Of a stretch of 64,000 bases of DNA, positions 1 through 64,000 are shown piece by piece. The notes beneath the pieces were generated by a model. That model searched no databases. It was not told the origin of the DNA and saw only the letters and a list, made by a program, of their open reading frames with translations. The stretch comes from Ulota crispa (lineage: Eukaryota > Streptophyta > Bryopsida > Orthotrichales > Orthotrichaceae), in assembly GCA_963920765.1 (NCBI GenBank), contig OY987248.1, forward strand, positions 191,001-255,000, given 5' to 3'. The position numbers and the translations under genes were made by a program. Each line of letters begins with the position of its first letter. Position 1 is the stretch's first letter.

Positions 1-2311
1 TATGATCCCTCATAATGTCCTTGGGTATTTCCCAAAAGAATCTCTTCACTTCCTTGATGCTTGTCTTCTCAAAGTTGGTATTGACCGTCCCTCTCATTGT
101 TTCGTTCAAGAAAGACACTGTGTCGCTAGCATTTTGCATCCTCCTCCATGTGTTGTGTAACTGGAACTGCCTCAGCGCACGCTTCACAATAGCACCAGCC
201 CCGTCCCACTCTCCCTTTCCATGACATGTTCCAAAAAAGTTCCAGTTCATAGTACAACCATTGGTGGCACCGGGATATTTGGCCACAAAATAGAACGCTG
301 GGGCACCTTTGAACTGGCTTGCACAACCATCAAACCACACTATGTGGTGCTTTGGTCGAATCCTTGTATTACAATGCATGGACAACAATCAATGCAACCA
401 TACCATTTCTAAGTGCAGTACATAAGCTAGCATCATAGTAGAAGGTTTAGATTCTCCATGCTAGCCACAAAATACTCTTGTAAGAGCTAGGCATGTATTT
501 TAAATTAGAGAGGTAGACAAGAAATATAGAGGTAAGGGCACTATCATGCACACCTTGAGACTCTAGCCATTGCCAATGTTGCATCAAGCAATGCTGTACG
601 AAAAGAGAATCATGCTTTTTGTCATCAATTATGTAGAAAAGCGATTCCTTCACCATGTCTCCATCAGGTTTGAAATGATACGTGATGTGTACAAGGATAC
701 TGATCTGCATTGAGCGCCAGTACATGCTCTGAATCTGGTTCTGAATCTCAAAATGTAGTTCTTGGCAAAACCGATATGTGATAAAATCACATCTTTGCCC
801 AAACTTTGCATAGAACGCTTGCAGTGGTCGTCCTGCCACCTCGCAATGAAGCTGTGCTTCATGAATTAGGGCAATTTAGACTTGAAGTATTCAAAGAACT
901 CTCATGGAGAGGCGTCTTTATATACCTCAACAATCCTCTTCCGGGACTTCCCATCTTGCGTCACTCCAATGATTTCACTCTCAAAACACTCCCAGGTGAC
1001 GTTTGAAGACAATGATGACTCAAGAGGGCAAATTGGAAGCTTTGAAATACCACAACTTCCACACGTACCCATGACACATTGCAAAGCATGCCACTCTTCA
1101 TTTTTGGGCTTAGGGCAGACGATCTCCTGCCACAGAGTTGTTGTACTTGCATATGTCTTCATATGCGCGTTACACCTCAACTCTTCTAAACAAAAAGACA
1201 CAAATTACACACGCATTGGCAATTTTCTAAGATGTGGATTCCCCTTGTGCCATCTCGAATTTGATTGAATCCCTCTCTCAGCATGTCAATCTCTACGTGG
1301 TATCTGCAACAACAAACATTCCTCTCGTTGCAAGCTTTAACAAAATAAGGCTTTAGTTTCTCAAAGGCTCTCTATTTGATTGGCATGTCTAGGTGGGCGA
1401 CCTTAAACCAATGGAAGAATGCGATCTGCAAGAATGCAATAAAATTTCATGAGAAAGAGGTATTGACAAGTACAAACCTTGTCCATATAACCTAAACCCT
1501 AATATGCAACAGGACATGTGGAGTACAAACCTTCAATAGAGCAAACATCCAAGAAAAAAGGCACTTTGAATACTCAATTTTTAGACCTACTGTACAAATG
1601 TTACGTACTATACATTTATTACTACAATATGTACTTAAATTGTTACAATAAACGTATTGCAGAGTACATATAGAAGCCATCAAATAGCCAAAGAAAATGA
1701 ATGAAGGTGTGGGCATGCATACTATATATGATGGACGGAAAGAATATCTAGGATTGTATACATGACAAATCAATGGTTGAATAGGGTGCTGCCATACTGT
1801 AGTCCATTGACAATACCTAGCTTTCAAGCAAATAGTGAGTGCAATGCTTCTGCTACGTTTTAGGGCTTATCCATTTCTGTACGATTTCCTTCCTATTGGG
1901 GCTTACACGGGTCTCTTTTGTCCACCACTTTGTAACAAGGTCTTTAATCTCGTCAAGAAAATCAGGTCTCTTTTTGAGTCTTGCAAGCGCAAAGGGTGTT
2001 TCAAGCAGATGCACACTACTTTGGTGGGTTATAGCCACTCTTAAATTGGATGGACAAACTTTCAAAACCCGTGACAAAGCTTTGGTGTTTATCACAGAAG
2101 CAGATATAGCTGCATCTAAGAGAATAGCCTTCCTAGCAAACATATTTTCCAATTGAACACCCTTCACAGTGTCCAACTCCAGCTGATAGTTCTTGAGGAA
2201 TTCAAATTGAGCCTTGGCATCTTGCCCACAAGGATAATACTCAGGAAAAAACGGAGAAATACGTTTGTTCTCCAAAAAATGTTCCATAATCTTCAACCTA
2301 GAAGATGCCAT
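1..2311 (-). pseudogene. Decayed transposon protein gene, runs off left edge
   Basis: Read on the minus strand, this region gives pieces of one protein in the order expected for a transposon-encoded protein I recognise from bryophyte and charophyte genomes; I cannot name its superfamily. The N-terminal helical part lies at 2311-1853 (152 codons ending near RVSPNRKEIVQKWISPKT). A part around 1360-1200 contains FEKLKPYF, then a Cys-rich stretch (CCCRYHVEID, CQCVCNLC). A segment at 1200-902 has paired cysteines (VMGTCGSCGISKLPICP). The core at about 865-447 has FIARWQ and DDKKHDSLFVQH, and the C-terminal part at about 390-1 has VWFDGCASQFKG and CHGKGEWDGAGAIVKR. In-frame stops (TAG and TAA inside conserved segments near 1850, 1195, 900 and 865) and frame changes between segments show it is dead. 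Some gaps may be introns. The acidic residues in DDKKHD, FDG and EWDG may be remnants of a DDE-like catalytic core; that is inference. The reading frame is still open at position 1, so the element continues outside. Confidence 0.7.
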
Positions 2312-4560
2312 TCAACAACCTTGCATCCTTATTATGAAAAAATCCACAATTTTGGACACAATTAGTGAAAGTTCCTGTGAAGACATCTCCCTTTCTACCT
2401 CCAATTCATCTTGAGCAACAACAAGCAACCTTGCTGCTTCTTCTCTCTCCCTTAGCAAATGTCAACATTTCCGTTGCCTCTCTGCCTCCTTGTCTTGTAG
2501 ACTCTCCGACACTGCATTATAATCCTCTGCCCTTCCATGAGGTCCCTTCCTCTTGAATCTGGCACGTCATACTATCAACCTTTGATTTGCCATTACAAAG
2601 AGCTAAAGTGAAATAATATGCATACAAAATAACAAACCTTCACATGAAAATGAAACGCATAGAATGAAATCTTGAAATCACCACTGAAGCATTGGCCATT
2701 TTGTCATTGTACATACTATACAACCGGCAATATGTCGCATCTTTCGATGCTTTTGCAAAAAACCGTTAGTGTGCTTAATTCTCCGGCACCTTTGCGGAGT
2801 CACAAACAAAGAACCTGCAGACGCGCCTGCATATGCGGTGTACTAATTATTTGTATAGCTTGTATTCACCATACATGTTCTTACATTCGGCTAGGGGGTC
2901 GACTGGAGCGTGTGATCACCCTGCTCAATCAACACCCTGGGCCAACCCACTCTATCAGAACTTGCAAAAGCCCTTTATTCAAGAACCCTCCACGTCACAA
3001 TGACCTAGAGTCCGCGCCAGATTGTTGCTCCCATCCAAAGCAACAAGGTGATTGCGGCTTTTTACACCACACCAGGCGGCGCGGCGTGATGTAGAAGGTC
3101 AAAAGAGCGGCGCGGGCTCTTGCATCCGCATCACGTGCCGATCTTGAGGGGCCCTCTAAAAAGTGCAATGGTATAAGAAGTGTGATATGGTCTTACTGAG
3201 CGTTCCAACTTGACCCACTCCGCCACCAAAGCCAACCCTCCAACGCACTCTTATTGAGTACCCTCTGCATCACAAGGTCACACAATCGGTAAGCGCCCGA
3301 CTCATTTGTGGCTCACACCCATTTTGGTTTTGGGATCTAGAGCTGCGCATAAGCGGGTGTGTCCCGAGCCTCCCACTTGATGCAACACGGTAACCGCAGC
3401 TTTCACACCACATTGGTCGCGCCTAGCAATGCACCTAATGTAGAAGGTCAGGGAAGAGACATGGGCTTACATCCGCGCCATCATGCGCCAACCTTAAGAG
3501 GCCTTCTAAGAAGTGGTCCTGATCTTTATCTCCTTCAGCAGCGCGCACCCCTCCAAAGAGGGAGCATGGTGTGCTTCATTGTCTAGATGGCATGGACAAG
3601 ACCCCGTGCACTTCAGCCTGCGACAGCGAAGAACGCGCAACATTCTACCACATTCCCTTGCGTTTGGACATGAATGATCCTCGCGCCCGCCACTTCTCAC
3701 TTTCCCACCTTGACTCAATTCAATGAGCGTGTTCTTAATGGCAACTAAAAGGGCGGAGCTGCACTCCCGCAATGTGACTTGTCACCACGGTGCCTAGCTA
3801 GCCTTCATTTTTTAGGAGGTCTAGGAGGCACGCGTGACAAGCCAGCGCAAGTGTTGCCTCTTGCATGAAAAGGAAAGCGGCTTAGACAACTCTAGCTGCG
3901 CAATTAGTTGCATATTGGCATAAGACTAACAATTAGCCTCCGCCACCGGCGAGGGCAACGGTCTCACATGTAGGAGACAATACTAGTTCACCACCACCAC
4001 CACATGTTGACAAGCGGCACCCCATGGGGCGCAACCCGCTCCCGGTTCGATCTAAGCGTTGCACTTGGCCATATCCTGTATGATGCCACAAGAAGCTACC
4101 AACCACCAATCAAGACCAATGCTCCACTAGCGCGCTGACCGCTGGAAAACGATTGACGAGCACACGATGACACCCCACCCAAGCAATATCCCTTGAAACC
4201 TCAAAACTAGGGCGCGACAAGATACCAACCTAGTTTGCATAGGAAAACGTCCATTGCACATGCGCCTCACAGCGTCCAAAAGAACCCAGCGACGAGTCCG
4301 CAACAACACCTTGTCCAAATAACACCCCATGAAACTCCGCAAGCAGGGTGCAATAGGATACCACCTAGAATGCAGTCAACACCACTACACGCAAGCGTCA
4401 AGGATCTGCAACAATAGCGGCACACTTAAATTGGTAGGTGCAATGCAAAGGGACAAACGACTAGCAGCTTTCTATTGCAAGAGCGCAAACCGCGCACCTC
4501 ATGCACCCCTTGAGACGCCCACCACCACTACTCACACATTTTAATCATACTAGTATAGGA
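2312..4560. repeat. GC-rich non-coding tract with diverged direct repeats
   Basis: This tract is much richer in GC than the AT-rich DNA that starts at about 4670. It contains at least one diverged direct repeat: about 3051-3165 and about 3393-3514 share a CGGCTTT-like start, a central TGTAGAAGGTC and an end like CTCTAAAAAGTG / CTTCTAAGAAGTG. Shorter similar pieces occur near 4215-4250 and 4350-4380. Open frames here (for example 2672-3094) have no recognisable domain and odd composition. It may be the upstream part of the transposon whose dead gene lies at 1-2311, but no terminus is visible. Confidence 0.4.
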
Positions 4561-6185
4561 CGCAACAGCCACCATAGAACACAGTTGGCCCTCGGGGGAA
4601 CCAAGCAGGTCGAGTGGCCGCGCCTTTCCTGAGGATCCTCGTGAGTTCGGTCTTGGCAGGCCTTGAGGGAACCCTCCCCCACATCTTTAGTTTTATTTGT
4701 AAAATCTTGAATGAGTGCATAGTTACTCATATAGATAGTACATATTGTTCTTAAATTAACAAGATCATGAAAAAAACAAAACATTTAATTTGCCTAATTT
4801 TAGAATATAGAAGTCAATGGCCAATGTGAAAAAATAGCTATAGTTAGTAAAAGCCAGAACTCTAAAAACATGTATTGCACCAAGATAAAGTTAGATTGAA
4901 TTGAACAAAAATTAAAGTCATAACAAAATAAAAGGTTTTACAAACTAATTAGTTTATAAAGTGCACTAACTACTATTAATAGTTTAGATTTTTTTCCTCT
5001 AAAAATGCAAGTTTATTTTCAAACTTACATGATAAGAATGACGAGGTGTTTGAATGGACTAAAGATTGTAATGGAATTTTCAAGGAACTTAGGATGTTTA
5101 TGCCAACTACAAGCATTATCAATTATTAAGATCTTGACATCATAGAGCACCCATTTCATACATTGCGTTTATTTATTATAATTTATGGAATGGAACTTAA
5201 ATTATTATGATCATCCAGTAGATTGTCAAATTTTGATATTTTGAATTAGTTTATGCTTTGCAACACATATTATAATCCAACAATGTATAATAGATTATAA
5301 ATACTCTATGTTTAAAAGTTTCCAAAATTTGTGAAGCACCGCTTCTAAAATTTCTTGGAAGAGTTTAACCTCACCTTTATACATATGTTTGTGTCAAAAC
5401 ATTGGATGTTTTATCAAAAAATAATTAGGCTTTTAAAAGTATATTATGGATTGATATTACAAAGCTACTTAATTATGAAGAAATGCCTTTCAAATTCATG
5501 GCCAAAGTTTGGAAACTCACTTTTGAATAGTGAATCCCTATTGTATAATATTTTCAAGTTTTGACTAACATATAATTGTATATTGAGTGATGTTTTGTAG
5601 GGTTTGTGTTGGAAAATCAACAATCCTACTCTCAAAAGATATTCACAATCCACCATGAATTGTATGTAACATTGCTTGCCTAATCTTGTGTGTTTTAAAT
5701 TTTAGTGAATGGAAATCTTGCATTATACATACAAACTTATACCAATTTTTAAGCTGGATTTCAAGTTTGATATACTTTTTATTGGATACATGAGAAGTAT
5801 CACATGAAAATGGTAACAAGCAAATTTTGAAAATTTACAAGAATTTTAATCATTCTCATCAATTCACACAAAATAGTGTTAATGTTTTCTTAAAAGAAAC
5901 AATTTCACATATAAAAGTATAAGTGATACCATATATTGTAACAAATAATTTTAGTGCTAGTGACACTATGAAAGTTATAACACTATTACAATGAATGTCA
6001 TATTTGGTGTAAAGAATGTGTGAAAAACGTTGCATTACAAACACCATCTCTCCAAATTGCTTCACAAGGAGCAACTAATTTATTGTGAACAAACGTATTA
6101 TTAAGAGAATTAAGATGGAAGGTCTACCTAAACAAGAGCATTATTCTAGAGTAGAAGCTCCTAAAGGAGAACTAGGTGCTTTTAT
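4561..6185. other. AT-rich intergenic DNA, nothing recognised
   Basis: I see no credible gene, RNA gene or transposon end here. GC content falls sharply after about 4670, and only short chance frames are present. Confidence 0.5.
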
Positions 6186-8141
6186 TTAACTCCTAACGTC
6201 CCATTGTCATTGCAAGGAACAAAATGGATTTTGGGCAAGCATTTACAGTTACAATATTCATTGTAGTTTTTTTAGCTTTTTTTTTGAAGATAGAAAATTG
6301 CATTAGCTTTTTGGAAATATAGTTTTTATGTCAATTGGTGCTAAGGAGCAAAAGCTATGGCACGAAAACTCCTTTCTTAGTTCAAAAAGCAAAAAAAGAT
6401 CTCTAGAATAAGTTGAAATGGAAACATTCAATTTTCTTTACTTATACATTGTATTATTATTTACATGTGAAATTTTGATATGTTCCTTTTGAATTTGTCA
6501 TGAAAAAGTTATGGACAATCAAAGCATTTTCTAGAAAAAATCACTTGCAAGATCCATTTTTATATCAAATTTCACAATTTTGGGTAAAAAAATAATGTAA
6601 AGTTTGATTTCTTGCTAGAACAATCTCACCATTGAGATATGTGTGTTTCAATTCCATCTTTGAGCTATTAACAATTTTGCTTTCTTTTCAATTTTGAGCC
6701 TTCTTCTATTCAACAATTTTTTTGTAAGTGAAAGTTAAGTGTTTTTTTTTTTAAAATTTCCTTAGATTCTCAAATCAATTTTTTGATACAAATAGTTAGA
6801 ACTTCAAAACTTGTAAATCAAAAATTTTGGTTGATTAAAACTAAAAGCTATATAATCTAGTCTAGCAATGTGCCAAAAATATTGTTTTCTTCATTTTAAA
6901 TGCAAACATTTTGCAACCTACAAAGTCAAAGTTTCTGGAATTTCTTCTACATAATTTTAATCTAATTTGGTAAGAGATCCTACGGTTGAACATGAAAAAA
7001 ACATTCTAATGTTTTTTTCTCTTTACAATAAAGATGGCAATTTTGAATGGTTTTTTGTGGTCAAAAGGCCTTAGAACTTTAGGGGTAGGAAATGATTATG
7101 TTTTAGTTGTAAATGGAAAATTTGCCTCCTCAATTTTATTACTATACAATTTATTCCACAAGGAATGAAACTAGCTCATATTATGACAATAATAGGTAGT
7201 ATAGATATTGATTTGGGAGAAATTGGTTGTTCAAATGGGTTTTTGTACCAATTTTAACTCCTATAGGACCATGGCCATTTTCCTTGATTCACACTTGAAG
7301 TTGTCATCTTTGGATATGAAATTCTAAGAGAGATTTTTTTTCTTCTACAAATCTAGTTTTAGTGTCTTACATTAAACTTATGCAAAAAGCCATGGTGAAA
7401 ATTTCATGAGGTTTGGCCATATAAATTGAGAGTTATGATAACTTGAAAATTGAATATATAGTTTTTTAACCTTTGCTAAAATAAAATAAAAAACCCATTT
7501 GATTATATGTTATGACCATTACTTGCAACATGAATGTTGTAGAGACTTGTCTAACATGCTCTACATCATGTCAAGCATATTTCCTCATGTTTTCAAAACC
7601 AACAAAGACATTGAACACACCTTATGTGGCCTTGCATTGCAAGCATGAGCTTGAAATTCACACTACATTGAGATCTTTTGCAAACCAAAATTTTGAGGGC
7701 TAGGTTTTGAATTATAAAAATCCAAATAGTCATTTGAAAGACTTTACTTTTGTTGACAATTGAAAAAAACAAACAAACAAATAAATCTAGAAGAACTATT
7801 GAATATCAAATGTTACTAAATTTATCATAAGTGATAATGTATTTATCTAGTACACTATTGCTTGATGTACCCCAATGAAGGGTAATGCCTTCATTTGTTT
7901 TTGAAAAGAGTCAATAGAAAATAATTTGCCCAAATTTCCCATTTGAACAAAAATAACCCATAAAGCACCAACAACTTCTGAAATGTAACTCTAATTTCAA
8001 TAAAAGTGGTATTCACATGTAACCCTTGTAAAACTCTATTTTAGATTGAAAACCCAAACTAGCTTATCAAAAATCCCAATAGAACAAGCTTGCCCAAAAC
8101 CAATTTTGTCTTGTGAGGGACAATGGACTTTTAGGGGTTAA
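6186..8141. mobile_element. TTAA-bounded element, about 1.96 kb, long terminal inverted repeats
   Basis: The left end is TTAA followed by CTCCTAACGTCCCATTG; the right end, read as reverse complement, is TTAA followed by CCCCTAAAAGTCCATTG. The match continues inward through ACAAAATGG / ACAAAATTGG to TTTTGGGCAAGC, so the imperfect inverted repeats are about 50 bp. Both termini resemble the right end of the recurrent TTAA family D. No transposase frame survives in the AT-rich interior, so it is non-autonomous. TTAA target sites with CCC-starting ends are typical of piggyBac-like elements. Confidence 0.65.
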
Positions 8142-8386
8142 TGAGCAATATTTTTTAAACTTGGTGTCATAAATTTCTCTATTATTTTTTAGAGTTTGAT
8201 GAATTGTTCTTTCAAATCTTGTTTCTTTTGCGACCAATTATCATATTGATGGGCATGCCACCATTTCTCTTTAATTAAATAAAAGCACTTCTGCAATGGA
8301 AATAACTTATGTAACAATTGTTCATGTGATTCTTGTAATTAGTTCAAGTGGGGTTTTTGTTTTGCTAAAAGTGTTAAATAGTCAAA

Positions 8387-8800
8387 GGAAATTGATACGT
8401 GTACCACACCTTCTTGACTACCCCACCACATCTTGGGGTAAATATTAGATTTCTACCATCAAAAAGTTAAATTTGAAAATTTGGAATTTAGATTTGGACT
8501 TAGAGACTTCAATTTTATCTGGAACCATAAAAAATGTTGTAATTGAACAACACCTAATGAAAAAGCTTAGCTCAAAGGATAAGTATTACTTTTCCTTTTG
8601 TTTATAAAAAGGTAAATTTTTTCATTGCGTGTTATTCAATTAGAACTTTTTTTGTGATTCTAGATAAAATCACTGCCTCTTAGTCCAAATTTGAATTCTA
8701 AATTCTCAAAATCAGCTTCTTGATGGTAAAAATCTAAAACTTACCTTGAGGTGTGGTGGAATAGTCAAGAAGGTGTGTTAACTTACGTATATCAATTCCC
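8387..8800. mobile_element. Foldback MITE family F, copy 1
   Basis: Nearly the whole 414 bp is one hairpin: the first half (ACCATCAAAAAGTT, TTTGGACTTAGAGAC, GAACAACACC) returns as reverse complement in the second half. Outer ends are GGAAATTGATACGTG and its complement CGTATATCAATTCCC. It is flanked by a 9-bp target duplication with one mismatch, ATAGTCAAA (8378-8386) and ATGGTCAAA (8801-8809). A 9-bp duplication points to Mutator-like transposition. Related copies are at 15633-16042 and 54228-54640, with a half copy at about 11553-11732. Confidence 0.75.
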
Positions 8801-9068
8801 ATGGTCAAATCCAACACTTTGGTATTCATATCTCTTTGTATGGAGAATGTTTGTTAGTTTGGGATTTTAAATCCAACCAGTTTTTCATATACTTACTTAG
8901 TTGGTCCAACCCATTGCCTCTACTAATATTATAACTTTGACAAATTTATCTCTTGATGGACTATAATAATTGTGAATGTTTCATATCCACCATTAGAATT
9001 TTTCCAATGTTTTGCATATGTTTTTCCCAAAAAAATTGCATGTCTTTTGGTTTGGACATATCTCTTAA

Positions 9069-9491
9069 CTAGTATACAGGCACACACTTTGCATGAGTAG
9101 GACATGTATGAGTAAAGCAACATTCAACTTTACAAAAAATAAATATCTCACAAACTAATTGGTCTAGTATCTAATCTTGATGTACTATACAAATCCAAAA
9201 AATCAATCTCACAATTGGTATAGAATCTAATCCACATGCACCATCATTTTGGTCCTATTTTAAATCCAACAATAGCAACTGCTTTCATCACAATGCTACT
9301 CTTTTGGGGCATCCTTTATTGTTTCAACTTCCACCAAAATGTTCTACAAAGTTTTGGAAATGGACATGGTTGTAAGGCACTTGATGTTCTATATCTTGGG
9401 CGTCCTTTATTGCTTCAACTTACTACAAAAAATTCTAGAAAGCTCTAGGAAAAGGTGCACTTAGAGAAATCCTCCCACTTAGTAGTATAGA
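9069..9491 (-). mobile_element. Small non-autonomous Helitron, copy 1
   Basis: On the minus strand it begins TCTATACTACTAAGTGGG (preceded by A) and ends with CTAG followed by T. Just before the end lies a decayed hairpin related to CACGCAAAGCGTG, here with mutated bases (ATGCAAAGTGTG). A TC start, a 3' hairpin, a CTRR end and insertion between A and T are Helitron hallmarks. It aligns along its length with the second copy at 62059-62550. At 423 bp it has no Rep/helicase and would need a partner. Confidence 0.7.
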
Positions 9492-9534
9492 TGTTTTAAA
9501 GTAACTTTTTCATATGAATCCAATAATACACTAC

Positions 9535-10466
9535 TTAACCCCTAAAGTCCTAAGCTAAGTTTTCACCAAAATTGCTCCAAAACTGTCATTTCTGCTACAA
9601 CTACCAAATTTTAGAAAAAAAAAAATCACAAATGAAGCTGGAAGATCTTGTACTACACAAGTATCAAAAGATGTGAAATATATTCAAAAAATTTCACCAT
9701 GTAAAATGTAAGATATTTGAGTTTGAATTGACAAAAAGTTATTTTTTGTCCTTGCAAAAATCAAGGCATAGCTGAACTTTGTAAGGTCATCTTTGTACAA
9801 AAAAGTTTCCAAAATGCTTGTAATTTTTTGGATTTGCTCTTCAAACCAAGTTAGGTACACTCTAAAAAATTTCAAATCATTTGGAATTGTAAAACCCATG
9901 AAAAAAAAAATAGTAAGCAAAAAGAAGTAGAGAATGGTTCAAACAACTAAATTGTTTAGAACTTAATTATGGAAATGGAAAATTCCAATTGCAATGGTTG
10001 TAATGTTGTAATAAACAATTTGCAGATTTAGGTTTTGTTTTTTTTCTAAAATGTTGAAAATGGAGTAAAACAAAGGACTTCACAGTTTATTTTAGAGTAG
10101 AGAATCCATAAATGCCTGCAAACAAAATCTTCTCATAACTTTCATCTCATCAATCGAAATGGAATGATTCAAAGCTTCCCACGTAGACATAAATCTAAAG
10201 AAAAAATTTCAAAAAATAATAATTTAAAATTGTGATTTTAAAGAAGTTTTATGAGCTTTAGGGTTGCCAACCAAGCAAAATATAAACTACATATCATGCA
10301 ATAAATTTTGAACCGTGAAGTCAAAAGTTATGAAAACTACTAGGCCTTAAAGCTACTCCTTGGACATATTATGTGTAAAAATTTCAAAGAAAAATAAACC
10401 CATTAGTAGTGAGCTACCCAAAATTGCTATGTTGCCAAGAAAGGATGTCAAGACTTCAGGGGTTAA
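9535..10466 (+). mobile_element. TTAA-bounded element family D, copy 1
   Basis: It is bounded by TTAA at both ends. Termini are CCCCTAAAGTCCTAAGC on the left and, read inward on the other strand, CCCCTGAAGTCTTGAC on the right. The interior aligns along its length with the element at 57859-58837 (for example GATCTTGTACT, TTTGAATTGACAAAAAGT, AATGGTTGTAATGTTG and TCAAAAGTTATGAAAA in the same order). It is 932 bp and carries no transposase frame. Confidence 0.7.
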
Positions 10467-10853
10467 AATCACCCTTTCTTTTTATGTAAATATACAATTT
10501 TGATAAATGAAGTGTTTTTGGTGAATCATGTATTATTGTTATACATTACATGAATTAGACAAACATTGTTTGTGGCCATATTTTGTGCTATTGATTTTCA
10601 AAATTTGCTACTTGAATTAGTGTGTGCAACAACAAATGCCATATTCATTGCATTTGGGATACATGCTTACAAAAAAAACTTCAAGAACTGGCCACTTGAA
10701 TCACAACTATGAGATGGTATTCAAGTATTGTAACCCATGGCATATTGAGTTTATCAAATTTACTACAAACCACTTCCAAACTCACTTAGTCTTTAAATCA
10801 ATATGGTCAGTATTGTTAGTGGAGTAGAGCAATAATTGAAATATGGGAAAAAA

Positions 10854-11780
10854 TAGAAAATATGCTTGACAATTAAAAATTCCAGAAATAGGCCTCATCA
10901 ATGCGTTTAAATTTTTGGCAAACTTTTGCCAGAATCTTATCTCAAATTGGGACCAGCTCCCACAACACTAAGAAAACTGGTAGAAATAATGGATGAAATT
11001 GCCAAACTCCTCTTCTCACAAACGCGTGGTTTGCCAAAAATTGGATGAAAGTTATTAGAATTAGTAGAGTTTACGGATGAACTTACAAAACTTGTGGATT
11101 CCATCCATTTCTATCCAAATTTTCCTTACATGCTTGCATTGTTGGGTGCTTGCTACGCGACCAACAAAAAAACAAAATTTAAAGGCTGCCATAAATAAAC
11201 ATGCACAAAATTTTGGTCACATTAGTTGCAAAACCTATTTTTGATACATGATGAGCAGCCTTTAAATTCTGTATTTTTGTTGGTCACGCGGCAACAGTCA
11301 ACAATGCAAGCATGTAAGGAAAATTTGGACAGAAATGGATGGAATCCACAAGTTCTGTAAGTTCATCTGTAAACTCTACTAATTCGAGTAACTTTCATCC
11401 AATTTTTGGCAAACCACGCGTTTGTGTGAAGAGGAGTCTGGCAATTTCATCCATTATTTCAACTAGTTTTCTTAGTGTTGTGGGAGCTGGTCCCAATTTG
11501 AGGTAAGATTTTGACAAAAATTTGCTAGAAATTTAAACGCTGATTTACGAGGTTTGATATGGGGATAAATTTTAGATATTAACCATCAAAAAGCTAAGTT
11601 TGGAAAATTTGAATTCAAATTTGGACTTAGATACCTTAATATAGTCTAGAACTATTGTGGAAGTTATAGCTAAACAACACTTAATGAGTAAGCTTAGCTG
11701 TTTTTGCACTGAGGTAAAAGTAATAATTTGTCCACATAAGCCTATTTCTGGAAATTTTTAATTGTCAGGCCTATTTTCTA
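10854..11780. repeat. Long inverted repeat (foldback) with about 340-bp arms
   Basis: The left arm (about 10854-11190) returns as a close reverse complement on the right (about 11253-11780) around a loop of roughly 60 bp. Matching landmarks are AATTCCAGAAATAGGC / GCCTATTTCTGGAAATT, GGGACCAGCTCCCACAACAC / GTGTTGTGGGAGCTGGTCCC, CAAACGCGTGGTTTGCC / GGCAAACCACGCGTTTG and AATTTAAAGGCTGC / GCAGCCTTTAAATT. The right arm is interrupted at about 11553-11732 by half of a family F element. Target duplications were not identified. Transcribed, it would form a long hairpin RNA. Confidence 0.75.
11553..11732. mobile_element. Half copy of foldback family F inside the long inverted repeat
   Basis: This stretch follows the first half of family F in order (TAGATATTAACCATCAAAAAG, AATTTGGACTTAGA, AACAACACTTAATGAGTAAG) and stops before the second hairpin arm. 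It interrupts the right arm of the surrounding inverted repeat, so it arrived after that repeat formed. Confidence 0.6.
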
Positions 11781-12013
11781 TATATGACATTATTACCAAT
11801 TGTTAGGCCTATTACGTGAAGAATAGATGTTGTTTTACAGACAAGGGATGTCTGGTTTTTGTGGGGATTAGGCAGCAGCTGCCATCTTCTTGTCAGAAAC
11901 TTTAAGGACAATTGTCAGATGAAGCCATGAAGGATTCCTTTTGCTATTTTAATCCAGATTATTTTCTCCAAAATTAGCTCTAATGATTTGCCTAGAAATA
12001 CTGCTACTAAAGT

Positions 12014-12233
12014 TTAACCCCTGAATGTCACATGGGCTCTAGAGATACCGTACCAAATACGGTTGCAACCAGTATTTAGAAGTTTGAATCAACTAGAAAT
12101 TAAGTGTTACACCCATACATATTGAAGGATTGTATGATGAGGATTGCATTAAAAAAATTGGAAAGCCCTCAAAGCAGCTCAAAAAAGTCTGCACATATAG
12201 CCGCAAAGGGCTTTTGTGCTGTTCAAAGGTTAA
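12014..12233 (+). mobile_element. TTAA-bounded MITE family A, copy 1
   Basis: The 220-bp unit is bounded by TTAA at both ends, starting CCCCTGAATGTCACATGGGC and ending GCTGTTCAAAGG. Landmarks ACCAAATACGGTTGCAACC and CATACATATTGAAGG recur in copies at 26268-26494 (same strand) and 13917-14136 (opposite strand). Confidence 0.7.
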
Positions 12234-13916
12234 CCCTTCTGCTACTAGAGTTCAACCCTTCAACGCTAAGCAAGACGTTTTTTGTCTTCTTGCTCCAAAA
12301 AAATATGTAACTTATGACCCATTAAAAAAAGGCCAATTTTCATTTGATTTCTTTTCATAATTAATCATGAATACATGATCCATCATGGAAAGCAAAAAAT
12401 GACCTCATTAGATGTACTCAGATTTTTAAGTGATCCAAATTGTGAGAAGATTTTGAGACACAGTGTTAAGTCCAAGTTACCCCTCCTGCACTCTTCATGA
12501 GGACACCATGTATCTATTGACTTTTGCAACTTCAGGAAATACTATTATAATTGTTGGGTACTTGTCATAACATAGACATTGTAGCAAGGCTAGTAACAAT
12601 GACCAACTAGACAATTCAGGATTAAAGGTCAATTTACACCATGTCCCAACTCCCAAGTTGCAATGAGATTTGAGACTTTGATTAGTGTAAAGCCAAAAGT
12701 TGAGACTTGGTGTTTCACACTACACCTCAAATTCCACGTTTCATGTCCCAATTGTTTACATTGCAATATTTTTTGAAAATTTTGATGCCAAAGAAAATGG
12801 GATTTTATTCCAAGTTTTGGTCAACCAATTTGCTAAATCCAACTTTCAACCCAAGTTCCACCAACATTTTTGCATAAAATGTTTATGACTTTCTTTAGTA
12901 CAACTCATTTTTGCCCGTAATAGCCTAAGTAAGTTGGGATTTGGCTTTGAAGTGGGACTTGCAAAGATGGGACTTGAGACATAGTCTAAACAGCCCCTAA
13001 AATGTTGCTATGTCAACTAAGAATCTAAACTTGACAATTGTAGAATGGAGAACACTAGCTAGGCTCAATTTACTGCACATATGTCAATTTGGGGTTAGGG
13101 TGAAAAAAGTTTGAATTTTCATTGGTAAGAGAAATGTACTAGTTTATATTTTTACCTATGGGGAGATTGAATTAGGAATTTTTTGAATTCTCATCTAAAT
13201 TTGGAGACTCTAGACTAAAACAATAGAGAAGGATACAATTGAAACATTCTAAAATAGAGAGCAACTGTTTACTTTTACCCTTGTTTGAAAAAAAAGTTGG
13301 GTTTTTTCACCTTGACCCTACATCAACTTTTTGTGTAGTAAACTTAACAAAATACTTAATCTCACCCTAGAAGTATTGACCCTCATTATTGACCATGATA
13401 CCTTGTATGTGAGGCCAAGGGTAAAATAGCCATGTTATTTCATATGTCAAAGAAGGTGAGAGTTTAGATATTCTTCATTGGAAGATTAAACTTGGGAATT
13501 TTGAAACTCACTTTTGAGTTTAAAAATCCTAATGATTTAGGAACCACAAAAAGAAATGAAAAATGACCAACTCCAAAATAGAGGCATATTCTCACTATCA
13601 CCATAAAAGAGCATTATTCTTTTTATTTATTCCATCTGCACAAACAATGTGTCAAAGTCATTAAGTCCAATGTGAGGTTTAGTGATAGTTGTCAAAAGGT
13701 CTAGTATGGGTTTTGTGAATTTTATCCACATTTAGTGAATAATGACTTTCTTGAGGTGGACTTGAGGTGGCCTATTTTGTTTTATATTAAGAGTAGCCCA
13801 GAATAGGAAACACAAAAAAGACAAACGATTTTGCATTTAAAACATATTAGCGCAAAATTGTTTGACGTTTTCGAGTTTACTAATTCTAACTTAAAAAACT
13901 AGCATGAACATTTACT
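12234..13916. other. AT-rich intergenic DNA without a recognised gene
   Basis: No gene is supported. Around 13090-13330 there are weak inverted similarities (TTAGGGTGAAAAAAGTT against AAGGTGAAAAAACCCAACTT read on the other strand) that may be worn foldback-element ends, but I could not define boundaries. Confidence 0.4.
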
Positions 13917-14136
13917 TTAACTCTTGAACATCCCAAAAGCCCTTTGCGGCAGCATATACAAATGTATTTGAGATGTTTTGAGGGCTCTCCAAAAAAAATT
14001 ATGCACCTATCATCATAAAAACCTTTCAGTATATATGATTGTAACACATAAATTCCAGCTAATTCAAACTTCTAAATAGTGGTTGCGACCATATTTGGTA
14101 TTGTATTTCCAGAGCCAAGGGCCGTTCAAGGATTAA
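13917..14136 (-). mobile_element. TTAA-bounded MITE family A, copy 2 (reverse)
   Basis: TTAA bounds both sides. Read on the minus strand it starts TCCTTGAACGGCCCTTGGCTC and continues AATACAAATATGGTCGCAACC, parallel to copies at 12014-12233 and 26268-26494. It has the same 220-bp length as copy 1. Confidence 0.7.
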
Positions 14137-14489
14137 CTTGCAGAGTGGATGCAGGCTAGAAATTTGAAACTAGTTTATCTCTGGTCTTTAAATACTTATG
14201 CTAATTAACATGAATATTTGAAAAGTGGTGGATACTGCATTATGTTGTCTTCTAAAGAAACTATATACGACCATATAGTTTGCATAATATAGTGTTTTGG
14301 TTTGCAATAGATTTTATTTGTTTTCCTTGTAAAATTACCCTTGAAGCCAAGTGAGCGAGCTTTGGACTATGAGGACCAACATATATTGAACCACAAACTT
14401 CATTGACCTAAGAGAGAGCAACATTCAAGTATCATTGGCTATACTTGGGATAATTATATGTAGATCAACGCTATTTTCTGAGTGTAAAA

Positions 14490-14720
14490 TGGTGAACTAT
14501 TAGCAGTGAGCCAAGATGTTGTGAGCATGATTTATTTTTTAGCTAAAAATCAATGGGAAAACTAAAAAATAACAACAAGTTTTTCAAAAGATAAAAATCC
14601 AAAATGTACAATTATAGGACCCTATGTACATGATGACAAGTGAAATTTAGTACGCTAACAAAAAGTCTAGGATCATGGCTTATAGCTCATGAATCCCCAC
14701 TCACAATTTAGCATTCTCCA
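14490..14720 (+). repeat. Dispersed repeat shared with 60200-60430
   Basis: TTTTTCAAAAGATAAAA, CCTATGTACA, CATGGCTTATAGCTCATG and TTTAGCATTCTCC occur in the same order near 60285-60425. The family and true ends are unknown. Confidence 0.45.
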
Positions 14721-15082
14721 ACTTGATGACAATCATTTAAGTTTGTGCATTGGATTTTAATCTAAAGGACAAAACCAAATTTCCAACCCATTTTGTGATT
14801 TAACACAAATCTTGTCAAAGTTCAGTATTCTTGAAAATTGTTTGCATTGATGATAGAAAGTTTTCAATTTATGTAAAAAAAATATGACATACAAATTTGG
14901 CTCCCAAAATTTTGTGGTTGGTCAATTATATGTCATAGTACATCACTGCACTAGTTCAAGATCTTTAAAGGCAAATCCAAATTTACTAGATTGTTACAAT
15001 CTAGTAGTAAAATTCTAAACTCCCACATTTACAAATTTGGCCCCAATTGCACAAAACATTTTCCTTGCAAGATATGTTTTTT

Positions 15083-15460
15083 ACTTTTTATCCATGTAAT
15101 CCGATATTTTACCCATGCCAGTAAAATATATATTTTTGTTTACAAAACATTCCCTTGTAATGAAGCAATATCCATTTTATACCCATAGACCCATAAAGTA
15201 TTTTACCCATGCAGTGAAATGATTGCTATTGTTTTCTCACGCAAAAAAATATTGTGTGTTTTTTCCCCACGCACGTTTTAACCCACATAATAAAAATCCA
15301 CCTATATTTTTTACATTTTTTGTATTTTACCCATGTATTTTTTTTATTCATGCAAGTTTTTATCCATGTAACTTTTTAGTCATGCAAGTTTTCACCCACG
15401 CAAGTTTCTACCCATGTAGTATATATGGACACAAGTTTTAACCCATGCAATAAAATGATT
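15083..15460. repeat. Degenerate CATGCAAGTTTTACCC-type repeats
   Basis: Many irregular copies of TTTTACCCATGCA / CATGCAAGTTTTTACCC run through this stretch, spaced roughly 15-35 bp apart. The ORF they create (15223-15441) is repeat-derived and not a credible protein. CATGCA is also the core of plant RY regulatory elements, but nothing here shows such a role. Confidence 0.55.
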
Positions 15461-15632
15461 GTTGTAAAAGAATTGCCAGATTGGTAAATTGTATTTTGTT
15501 ACATATATTGATTTTACTTACACATTGAAATTCATTTATTTAAAAAAATGCAATATATGATACTACAAATTTTAACGTTTGTTGGAAGCCACATAGTTAT
15601 CATCAAAGTACCGTATACTCTATAATAAAAAA

Positions 15633-16042
15633 GGGAATTGATATGTGCACACTAGGGTGTTGATATTTGCACACCACCTCTGAGGTAAATAATGCATTTC
15701 TACCATCAAAAAACTGAATTTGAGAATTTTGAATTCAGATTTGGACTTAAAAACCATAGTTTACACTAGAACCATAAAAAAGGTTGCAATTGAACAACAC
15801 CCCATGAAAAGGCTTATTTTTTTTTACAAATAAAAGTAAAAGTAACACTTTTCCCCCTAGCTAAGTTTTTCACCAGGTGTTGTTCAATTGCAACTCTTTA
15901 TGATTCTAGAGTAAACCATGGTCTCTAAATCCAAATCTAAATTCAAAATTCTCAAATTCAGCTTTCTAATGGAAGAAATCTATTATTTACCTCATAGGGG
16001 GTGTGCAAATATCAACCCCCTGGTGTACACATATCAATTCCC
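15633..16042. mobile_element. Foldback MITE family F, copy 2
   Basis: The ends are GGGAATTGATATGTG and CACATATCAATTCCC, and the interior folds back on itself (ACCATCAAAAAACTGAA / TTCAGCTTTCTAATGG; GAACAACACCCCATG / CAGGTGTTGTTC). A-rich flanks ATAAAAAA on both sides are consistent with an 8-9 bp target duplication. Length is 410 bp. Confidence 0.75.
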
Positions 16043-16172
16043 ATAAAAAAATGGGCAATCAAAAAATTGCCTCTTCACAAATATTGGCCAAGTAATTTTT
16101 TTGTAAATATCTTCTATAATCCACTAAGTTTTTGGCCTTTCTACAATTCTCTTCAATTTTACAACTTATACT

Positions 16173-16241
16173 AAATAATGCACCTAGATTGCTCTAAATA
16201 GTGCACCTAGATTGCTCTAAATAGTGCACCTAGATTGCTCT
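16173..16241. repeat. Three tandem copies of a 23-bp unit
   Basis: AAATAGTGCACCTAGATTGC plus TCT is repeated three times in a row from 16173, 16196 and 16219; the first copy differs by one base. Confidence 0.85.
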
Positions 16242-16249
16242 AATAATTA

Positions 16250-16480
16250 AGTTGTTTAGGAGGCACATGCAACCACTACATGAAAACCATGTCCACAATG
16301 ACACGTCTAGGTTGACTAAATGTGTACAAATTGACATGAAAATGTCCAAATTGCTAGAAAAACATATGAATTTAAAAATTTGAATTCAATATATATGTCC
16401 AAATTTACATGAAAATGTTTGGATTGCCAATAAAGTCCAAATTGACAAGTTTAAACATAACAAAAATTGCTCAGATTGAC
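16250..16480. repeat. GTCCAAATTGACATG-type repeats, possible CACTA subterminal relic
   Basis: Short repeats of the type AAATTGACATGAAAATGTCC recur about every 20-50 bp. Similar units are found in inverse orientation at 32590-32747, next to a CTACTAGAAAA-like end. Subterminal short repeats are typical of CACTA elements. No intact terminus is visible here. Confidence 0.35.
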
Positions 16481-16915
16481 CCTATTTTTTTTAAGGAACG
16501 TTATAGATATTAGGACTTCACATGCTTTACAACCTAGACATTGCTTGTGTACTTTTCCAAATATTTGTTGTTGGTGCTAGGTCCATTCAAAATTGTGTAC
16601 CGCAATAATTATTGCTAGTGTTCTCGTAGTATCACTGAGTACTCACAAAGTGTAAAATGCCAAGAAATTCGCGTAGGGCAACCTAAACACAATATGCAGT
16701 ATAGAAATTTCAGATCCAACAGCACTTTTCTCCAACCGCACTTTTCTGCCATACCAACTGGCTGACGATACAGTAACTGCAGACTCTCCTCCAATCACTG
16801 GCAAGGGCACATAAATTAAACAACCAAAAAGACCAACACCAAAGGATAAAGCAACCAATAATCATTTAATACCTCCGAGGCTAAACAATTCAAGAGATAA
16901 AACAACAAACGAGGT
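16481..16915. other. Outer flank of the left inverted-duplication arm
   Basis: This DNA is single-copy in the window. It lacks similarity to the sequence beyond the right arm (50966 onward), apart from a short CAAACGA just outside the junction. GC content rises from about 16640 toward the arm. No gene is supported. Confidence 0.5.
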
Positions 16916-17083
16916 GACCGCCACGGAGGGTCCCGTGCGGGGCCGGAGCCGCAGATCCACACACCGCAGCAGATGAGGCGAGGTGCAGCCTGGAGCGGCG
17001 GGAGCCGCACGAAGGCAAGCAGGGAGCACATCCAGTCACCAGTGACCAACTGACCACCCAGCCCCGTTCGTTTCCCCGCCGAA

Positions 17084-17090
17084 TGACGTC
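17084..17090 (+). promoter_or_regulatory. TGACGTC motif upstream of P-protein copy A
   Basis: TGACGTC is a bZIP-type ACGT-core binding motif. It lies 504 bp before the start codon, inside the arm, so copy B has the same site at 50791-50797. The role is inferred from the motif alone; no convincing TATA box was identified. Confidence 0.25.
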
Positions 17091-17312
17091 GGCCGTCTCG
17101 ACTCCCGACGACTGGCTCTCGTCTGAGGCTGGTCTGGTTGAGTGGCGACGGGGGGTCGGATTGAAATATGCCCCAAGCCGTGTTCCTCCCGTGCCAGAGC
17201 AGAGAGCGATCCCTCCCTCATCTGCCACTGCCACCGCTGACTGGCTGATTGTGCTCCCTCCCGAGCCAGGGGTGCCTGCCTGCCTGCCGGAGAAATTTAG
17301 AGGTTCTGTAGT

Positions 17313-17333
17313 GTGGTGGTGGTGGTGGTGGTG
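17313..17333 (+). repeat. GTG trinucleotide microsatellite upstream of copy A
   Basis: A run of seven GTG units lies about 260 bp before the start codon, with the identical mirror at 50548-50568. Equal length in both arms is notable, because microsatellites drift quickly after duplication. Confidence 0.85.
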
Positions 17334-17593
17334 TGGGTGCCCCCCTCCCGCGGACATCCTCCCCTCGCCTGTCTTGTGTGTTCCCCTTCTCCTCGCGGCT
17401 TCTCATTCCATTCTTTTCGCCCAATCCAGTTGGAGTCCCTGTCAATTTCGTAACTCTATTTTGCGTCGTGGGTTGGCGTTCCCCCATTGCGACTGCCTTT
17501 TCTCGGACCGACCGACCGGGTGCAGTTTGGATTGCAGTGGTGTACAGTTGTTTGGAGTTGCCTGCGGCGGATTGACGGCTGCGGTCGCTAGCG

Positions 17594-20500
17594 ATGGAGC
17601 GCGCGAAGCAGCAGGTGGTGAAGCGCTTGGTGCAGCTGGCGGTGCGTCGCGCAGGTGCGCCTTCGAGTCCGTCGTTGCCCTTCGGCCCCGCATTGCGAGG
17701 CCCTGCCGCGACAGGCGTGCGTCGAGGATTCGGCGCCTCATCGTTGGTGGGGGGAGGGCGCTGGAATGGCGTGGCGGAGCCGCCGCTTGGGGCGCGCGCC
17801 GTGTCTATCGAGGCGTTGAAGCCGAGCGATTCGTTTCAGAGGCGGCACAACAGTGCCACCCTGGAGGAGCAGAAAGTGATGGCGGAGGCGTGCGGGTTCG
17901 CGAGCATGGATGCGCTGATCGACGCTACTGTGCCCAAGTCCATCCGCAGGCCGGATTTGAGTCTGAGCAAGTATGCCGAGGGGTTGACGGAGACCCAGAT
18001 GCTGGCGCGTATGAAGGAGCTGGCGTCCAAGAACAAGGTGATGAAGTCTTACATCGGAATGGGGTACCACGACACGCTCGTTCCGACCGTGATTCTTCGC
18101 AACATCCTGGAGAATCCCGGCTGGTACACGCAGTACACGCCTTACCAGGCCGAAATTGCCCAAGGCAGGTTGGAGTCGCTTCTCAATTTTCAGACCATGA
18201 TCACCGATCTCACAGGCATGCCCATGTCCAATGCTTCCTTGTTGGACGAAGGTACCGCCGCGGCCGAGGCGATGACAATGTGTAGCAACATTGCCCGTGG
18301 CAGGAAGAAAACGTTCTTGGTTGCCGACAATTGCCACCCCCAGACCATCGAGGTGTGCAGGACGCGGGCGGATGGACTCGGCTTGAACGTGGTGGTGGCC
18401 GATTACAAGAAATTTGACTACAGCAGCAAGGATGTCAGCGGCGTGCTGGTGCAGTACCCCGCAACGGATGGTGGCGTGCACGATTACTCGGACTTCATCA
18501 AGAATGCCCACGCGCATGGCGTGAAGGTGGTGATGGCGACCGATTTGTTGTCGCTCACGGTGCTTACCCCGCCCGGGGAGCTGGGAGCCGACATGGTCGT
18601 GGGGTCTGCCCAAAGGTTTGGAGTTCCCATGGGCTATGGAGGACCGCACGCTGCGTTTCTTGCAACGTCTCAGGAGTACAAGCGTCTCATGCCTGGACGT
18701 ATCATCGGCATGAGTGTCGATGCCACTGGGAAGCCGTGCCTGCGAATGGCCATGCAGACTCGCGAGCAGCACATTCGTCGTGACAAGGCGACCAGCAATA
18801 TCTGTACCGCTCAGGTACTTATTTTTAAAAAATGAATATCCGGTGAATTTGCGAGTGAGGCTGCTCGAGTTGATGTTTAGGACTAAACCAATCTCTGCGC
18901 TTTGTTTTGAAGAGTGATGGTTGGGCGTCACGCTCCCCTTGCGTGCGGTCGGTCGTCATGAAATGGCGGTCTTCTCGCGGCTGGCAACAACTGACGGCGT
19001 GCGTCTGGTGTTTTGGCAGGCTTTGTTGGCGAACATGGCAGCGATGTACGCGGTTTACCACGGACCGGAGGGTTTGAAGACCATCGCCAACAGAGTGCAT
19101 GGACTGGCCGCGGTCTTCAGCGCGGGAGTGAGCAAACTGGGACTGCAGACCGGATCTGCTCCATTCTTTGACACCGTGAAGGTCATCGTGGGCGAAGGGC
19201 AAGCGGAGAAGATTACGAAGGACGCGACCGCCCACGGTGTGAACTTGAGAGTGTATGATTCCGAGTCGGTGAGTAGTTCCATGCCGTAGCAGCTGTTTAT
19301 CTTCTGAACTCTTTCAGAGCCATTGTGGTGACATCGCGGAGAGACCGATAGACAGACTGCTGCGGCGGTTGGTTTCGTTCTGCAGCTCGAATTGCTGCCT
19401 TCAGTCCCTTGGCAGGCGCACAGACACCAGTGGACTTCGTTTGCGAGCACGGGATTCAGGAGAGATTCCGGTGGCATGCTCCGCTGTAGTCTGCTTCGCA
19501 TGGTGACCTCTGATTTGTGGGTTGTCGATGTTCAGGTCACGCTGTCGTTTGACGAGACCACCACAATTGGAGACGTCGACACCTTGTTCAAGGTTTTCGC
19601 CGGTGGCAAGAGCGTGAGTAGTAATTACCTCTCGCGTGCAGTGAAGGCCGGCTGGACTGTTTCTTACTGAACAGTGATGCGTTGCCTGTTTTTGTTTCTT
19701 GTTTCTTGGTTCTGTCGGGTTCTCCTGATGGATGTCTTTGGCATTAACATCTGGAAGTACCTGCTAATATTTAGGTGGACTTTACTGCTGAACAAATCGC
19801 CGCCGGAGTGGAGAGTCGCCTTCCCTCCAGCTTGGAGCGGACCTCTCCGTATCTTACTCATCCAGTCTTCAGTCAGTATCACTCGGAGCACGAGCTGCTC
19901 CGATATCTTCACAGGTTGCAGGCAAAGGATTTGTCTTTGGTTCATAGCATGATTCCCTTGGGCTCGTGCACGATGAAGCTGAATGCCACTACAGAAATGA
20001 TCCCCGTGACTTGGCCTGAACTGGCGAATTTGCACCCGTTTGCGCCAGAGGAGCAGGTTCAAGGCTACCAGGTGCTTTTTTCTGCATCCTTCATTGTAGC
20101 TATCTTGTTGCCCTAGTCCGACTGACTCACTTTGTCCGGAACCAACCTGGGCAAGATTGGTATTGCTGCCTCGAATGTTTTATTGCTGTTTGGTTTCGCG
20201 CCTGCTTGGTGGCGTCGCTTTTTATAGGTCATTATGTAACAATTTTCTATCCTGCAGGAATTGTTCAAGGAGCTTGGCGACCTGTTGTGCGAGATCACTG
20301 GCTTCGACTCCATGTCGTTACAGCCCAATGCCGGTGCTGCCGGCGAGTATGCAGGGCTTATGGTTATCCGTGCCTACCATCTCGTAAGATTTCCCAACGC
20401 CCTGCGCAGCAATGTGGACGAGGGTGCTGCGATTGGTTTTCGATTGCAAAGAAAATACGATTCTTGTGTTTGGATTTCAGAGTATGGTGGGTCGCTTGAT

Positions 20501-23281
20501 GCCGAACTGTAACTAAAGCGTGCATTTGCATACAGGCTCGAGGAGATGCGCATCGTAATGTCTGCATTATTCCAGTCTCAGCCCACGGAACCAACCCCGC
20601 CAGTGCAGCCATGTGTGGAATGAAAATCGTGATCATCGGAACCGATGCCAACGGGAACGTGGACATCGCCGAGTTGAAGAAAGCAGCCGAAACGCACAAG
20701 GACAACCTTTCCGCCCTCATGGTAAGTACTCACTTTCCTCGTCTACTTTGAGGGCGTTTCGTGGTCGAGGATTTTGAGGGTGTGTCGCATTAGTCCAAGG
20801 ATCAATGGAGTGTAACGGATGCGCTGTATCTCTGCGAAGCGCTGAGGGAGGGCAAGGTTGTACAATGGGTTCACGATGGGCCAAGATGTCCAGCGAATCA
20901 CGCGTCTGCAGTGCCTTCAGTGCCCGTCAAGGCAATCGAATGGGGGTGTCAGGGATATGAAGTTTGAAGGCCTCAGGACCTTCTTGGCTTAATGTCCAGC
21001 AGTTGCGCGTATGACTCACTGGGTGTCATTTCCGTTCGACCGTGCAACAGGTGACCTATCCTTCCACTCATGGGGTCTACGAGGAGGGCATCGACGATAT
21101 CTGCAACATCATTCATCAATACGGCGGGCAGGTGTACATGGACGGTGCCAACATGAACGCTCAGGTGAGTGCCACTTGAGCTCGCTCGCTTGCGCGTATG
21201 GTATTTGCAGCTGCCCGTGTTCGATGAGGAACGTAGTAGCAAGAGGCCGGCATGTGAAACGATGCAGTTGGCTGACCAAGGGGATGGTGGGCTTCAATTT
21301 TTTTTTGGTGAACTTCTTACCTTGAGTCACCCTGCCTTCAGGTGGGTCTGACCAGCCCGGGTCATATTGGAGCAGACGTGTGTCATCTGAACCTTCACAA
21401 GACCTTTTGCATTCCCCACGGAGGGGGCGGTCCTGGCATGGGACCCATCGGAGTGAAGAAGCATTTGGCTCCGTTCTTGCCATCGCATCCCGTGGTATGT
21501 ATTTTTTTTGCGTTCCCGTCAAGAGCTCGGGTGTCGCATGAGCATCAAGTGACTGGAGTTTTGCCTGTGGCCGAGTGTGGCATGAACTGTCGAGAACTTC
21601 GAACTATGTCGGCTACTTGGTCTGGGGAGCAATAACTCTTTGTGACGATTCCTTGAACTGCAGGTGAGCACCGGAGGATTTCCAAGACCAGAGAATACTC
21701 GACCCTTGGGGCCGATTTCAGCTGCTCCGTATGGTTCAGCGTTGATTCTGCCAATTTCTTACACCTACATTGCAATGATGGGCAACAAGGGTTTGACTGA
21801 TGCCTCCAAACTCGCAATCCTGAACGCCAACTACATGGCTCAGCGCTTAGAGGTGGGTTGGATACATAGCGCTGCTCCACGCGATGGTCTGCAGGGCGTG
21901 ACTGATTAGTTTTTGGTATTTGCGTCCTCTTTTTCTTTGACCCGACTACGTAAGTGTGCTTGGCTCGCAGGATCACTATCGTGTACTCTTCCGAGGTGTG
22001 AATAGAACGTGTGCCCACGAGTTCATCATTGACCTACGCAAATTCAAGGTAAACACACGTACTTATAAATAGCCCGATCTTCTTCCTCAATTTCATCTTG
22101 CCCTGATCCGAGAGAATTTGAAGGAGGGTGGCCACTGATACGTCGGTTTCCTTCGTCGCATGGCAGGACACTGCAGGAATTGAGGCGGAGGACGTGGCTA
22201 AGCGTCTGATGGACTACGGTTACCATGCCCCAACCATGTCGTGGCCTGTGACTGGCACTCTCATGATTGAGCCAACAGAAAGCGAAGGCAAGGTATGGCG
22301 TGATTTCAAGTTTTCCATGATGAGATCACGAACTAGTAGTGGCAGAGTTTGGAGCAAGTAGGGGATGTTCAAAACGTAGGACGGTCGGTCATACGCCTTG
22401 TGCGCTCTGAAACAGTTTTGGAGATGGAGGGTTCGCTTGGTGTGTTTTCTTTGTTCTTTGGCGACTTTGGGTGAGCGGCTGCACGAAAGAGGCATTAACA
22501 CCTAGTACCGTGATGCCACAGGCTGAGTTGGATCGGTTCTGTGACGCTTTGATCTCCATCAGAGAGGAAATCGCAGCAATTGAGAGTGGAGCGGCCAGCC
22601 GCGAGGATAACGTTCTCAAGGTACGGGCTTCACAAAACCTGATGTCATCAGAAACAGAGGAGTATGGGGTATTGTGAATGGAGAGAAGATGGGGGACGGT
22701 GGATGTCTAATTCAGATGCTTGTGTTACCAACAGGGTGCCCCACATCCAGCAACAGTTGTGCTGGCCGACGATTGGACGAAATCATACTCAAGGGAGGCT
22801 GCAGCATTCCCAGCATCATGGGTCCGTGCGTCCAAGTTCTGGCCAACGACCGGTGCGTAATCCCATTTGTGACTTGATTTGCTCCTTTTCCGTCTGTTGT
22901 GAAGGACTTCCTTCGTGTTGTGACTCTTGGATATGTCTGACTTCCATGGGACTTCGCTTGCGCAAGTGTCCACGGAGGGAAAGACTAAGCATATGGAAAA
23001 AGAGTCGTTACCCTTTTGAGAGCCGATTAGAGTTGTAGGGTCTTTTTTAAATTTGGTTTTCTGTATCAACGGAATCGTGTACTATCACGGCTTGCTTTCG
23101 ACTCGACGTGCCTTGGTTCGGGACTGGTCGGCAACGTCGTAAATATGTCGCTCTCCCGTGCTGAAGATTGTGTACGTGGGGATGTGCAGGACGTGTGGAC
23201 AACGTTTTCGGAGACCGAAACCTTGTATGTACAAACCCCTCCGCGGAAGTTATTGACGAGAAGATGGCAGCAGCTGCTTGA
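17594..23281 (+). CDS. GLDP: Glycine decarboxylase P-protein, mitochondrial, copy A
   Basis: This is the PLP-dependent subunit of the mitochondrial glycine cleavage complex; it decarboxylates glycine and passes aminomethyl to H-protein. Coding exons, all GT-AG: 17594-18814, 19020-19268, 19536-19613, 19775-20071, 20258-20383, 20536-20721, 21051-21164, 21342-21494, 21664-21852, 21971-22048, 22167-22292, 22522-22620, 22735-22852, 23190-23281. They join without frame loss to 1041 aa, normal for eukaryotic P-proteins. The start is set by an in-frame TGA at 17573 and a GCGATGG context. Residues 1-75 are rich in Arg, Ala and Ser (transit peptide). [10 protein letters not shown] opens the mature region, [12 protein letters not shown] lies in the N-half, and [18 protein letters not shown] carries the PLP lysine at K777. 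Introns are short (114-337 bp). Oddity: codon 883 is AGA (Arg) in [10 protein letters not shown], where copy B has GGA (Gly); this may weaken the enzyme or be a sequencing error. Confidence 0.93.
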
Positions 23282-23581
23282 GGTCCAGGATTCAATTGTT
23301 ACCATGGCACGTACGACTCTTTCCTTCGAGGCTCTAAATAGTGTACTTAATGATTAAGCTGCTGTCACACCTTGTACTCTACCAACCTGGTTGCTGGCTA
23401 CGTACTCCTCGTGCTATCAGCGCGCCATCAGGACCGTACAGTTGCTTTAGATCCACATTCTGTAGCGGCTCCGCTCCTTACTCTTGTGAGGTCCACTAGT
23501 GGAAAGTGCAAACATGCAAACATGGGAAATGGTCGTACCTGACAACCAGTCAGAGAGTGTTAACTGGTTTTCAATTGTATA

Positions 23582-23587
23582 AATAAA
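23582..23587 (+). terminator. Candidate polyadenylation signal of copy A
   Basis: AATAAA lies 300 bp after the stop codon and 60 bp before the duplicated arm ends, so the arm may contain the whole 3' end of the gene. The mirror site is 44294-44299. Confidence 0.5.
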
Positions 23588-24237
23588 ATCCTGCATATTG
23601 GAAATTGCGTAGTGCCTGTCCAGAGGTTCCAAGCCTTGTGCACATATCGTTGTCGAACTTGTGGAGTTGCAGAGTTCGTACTTTTAGGTTTTTTATAAAC
23701 CTTTTTTTCTTTTGAATGTATGGAGTGCAGAAGTGGCCTATGCAGAGTTTTCGTTCATCCATGGTTATGTGTTGTTGATTTGCGGCAGTTTCCCTGGTTA
23801 TGCATGTAATTGGTTCTGAACTGATCGGCTTGGTGTGCGTGTAATTTTTTGTGGAAGGGTGTTTTTTGGTGATTTTTGGTGTCATATAAATGTAGTAGTC
23901 CTGCAGTTTATGCTGCTCCAAGCTGATGATTGGGGGTTTCTAGTGCACCAAGATGGATCAACCAGCTGTTAAGCCTTGCACTATTCCTTTCTCCCTCCTC
24001 GCTTTGCAGCTTACCGGCGCGGAGGAATCTTCTGTTTCTAGTGCATTCTTGCTCCTCTCCAACTTGCTCCTTCTTGTTTTTCTTTTCCAACTTTCTTGCC
24101 TCAAAGTCTTGAATTTGACTCGGTGCAACGTGGGGAGGGAGTGAACTTTCAAATCTGCATTGTGCATTGAATATCAACGTGGAGAGGGAGCCAAATCTCA
24201 AATTTGCATGAAGCTTCGCCTGTAACTTAAACTTTTA

Positions 24238-24595
24238 GGGAATTACTACATCGACACCCTAAATTGTTAAAGGGGACACCCCTGTGAGCGACACTGATTT
24301 TTTAATTTAAATCAAAAGATTTGTTTCACCTTTATCATTCTAAGATATACTAAAAAAAATAGATGTGCTTAAATTTGAAAGGACTTTTGAGTAACTTAAA
24401 GCAAAAACACATCAAAAAATAGAATTAGTGCAATAATATTTCAACAAAAAAATTTATTTATCATATTTTCTTTCAAAGAGGTGGTTATGCCATCATTGAA
24501 TGATGGACCACTTGAATAAATCAAAAATAGCACCAAATTTCATGCTCACCGGGGGTGTCCCGTTGGCAATTTAGGGTGTCGCTGTACTAATTCCT
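24238..24595. mobile_element. hAT-like MITE with 8-bp target duplication
   Basis: Inverted ends of about 45 bp share GACACCCTAAATTG and the adjoining GGGAATTACTAC / GTACTAATTCC. The flanks are AACTTTTA on both sides (24230-24237 and 24596-24603), an 8-bp duplication typical of hAT elements. The AT-rich interior has no transposase. Confidence 0.7.
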
Positions 24596-24638
24596 AACTT
24601 TTATTACTTATAATGAGCAATGTAAGCAGCCTTGCCTC

Positions 24639-24890
24639 TTGGATGCCGGTTTTATCCATTGCCAACCTAACGAGGTCCCACAAGGAGCGTACTCGCATCT
24701 GCAGCAACATAGACAAGAAGCGTACGTGGAGAACGCAGAAATTCTTGAGTCGATGCCACCATTCTTAGGTGAAGCTTTTGCTGCTTTCTTGAGTCCTGTT
24801 TGTGAATCCATCTCCCTAAACGATGTTAGCTCTTCACTTTCAAGTGCCCAAATGGCTCAAAGTGACAACTTCCCATATCTTTATCTTTAA
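24639..24890 (+). other. Unrecognised 83-codon open frame, possible exon relic
   Basis: It starts MDAGFIHCQPNEVPQG and has a more balanced composition than its AT-rich surroundings, with few low-complexity runs. The frame is open upstream of the Met as well (EQCKQPCLL), so it could be an internal exon or a captured fragment. I recognise no domain and see no clear splice partners. It sits directly beside a hAT-like MITE. It may not be coding. Confidence 0.25.
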
Positions 24891-26267
24891 GAGGTCCTTT
24901 GATGGAAGCTTGTTTTGAACGTCACTATGATCAACTAGTATCTTTCAAAGTGGACATGCTATTTTTAGCTCGAGCAATTACATGTTAAACCTGTCATTGA
25001 AACAGGTTTGGTGAGCATTCTATAGCTGGAAATGATATGGCCAAAATTTTGGAGTAGATTTTTCTGCTTTTTTGAGTTTTTCCGAGTTTTTGTTTGAGGT
25101 GTTTAGACGTCGAGGTTTGATTGTAAGGGTTTAGGGTCTGAAACCGTTACTTTAAGGGCTGATTGGATATTTTGTGGTCTACTTGAGATAGGAAGATTTT
25201 TCATCTAGTAATTAGACAAACAAAATTAGATGTCGAATGTAACACAGTTTTTTTCATATTTTTTGAAGCATTATTCAATTGTTGATGAATTTTCAAAGTT
25301 CTCTATAGCAGATACCTATTTGTGATTTGTAGGTCTCCCAAAATCCATCTCCTTGCAAATTGTAAGAGATAGGTGAAACCAAAGAGTTTGATTAGCTTTT
25401 ACAAAAGAATATACTTTTTTTTGTCCACTCAAGAGGGTCCATTTAAGGGACCAATACACTTACATTCTTGAGCTAATTATAAGGACGCTTTTGATGAGAT
25501 TGTCGCAATTTGCTCTAGGTATTGACACTTGCAAAGAAAGTAAGAATTGATTCTTTGATTCCAACTCTGCAATATTTGATCATCAACAATTATGAGAAAG
25601 AGTACATCTGTTCTTTTGTGCAGGGGGAATGCCAAATCGTGAGGGGATCCAGGAGCCTTGAGTAGTGAACTAGATTTTTTGTCAAAATATTAAATTGTCA
25701 AAATATTAAATTTCACTACATAAGACCTTGTATTATAGACATTCGTCTCTTGAATAACTTTCTTTTTTGAAAGTTTTTCCATTGATTAAAACTCAAAATT
25801 GATTCTTGGCTCAGCACTCATGGGCTCACAGTTTTACGCTCACAAAATAGCGTCGTCCTTTTGTGCAACCTCTGCCTTACATTTGAGGACGGCCAGGCAA
25901 GTCAGAGCTTGACATCTCAAATTTTTGTTTTAGTGCTTCCATAAGCAGCTTATAATTCATAGCCGATTGGATTGTTTTTTACTGTGCTCTTGTAAGCTTA
26001 TTTGAAGTCAGTTCTGATTTCTTTGAGTAAGATTAGTGCTGCATGATCGTAATTTGTTGTGTGCACGCATTCTTACTTCGTAACCTTTGTGCAGGCTGAG
26101 GAGAATTAATTGTTGATGTTCTCTTAAATCGATCTACTTACGCCAGTCCACCTTCACGGTATGCAGTGTCTCATCTTTTGAGTCTTGGCGACGATTGCTC
26201 ATGTTCAACTTATCTGACTATGTGAATTTGCCAAGTTTTTGCCATTAACCGTATACTTCGATGTACC
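24891..26267. other. AT-rich intergenic DNA, nothing recognised
   Basis: No gene or transposon end is supported. A patch around 25800-26160 has more balanced GC but only short frames. Confidence 0.4.
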
Positions 26268-26494
26268 TTAACCCCTGAAGGGCCCTTGGGCTCTGGAGCT
26301 ATGGTACCAAATACGGTCACAATCAATATCTAGAGTTTGAATTAACTAAAAATTAAGTTTTACAACCATACATATTGAAAGGTTGTATGGTGGTGGGTGC
26401 ATAAAAAAATTTGGAAAATCCTTAAAGCAGCTCAAATATGTCTGTACATACGGCTGTACAGCCGCAGAAAGTTTTTGTGACTTTCAGTGGTTAA
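26268..26494 (+). mobile_element. TTAA-bounded MITE family A, copy 3
   Basis: TTAA lies at both ends, with start CCCCTGAAGGGCCCTTGGGC and end TGACTTTCAGTGG. The interior ACCAAATACGGTCACAATC and CATACATATTGAAAGG matches copy 1 at 12014-12233. Confidence 0.75.
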
Positions 26495-26759
26495 TAAGCT
26501 TGGCTAGTTTCAATCATTGGTTTTGAAGTTGCTTGAGACAGTCTAGCTAAAACCTCATGTTTTTTATGGAAATTTCCTCGCTCGTTGTATGATTTTTGAA
26601 CATATTTTTCATATGACTTTCATCGTCAATCTTGTTAGATTTGAAGCTAGTACATATGCAATTGGAGAAGTTGTTGGATGAGGAGCAATAATGGACTACT
26701 TAAACAAGATTTAAATGGACCGTATACATGAATATGAGGTACAGACTCCTCTTGTACAA

Positions 26760-26995
26760 TTATCCCTTAAACACCCTTTAGGGCATAATAGATATGTTGC
26801 TATATAATTGACATTTATCACTATCAAGAAGTTTTAATTAGCGATCTCAAATAGCTCACTAGGACTGCATTGATCTACATTTCAATTTCTTTGTCAATCT
26901 CCAATGTAGTAAAGGTCTAAATCCATTCCAAATACAAAGAAAAACACCTCGTATTGTATTTGTCACAACCACACACTAAGACATTTAAGGATTAA
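26760..26995 (-). mobile_element. TTAA-bounded MITE family B, copy 1 (reverse)
   Basis: The reverse complement aligns along its length with 56851-57084 (AAATACAATACGAGG, AGATCAATGCAGTCCTAGTG, ATTATGCCCT). The right boundary is TTAA; the left reads TTAT, a one-base decay. Ends are CCCTTAAACACCC and, on the other strand, TCCTTAAATGTC. Confidence 0.65.
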
Positions 26996-28434
26996 TGTCA
27001 ATTTTATTCTTGTTTGTTTTCAATCTTCTTGCAAAGCTAAATATAGGTACTAATACCTGAAGTTAAAAGTAAATGTAGTGCTTAGTCTCTACTTCATAAT
27101 AAGTAAAAGTATGTGATTCTCTTGAAACTTGTGAGCCTAGAAAGCATTAGGTTCAAAAATATACAACAAACTGTCTAGCTTCATAGATAGTAATTTGTCA
27201 ATCAGAAGTATATATTTTGTTCAATGTTAGAGAATATCTAAAGTAGAGGATACCCGTTTTGTCACTTTAAGCAATTTTACATATGTAAGAGTTTAAAATC
27301 TGGTTTATGGTTAAACGTGTAAAGAGATTTTTGGGTACAAGGGCCAACTCTGCTGAGATTAAATTTTATCATTATAAATTCCATTTGCAATTTCCAAACG
27401 TGGGAGGTTGTAAACCTGTCCATAGATGACATTAAATAGCCTGTTTCTTTTAAACATCTTATACAAGTTTGATATGGGAAGTTTTAGACCATTATAATAA
27501 ATGCAATTGTCTTTTCTATGGCATTTGAATTATTTGAAACCAACAAATTATATATAAAAAAATTCAGCTTTGATATTAAACCAACGAAACTAATTTATGT
27601 ATGTAACTTTCATTTATATATTTTAATTTTATTTGTAAAACTTAGTTTCATTTTGTATTTTATTTTTTGGACTTTTCCTTTTTTTTTTTAGCATTATGGA
27701 TGATTGCTTTATCTTTCAATCTCCTCCTTTTCACAACCTCAATTTGAACTTTGACACTTCACAAGCATTGCAACAAATTTTAACTATTGCAACACATAAA
27801 AGTGACATTGCATGGATAGTTGAAGATGAAACACTGTATAATACTAAAAGTTTGTGTCCACGCGTGGTTACAATTTTTTTGGAGAAATTTGTCAAAAGAG
27901 TGCTAATCTTATGAAAGCATCACAATGGTGAAGTTGCATGACAAATTTTTCAATGACATTAGTGAGAATTTCAATTTAATGCTTTTTTATACTAAAAGCC
28001 ATTTAGGAGTATAAAAGCAATTGCATACAGAAGTTGCTATTGGTTGCAATTGCAAACGCTCCAATTGAATGGTTTTATCTTGAATTTCTTGACCAAGTTC
28101 TTGACGCATTTAAACAGTTTTAAAAAATAAGAGTTAAATTTTTTCTAATTTTCTAATTGAATTAGCACTTAAAATATTTGTAGTTCCAAATCATATATAC
28201 ACAACTTAATTTAGAGATTTTAAAGATCATGTATTATTTATAAAATAACATGTCATAATTAAATGCAACAACCTATGGATGTCTACAACATTATTTTATT
28301 GTTACAACAAGGTAAATTAACATGTATTATAGAAAGAAATGATTAATTAATTAAAAAATATAAAACTCATCATTTAGGTTTATTACAAAGAAGATTTTGA
28401 TCTAATTTATTAAGTGAAAACCTTATAGAAAACA
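26996..28434. other. AT-rich intergenic DNA with one doubtful short ORF
   Basis: An open frame at 27696-27914 (72 codons, starting MDDCFIFQSPPFHNLN) is preceded by a T-rich tract ending in AG. It matches nothing I recognise and is followed at once by stops. I do not call it a gene. No other structure is seen. Confidence 0.35.
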
Positions 28435-29356
28435 TTAACACCTAAAGCCCTGGGGCCTATTATTTTGTCAAAAGACACTCAAAACTGCCATTTCTATTGC
28501 AAACAGTAAAAAAGTTCCAAAAATTGGTCTTTTTGCATATCTAACCATAGGATCTTGTACTAGACTAATACAAGTATGTGGGAAAAAAATTCAAAATTTT
28601 TAACCGCACCCATTGCAAGATATTTGCATTTAAAGTGTAAAAAACAAACTTTTTTGCACCTTGCATGATTAAATTATTTGACTTTGAACTTATTTTATTT
28701 AAAAAATTTGCATCACAAAGTTTGAGGTTTATTTTTTTATGGTGGAAAATTGAGTTGAGAATCTTTGGAAAAAAATAAAAACAAAAATACTTAATTTCCA
28801 TTCTTAAAAAAAGCATTAGGTAGAAGTAGGTATGAGATTGAACAAAAAACTAAATTGTTAACAATCCTGCAATGGAATTGAAGCACAATAATCCCGATTG
28901 TGAGATTGTTTTAGAAAGCAAACTTCACCCTTTAAAACAACTTTTTTTGAATAAATGTTAAACATGCATTCAAAAACAAAGTTTATAAGTTATTTATTCA
29001 AGAAGATGCTTGAATTGCCTAAAAAACAAGATTGTCCATAACTTTCTCATAACTGGTCCAAATGGAATAAATAAAAACCTTTAGATGTAGAAAAAAATAT
29101 CTAATCTATGAGATTTTTTTTAAACAAGTTTTTGTAAAAAAAATTGCTCAATCTCCATAATTTTTTGCTTATTTAGGCATAGTGTTGCTCTTGGGCATAG
29201 ATTGCAATTGGTATATAGAGTATATTCTCCAAAAGCTAATGTGTTTTTCTGTTTTCAAAAAAAAATTTAAAAAATCAAGAAAAAAAATTGAGGCCCTAGG
29301 TACCAACCCAAAATCCGATTTGTCCCCTGAGGGGACAATAGGGCTTTAGGGATTCT
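28435..29356 (+). mobile_element. TTAA-bounded element family D, copy 2
   Basis: The left end is TTAA then CACCTAAAGCCCTGGGG. The right end is CAATAGGGCTTTAGGGA followed by TTCT, a decayed TTAA. The interior carries family D landmarks (CTCAAAACTGCCATTTCTA, GGATCTTGTACTAG) and a terminal palindrome GTCCCCTGAGGGGAC. No transposase frame. Confidence 0.6.
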
Positions 29357-29667
29357 TGGAGAGATCACTCCTAGTAACTTTATGGAATACACGTGAGTTA
29401 AGAGAGTATTTGAAGTAGGCCTATTTATCTAAAATATGGTATTTAAAATGGCCATAGTTTTATATAAAAAGCTACTTAGGATATATTTCTGGTACCCTAT
29501 GATTTTTTATAAATTCATTCATTTGGTTTTTAAATGGGGCTATTTTATGTATAAATTTTGTTTGTCCAACTTTATCCTATCTCCATTATTCATTAAAAAA
29601 AAATCTTTCTATTACATATACACACATGATATTCACCATAAAATCAATAACAAGTATACAAATTAAA

Positions 29668-29980
29668 GGAAAATTTCATGGATACCCTTGGAGTTTGTAA
29701 TACTTTCATAGATACCCTTGCTTTTTCAGAAATTTCACAAATACCCTTGGACCAAAATTTTCAAGCATTTTTTTTGTTGTGCATGCCAGTTCCCTTCTCC
29801 CTTTGTGTGCACACACTACTTCTTTCTTGTTATGTGTGCGCACAAAGGGAGAAGGGAAGTGGCATGCTCAACAAAAGAACCCTCAAAATTTTTGTTCTAA
29901 AGGTATTTGTATAATTTCTAAAAAAGCAAGAGTATGTATGAAATTATTGCAAACTTTAGGGGTATCCATGAAATTTTTCC
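29668..29980. mobile_element. Foldback MITE family H, copy 1
   Basis: The 313 bp form a nearly complete hairpin: AAATTTCATGGATACCC at the left returns as GGGTATCCATGAAATTT at the right, and CCCTTCTCCCTTTGTG returns as CACAAAGGGAGAAGGG next to a short central loop. Flanks AATTAAA / GAATTAAA suggest an 8-9 bp target duplication. A related element is at 57150-57466. Confidence 0.7.
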
Positions 29981-31628
29981 ATGAATTAAAGGGCTATTGT
30001 CCAAGTGGAAAGTTTTATTGAGAAGTCTTTAGTATTTCTAAATTCTATGGCATGTATTTAAAACAAATTTAACATGGAGAGCAACAAACAACCCTAATTT
30101 TTTTTACAACCCCTATTTGTCAAAGCTACTTTATTAATAAAAATTCCTACTACCTAATATGTTTACATACCCTAATTTGAATATACTAAAATGTATAGTA
30201 TTTCATGAACCCTATAGTAGATTTACATATTATATAATTTTTTGTCTTTTGAATTAAATAGACCCCATCTTTTAACTCATGTGGTTTCTAAAACATAGGC
30301 TGGTCATCTTTCTGAGTAGGGGTTAATTAAACCCATTATGTTGTCAATATTGGCAATGATTGTACTTTATAGTTTTGAGAAAATGCTTTGTCAAATACAC
30401 AAAAGTAGATTTAGGTGAAAACTTTATGAATATGGTTGTGAGAATTTTTGGAAGATGCTATGCCATGATAAAAGCTCTAATGTTAATTTTTACTAATGTA
30501 AATAATAGTTATTTTACAAAAAAAGCCTTAATGATAAAATTCCTAGTGTGACTTACAAGACACAAAATGTTGGATGGATCAAAGTCTATTCTTGCAATGT
30601 TTTAAAGAACCTAGAGCATTTCAAGTTGATGTACAACAACAAATTAAAATAGTGTTTAAGTTGATAATTGTACTAATCATCATATGAATCCAAGATAAAA
30701 ATCATATTAATTGAAAATTTAACCTTTTAGGGTTTAGGTTTCTTGCTCAACTCATATTTGACAACATGCTAATACATCTATTATTACAAAAAAAAATGCT
30801 TGGACTAAAAGACGGAAGGCATATTTGACAAAACATTGCTTGTAGTGATGGTCAGTGATCTAGTAAACTTATCAACTCTAACAAGAATTTTTTTCTCCAA
30901 TTGGTTGTTGATATCATTGAAAATGTTAATTAACTATTAGACTGCAGTAATATGTCTTTTGCTAAATGTGCCATGGTTTGTTGTGAGATGACATTAGATG
31001 TAGTTGTGTATGATGGTTTCTTGGAGTTTAGAGCAACCTTTTCCACACTTTCAGAAAACAGCTACAAAGCATAGAGTATATTTTGATGGGCAAGATGTTG
31101 CTCAATATGTTAGACTAGTTCAAATATTGTTTTATTTTATTACAATATATATTAATATGGAACTTCAAATTTATTTCAATCTTGTACAAATTATTATAAC
31201 ACATTTTCTAATTGAAATTGTGTATTTTGTAGGTTTGATTTTTTTCAGTGGATATCTATATATGTAATTGAGTTTGATCAATTTTTGTCCGTAGACATTG
31301 TCCTCCACTTGATTGGCCAAAGACAAATTCTATGTAAAAATAGAGTAGAGTACAATTTTGACTAAAGTAAAATTTGGATGTTTGATTGAGAATAGAGATA
31401 GAGTATAGGTTTAACCAAAAAAAATTACAAGTTTAACCACAATTGGCATGAAGAAATGGCATGGGGGAATTGCATGCCATGGGGGCCATGTAAGGCATGA
31501 CTCCGTCAGTATGACAAGGAGGACACTAGTTTTCATATAAAGAGTTTGTGAATTTGATCAAGTTATGCTTTTGTTTTTCATTATCATCATATAAACACAA
31601 TTTTATTTGAGTTTTTTATGCAACTATC
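29981..31628. other. AT-rich intergenic DNA, nothing recognised
   Basis: Only short frames of low-complexity composition (for example 31004-31267) are seen. No termini are recognised. A GGGGTTAA at about 30318 could be an isolated TTAA-element end, but I found no partner. Confidence 0.4.
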
Positions 31629-32581
31629 TTAACTCTAAAGGCCCAAGCCCTTTTATCTACAAAAGTCACTAAAAATTGCCACTTTTGGGAGAATGAGTAG
31701 AAAAGTAGGAAAAAAAGGTTTTTTTTGGAAATCCCACTGTAAGATCTTGCTATAGACTATAACAGGTACTTGTGGGAAAAAAATAGCTCATTCTAGATGT
31801 AGAAAAGTGAGATATTGACATTTGAAGTGAAAAAACAAAAGTTCATTTCCGTGCTGCCCAAAAATTTCAAAAGCCTTTGACTGCTTCTATATCAAAAAAA
31901 TTGCTCTACGCTAAGTTGAGGTTTATTTTTTCTTTGTAGAAGACCAAGTTAGGCAAGTGTGGGAGAAATTTCAAATAAATTGGAGGTGTGAATCATACTT
32001 TGTAAAATCTTCTGGCCATGGAATTTGCATATACACTAGGCAAAATTGGAGGATTTATGTAAAATTTAGAACTTTGAATTAATATAATCCAAATGGTGGA
32101 AACCAAGGAATCTTAGTCTACTACAACTTGGACAAAAAAAAGAAGTTAAAAAGCAAATACACAAATCGCTCAAAAAAGTAAAGCACCAAATTTTACAAGG
32201 GGCAAAAGGGATGGAGGTTTGGGAGTCCCATACCTATCAGCAAACTAAAACTTCTCACTCATCAACCAGAATTGAATGATTCAAAGCTCCTCATATATGC
32301 ATAAATCTAAAGAACCAATTTTAGATTCTTATTTTTTTAAATGCAATTTTTAACAAAGTTTTTTGGGCTGCCTAGACTACCTGCCCTCCCTTGTTTTTCA
32401 AATTCATGCATAACTTCTTCAATAAATGTTGGAATGAAGAAAAAATTAAAAGCTCATGCAAATTTTTGAATTCCCATCTTCCATAACAGTTTTAAAAAAT
32501 CCCACAAAGCAAGTTAGCTGTAAGTGCATGCCTAAAAGCCCACTTGGCCCCCAAGGGGCCACTTGGATCTTTAGGGGTTGA
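31629..32581 (+). mobile_element. TTAA-bounded element family D2, copy 1
   Basis: Left TTAA then CTCTAAAGGCCCAAGCCC; right end GGATCTTTAGGGG followed by TTGA (one-base decay of TTAA). Near the right end is the palindrome GGCCCCCAAGGGGCC. The left part AAGTCACTAAAAATTGCCA and GAGAATGAGTAGAAAAGTAGG is shared with 35182-36106 and, inverted, with 34140-34923. Confidence 0.65.
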
Positions 32582-32589
32582 AAGTATAG

Positions 32590-32747
32590 TATGTCAATTT
32601 GCACTTCAAGGGAAGTGTCAATTTGGACACTTTTTGTTGATTTGGACATGTTGATTAGATCATTTTTTTTCACTCTGGACATTTTTTGTCAATTTGGAGA
32701 CAATTAGTCAATTTGGATGTTTCACATCAGATATTTTTTCTAGTAGT
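32590..32747 (-). repeat. Worn CACTA-type end with subterminal repeats
   Basis: Read on the minus strand, it starts CTACTAGAAAAAATATC, close to the CACTA(C/G)TAGAAAA terminus. It continues with repeated units such as CATCCAAATTGAC, CTCCAAATTGACAA and GTCCAAATTGACAC. No matching second end was found, so it is probably a fragment. Confidence 0.4.
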
Positions 32748-34139
32748 TAAAAGATTGTAATGTCTATTCAATAATATACTTTTTTGCGTTTTTTTGTCAT
32801 TTAGAACCAAAATTAGTTCTAGTTTTTATTGTTTCTACTTTGAAAAACATGCAATATCAATTTGCAATGAAATATATTTTTTCATTTGTAAAATATTACA
32901 CTTGCATTTATTTATCAACTTAGATTTATATTTTTTCATTATGACCAAATGATCTAGTATCCAACATTAAATGTAAACTTATAAAAATTCATACTCCCAA
33001 AAATTATATCAATTGACAAATAGTGTATATATTAACATTTGGTGTTGGTAACATCATGGGGATGTTGACATTTAGTGTTAGGCTTTGAAATTAGTCAACT
33101 GCCAACACCAAATATCATTCTTAGTATAGTTGGTAAACTTGAAAAAGTATAGTTTCTGATTCTAAAATTTAATCATAATATGGAATGCTTATTGAAAAGC
33201 CCACGAGGCAAACAAGTGCAGCGACCCCAAACATGGTTAAGGTAGCAGCACTCATAACCATCAATTTAAGGGTTTTGAACATGATGATTATTAATAAACA
33301 TTTAGCACATTATAAGATCCTATTAGCAAGAGAAAATTGATGAGTTTGCACTTTCAAATCTATTATTTAGATACTATGAGAACAAGTTGTGAATTTTTAA
33401 AAAGCCAACTGCAATTACACCTAATATCAACATTAAAGTTTCATGTTCACATGTTGTACATCCTTGTAATTACATTTATTAACTTCCACAGATTCTTCAA
33501 AATTTTAGAGGTGATGGTTATGGGGACAATGACGCTTGTGGGTGCTGCTACCTTAGGCATATTACTCAATCAACAAAAATGTTTCAGGGGTTTCTTGTTA
33601 TGTCAGAATGTCTTTAAATTGTTACATGTTTTTGGGAGAACTAAATTACACTTTAGTGATTCTAAAGTGTCATATGATTTTGTTAGCTAGATACTAAAAG
33701 ACATTGGTAACTGATTATTAAAGGACCATAAAGTTACACCACTAATAAATTCACAATACATTTGGTGGTTTACATATTTTTTTGTAAAAAGTCTAGATAC
33801 ATAGTGCATAATGTAGCTTGGTGGGTGAAGTATGTATGGTTAGATATTTTGATACTTAGTATTCAATTTTTACATTTGATAGGCAAGCTACGATCTCTCA
33901 TATCCTTTACTTTTTTCAATTGTTACCAGGGTTTTATATGAGTGACTGCTGTCCTCCTCGCATTGGAATTTTTTTGGAGGGAAGTAACCACATTTGCCGA
34001 TACGTGTCAGAGTTGGAGAAATTTTGCTAGCAAAAAGAACTCTGATTGTTACTAACAAATTTAGAAATATGGTTATGATTATGATGGCTGTGTGGGGATT
34101 CCAAGACCTACGCATGCATCTAGTTTTTTCTTCATTTTG
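32748..34139. other. AT-rich intergenic DNA with a small inverted repeat
   Basis: A short inverted repeat at about 33036-33116 pairs CATTTGGTGTTGG with CCAACACCAAAT. The ORF at 33337-33690 (117 codons) has no recognised domain and AT-driven composition; I do not call it. Confidence 0.35.
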
Positions 34140-34923
34140 ACATTGACAAAGAATTTATGCAAGAATTCTGCAACTTAGGAGAGGGAGGGCAATCCAGGCA
34201 TTCCAAAAACTTAAAAAAAAGAAATTGTACTTAAAAATAATAATCTGGAATTGGTTCTTTAGGTTTTTCATATGTGGGAAGATTTGAATCATTCAATTTC
34301 AATCAATGAGATGAAAGTTATGAGATGTTTTAGTTTGTGGACAATTATCGATCCTCTACACTAAAATAAACTTTGAAGTCCTTTATTTTCCACAATTTTC
34401 AAAACTTTGGAAAAAAAATTAAACGTAAGGAATCAAATTGTTTATTTTAACATTATGACTATTGGGATTTTCATTTTTCATTTTACTAATTAAATTCTTA
34501 ACAATTTAGTGATTTGATTCATTTGCTACTTCTTTTTACTTACTATTTTTTCCCTATGTGTTGTTTAGTTCCAGTTGATTTGAAAATTCTCCCACACATA
34601 CCTAACTTGGTCTTCTACATGGAAAAAATAAACCTCGATTTTGTGTAGAGCAATTTTTTTCATGTAAGAATGGTCAAAGGCTTTTGAAGTTTTTGGACAA
34701 CACACAAAAAAACCATTTTTTGCGCTTTAGATGTAAATATCTCCCTCCTCTCCATTTAGAATGACCGGATTTTTTTCCCACAAGTATCTCTTCTAGTCTA
34801 AGGCAAGATCCTACAATTGAATTTGCAAAACAAACTTTATTTCCTACTTTTGTACTCATTCCCCCAATGTGGCAATTTTCAGTGACTTTCAGAGAAAAAA
34901 AGGCTTAAGCCTTTAGGGGTTAA
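34140..34923 (-). mobile_element. TTAA-bounded element family D2, truncated reverse copy
   Basis: Read on the minus strand it starts TTAA, CCCCTAAAGGCTTAAGCC, then AAGTCACTGAAAATTGCCA and GAATGAGTACAAAAGTAGG, following 31629-32581. Similarity fades near 34140 (around GGAGAGGGAGGGCA), before the expected other end. Confidence 0.55.
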
Positions 34924-35181
34924 CGCAACTCAAAGGCCCTCATTTTTTTAGAAGTTTTGAAACGATTTATTCCAATCGCCTAAGTCTTCCAAAATGTCGA
35001 TTTGAAAGATTCATTGATGGTGAAGATATAGTGGCACTTGCTTGCAAGATATGAATTTGTAATATAAATGTTTTAAAGATTACCATTCAAAGAGAAAAAG
35101 TGCTGTTGATTGCAGATTCAATGTGCAAATTAAAGTATGAATTATGGATCCTTTGGCTTTGTATAATACAATCAGTACCAT

Positions 35182-36106
35182 TTAACCCCTTTTTTATGTG
35201 AAAGTCAATGAAAATTGCCATTGTTGGGACTTTTGGAAGAATGAGTAGAAAGTAGAAAAAATATGTTTAAAAAAAAATCAATCAGAAGATCTTGCCCTAG
35301 AATATAGGAAGTACTTGTGGAAAAAATCAGCTTAGTTAAGATGAAAAGGAGTGAGCTATTGACATCTAAAGTGAGATTTTTTTTGTTTTCCTTCCTCCAC
35401 AAAAATCTCAGAAGCACTTGACCACTCTTATAGCAAAAACAAATTCTACACAAAGTTGAGGATTAAATGCTCCATGTAGAAGACAAAGTTAAGTATGTGC
35501 AAGAGAATTTCAAATGAAATGGAGGTGTACATTACACTTCTAAAAATCTTTGAATGCTAGAAGACGGAAGGTCATGAAATTTGCAAATACACTAGGCAAA
35601 ATTGGAGGATTTGTGTAAAATTCAGAAATCTGAATTACTTTGATTCAAATGATCATAACAAAGGAATCCTATTTTACCACAATTTGAAAAAATAAAAGTA
35701 AAAAAAACAAACACACAAATTGCTCAATAATTAAAGTACCAAATTTTACAAGGGGCAGAAGGAATGGAGGATTGGGAGTTTCCCAAGAAGGGCACCTTCC
35801 ACTCCACTCCCTTTTGCCCAAGTGTTCACACTCCTTGTGTCCATAAGGGCTGACCCTCTTTGGATTCAACACCCATTTACAAAGGAGAGTCCTTGCCCAA
35901 ACTGCCCCTTCTTCCCTAGTTTTGGAAAAATCTTGATGACTTCTATGTTGAATGTTAGAATGAAAAAAAAAAAATTTAGGCCCATATAGATCTTTGAGTT
36001 CCCCACCTTCAATAAAAATTTCCAAAAATTCAAAAAAACTACTTTAGCTATAGGTACATGCCCAAATTTCATTTGGTCTTTAAGGGGACAATTCTTTAGG
36101 GGTTAA
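35182..36106 (+). mobile_element. TTAA-bounded element family D2, copy 3
   Basis: TTAA at both ends. The left is CCCCTTTTTTATGTGAAAG, then AATGAAAATTGCCATTG; the right is GGACAATTCTTTAGGGG. Shared internal landmarks include GCAAAATTGGAGGATTT and CCAAATTTTACAAGGGGCA, also seen at 31629-32581. An internal 118-codon minus frame (35669-36025) is not recognisable as transposase. Confidence 0.65.
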
Positions 36107-36243
36107 GAGGCTCAAAGTCGATGGAGTGTCATTCTTGTCTATATTGTTGCTGAATATTGTTTATGAAACCTTAGCATCATCAAGGGTAGGTACAACACAA
36201 GTACCAATTCCAACTTTTTTTACATATTTAGTACAATCAGTTC

Positions 36244-36335
36244 TTAGCCCTTAAGCATTGACGGGGACAAAAATCGTCCCCATGTATACACAAGGCCGTG
36301 TACCCACGGTGACCTACCGGGCGCTTAATGGTTAA
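36244..36335. mobile_element. Tiny TTAA-type element, about 92 bp
   Basis: The left is TTAG then CCCTTAAGCATTG; the right is CGCTTAATGG followed by TTAA. Inside is a short palindrome GGGGACAAAAATCGTCCCC. It resembles the ends of the larger TTAA elements brought together with almost no interior. Confidence 0.45.
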
Positions 36336-36828
36336 TAAACTTTTTTGTTTAAAAAGAGGCATCTCCTTTTTGCATGGGCTTGTTACTATGACTTGTCTAC
36401 AAATTACAAGTACGACGCTTCATCTTACACCCTTGTCGACATTTGGTTTTCATTCTTCAAAGTACGGTATAATTTTTCATCCAATGAACTAGATGTCATG
36501 CATTCAGCAGCTTATTATTGAAGTGTCATTCAAACATTCTGCAGTGGTAGAACAATCGATATTCAGTAAACTTTTATCCTCAAAAGGACTCACAAGCATG
36601 TTGTAACAATAAATAATGCCAAAAGTAGAATCTAACAACCTCAATCATAAATTTAGATCACCCACATTGTTTATCGACAGTTTGATGTTTAATGAACACC
36701 TCGGACACCAGAGCACATTTCAATTTCAACCAAAAACACACAAAACAAAAGAAAAAAAAAGAGCAATATTGTTCCGGGTTTAAACAACATAAATTAGCTG
36801 AACTACCAATTGGTCACAGATAAGTAAC
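36336..36828. other. AT-rich intergenic DNA, nothing recognised
   Basis: No gene, repeat boundary or RNA gene is supported. Confidence 0.4.
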
Positions 36829-38314
36829 TTAACCCGTAAAGGACCAAGAAGCCCACTTTGGGCTTTCCGGACATTTGGGCTAGCTTTTTTTTTTGTAAAT
36901 AACTAAGATAAGGTATTGAAATGAGGGCATATGTGCTCATATTGAAAAGCTTGCATCCTTTCCTAAAAAAATTGGAATTGAATAATTATTGAGTGAGATA
37001 TAGAGTTCTGGATATCAAATTCTTATTAAGTGAGATATAGAGTCCTAGACAGTAAGTTGTAGTCCTTTTTGTATAATTTTCTCACGCATTCAATATTTTT
37101 CCAAATCTAAAACTAATTACACATTTGAGAAGCTTAGAGAAAGGAGCAAATTTTGTTAAAGTTTGGCATAAATCTAATAAAGATAAGTGTTAGAAAAAAT
37201 AAAATTGAAAAAAAATCCATATGATTTAAATGCTTTTAAAATCACTACAAGTTTGTCAACAATTTACCATTATTATATTTTTGATCTATTCTCAATGTAT
37301 AACAGGCTTGCTTGAGTTGAGACAACTTCAAGTTCTAAAAGGTTGTTTAAAGCCACAAAGAGGTTGATAATGTTGATAAAAGTGGATAAATATGGCATAC
37401 TTGTTTGTGCAAAATCAAATTTGACATGGATTAAGAGTATGAAATAAGAATAATCTACTTTCAAATTCTATTACATTTTGTCCCGTTGAGCTAGCTTTTC
37501 AAATAGGTAACCAATTTTGAATTTGATGAAAGATTGAATGTGTGGGAGGGGTTTTAACAAGGATTATGACTTAATGTCCAGGACTCTATTACCATATGTG
37601 ATTCAAGTTGCAACATGGGTATCCCTACAAAAAATTAGAAACAAAGAGATTGGGAAGGTGTTGCCCACAAAGTGCTCAAAAGCACATTACAATGACATGG
37701 TCAATGAGTAAAATTTGCAGTCAAAATCATCTTGAATACGTAGTTGTAACTTCTATTTTACTTACAAAGTTTTTTTTTTTGGAAAAAAAATCCTTTGGTT
37801 AGATGATGTTCTAGGCAAGGTTCTAGGTTTACACTATATGGATTTTGTGATTGAGATTTATTGCTATAAGAATATCTTTAGTGAAGTTTTCTTAGTGTAA
37901 TGACAATTTCAACAAAGTAATTTCCGCTTTCCAAATGTTTTCCACTATGTTTTAAGCATTGGATGATCATGAAATTTGTGAAGCATATAGCCAACTTCAT
38001 GCTCTACAAGAAATTCAAACTTCACAAGAAATTCATAAAGTGGACGATATCATTTTGGGTGATCAAAATAAAAATTGACATTTTAGAGAAGCTTCAAAAA
38101 AAAAATTGATCCTACTTTGAGTGTTATTATCTAATGAAATTTGCCCTTGCAAGGTCTGAAATTTTGAGAGGGTGTACATAAATAAGCAGCAAAATAGATC
38201 TTGCAGTTGTAACATAGAAAAAAATTCAAAAATTTGATCCAGTAATCATTTTATTGAGAGAGGTCAGTTTCAAGCCATTTGAGCATGTAAACATGAAGGA
38301 ATTTTAGGGGATAA
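36829..38314. mobile_element. Probable TTAA-bounded element, about 1.5 kb
   Basis: The left is TTAA then CCCGTAAAGGACCAAGAAGC, the right is AAGGAATTTTAGGGG followed by ATAA. The ends resemble TTAA-family termini, but the pairing is inferred because no second copy of the interior was seen. The right ATAA is shared with the next element, so the two abut. Confidence 0.4.
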
Positions 38315-38668
38315 CCTCTGAAAATGCCCAAGGCACTCAATTTGGATGTTAACAATATTTTGAAGTTAAAGAAAACATAACCAATTTGTTATTTCTAACA
38401 GTATATATTTTTGAAATATTCCTCTAAAAGTTTAGTTTTAGCATCAAAATTTTGATTTTGAAATGATTGGTTATGATTTTTCTATTAAGGATTTTTTGCA
38501 AGGGTGTTCATAGCAATCTTGACTTTCCATAGTGTTGAGAGCTCTTAGAAATGAGCCTAAAAAACACTAGATCATGGAGATAAATTTACACTATAGATTC
38601 ATTTTACAAAAATATAGAAGAAATTTTGAAAAGCTGTAAGTTGAATGGCATTATATATGTTTAGTCTT

Positions 38669-41600
38669 TTAACCCCTAAAGTCCCATTGCCCCTATGGGG
38701 ACAAAATAGATATTGGGTAGGTTCATTCATTACCAATATTTGTTGGGATTTTTTGAAACTTTTAGTGAAGATGCAAAGTACGAAGAGTTTTGCATGTATA
38801 CAATTTTTATGCTAATCCAATCTTTGGTTTAGAAGTTAGAGTAGAAAAACATCAAATTTTAGCTGTTTGGGGACAAAACATGAGTGAAATTTTCTTAGAC
38901 CTTTACCTGGGGGCTGGGGCAATGCAATACAAGAAACATGTCCAAAAATGAAAAAATAAAACTATCTTTATATCTACAATTAATAAAAAAACTCACATTG
39001 GTGACCTATCCGTACAGTCGTTTGTGACCAGTTTACTTGTTGTCAAAAAATAGTTTGTAACCAGTGTTAGGCGGTTAGGTTGCCGGTGAGGCTTTGCCTC
39101 TCCCATATTGACTTGCAAAACCCTTGCAATTGTACTTGACAGTTAGGCGGTTTGGTTATGGATCTTTACACTTTCTTTGTGATTGCAGGTGAGGATTTGA
39201 ATCTTTGCATCTTCCATTACTTTGTAGCATTAGAGCATTCATTTACCTTGATAAATGGGTTTACAAGACTAGAACATCTCTAAAAAAAATTAGGGCACTT
39301 GTCTTTTTGAAGGCTCAAGAGTAGAATTTCTGGTGCTTATGCAAGCTTTTGGATGTTTTGAGATCATGATCAGTCTCAATCAAAACAAGCCTCTTTGCTT
39401 ATTTATAGAAGGTTTTTTTTGGAAAGATTTGGTCTTCAATCAGCAATTGAGAGTAAATTAGATCACTTGTTACAGCCAGCCTAAGTGTAAGCCAAAGCTC
39501 ATAATTAAAAAAAAAAAAAAAAACCGATTTCAATACTTGGACGGTTACTAGACATATGGCTATGTTTTGAATCTACACAAGCCCTAAATTTCAAAACATT
39601 GAGATAAGCCTCTACTGGTCTTAGCGTATCCACAAAAACTGAAGATTTTCATGAGAAAAAGCAGTCATAGAGCATTGATAACTGATTATGGAGCTTCTAA
39701 AAAAACCGCATACTAGCACCCACTATAAAGGGCTCATTCAACCGTATTTGAACTTTGAACAAATAAACTCTATAAACGTAATTTCAGAAGTCACAAGTCA
39801 GAGTAAGATAAGTAGATTGAAGCTTGAATCGTCAATTTCACCAAGAGGTTTTGGACCTCACGTGCGTCCATCCCAAAGTCAAAACAACCGAATGTAATGT
39901 TAGTGAAGATGCACAAGGTATTGTCACTCCAAAAATGAGTGTTATAGCCTTCACAGAGAAAAAATGAAGGTCAAAGCATCAATACTTACTATTAAAAAAA
40001 AATCTCATGAGGAATAAAATTTGTGTAGCATTGGATTAATATGTAGAAATCATGTTTTGATTTTAAAAATCCTATGTCTACTCTAAAGTCTTTGGTCCAA
40101 AAAACCTCCTGAAAACACAAGTGCCTAGTCTTTGTGTCCTAGTCCCAGTGTGTACCAATATAGTCTACTGCAGCAAAGATATACCAATTAAGCAAGCAAT
40201 TTTTTTTTTTGTTTTTTGATTGTAAACAAAGCTATTAGTGGAATGTATTTATACAATCTGCAACTAAGCTCATTGTGTTAGTGAGTGCTTGGCAAGACAA
40301 AAGAGGAGATTAGAAGATAAGTTTCCTTAATAAATGCTTTGACTAATCCAAATGGCTCTAAAAATGATTTGTTTTAAAAAAAGCCTCTTAGCCTACGGAA
40401 TATAGAGTCAGGTGTATATACATGAATAACCTCTTAGCTCCTAAATTATCTATAATTTTTGGGTTAGATATCGGGATTTCTTGTAAGAACCTATCACTTC
40501 AAAGCCTACTGTTGTGTATGCGGTATGAGGCTAAAATTTGTAATTGCTGTAAATCATAAAAGTAGCCTTTCATTGCTTGCATTACAAATGATATTAAAAT
40601 AAGAAAGAGGCTCATAAAATTCATATTATGTATAAACATTTGCTCCAAGCATTTAAATTTACCTTGCATGTATGGTAGATATTCTTATTTTAGCTTTGTG
40701 CTAAAAATGCTATGTAAGCACTTTGTCTGGGCAATCTCCATATATGGGTTTTTGTATGGTGTAAAAAACATTAGCTTAAACATAGTGAATAATTCTATGC
40801 TTTTTACAAATTCATATGTGTATTAAAAAACACTACAGTAGAACTTTCCTAAACTAATACCTCTCTAAACTAATATGCTATGTAAATTAATGTAGAACAC
40901 AAATATCAATGTCAAGGTCATAATATAAAAAAACCAAGCTACCTATAATGCTATCCCAGCACTACCTTCAAGGTTATTTCAGTTACACTTCCACAAAATT
41001 AACTACTAATTTACTTAAAATAATCTGGTTCTTGGAATCCCAACCATATTAGTTTAGAGAGGTTCTACTGTACCTTGTTTGTTCAAGATTGAAAAGGACT
41101 ATAGAGTTTGGTGCCTATACTTTATAAAGAGTATGGACCCTCTATGTCTACTAACTATGTAGCAAAGCTTTAGGAAGTTTCTTTTTCAAAAATAAACGTA
41201 ATGCTACTTTAGTTACTCTTGTATCCTAGCTCCTATATGCAAGTAGTCTAGTGACATTTGCTTATATAGAAATTTAGAATAAAGAAAAAAAGAAAAAAAT
41301 ATTGCAAGTATAATACAAATATTTTCAAAAAAAAATTTTTACTTTTTTTTTCCATTTGAAATTGGTAACACTAGAGGTGAACACTAGCTCCACTTTTCAA
41401 AGCTGTCCATAGTCTTAAGGTTGTTGGTGAAGGCATTGGCCTTTCTACATTTAATTGGAATTGAGAGAATTGGTTTTTTTTCTTTTTTTTACTTGTGAAG
41501 AATATGTATAGTATTTCTTTTGTTGTTTGGATCTTAAAGTTGTGAAAAAATGTATGAAATGGGAATTGCATTTTTCAAACTAGGTTACGTACTATCAATT

Positions 41601-42001
41601 CAAAACACATGCACACATTGCAAGATTTTATTAGAGGTGTTCCCCATCTTTCTTAAATCTAAAAATTGATATAAAAATTATTGACTTGATCCTCATCATA
41701 TTCAAATTAGAAATCCAAAACTTGTAGTGGAAGTTTTTTCACAAATGGAAATCAAAGACATCTGAAATTTTAGGGCAACCACCCAAAAAAAAATTCCCCT
41801 AATTTTGAATGTAATTACCTTCCAATATGTATAATCAAACTTGTTGAAAATTTTACCACATGATCCAAGACAAATAAAGCACAAGATCCTATAATTTGAT
41901 TCAATAAAAAATATATTTTTTGTTTTCTTAGATGAGTGCATCAAAAATAGCATTTGAGTGGTTTTTGACAAAAAAAATGGCCTTGGGATTTTAGGGGTTA
42001 T
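38669..42001 (-). mobile_element. Nested TTAA-bounded element family D, 3.3 kb
   Basis: The left is TTAA then CCCCTAAAGTCCCATTGCCC with a palindromic CCCCTATGGGG. The right is CCTTGGGATTTTAGGGG followed by TTAT. On the minus strand the start (AAAAACCACTCAAATGC, GGATCTTGTGC) follows family D and the finish matches the family D right end. It is inserted exactly at a TTAA inside a family E element. It is the longest TTAA element here, yet carries no frame I can call transposase. Confidence 0.7.
40836..41070. mobile_element. Emigrant/pogo-like MITE with TA target site
   Basis: Terminal inverted repeats CAGTAGAACTTTCCTAAAC and, on the other strand, CAGTAGAACCTCTCTAAAC, flanked by TA on both sides. 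CAGTARAACCTCT-type ends with TA duplication are typical of plant pogo-derived Emigrant MITEs. It lies inside the 3.3-kb TTAA element. Confidence 0.75.
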
Positions 42002-42283
42002 TTTTTTGGTGACCAACTTTTTACATTTGACGTTTGATAAAAAGATTGAAAGACTCCAAGTCATTTTCACAATTTTAACACCCTTGTGATCAAACATTAT
42101 AATCTTTCAATCTATAAGTGATGTTATAAATTGGGTTTTTTTTTCATACGTGATCTTTAACATATCTAGTTTGAATATATATGGTTACAATTTTTTTATA
42201 AATGATACAACTTATGCTAGCTTTTTGTTCAATATAGAGCAAATTCTTGGAAGCTCAAAAAAAGCCATGGCATTTAGGGTTTC

Positions 42284-44233
42284 AAAGCCAGGCCTTATAT
42301 AATGTAGTAATGTAGTGATGATAGGACACCATCCTCACAATTTCCAATAACTTTTCATTAAGAAAGCCTTTGTCCCAATAAGCACACACCCAATAGGGGA
42401 TATCAAACCGTAGAATTTTGCACCCAGTAACTATAAGAGACTTCACCCCATAACTTGATAAAATTTGCAAGTTATTAGGTTTGATAACTCTATCACCACC
42501 TTAGGAGATGTCCCATAACTCAAACCAATTATGGCCCCTTTTTATAGAAGTTATCATATGATCTCACAGCTTTCAAGCATGTTAGCCTTGTTTAACAACT
42601 AAACCCTAGATTCTAATCTACACAATTTTGTTGTTGAGCTTGTTTGTAACCAATTCTCTCTACAATTGTTGCTTAGAGCTTCTCAAAATCCCTATCCATT
42701 GATGTAAAAGCACATGATTAGGAAACATTGTTGCAAGACTTTTGATCTCCGTATTATCTACACAAAATCTTGCATTTTTAGGTTGCCCCACACTAATTTC
42801 TTGACATTTCACACTACATAAATATTTACTGCTGCTACAATAATTCTCATCAAAGTTTATTGCAACAAACAATTTTTAAAGGTCTTGTTAAGAACAATGA
42901 CATTGTAAAAAAACAAACTAACGGTTTGGAAGTCATGAACAATATGAAATCCAAGTATTTGAAGAGTTACATGTGCTTCCAAGTGACCAAATGATGAGTC
43001 GTGAGGTAATTTGATGGGGTAAGGTAACCTAATTGTCAAGACAACCTAAATGCAATATTCAGTGTAGTGAACTTTGTGGTGAAGTTCAACGATTGGGTGA
43101 TTTTGGAGAGTATGAACAATAGAATTTCAGGAACCAATACTTGTAGCTTCTCCAGCATCCTTGACGCTACAACCTCTTGTCCTCAAAGCTTCACCATCAT
43201 TCTTGAATCTTCCAGAGAGCGGCCTTGGAGCTCTTCTAGCATCTTGGGATTTGCAACGAAGCCACAAAGCATAATCTCTCAAAGCGTTCACACTACTTGA
43301 CTTGCTACTAGAGCTGTCAACTAGAGGTCATTGACATAACATGTTTGTTACAAGGTGGTAAAAATTCAAATTTGTGATTCTTGAACCAAATTTCTGTCAA
43401 AAATTTGGGGATAAGCAACCACTTGACTCCAGCACATGAACTAGAGCTTCATGCATTAGCAAACCAAGGATTGGCTTCACTTCCTTTGTGTATAGAAGTA
43501 ACCTATTGTATAATATTGTATTGTATTGCTATTGCTACTAATATTAGTGGGAAGAATTTGAAGTTTTTTGTATCGATTCATCCAATTGCACGTCCATGAT
43601 AAAATTCTTGTGCCACTATATTTGTGTGCACATCTTGCATCCCATTTCCTCACAAATCCTAAGCTACACAACTTGTGCAAGGCTTACACTTTTTTAAAGC
43701 AAAACTACTATAAGCATCTCGACAAAGCTAATTTGGGTTGCATAGGGAAGTGCCTCTTCAACATGCGTAACAAGAACGCTATGCTATGACAGGTAGGGCA
43801 TGATCACGTATGGGTTGGGGAAAAAAATGATGAGATAGGGAAAAGACAAAAGAGTAATGCACACGAAGCGAGTGAAGCTTTGTAAGGCGTGACGTGACAA
43901 CTTTGCAGATTGGTGTCAGAGTACTCACCCAACAACTTGGGGAAAATTACAGGATAGGGATATTTGATATTCGGAGGTTTGACACCCCTACTAAGCCAAA
44001 CGTAAATTCCAGAACACACCAGCCACGAAAACGACACACTCCCTATGAAAGGGCTCGGACTAATTGCCAGTAGCAGGATGTAGCAATGAAAAGACCATAC
44101 CAGTTGACAACTAAAAACCCAGCTTCTCTAACAACACAAAACCTTAACAACAACCATACTTCAACCCTGTAACGTACATCAGCAGGAAGTCGAGGTAGCC
44201 CACACAACCACTGAACCAAGACAATGACAAGAC
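42284..44233. other. Spacer next to the right arm, nothing recognised
   Basis: No credible gene is seen. GC content rises toward 44234. Nothing here is similar to the DNA just inside the left arm (23648 onward), which fixes the inner junctions of the duplication. Confidence 0.45.
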
Positions 44234-44293
44234 ATATGTGCACAAGGCTTGGAACCTCTGGACAGGCACTACGCAATTTCCAATATGCAGGAT

Positions 44294-44299
44294 TTTATT
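44294..44299 (-). terminator. Candidate polyadenylation signal of copy B
   Basis: AATAAA on the minus strand, 300 bp after the stop codon of copy B and mirror of 23582-23587. Confidence 0.5.
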
Positions 44300-44599
44300 T
44301 ATACAATTGAAAACCAGTTAACACTCTCTGACTGGTTGTCAGGTACGACCATTTCCCATGTTTGCATGTTTGCACTTTCCACTAGTGGACCTCACAAGAG
44401 TAAGGAGCGGAGCCGCTACAGAATGTGGATCTAAAGCAACTGTACGGTCCTGATGGCGCGCTGATAGCACGAGGAGTACGTAGCCAGCAACCAGGTTGGT
44501 AGAGTACAAGGTGTGACAGCAGCTTAATCATTAAGTACACTATTTAGAGCCTCGAAGGAAAGAGTCGTACGTGCCATGGTAACAATTGAATCCTGGACC

Positions 44600-47500
44600 T
44601 CAAGCAGCTGCTGCCATCTTCTCGTCAATAACTTCCGCGGAGGGGTTTGTACATACAAGGTTTCGGTCTCCGAAAACGTTGTCCACACGTCCTGCACATC
44701 CCCACGTACACAATCTTCAGCACGGGAGAGCGACATATTTACGACGTTGCCGACCAGTCCCGAACCAAGGCACGTCGAGTCGAAAGCAAGCCGTGATAGT
44801 ACACGATTCCGTTGATACAGAAAACCAAATTTAAAAAAGACCCTACAACTCTAATCGGCTCTCAAAAGGGTAACGACTCTTTTTCCATATGCTTAGTCTT
44901 TCCCTCCGTGGACACTTGCGCAAGCGAAGTCCCATGGAAGTCAGACATATCCAAGAGTCACAACACGAAGGAAGTCCTTCACAACAGACGGAAAAGGAGC
45001 AAATCAAGTCACAAATGGGATTACGCACCGGTCGTTGGCCAGAACTTGGACGCACGGACCCATGATGCTGGGAATGCTGCAGCCTCCCTTGAGTATGATT
45101 TCGTCCAATCGTCGGCCAGCACAACTGTTGCTGGATGTGGGGCACCCTGTTGGTAACACAAGCATCTGAATTAGACATCCACCGTCCCCCATCTTCTCTC
45201 CATTCACAATACCCCATACTCCTCTGTTTCTGATGACATCAGGTTTTGTGAAGCCCGTACCTTGAGAACGTTATCCTCGCGGCTGGCCGCTCCACTCTCA
45301 ATTGCTGCGATTTCCTCTCTGATGGAGATCAAAGCGTCACAGAACCGATCCAACTCAGCCTGTGGCATCACGGTACTAGGTGTTAATGCCTCTTTCGTGC
45401 AGCCGCTCACCCAAAGTCGCCAAAGAACAAAGAAAACACACCAAGCGAACCCTCCATCTCCAAAACTGTTTCAGAGCGCACAAGGCGTATGACCGACCGT
45501 CCTACGTTTTGAACATCCCCTACTTGCTCCAAACTCTGCCACTACTAGTTCGTGATCTCATCATGGAAAACTTGAAATCACGCCATACCTTGCCTTCGCT
45601 TTCTGTTGGCTCAATCATGAGAGTGCCAGTCACAGGCCACGACATGGTTGGGGCATGGTAACCGTAGTCCATCAGACGCTTAGCCACGTCCTCCGCCTCA
45701 ATTCCTGCAGTGTCCTGCCATGCGACGAAGGAAACCGACGTATCAGTGGCCACCCTCCTTCAAATTCTCTCGGATCAGGGCAAGATGAAATTGAGGAAGA
45801 AGATCGGGCTATTTATAAGTACGTGTGTTTACCTTGAATTTGCGTAGGTCAATGATGAACTCGTGGGCACACGTTCCATTCACACCTCGGAAGAGTACAC
45901 GATAGTGATCCTGCGAGCCAAGCACACTTACGTAGTCGGGTCAAAGAAAAAGAGGACGCAAATACCAAAAACTAATCAGTCACGCCCTGCAGACCATCGC
46001 GTGGAGCAGCGCTATGTATCCAACCCACCTCTAAGCGCTGAGCCATGTAGTTGGCGTTCAGGATTGCGAGTTTGGAGGCATCAGTCAAACCCTTGTTGCC
46101 CATCATTGCAATGTAGGTGTAAGAAATTGGCAGAATCAACGCTGAACCATACGGAGCAGCTGAAATCGGCCCCAAGGGTCGAGTATTCTCTGGTCTTGGA
46201 AATCCTCCGGTGCTCACCTGCAGTTCAAGGAATCGTCACAAAGAGTTATTGCTCCCCAGACCAAGTAGCCGACATAGTTCGAAGTTCTCGACAGTTCATG
46301 CCACACTCGGCCACAGGCAAAACTCCAGTCACTTGATGCTCATGCGACACCCGAGCTCTTGACGGGAACGCAAAAAAAATACATACCACGGGATGCGATG
46401 GCAAGAACGGAGCCAAATGCTTCTTCACTCCGATGGGTCCCATGCCAGGACCGCCCCCTCCGTGGGGAATGCAAAAGGTCTTGTGAAGGTTCAGATGACA
46501 CACGTCTGCTCCAATATGACCCGGGCTGGTCAGACCCACCTGAAGGCAGGGTGACTCAAGGTAAGAAGTTCACCAAAAAAAAATTGAAGCCCACCATCCC
46601 CTTGGTCAGCCAACTGCATCGTTTCACATGCCGGCCTCTTGCTACTACGTTCCTCATCGAACACGGGCAGCTGCAAATACCATACGCGCAAGCGAGCGAG
46701 CTCAAGTGGCACTCACCTGAGCGTTCATGTTGGCACCGTCCATGTACACCTGCCCGCCGTATTGATGAATGATGTTGCAGATATCGTCGATGCCCTCCTC
46801 GTAGACCCCATGAGTGGAAGGATAGGTCACCTGTTGCACGGTCGAACGGAAATGACACCCAGTGAGTCATACGCGCAACTGCTGGACATTAAGCCAAGAA
46901 GGTCCTGAGGCCTTCAAACTTCATATCCCTGACACCCCCATTCGATTGCCTTGACGGGCACTGAAGGCACTGCAGACGCGTGATTCGCTGGACATCTTGG
47001 CCCATCGTGAACCCATTGTACAACCTTGCCCTCCCTCAGCGCTTCGCAGAGATACAGCGCATCCGTTACACTCCATTGATCCTTGGACTAATGCGACACA
47101 CCCTCAAAATCCTCGACCACGAAACGCCCTCAAAGTAGACGAGGAAAGTGAGTACTTACCATGAGGGCGGAAAGGTTGTCCTTGTGCGTTTCGGCTGCTT
47201 TCTTCAACTCGGCGATGTCCACGTTCCCGTTGGCATCGGTTCCGATGATCACGATTTTCATTCCACACATGGCTGCACTGGCGGGGTTGGTTCCGTGGGC
47301 TGAGACTGGAATAATGCAGACATTACGATGCGCATCTCCTCGAGCCTGTATGCAAATGCACGCTTTAGTTACAGTTCGGCATCAAGCGACCCACCATACT
47401 CTGAAATCCAAACACAAGAATCGTATTTTCTTTGCAATCGAAAACCAATCGCAGCACCCTCGTCCACATTGCTGCGCAGGGCGTTGGGAAATCTTACGAG

Positions 47501-50287
47501 ATGGTAGGCACGGATAACCATAAGCCCTGCATACTCGCCGGCAGCACCGGCATTGGGCTGTAACGACATGGAGTCGAAGCCAGTGATCTCGCACAACAGG
47601 TCGCCAAGCTCCTTGAACAATTCCTGCAGGATAGAAAATTGTTACATAATGACCTATAAAAAGCGACGCCACCAAGCAGGCGCGAAACCAAACAGCAATA
47701 AAACATTCGAGGCAGCAATACCAATCTTGCCCAGGTTGGTTCCGGACAAAGTGAGTCAGTCGGACTAGGGCAACAAGATAGCTACAATGAAGGATGCAGA
47801 AAAAAGCACCTGGTAGCCTTGAACCTGCTCCTCTGGCGCAAACGGGTGCAAATTCGCCAGTTCAGGCCAAGTCACGGGGATCATTTCTGTAGTGGCATTC
47901 AGCTTCATCGTGCACGAGCCCAAGGGAATCATGCTATGAACCAAAGACAAATCCTTTGCCTGCAACCTGTGAAGATATCGGAGCAGCTCGTGCTCCGAGT
48001 GATACTGACTGAAGACTGGATGAGTAAGATACGGAGAGGTCCGCTCCAAGCTGGAGGGAAGGCGACTCTCCACTCCGGCGGCGATTTGTTCAGCAGTAAA
48101 GTCCACCTAAATATTAGCAGGTACTTCCAGATGTTAATGCCAAAGACATCCATCAGGAGAACCCGACAGAACCAAGAAACAAGAAACAAAAACAGGCAAC
48201 GCATCACTGTTCAGTAAGAAACAGTCCAGCCGGCCTTCACTGCACGCGAGAGGTAATTACTACTCACGCTCTTGCCACCGGCGAAAACCTTGAACAAGGT
48301 GTCGACGTCTCCAATTGTGGTGGTCTCGTCAAACGACAGCGTGACCTGAACATCGACAACCCACAAATCAGAGGTCACCATGCGAAGCAGACTACAGCGG
48401 AGCATGCCACCGGAATCTCTCCTGAATCCCGTGCTCGCAAACGAAGTCCACTGGTGTCTGTGCGCCTGCCAAGGGACTGAAGGCAGCAATTCGAGCTGCA
48501 GAACGAAACCAACCGCCGCAGCAGTCTGTCTATCGGTCTCTCCGCGATGTCACCACAATGGCTCTGAAAGAGTTCAGAAGATAAACAGCTGCTACGGCAT
48601 GGAACTACTCACCGACTCGGAATCATACACTCTCAAGTTCACACCGTGGGCGGTCGCGTCCTTCGTAATCTTCTCCGCTTGCCCTTCGCCCACGATGACC
48701 TTCACGGTGTCAAAGAATGGAGCAGATCCGGTCTGCAGTCCCAGTTTGCTCACTCCCGCGCTGAAGACCGCGGCCAGTCCATGCACTCTGTTGGCGATGG
48801 TCTTCAAACCCTCCGGTCCGTGGTAAACCGCGTACATCGCTGCCATGTTCGCCAACAAAGCCTGCCAAAACACCAGACGCACGCCGTCAGTTGTTGCCAG
48901 CCGCGAGAAGACCGCCATTTCATGACGACCGACCGCACGCAAGGGGAGCGTGACGCCCAACCATCACTCTTCAAAACAAAGCGCAGAGATTGGTTTAGTC
49001 CTAAACATCAACTCGAGCAGCCTCACTCGCAAATTCACCGGATATTCATTTTTTAAAAATAAGTACCTGAGCGGTACAGATATTGCTGGTCGCCTTGTCA
49101 CGACGAATGTGCTGCTCGCGAGTCTGCATGGCCATTCGCAGGCACGGCTTCCCAGTGGCATCGACACTCATGCCGATGATACGTCCAGGCATGAGACGCT
49201 TGTACTCCTGAGACGTTGCAAGAAACGCAGCGTGCGGTCCTCCATAGCCCATGGGAACTCCAAACCTTTGGGCAGACCCCACGACCATGTCGGCTCCCAG
49301 CTCCCCGGGCGGGGTAAGCACCGTGAGCGACAACAAATCGGTCGCCATCACCACCTTCACGCCATGCGCGTGGGCATTCTTGATGAAGTCCGAGTAATCG
49401 TGCACGCCACCATCCGTTGCGGGGTACTGCACCAGCACGCCGCTGACATCCTTGCTGCTGTAGTCAAATTTCTTGTAATCGGCCACCACCACGTTCAAGC
49501 CGAGTCCATCCGCCCGCGTCCTGCACACCTCGATGGTCTGGGGGTGGCAATTGTCGGCAACCAAGAACGTTTTCTTCCTGCCACGGGCAATGTTGCTACA
49601 CATTGTCATCGCCTCGGCCGCGGCGGTACCTTCGTCCAACAAGGAAGCATTGGACATGGGCATGCCTGTGAGATCGGTGATCATGGTCTGAAAATTGAGA
49701 AGCGACTCCAACCTGCCTTGGGCAATTTCGGCCTGGTAAGGCGTGTACTGCGTGTACCAGCCGGGATTCTCCAGGATGTTGCGAAGAATCACGGTCGGAA
49801 CGAGCGTGTCGTGGTACCCCATTCCGATGTAAGACTTCATCACCTTGTTCTTGGACGCCAGCTCCTTCATACGCGCCAGCATCTGGGTCTCCGTCAACCC
49901 CTCGGCATACTTGCTCAGACTCAAATCCGGCCTGCGGATGGACTTGGGCACAGTAGCGTCGATCAGCGCATCCATGCTCGCGAACCCGCACGCCTCCGCC
50001 ATCACTTTCTGCTCCTCCAGGGTGGCACTGTTGTGCCGCCTCTGAAACGAATCGCTCGGCTTCAACGCCTCGATAGACACGGCGCGCGCCCCAAGCGGCG
50101 GCTCCGCCACGCCATTCCAGCGCCCTCCCCCCACCAACGATGAGGCGCCGAATCCTCGACGCACGCCTGTCGCGGCAGGGCCTCGCAATGCGGGGCCGAA
50201 GGGCAACGACGGACTCGAAGGCGCACCTGCGCGACGCACCGCCAGCTGCACCAAGCGCTTCACCACCTGCTGCTTCGCGCGCTCCAT
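44600..50287 (-). CDS. GLDP: Glycine decarboxylase P-protein, mitochondrial, copy B
   Basis: Second complete gene for the PLP-containing P-protein of the glycine cleavage complex, facing copy A tail to tail. Exons in coding order: 50287-49067, 48861-48613, 48345-48268, 48106-47810, 47623-47498, 47345-47160, 46830-46717, 46539-46387, 46217-46029, 45910-45833, 45714-45589, 45359-45261, 45146-45029, 44691-44600. All introns are GT-AG and identical to copy A. The predicted 1041-aa product has the transit peptide, [10 protein letters not shown], both P-protein halves and the PLP lysine K777, and it keeps Gly at residue 883 ([10 protein letters not shown]), as in P-proteins I know; this is the copy most likely to be fully functional. 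Only 678 bp of upstream sequence is shared with copy A, so distal promoter control could differ. Without expression data I cannot say whether both are used. Confidence 0.94.
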
Positions 50288-50965
50288 CGCTAGCGACCGC
50301 AGCCGTCAATCCGCCGCAGGCAACTCCAAACAACTGTACACCACTGCAATCCAAACTGCACCCGGTCGGTCGGTCCGAGAAAAGGCAGTCGCAATGGGGG
50401 AACGCCAACCCACGACGCAAAATAGAGTTACGAAATTGACAGGGACTCCAACTGGATTGGGCGAAAAGAATGGAATGAGAAGCCGCGAGGAGAAGGGGAA
50501 CACACAAGACAGGCGAGGGGAGGATGTCCGCGGGAGGGGGGCACCCACACCACCACCACCACCACCACACTACAGAACCTCTAAATTTCTCCGGCAGGCA
50601 GGCAGGCACCCCTGGCTCGGGAGGGAGCACAATCAGCCAGTCAGCGGTGGCAGTGGCAGATGAGGGAGGGATCGCTCTCTGCTCTGGCACGGGAGGAACA
50701 CGGCTTGGGGCATATTTCAATCCGACCCCCCGTCGCCACTCAACCAGACCAGCCTCAGACGAGAGCCAGTCGTCGGGAGTCGAGACGGCCGACGTCATTC
50801 GGCGGGGAAACGAACGGGGCTGGGTGGTCAGTTGGTCACTGGTGACTGGATGTGCTCCCTGCTTGCCTTCGTGCGGCTCCCGCCGCTCCAGGCTGCACCT
50901 CGCCTCATCTGCTGCGGTGTGTGGATCTGCGGCTCCGGCCCCGCACGGGACCCTCTGTGGCGGTC

Positions 50966-52034
50966 GTTTGCTTCTTTTTTGTGTGTACTGTGTTTCTCGA
51001 GCCAGTTGCACTTTGCTTGGTCGCAGGCCCCTGCCTATAATTTATTTCCTTTTGTCTAGCTGGGATGTTAATTGACCGAGTTTAGGACTTTTGGTCCACT
51101 CATTTTCGGTTTGGTTTTATGGTTCGCCTGCTGCATACTTGTCTTCTGTTTTCGCTATCCGTCATCGAGTTGCTTGTTTTTTTTTCCGTTTTACCTGTTT
51201 TCTTTTTTCTTTACCTGGTTCGTAGTGTTCCTTGATTTTTCCCCGATTGTGTCTTAAAGTTTTCTTTCCTCTGAAATCATCACGCCGTGTTTATGGTAAG
51301 AATACAGCAGTGCAGTTAAATCTTATCATCTGGTATCGAGGTGTTGTTGAAAACGATTGGACTCGGTTCCCAATCCTGGTTTTCGAACGGCTGAGTTGTC
51401 CCCAGGTGTTATATGTTTTGAGGAATTGCTGTTGCTCAAATTGAATCCGAGGTTTTAGGTTTTTATTGGTTGACACAGCACGCTTTTTCGGAATCTACAT
51501 GTGTCCGCGTGAACTTCTGGGAGGTAGTGTTGGTGTCATGTTTCTAAGAGATTCGGAGCGAATACGTCTCTCGCTACCCTGCCTATCAGAAGAATTTTGA
51601 AAATTTGCACATTGAATGCAGCAACAGCAAGATATCTCAAGCAAGAGTACATGTTTAAATTCGTGGAGGCGACACGAGAACTGAGCGCTGCAGCTTCGCA
51701 GAGTGTATCAGTGCATGCAGGTCAGCCCTGTGACGTAAATTTCTGCACAAGTTTTTGGAGAGTAGCAAAGTTGTGGGCAGGGGGACGGGGAATAACCAAG
51801 AGTTTTCGACCCCTCGAGCAATTTGCGACCAGCCCTTCTTCATCAGAAGCGCTCGAATGTTTTTGCAGTTCATTTGTGGAAGAGGGTATGGCGATCCACT
51901 GAACCCTTAGGAAGATCGAGTATTCACTGGAATCTCGGATTTGGATGATCTGCAGGCACCTTTCCTTTCCAAGTGCTCATATTGACATAATTCGAATTCG
52001 TATTGTCTCTTTTAACTTTTGCAAGCATTTCTGT
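50966..52034. other. Outer flank of right arm, no recognised gene
   Basis: Pyrimidine-rich DNA with moderate GC, looking like leader, intron or promoter sequence more than a transposon. The open frame 51597-51902 (101 codons, start MKICTLNAATARYLKQE) has no recognised domain and no splice context I can defend. It may be the distal promoter of copy B. Confidence 0.35.
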
Positions 52035-52683
52035 TTAACCCCTCAAGGCGCAAGGGGACCAAAACTGTCCTTCCTTGTTTGTAATTTGGGATGTGTAAAT
52101 TTTCTCCATGATTAATTACAATATTATTATTTTTAAAGTTCTTGTTGAAGCTTGTTTTAGTATCAAAAATCTGATTTTGAAGATGACTAATTATGATTTT
52201 TCTATTTAATTTTTTGTGCAAGGGTGTCCATTGCAAATCTCCACTTCCTAGTGTTGAGAGCTCTTGGAAATGAGCCTAAAGTTCACTAGAACTTGGAGAA
52301 ACAATCACATTAGAAACTTAATTTAAAAATTTGTACAGTAGATTTCTAAAAGCCGTAAATTGATTATGGTTGCACATGTTGTACTTTACATACTCATATT
52401 TTTTTGGTATCCTCAATTTTAAATTTGAGGTGTGAAAAAAGGATTGAAAGACTTCAAATTACTTTCGCAGTTTTAATACCCTCATGATCAAATGTTATAT
52501 TCTTTCAATCCATAAATGATATTGTTGTGTTTTCTTTTCCTATGTGATCTCTAACAAATCTAGTTTGAATTTGTTTGGTTACAATTTAAATAAATTTGAT
52601 GCAACTTATAAAAATGTTGACATTTTGTTCCAAAGAACATATTCTAAGATACTCAAAAAAGTGCGTGAGCCTTGAGGGCTTAA
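52035..52683 (+). mobile_element. TTAA-bounded element family E, copy 1
   Basis: TTAA at both ends, termini CCCCTCAAGGCGCAAGG and, on the other strand, GCCCTCAAGGCTCACGC. The interior matches 60675-61293 and the split copy at 38311-42283 (GTGTTGAGAGCTCTTGGAAA, GATCTCTAACAAATCTAG). 649 bp, no coding capacity seen. Confidence 0.75.
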
Positions 52684-53498
52684 TTGCATATTTTTCTGGC
52701 AACCACCATCAATGCATCTCAAATTATAGCACAAACTATTGTTAAGCCCTGAGCGCCCACAATGAAATTGAGAAAATGAAGCCAAGAGAGACCATGTTTA
52801 ACAACATTGTACGCCCTTGTGTACGCCCCATGTAGCGAAGTTAGATCCAAGAGGATTCACCGCTGAAATAGCGAAAAAGGTGTTTGATGCACCCAACCAT
52901 AAATTTGCAAAACTTTTGACCGCACCATTTGGTAGATTATAATAGTCAAAGTACAGTTGACTATGTGGCAAGCAGCCAATTTTGGGGGGGGGGGTCTGTG
53001 GCTATGGATGCAAATATTCATGCCTTAGAGGAGGCTCCTTTTTATGAAATTTAGGTGGAATGTGCAACTTACAAGTATATTGCTTGTTGCCAAATTTGGT
53101 GATGTATTGATAATTGCAAGGTGCTTTTTTAGAAGCCCAAAGTTGCAAGGCTCCCGCAGCATGGTGGACAATAGATGGGGTATAGGTACGGTTTTGACCT
53201 CCACAAGGGCATAGCTCTTGGTGGTACAGATGCAAAGCCCTTCTCTAGTATCACTAGTAGAAAATTCAGCACAAAATCAATAGAATTTCAACCAAAAACT
53301 GTTGATTTTTTCTGTGAATTTGGTCAAGTTGATTTGGGTACTTTTCTGTTGATTTTCTGTTGATTACTTACAGTTTTTTGTAAATTTGTTGTTGATTTCT
53401 ACTACGTATTTTATGTTGTTCATCATCTTTTCATTTTTAAATTTTTTTTTCATAGAATTTGTTATTATTTTACAAAAATGTGAACTTTTTAGGGGGAT

Positions 53499-53633
53499 GG
53501 GCAGCTGCCCGAACTTTTTGGGCAGCTGCCCGAACTCCCGGGCAGCTGCCCGAGCTATTTGGGCAGCTGCCCAAACTCCCGGGCAGCTGCCCGAGCTATT
53601 TGGGCAGCTGCCTGAACTCCCGGGCAGCTGCCA
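53499..53633. repeat. Array of seven GGGCAGCTGCCC palindromes
   Basis: Units start at 53499, 53520, 53540, 53561, 53581, 53602 and 53622, a regular 20-21 bp spacing. The first five are perfect GGGCAGCTGCCC; the last two have a changed final base. Spacers alternate between types like GAACTCCC and GAGCTATTT. CAGCTG is an E-box core. The array is far GC-richer than its AT-rich host element. Long open frames on both strands here are repeat artefacts. Confidence 0.9.
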
Positions 53634-54227
53634 ACAACGGGGTTTGAACCCTCCACCTCTCCTCTCACACTCCACAACCTTAACACATTCTCAAAACCAC
53701 TAGAGAATGTGCAAATGCACATGCATACATTAATATCTTGATTCTATTTGTACATTAAATGTTCATGTATCTTTAGTAATCCAGTAAACTTTGGAGGCTA
53801 TTTCCGCCCATTAAAGGACTTTTTTTCAAAAAACTTAGAACTAAGAAAAGTTGGTAAATGTGTTTTTCTTTCACCTCCAACAATTTTTTTTGGATTTTCA
53901 TCTTTTTATCAAAAGTTATGAGCTAAAATCAAAGAAGGTGTTTAGAAATTTTAAATAAATTGTTTATTTCCATCCTTTTGATTTTGTTTATAATTTTTTT
54001 TTGGAATTCACAAATCTCATAAGGATTGTTGCAGGAAAAGGTTGGATTCATTAATAAATATTATTTAGTGTTAGTTTTTTTGTAAAAAGAACCTTATTTT
54101 GTTAAAATAGCCTCCATAGTTTGATAGCTTCAAATAACATGAAGTCGTGAAAAGTTACGAAATTAAATCCTTGCAATTATAAAATCAAAATTCTATTGAC
54201 TTTTGAATAGTTTTGGATATTTTGTAA

Positions 54228-54640
54228 GGGCATTAATATGTGAACCACACCCTTTGAACTACTGTACCACACCCTTGGAGTAAATTTTAGATTTCTACCA
54301 TCAAAAATTTGAGTTTGAGAATTTTGAATTCAAACTTGGACTTAGAGACCATGGTATTGTCTAGGACCATAAAAAAAAGTTGCAATTCAACAACACCCAA
54401 TGAAAAAGCTTATCTTTTTTTACAAACAAAAGTAAAATTAACAATTTTCTCCCTAACTAAACTTTTTCATTGGGGGTTGTTGAATTGCAACTTTTTTTAT
54501 GGTTCTAAACAATACCATGGTCTCTAAGTCCAAATCTGAATTCAAAATTTTCAAATTCAGTTTTTTGATGGTAGAAATCTAAAATTTACCTCATGGTGTG
54601 ATATAGTAATTAGAAGGGTGTGATACACATATCAATTCCC
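54228..54640. mobile_element. Foldback MITE family F, copy 3, inside the CACTA element
   Basis: Starts GGGCATTAATATGTG and ends CACATATCAATTCCC; the interior is a hairpin with the same landmarks as copies 1 and 2 (TTTGGAC or its variants, CTTAGAGACCATGG / CCATGGTCTCTAAG, AACAACACCCAATG / CATTGGGGGTTGTT). Flanks ATTTTGTAA and ATCTTTTAA fit a worn 9-bp target duplication. Confidence 0.7.
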
Positions 54641-54705
54641 ATCTTTTAAAGCTTATAAAAATATTTTATAAGATTGTTTTTTTTTAATTCATTTGGTTAG
54701 TAATA

Positions 54706-55005
54706 GAAGGAAAAATACTAAAAGTACCCTTTAAGTCTTTCAAAATATCAAGTTTATGCCAAAAATATGTGAAACATAAAAAATAGTCCTTATTTTTTGT
54801 AGGAATATCAATTATACTCCTATTATTTTGGAAAATTAATAAAATAACTCTTCTAGTTTGAAATGTTAAATATATCCTTGTGTTATTTGAAATATAAAAA
54901 TCACCTTTGGTTTCTTGTAAGAATTTGTATTAAACTATACACTTGGTTATCATGTAACACAAAGATATTTTTGGTACTTTTAATCTTTAAGGGACATTTA
55001 TGATT
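54706..55005. mobile_element. Probable foldback element family G, worn copy
   Basis: Left part TACTAAAAGTACCCTTTAAG and CTTTCAAAATATCAA; right part GGTACTTTTAATCTTTAAGG gives the inverted match. Internal phrases (GGAATATCAATTATACTCC) resemble the element at 62671-63203. Exact ends are uncertain. Confidence 0.45.
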
Positions 55006-55499
55006 TCTTCAAAGAATTGAGAAGCATCATTTACATTTGTTTGTAAAGAAATTTTGATATTTAAAACAACAAAATGTTGTAATTTTTGTATAAAATTTTG
55101 TTGAATTAGTGAAGTTGTGTCCAAAAGTATGTAGATCAACAAAAAATTGTTGAGTTTTTTGTTATTATGGTCATATTTTTACTTGACTTTAAAGGCTGCT
55201 AAGTTTAAATCTTACCAAATTGTGAAAAGTAAAGAAAATAAAACTAGTCAATGTACACTCAAACTTCTAAAAGATTCTTTTTTTTTGAAAACTTCTTTTA
55301 TTTTTTAAAACTTCAAAAAAATTTAATGAGGTTCAAAAAGTTTTTAGGAAGATTTCAAAAACAAACCTAAACTATTGTGATAGTTTTTTTGAAAGTATTT
55401 TGATGACTTACAAAAAGATTCCTAAAGGACTCTAATTCAGTCTAAGAGATTCTATTTCTATAAGTATTTTGAAGTACTTTAACAAATTCCATAAAGATT

Positions 55500-56390
55500 T
55501 TAAAAAGATTCTCAAAGATTCCAAAAAGGTTCTTGAAAATTCTTAGAGATTTTCAAAGATTTTTTGAATTTCAAAAAAGATTCTCAAAATATTCCCAAAG
55601 ATTCTCAAAAGATTTCCAAAGATTCTCAAAGATTTTCAATTGTTCTCAAACATTCTCAAAGATTCCAAAAAAACTTGAAAAGATTTCCAAAGATTCCAAA
55701 AGATTCTCAAAGATTCTCAAAGATTCTCAAAGATTCTCAATTGTTCTCAAACATTTTCAAAGATTCCAAAAAAACTTAAGAAGATTCCGAAAGATTCCAA
55801 AAGATTCTCAAAGATTCCAAAAAGATTCTTAAAGATTTCCAAAGATTCTCAAAGATTCTCAATTGTTCTCAAACATTCTCAAAGATTCCAAAAAAACTTG
55901 AGAAGATTCCAAAAGATTCCAAAAGATTCTCAAAGATTCCAAGAAGATTCTCAAAGATTCTCAAAGATTCTCAATTGTTCTGAAACATTCTCAAAGATTT
56001 CAAAAAAACTTGAAAAGATTTCCAAAGATTCCAAAAGATTCTCAAAGATTCTTGAAGATTCTCAAAGATTCTCAATTGTTCTCAAACATTCTCAAAGATT
56101 CTAAAAAAACTTGAAAAGATTCCCAAAGATTCCAAAAAATTCTCAAAGATTCTTAAAGATTCTCAAAGAATCTCAAAGATTTTCTAAGATTCCAAAAAAA
56201 CTTGAAAAGATTCCAAAAGATTTTCAAAGATTCATGAAGATTTCTAAAAGATTCTCAAAGATTCTGAAATCTCAAAAAGATTCTTAAATATTCTTAAAAA
56301 TCATGAAAAGATTCTCAATGATTCCCAAAAGATTCTTGAAGATTCTTAAAGATTCACAAAATATTCCCAAAAGATCTTCAAAAGATTCCA
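55500..56390 (+). repeat. AAAGATTCTC / AAAGATTCCA minisatellite with higher-order period
   Basis: Nearly 900 bp built from ten-base units such as TTCTCAAAGA and TTCCAAAAGA. On top of this, a longer unit containing CAATTGTTCTCAAACATT and CCAAAAAAACTTGA recurs about every 100-125 bp (near 55637, 55738, 55862, 55973 and 56073). Frames through it encode KDSQRFSK-type repeats; these are not taken as protein. Confidence 0.9.
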
Positions 56391-56850
56391 AAATTTTTGT
56401 TGATTTAGATAATGGTATCCAAATCAACAGAACGTATTTAGTTTTTTACAGAATTCTGTTAAATTAGTCAATTAGCGTGGGCAAGTGCCCAAATCAACAA
56501 GAAACTGTTGGTTTTCTGTTGTTTTGGAAGGAGTTTTCTACTAGTGTATGAGGTATACATGCCAAAACACCCATAACGATATGGAACCGACCATAGCCAG
56601 TGGTCTCTATCCTTGCACCTAAACCCTGAACCGCATGAAATGAAGTTCTTGCGTACTATTGTGATACTTGACTTGCATGATTTGTGCTTGTATAAGTGGT
56701 GGAACCCCCATCATCCACTATGTGACGTGAGAGTAGTACTGTACCAAAAACCAAGTACAATTTCCAAGAAGTACATTTTTGATATGGACCTGGTTTTGTG
56801 AAGACTTTGATTTCAAGCAACCATATTCTGGTCGTTGGGCCGCTCAAGGG

Positions 56851-57084
56851 TTAACCCTTAAAGGACCGTGAGGCCCTTTGCAACCAATACAATACGGGAT
56901 ATTTTTCTTGTATTTGAAATGGATCTACACCTCTACTACATTTGAGACCAACAAAGAAGTTGGAGAATAGATCAATGCAGTTCTAGTGAGCTACTTGAGA
57001 TCCCAAATTAAACTTTCTCATAGGTAGCAAATGACAATTATACGTTAGCGTATATACTATGCCCTCTAGTCCTTTAAGGGTTAA
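56851..57084 (+). mobile_element. TTAA-bounded MITE family B, copy 2
   Basis: The best-preserved TTAA element here: perfect TTAA on both sides and a perfect 12-bp inverted repeat CCCTTAAAGGAC, 234 bp in all. The interior aligns with the reverse copy at 26760-26995. It shares its left TTAA with the end of the preceding element. Confidence 0.85.
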
Positions 57085-57149
57085 ATTGATACCGTATTGG
57101 GAAGGTGCTGTATACCAATGTAGGCGGGAACATATGTGATTGTTTCAAA

Positions 57150-57466
57150 GGGAAAGTTTAATGAATACCCCTGAAGTTTGCAATACTTGTATAGATACCC
57201 TTGGTTTATCAAAAATTGCACTCATACCCCTGGACGTAATTATCAAAGTGTTTAATTTGTTGTGCTTGCCACTTCCTTCATGTCCAATATTGAAACTGGG
57301 AGTGTGCACAATAGAAAAAAAAACAAGTATTGTGCAATGTGCACACAAAGGGAAAAGAAGTGACATGCACAACAAAACAAATGCCTAAAAGTTAAGGTCC
57401 ACAGATATTTGTGCAATTTCTGAAAAATGAGAGATATCTATACAAATATTGCAAACTAACATGTAT
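57150..57466. mobile_element. Foldback MITE family H, copy 2
   Basis: Left GGGAAAGTTTAATGAATACC, GAAGTTTGCAATACTTGTAT; the right part read on the other strand gives GTTTGCAATATTTGTATAG and CAGAAATTGCACAAATA. The central part GTTGTGCTTGCCACTTCC / AAGTGACATGCACAACA matches the family H copy at 29668-29980. The right end is worn. Confidence 0.55.
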
Positions 57467-57599
57467 CAAATGTTTTTTATTATCTTTGTAGGAGTATGTA
57501 TTACTTATCTTACTAAACATCATTTTTTTCAACAATGTCGTTTATTTCACAAATAAATTCATCATGGGATAAAATGCAGCTCTAAACATTCCATCATGT

Positions 57600-57760
57600 A
57601 AATGACATTATTAGAGATATGTATGTGTATGCACTTATGTATACACATACATATGGACTATATATTTATATATTTATATAATTATATATTTGTACAATAA
57701 TATATTTGTATATTTATATATTTATATTTATATTTATGTGCATGCCATGTATCCATGTTT
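57600..57760. repeat. TATATTTATA-type low-complexity tract
   Basis: Alternating TATATT and TATATA units with TACACATACATATG at the start; a simple-sequence tract of A and T. Confidence 0.7.
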
Positions 57761-57858
57761 TTGTGAATGTATATAATTATTATTATACTATTGTGTTTTG
57801 TTTTTAACTTGATTTTTTTGTGTAAAAGAAGAAAGTTTTTTGTTTTCTTCCTCACTCA

Positions 57859-58837
57859 TTAATCTCTAAAGGTTTTTGACTAAGTTTTCATCAAAACCGC
57901 TTCAAAATTGCCATTACTAGTACAAGTATCAAATTTTAAAAGAAAAAAAAAATGGACACATGTAACCGTAAGATCTTGTATTGTACTAGTATCAAAACAT
58001 GTGAGTAAAAATCCAAAAACTTCTACCATGTACATTGTTAGATATATAAGTTTGAATTGACAAAAAGTCATTTTTTTGTCCCTATGAAAACCCAAGTAGT
58101 TGCACTTCACAAGGTTATATTTGTATGAAAAAAATTCTAGAATGGTTGTAGCTCTTTGGTTTTATTCTTCAAGGCAAATTGGGTATACACTTGAAATTTT
58201 TCAAATCATCTAAAATTGAACAACACATGGGAAAAAATTAGAATGTAAAAAGAAGTAAAAGAAAGATTAATTTTTTGTTAAGAGTTTAATTATTAAAATG
58301 AAAAATGCCAATCCCAATGGTTGTAATGTTGTAATAAAAAATCTACATCCTTTGGCTTTATTTTTTTTTCCAAAACATTGAAAATTGAGTAAATTAAAGG
58401 ACTTAAAAATTTATTTTAGAATAGAGAATCCACAAGTGCCAACAAATAAAATCTCCTCATAACTTTCTTGTCATTGATCGAAATGGAATGATTAAAAGCT
58501 TCCCACATTTATGTGAATCTAAAGAACCAATTTCAAGTTTTTTTATAAACGTAATTTATAAATAAAAAATTGAGTTGCCCAAGCTGCCCAACAAGCAAAG
58601 AAAACTACTTATTATGCAATAACTTTTGAACTATGTAGTCAAAAGTTATGAAAATTGTTGAACCTTCAAGCTACTCTTGAGGCACATCATGTGTGAAACT
58701 TTTAAGGAAAAAAATGAAAAATCCATTTGTAGTCAGCTACCCAAAATCACTATGTTGCCACAAACAAAACAAAACAAAACAAAACAAAACAAAACAAAAC
58801 AAAACAAACAAACTATGTTTGGGCTTTTAGTGGTTCA
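57859..58837 (+). mobile_element. TTAA-bounded element family D, copy 3
   Basis: Left TTAA then TCTCTAAAGGTTTTTGAC; right GGGCTTTTAGTGG followed by TTCA (worn TTAA). The interior aligns along its length with 9535-10466. Near the right end it has gained an AAAAC microsatellite that the other copy lacks. Confidence 0.65.
58764..58806 (+). repeat. AAAAC pentanucleotide microsatellite
   Basis: About eight uninterrupted AAAAC units followed by AAAC units, inside the right end of the family D element. Confidence 0.9.
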
Positions 58838-59507
58838 AAAATTTCAACTACATTCAATGAGCAAATGAGAATGAGTGCTCTTTCATACTGTCCCTTCAGT
58901 TGTATTATTTCTTTTCTTCCGTGGGGATGTCACTAATACATTGGATGCATCCCATAATATTGTCGACCGTAGTAACTTATTGTTTTTGAATCAGCTGCAG
59001 CAAGGGAAGAGAGTAAACTTACTGACAGTAATACGAGAGTGCAAGGAAATGAGACATGTCGTTTCATCCAATCGTTAAAGGGAAATGTTTTCAAAAGTAG
59101 AGAATTATCTTCTGTAAAAGATATGCTGGAAATGAATTGTAAATGAAGACAATAACGAGCAAAATTTAAAACAGATACAATGTTTATGGGCTTGGTTTCA
59201 GTGGGTCAGACTGACGATGCACCTAGTCTAACTTACGTGTAAGGCAGAAGTGCTCTTAATTTCTATCATATCCGGACACTCATATCTGCCTTGTATTTGG
59301 GTGGTCTGAAAAACTCACCCTGGCTTGTGGGCTGTGAGTCAAGATTGTAGGACACCAAGCTTATCGTACCCACAGAGCGTGACAGTCAGAACGTTCCGAA
59401 TGTGGCTTGCTATGAGGGTCGCTTTACACTAGGAGTCAAGGACATGAAAATTTAGGGGTCAATTATAGTAGTTCATATGACTTCAAGTACAATTTTAGGC
59501 ATTTGAT
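58838..59507. other. Intergenic DNA, nothing recognised
   Basis: A patch of balanced GC at about 59180-59440 has only short frames. GCTTTACACTAGGAGT at about 59424 recurs inverted near 60048 (ACTCCTAGTGTAAAGGC), possibly the two ends of an undescribed element. Confidence 0.35.
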
Positions 59508-59755
59508 TTAATCCTGAGCGCCCAAGGACCTCAAAATGGGGTGTTTAATTTTGAAAAATGTCCACTTTTGACTCTTATCCTCTTCTTAATGCTAAAGTCA
59601 AAGGACTTGTACTTTTCCATGTAACTTTAGGCATGTGTCCACTACCACTCAAAAAAAATTCAAGCAATTTGACTCTACTTAGGTAATACTTTTATTGGAC
59701 TAAGTACACAAGGTTATGGATTTGAGTGAATATGGCCTGGGTGCTCAAGGGTTAA
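59508..59755. mobile_element. TTAA-bounded MITE, 248 bp
   Basis: TTAA at both ends; termini TCCTGAGCGCCCAAGGACC and, on the other strand, CCCTTGAGCACCCAGGCC. The ends resemble those of 52742-56854 (GCCCTGAGCGCCCA / CCCTTGAGCGGCCCA), so both may belong to one subfamily. Confidence 0.7.
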
Positions 59756-60674
59756 TGGGAACCAATTTCCTTGTGTGTAAAAGCCTTAAGGGTCAAACAG
59801 TTGAGGTCATTATAGAAAATCTTTCAGGAGGAAAGGAATAAAAAAGGAAATTAAAAAATCATTGCTATCTCAATTTCATCCCATGTTTTTTTATACAAAT
59901 ATTCATATTTAAGGAAAATTTGAAAATGGTTACAAGATTAAAAACTGGCTTCCCATTTTTGGCTTCCCATTTTTTGAGAATTCAGTTTTTGAAATTGCCG
60001 TTGTATCGTGTGTGTGTCTATATGTGTGTGTCATAAAAGTTTAACCTAAACTCCTAGTGTAAAGGCCTTGAGGTTGTTTTTAAAAAAATCAACCAACTGA
60101 GTGTCAATATTGGGAGTGTCAAAAACTAAAAACCAAATTTGACTTGTAATGTAGAGCCGTCACAAGAGACAATGCTATTTTGTAAGCCTAAAACGATGAA
60201 CTTATAAGCAACTAGCTAAGATTTGGTGAGTAGGAATCAATTTTGAGCTTAAAATCAATGACAAAATTATGAATAAAAAAAAGAAAATTTTTCAAAAGAT
60301 AAAATTTTAAAGTGCCCAATTGTAAAGTCCTATGTACACAATTACTGGCGAAATCAAGTATTTTGACAAAAAAAAAAAAAAAAAGCTCACAGCTCATGGC
60401 TGCCTGCTCCCGATGTAGCATTCTCCCAGCAAAAAGGTACCCAACCTTATTTATGTTATTGCATTATTTGTGTCACTATTCAAAAACCCCCATTTTCGCT
60501 AGTAACTAATCTCAAAACCATCAATTTAGATATATATAAAAACTGAAGAGGGTAGCAAAATGTGACTACTAGAATCCCAAAACTCAATGTAGGAAATGCA
60601 ATGGCATATTTACAGTGACAATCTATTGGGCGTATTTAGATTTTTGGTTTGATATTGGCAAAGCCTAGGGCAGC
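59756..60674. other. Intergenic DNA with a dispersed repeat at 60200-60430
   Basis: 60200-60430 is similar to 14490-14720 in the same order and orientation (TTTTTCAAAAGATAAAA, CCTATGTACA, CAGCTCATGG, GTAGCATTCTCC). A 17-A tract at about 60367 and TG repeats near 60010 are the only other notable items. Confidence 0.4.
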
Positions 60675-61293
60675 TTAACCCCTAAATGCCTGAAGCACCA
60701 AATTTTGGTGTCGACAATATTTTGGAGTTTAATTAAACCAAACCAATTTGTTATTTTTTATGGCTTATACTCTTGAATTGCTTTTTTTGAAGTCTAGTGC
60801 ATCAAAAATCCAGTTTTGAAAATGATTTGTTATGATATTTCTATTAAAGATTTTGTGCAAGGGGGTCCCATTGCAATCTTGACATTATGTAGTGTTAAGA
60901 GCTCTTGGAAATGCGCTGCAAATACAATAGATCTTGGAGGAAAAATTACACTAGAAATTCATAAAAATTTAATTGTAGAAGAGATTTTGAGAAGCAGTAA
61001 ATTTATTGAAGTTATGTATGTTATGTCTTTTAACCTCATATTTAGTAGTGATCAATTTTTAAAATTTGACATGTGAAAAGAGGATTGAAAGATTTCAATT
61101 CATTTCATAGTTCTAACTGATATATATTGTTGTGTGTGTTTTTTTTTTTTAATGTGATCTCTAACATATCTAGTTTGAATATGCACGGCTACATTTATAA
61201 GAATTGATACAATTGATCAAAATGTTGATTTTTAGTTCAATTTAGAAAAAAATCTAGAAGCTCAAAAAAGCGTTAGGCATTCTAAGGGATTAA
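60675..61293 (+). mobile_element. TTAA-bounded element family E, copy 2
   Basis: TTAA at both ends, termini CCCCTAAATGCCTGAAG and, on the other strand, TCCCTTAGAATGCCTAACG. It aligns with 52035-52683, and its uninterrupted GTCTTTTAACCTC shows the pre-insertion state of the split copy at 38311-42283. Confidence 0.75.
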
Positions 61294-62058
61294 TATATAT
61301 ACTTATAAAGTATTAATTTTAAAACAGGTTAAAAATATATGAGTGAAGGTGTGGCGCTAATTGGGGGAATAAGCTTGGATAGATTATTGTTTATTATTCT
61401 CAAAACAAGTACAAATATGGTGTGCAAAGAGTAGATTAGACGTGCAATGAAATTTGGAACACTGATGTATCTTGTGATGTATATAAGGGCAAGGACATTG
61501 TTATCAAAATTGACACAAAAGATTCATGTGATAAGGCACTAAGAGCAAAGAGGAAAGTATTGTAAATAAAAGCATTAGCCCATACTTATGGTAGTGAAAT
61601 TGAAAGAAGTATCCAACATAATCTCCAAGGCTTCACAACAAGATTGGACAAAAATGGTCCAATACATGATTTTTTCATCAGAAGGCATTCTTTTCATTAT
61701 ATCATTTTAATTTACATTGTAAAAATAAGAGAGTAAAATGTGTAATAAAAAGTATTGTGAATTGAATTTGTGGACGTTTGAGTGTAAACCAATTAACATC
61801 AAAATCACAATTATTATCCCACAACATAAAATCTGAGGCTTCAAAACCAAATTAGATTAATACAATCTAATACATGAATTGTATCCAAGTGTATATAATT
61901 CATTACACGACTTTACTTTAGGTTGTAAATTAAGATGGTAATAAGTATTATTCTATAAGAAGAATTACCTTACAATCATCTCAACAATTTTTATTAACAA
62001 ACTACAAACCAATGAACTGCTATGTGAATGCATACCGTAATTAAGAACTATATATGTA
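61294..62058. other. AT-rich intergenic DNA, nothing recognised
   Basis: Only short low-complexity frames; no termini recognised. Confidence 0.4.
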
Positions 62059-62550
62059 CTAGTATATAGGCACACGCTTTGCGTGAGTAGGACATGTATG
62101 AGTAATAAAACATTCAATTTTACAAAAAATTAATATCTCACAAATCAATTGATCTAGAATTTAATCTTGATGTACTATATAAGTACAAAAATCAATCTCT
62201 TACAATTGGTGTAAAATACATGCACCATCATTTTGGTTCTTTTTTGAAACCAAAATTACCAATTGCTTTCATCACAATGCTACTCTTTTATATTTGCTAG
62301 GAGGAGTTTGGCATTTTATTGATTTCTAGCACATGGTTGGAGGGCGTTTGGTGTTTTATATTTGGGGCATCCTTTATTGTTTCAACTTCCATTAAAAAAT
62401 TGTACAAAATTTTGGAAATGGACATGGTTGGAGGGCACTTGGTGTTTTATATCTTGGGCGTCCTTTGTTGCTTCAACTTACTAAAAAAATGTTCTAGAAA
62501 GTTCTAGAAAAGGGTGCACTTAGGGAAATCCTCCCACTTAATAGTATAGA
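62059..62550 (-). mobile_element. Small non-autonomous Helitron, copy 2
   Basis: On the minus strand it starts TCTATACTATTAAGTGGG after an A, and finishes with hairpin CACGCAAAGCGTG, then TGCCTATATA and CTAG, followed by T. All four Helitron signs are intact, so this copy is better preserved than the one at 9069-9491. A duplicated block (GGACATGGTTGGAGGGCAC and variants) lies within it. No Rep/helicase is present. Confidence 0.8.
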
Positions 62551-62670
62551 TAGATATATAAATAGTGAATACATAATCCAAAAATCATGATAAAAAAGGC
62601 ATTTAGTAGGCCGTTGTAATAACTATTCTTTTAGCTTAGAAGTTATCAATACAAAAGCATTTTAAAAGTA

Positions 62671-63203
62671 GGGGAAATATCAAAAAAGCCCCTCTATTCT
62701 TTCAAAATATCAAATTGCCCTTATATTAGTTGAAATGTAAAAAATACCCTTGGTTTTGTGTAAGAATATCAATTATACCCTTATTTATTTTTGAAAACAT
62801 CTACTATCCTTAATTTTCTTGTGCCTCTTTACTAAAATTTTTATAAGTCACATTTGCACCAAAGACATTGGGAAAGAAAAATGTGTTGTTTAGTCAATGC
62901 AATGGCTTTGGCCACAACAAACTTAAATGCAAAAACCTTGTGTAAAGCTTGAAGAGCTTACCTCCAAGATTTGACTTACATTCAACTTGCAATTAGTTTT
63001 TGTGATTTCCATTGTCATCCCAATGTATACAAAAACTTGTAGTGTAAAGGTACAAGAAAAATAAGGATATTAGATATTTTCAAAGATAACTAGGGGTATA
63101 ATTAATATCCTTACACAAAACCAAGGGTATTTCTGATATTTTAAATAGTATAGGGGTATGTTGATATTTTGGAAGAACTAAGGGGCATTTTTTATATGTT
63201 CCC
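62671..63203. mobile_element. Mutator-like foldback element family G
   Basis: Ends GGGGAAATATCAAAAAAGCC and, on the other strand, GGGAACATATAAAAAATGCC; the inverted match continues through CTTTCAAAATATC / CTTCCAAAATATC and the ACCCTTGGTTTTGTGTAAG region. Flanks TTAAAAGTA (62662-62670) and TGAAAAGTA (63204-63212) form a 9-bp target duplication with one mismatch. Confidence 0.7.
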
Positions 63204-63212
63204 TGAAAAGTA

Positions 63213-64000
63213 TAGTAATTCAAAATTTATGTAAGAAAACATTAGTCAATCATCAGTATTTTACTTTGGGAAGTAATAATGAAGAGAGTCTTATCAAAAA
63301 AATTGTACAGTACTTGGTTTTATGAACTGCTAATAAGGGTTGGCGAATTGGTCAGTTCTCAAAAAAATAAAATACAATAATTAAATTTTATTCATATTTT
63401 TTTTTATCATTAAAAATTTAAATGAATAAAAGTTAAACTTTCAAGTTTGAATGCAAAGTAGGACACAGGGTGAATTGTGTACATTTGCTAAATACATTTT
63501 CATTGAATAAGCCTTGAAATAATTTATACTGAAATCAAGGATGTAAAAGAAAGAAAACCAATACATTTCAGTACACATGGTTTTTCCTGATTACACATAA
63601 AATGTTCAAACATACTTTTGTTTAAGCCTGTAATTATTTTTTAGGTGATCGTGGTGTGAAACTTTTACTTTCTTACTTTTACAACACAAAGCAAAGTGAT
63701 GCAGTAGATTATATATCATTATATAAAATTCATGCATTGACATATTTTAATATTTATTTTCTAAAGGGATACTAAAATCAGTTGCACGTGTCTAATTGAG
63801 CTGCTTCGAGGACTTTTTTAATAGAATTGTTGTCACATTTTGTTAGTGCATATGGTGATTTTAGGATCATTGAATGGCTAGCGTAGCTAAGATTGAAATA
63901 CTGCAAGCTCTGGATGTGGACAAGGATATCTACAAGCACTTTTTCATCCATTTTGAGGTGTCCTAATGGCACATTTAGATGTCATGGTTTCATGCTCCTT
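63213..64000. other. AT-rich right edge with one doubtful minus-strand frame
   Basis: A frame at 63778-63972 (64 codons, starting MPLGHLKMDEKVLVDILVH) has better composition than its surroundings and could be an exon or a transposon fragment entering from the right. I cannot identify it, so it is not called as a gene. Confidence 0.25.

Follow-up and report, generated by a model that had tools for sequence, protein, structure and literature searches.

The window, by which we mean the whole stretch of 64,000 nucleotides analysed here, is part of a 22.0-Mb contig (C7) of the moss Ulota crispa genome assembly (denoted G000) and contains two copies of one gene in mirror orientation, each within an arm of 6,732 bp. 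A sequence-only reading of the same DNA had described two inverted arms of 6732 bp that lie 20.6 kb apart and differ at two positions without indels. Base-for-base comparison found 2 mismatches in 6,732 bp (0.03%) and 0 gaps, so that the coordinates, length, mismatches and gaplessness of that description all hold. Given its length, the match between the arms is beyond chance. The features of the locus are as follows, in window positions.

16054-16915, plus strand: upstream flank of arm 1; unique, CpG observed/expected ratio (o/e) 0.40, read as the target site
16916-23647, plus strand: arm 1, P-protein gene copy of 6,732 bp, read as the younger copy
17594-23281, plus strand: coding span of arm 1, 14 exons, with the Pfam domains GDC-P and GcvP2_C
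17594-18814, 19020-19268, 19536-19613, 19775-20071, 20258-20383, 20536-20721, 21051-21164, plus strand: exons 1-7 of arm 1
21342-21494, 21664-21852, 21971-22048, 22167-22292, 22522-22620, 22735-22852, 23190-23281, plus strand: exons 8-14 of arm 1
23648-44233, no strand: spacer of 20,586 bp
44234-50965, minus strand: arm 2, P-protein gene copy of 6,732 bp, read as the older site
44600-50287, minus strand: coding span of arm 2, the mirror of arm 1
50966-52033, minus strand: DNA upstream of arm 2; unique, with a CpG o/e of 0.88, taken to be the native upstream region
16925 G (arm 1) versus 50956 A (arm 2), gene strand: mismatch 1, upstream of the coding region and nine bases inside the outer border
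22004 A (arm 1) versus 45877 G (arm 2), gene strand: mismatch 2, codon 883, AGA (Arg) versus GGA (Gly)
79648-79847 and 139456-139655: 200-N gaps, outside the window

The gene in each arm encodes the glycine decarboxylase P-protein, a key enzyme component of photorespiration. Spliced alignment with bacterial P-proteins yielded a model of 14 exons and 13 introns, all of the GT-AG type. The first model (1,031 aa) was ten residues short at the start of exon 9, and codon 883 is number 873 in its numbering. The acceptor before 21664 was then chosen from the L049 alignment and from the usual form of plant P-proteins. The final model has 1,041 aa and a stop-free frame in both copies, with a single residue as the sole coding difference, and bears out the earlier claim of a complete gene. 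Pfam domains GDC-P (9.5e-197) and GcvP2_C (1.3e-59) extended over the length of the protein. In the first model, residues 73-1021 aligned with the solved P-protein 4lgl and residues 72-1025 with 6i33. Each arm includes 678 bp 5' of the start codon and 366 bp 3' of the stop, its 3' end lying 60 bp beyond an AATAAA. Genome-wide, the exon 1 query gave 2 matches and the rest of the protein 26, all inside the two arms, so that the search recognised no P gene beyond these two. Two stretches of the arm's 5' part, 1,501 and 601 bases long, likewise matched the two arms only in the 274.8-Mb genome (157 contigs).

The near-identity of the arms includes all 13 introns, which show 0 differences, and a GTG run at 17313-17333 that is the same in both copies, as had been claimed. 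Outside all four borders, identity fell at once to chance level (0.20-0.40 in 50-bp blocks): the first 50 bp past the borders gave 0.40 and 0.26, and the following blocks 0.20-0.38; the flanks differ on all four sides. A sensitive search of 849-bp flanks found no convincing residual homology beside the borders (best E 0.041 for the outer and 0.79 for the inner flanks), and the same search recovered the 5' flank of a second gene pair, described below, at 5e-67. With 5-kb flanks, matches were present to 6e-72 (outer) and 9e-18 (inner). The outer match is a dispersed palindromic repeat, and the inner one is out of register, lying 4.8 and 2.2 kb from the borders. No direct word longer than 4 bp was common to the two flanks of either arm within 25 bp on each side, as a target-site duplication would be. 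The microhomology of 5 bp near each border is at chance level, being equalled by 20% and 21% of random pairs. The mismatch at 16925, nine bases inside the outer border as previously noted, is unusually placed; the probability that at least one of two uniformly placed changes falls within 10 bp of an end is 0.006.

Five tested ORFs of the spacer and five chosen ORFs outside the arms had no Pfam match at the curated cut-off, and Rfam and tRNA scans of the window gave no matches. Several repeats were observed around the arms. Short dispersed repeats with many copies genome-wide occupy 15626-16053 and 52034-52500, the former being palindromic since it matches on both strands. The spacer end beside arm 2 (42397-43992), itself broken by a repeat, has one diverged, paralogous relative on contig C2 (25,857,127-25,858,299, minus strand; 73-79% alike); this likeness ends ~240 bp short of the arm, and the relative yielded no ancestral state. 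A degenerate tandem array at 55486-56392 has a basic AAAGATTCTC-like unit of ~10 bp plus longer periods, and related stretches lie near positions -65762 and 101707 (negative positions precede the window). A pair of 2,161-bp sequences with 99.95% identity at -53237 and -44825 was considered as a gene pair and rejected, its direct orientation and TG...CA ends leading us to read it as retrotransposon LTRs. They would bound a young retrotransposon at -53237 to -42665 on contig C7, whose LTRs show one difference and lie 8.4 kb apart; a third LTR copy, inverted and 85% alike, lies near 150548-152666.

Two signs bear on which arm is the older. Among 80 bacterial loci, 75 had a long protein and all 75 aligned at residue 883, which was Gly in 66, Asn in 7, Glu in 1, Asp in 1 and Arg in none. 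At this site the aligned human protein carries Gly and that of 4lgl Glu; Asn, Asp and Glu are tolerated in other species. Since Gly is usual and Arg occurs in 0 of 75, the Arg883 of arm 1 is most likely the derived state. The other sign is CpG content. The gene has a CpG o/e of 0.92, compared with 0.37 for the rest of the window. Upstream of arm 2 the DNA stays CpG-rich for ~1 kb and then drops at a repeat family, whereas upstream of arm 1 it is poor at once and resembles the surroundings; in 862 bp there are 37 CpG upstream of arm 2 versus 10 upstream of arm 1 (Fisher p = 1e-4). The 3' flanks, with 15 versus 15 CpG in 580 bp each, are uninformative on the older arm. Because upstream CpG and Gly883, both informative signs, agree, arm 2 looks like the older site and arm 1 like the younger copy.

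A survey with 15 query proteins was read for local pairs of equal score, whose DNA was then compared. For 13 of the 15 queries, 31 of 78, 35 of 74 and 28 of 124 candidates were scored, and misses are likely. At least one near-identical mirror pair was verified for four of the 15 query proteins, and five such pairs are known with the P pair included. One of them is an Lhca pair on contig C6 (18420468-18454421), whose copies lie 33 kb apart and have a core of 1,576 bp with 10 mismatches and 0 gaps (99.4%). Adjoining this core, the upstream DNA is 66-78% alike. Because the core continues past both ends of the reading frames seen, into non-coding DNA, coding constraint alone is insufficient to explain it. 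A conserved core beside a diverged flank is the mark expected of gene conversion, which has likely acted on the Lhca pair. The best chains for the Lhca protein were 7xqp_4, 7ksq_4 and 8htu_4, ~45 bits above the next chain; 7xqp, 7ksq and 8htu are entries for photosystem I of the moss Physcomitrium. For the Lhcb protein, 8htu and 7xqp chains ranked second and third, behind a multi-domain fusion protein.

The SHMT copies on contig C3, ~15 kb apart, showed 0 differences in 400 bases, including a whole intron with its microsatellite, and were identical at 60 of 60 bases ~0.4 kb upstream. A probe of 60 bp showed no likeness 1 kb upstream, nor did those located ~1.2 and 2.2 kb beyond the second matched exon. 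Since the likeness ends in these distal probes, the SHMT arm is gene-sized, like the P arm. An LHCSR-like pair on contig C7, presumptively named from reading the protein, has copies 99 kb apart with 2 differences in 396 bases. The alpha-tubulin copies on contig C1, 8.6 kb apart, score equally (891.5 bits over 1,230 bp) and agree at 30 of 30 bases, a small sample, ~0.2 kb beyond the match.

A cluster of Lhcb genes on contig C4 (21.39-21.77 Mb) has members on both strands; for the three members that were read, likeness is 95.6-96.0% over coding DNA and 76-86% over the alignable flank pieces. Two opposite-strand members both score 430.4 bits, but their DNA is only 95.6% alike. PCNA copies are inverted by score (201.6 and 201.5 bits), but a 30-bp upstream probe agreed at 12 of 30 bases in register, and PCNA was rejected as a near-identical mirror pair. 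Of four local GapA copies, which occupy both strands, two on opposite strands are within 0.4 bits of each other by score alone. Judged by scores only, direct pairs with equal scores were found for LHC on contig C1, RbcS on C1 and tubulin on C9, and GS on C2 was nearly equal. Among the candidates scored, no mirror pair of equal score lay within 200 kb for actin, EF1A, catalase, enolase, Rubisco activase or T protein, and the H protein query gave no match among those listed. A hand-picked local list, including PCNA and leaving aside the C4 Lhcb cluster, held 6 inverted and 4 direct pairs (p = 0.75), and therefore no orientation bias is claimed.

We consider it probable, on balance, that the P pair is real and arose recently, when one whole gene was duplicated at the DNA level, in inverted orientation, from the site of arm 2 to that of arm 1; we infer the direction of copying, its age and the repair mechanism. 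The gene at arm 2, on the minus strand, would have been copied in reverse from ~0.7 kb 5' of the start to 0.4 kb 3' of the stop, and the reversed copy placed 20.6 kb off as arm 1. Break repair by template switching or end joining is favoured over transposition or unequal crossing-over, because the borders have no long homology, target-site duplication or transposon-like ends. At an assumed rate of 7e-9 per site and year and under an assumed clock, 2 differences in 6,732 bp would correspond to 21,000 years (95% Poisson range 2,600-77,000). A retrocopy is ruled out: both arms keep the 13 introns, which excludes a spliced mRNA intermediate, and no poly(A) stands at the border. A copy carried by a transposon is also rejected, with no target-site duplication and with the 5' 1.5 kb of the arm found only here. 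Once formed, the arms could convert each other and could flip the spacer by recombination.

The main rival is that the pair is old and has been kept alike by gene conversion between the arms. The sequence-only reading had called for either very recent copying or conversion. The arms are indeed too alike for old independent neutral evolution; between the two accounts, the flank evidence favours recent copying, and arm-to-arm conversion is a real possibility, though one we rate as rather unlikely. The Lhca pair, with its near-identical core beside a 5' flank of ~66-78% likeness, keeps conversion possible for the P pair, and it also has one core border beyond which no residual homology is seen, so that conversion may have acted even where a border is clean. 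According to PMC3045890, which cites Lang et al. 2008, highly similar tandem genes of Physcomitrella may evolve in concert by conversion. The mismatch right at the P-arm border (p = 0.006) speaks against a simple recent copy; it would be compatible with conversion that covered the core but stopped short of the edge, or with a junction error. Recent copying also accounts less simply than conversion for several near-identical pairs in one genome, as it would take several independent, very recent events. On the other side, no decayed homology adjoins any P-arm border, and a CpG-rich upstream flank, present at both Lhca copies (0.78 and 0.66), is missing at arm 1. PMC7251063, moreover, counts Physcomitrella as one of the genomes in which LTRs show a low share of mutual conversion. 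The homology-free borders and the upstream CpG contrast favour recent copying for the P pair, as far as comparison within one genome can indicate.

Another route to the same layout is an inversion of the spacer with staggered breaks, which would leave a copy of the stretch between the nicks at either end of the inverted segment, the two in opposite orientation. The order of arm, spacer and reversed arm is what this model predicts (PMC7584159). Yet 6.7 kb would be a long overhang; the single strands at stalled forks mentioned there reach at most 3 kb, and repair is discussed there as an alternative. We regard this origin as improbable. Since equal arms permit a later flip of the spacer, the present adjacency of the flanks proves little. 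It is very improbable that a single gene was placed twice by the assembler, an error that the sequence-only reading had left open. The 200-N gaps, 29 kb and 88 kb beyond arm 2, do mark scaffold joins near the locus. However, neither the window nor the 100 kb on its left side contains an N gap, the flanks differ on all four sides, the arms have two differences of which one changes the protein, and similar pairs recur at four other loci, one of them with diverged flanks.

Recent duplication of the P-protein gene thus stays our preferred reading. That gene-sized mirror pairs recur is of wider interest: the P pair is one of several in this genome, and pairs of this kind are known. With several near-perfect mirror pairs in one genome, recent duplication and gene conversion can be told apart directly: the flanks of at least one pair have diverged, as conversion would leave them, and others show no diverged flanks in the DNA read, as would fresh copies. 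A bolder view, which we put forward as speculative and doubtful, is that essential genes (P-protein, SHMT, alpha-tubulin, Lhca and LHCSR-like) form a standing class of gene-sized mirror pairs that arises often and is held identical by conversion, giving a mainly haploid plant, in which homologous recombination is very active, nearby repair templates. The rate of homologous-recombination repair in Physcomitrella is extraordinarily high, as stated in PMC3729371, and in a moss with such efficient recombination these pairs would make the origin and upkeep of local copies experimentally testable. Such mirror pairs may also be collapsed, or mistaken for errors, in assemblies. Among the matches listed, no open paper on mirror-orientation gene pairs in moss nuclear genomes was found by title or by the start of its abstract.

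The tandem arrays of Physcomitrella, as described in PMC3045890, resemble the P pair in being local copies of one gene that are unexpectedly alike in a moss. The P pair differs from that description in being inverted, in having a 20.6-kb spacer and in a likeness that includes every intron. Inverted duplications formed at the ends of inversions have the same layout, but the P arms are longer than the overhangs discussed in PMC7584159. Gene palindromes of the human Y chromosome, Adineta vaga and Folsomia candida (PMC5490193) also consist of mirror gene copies. The near-identity of the P arms resembles that of the human Y arms, whereas the Folsomia palindromes are, as described there, far more diverged. 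In contrast to such palindromes, the P pair has arms of a single gene, a long spacer and no sign of great age.
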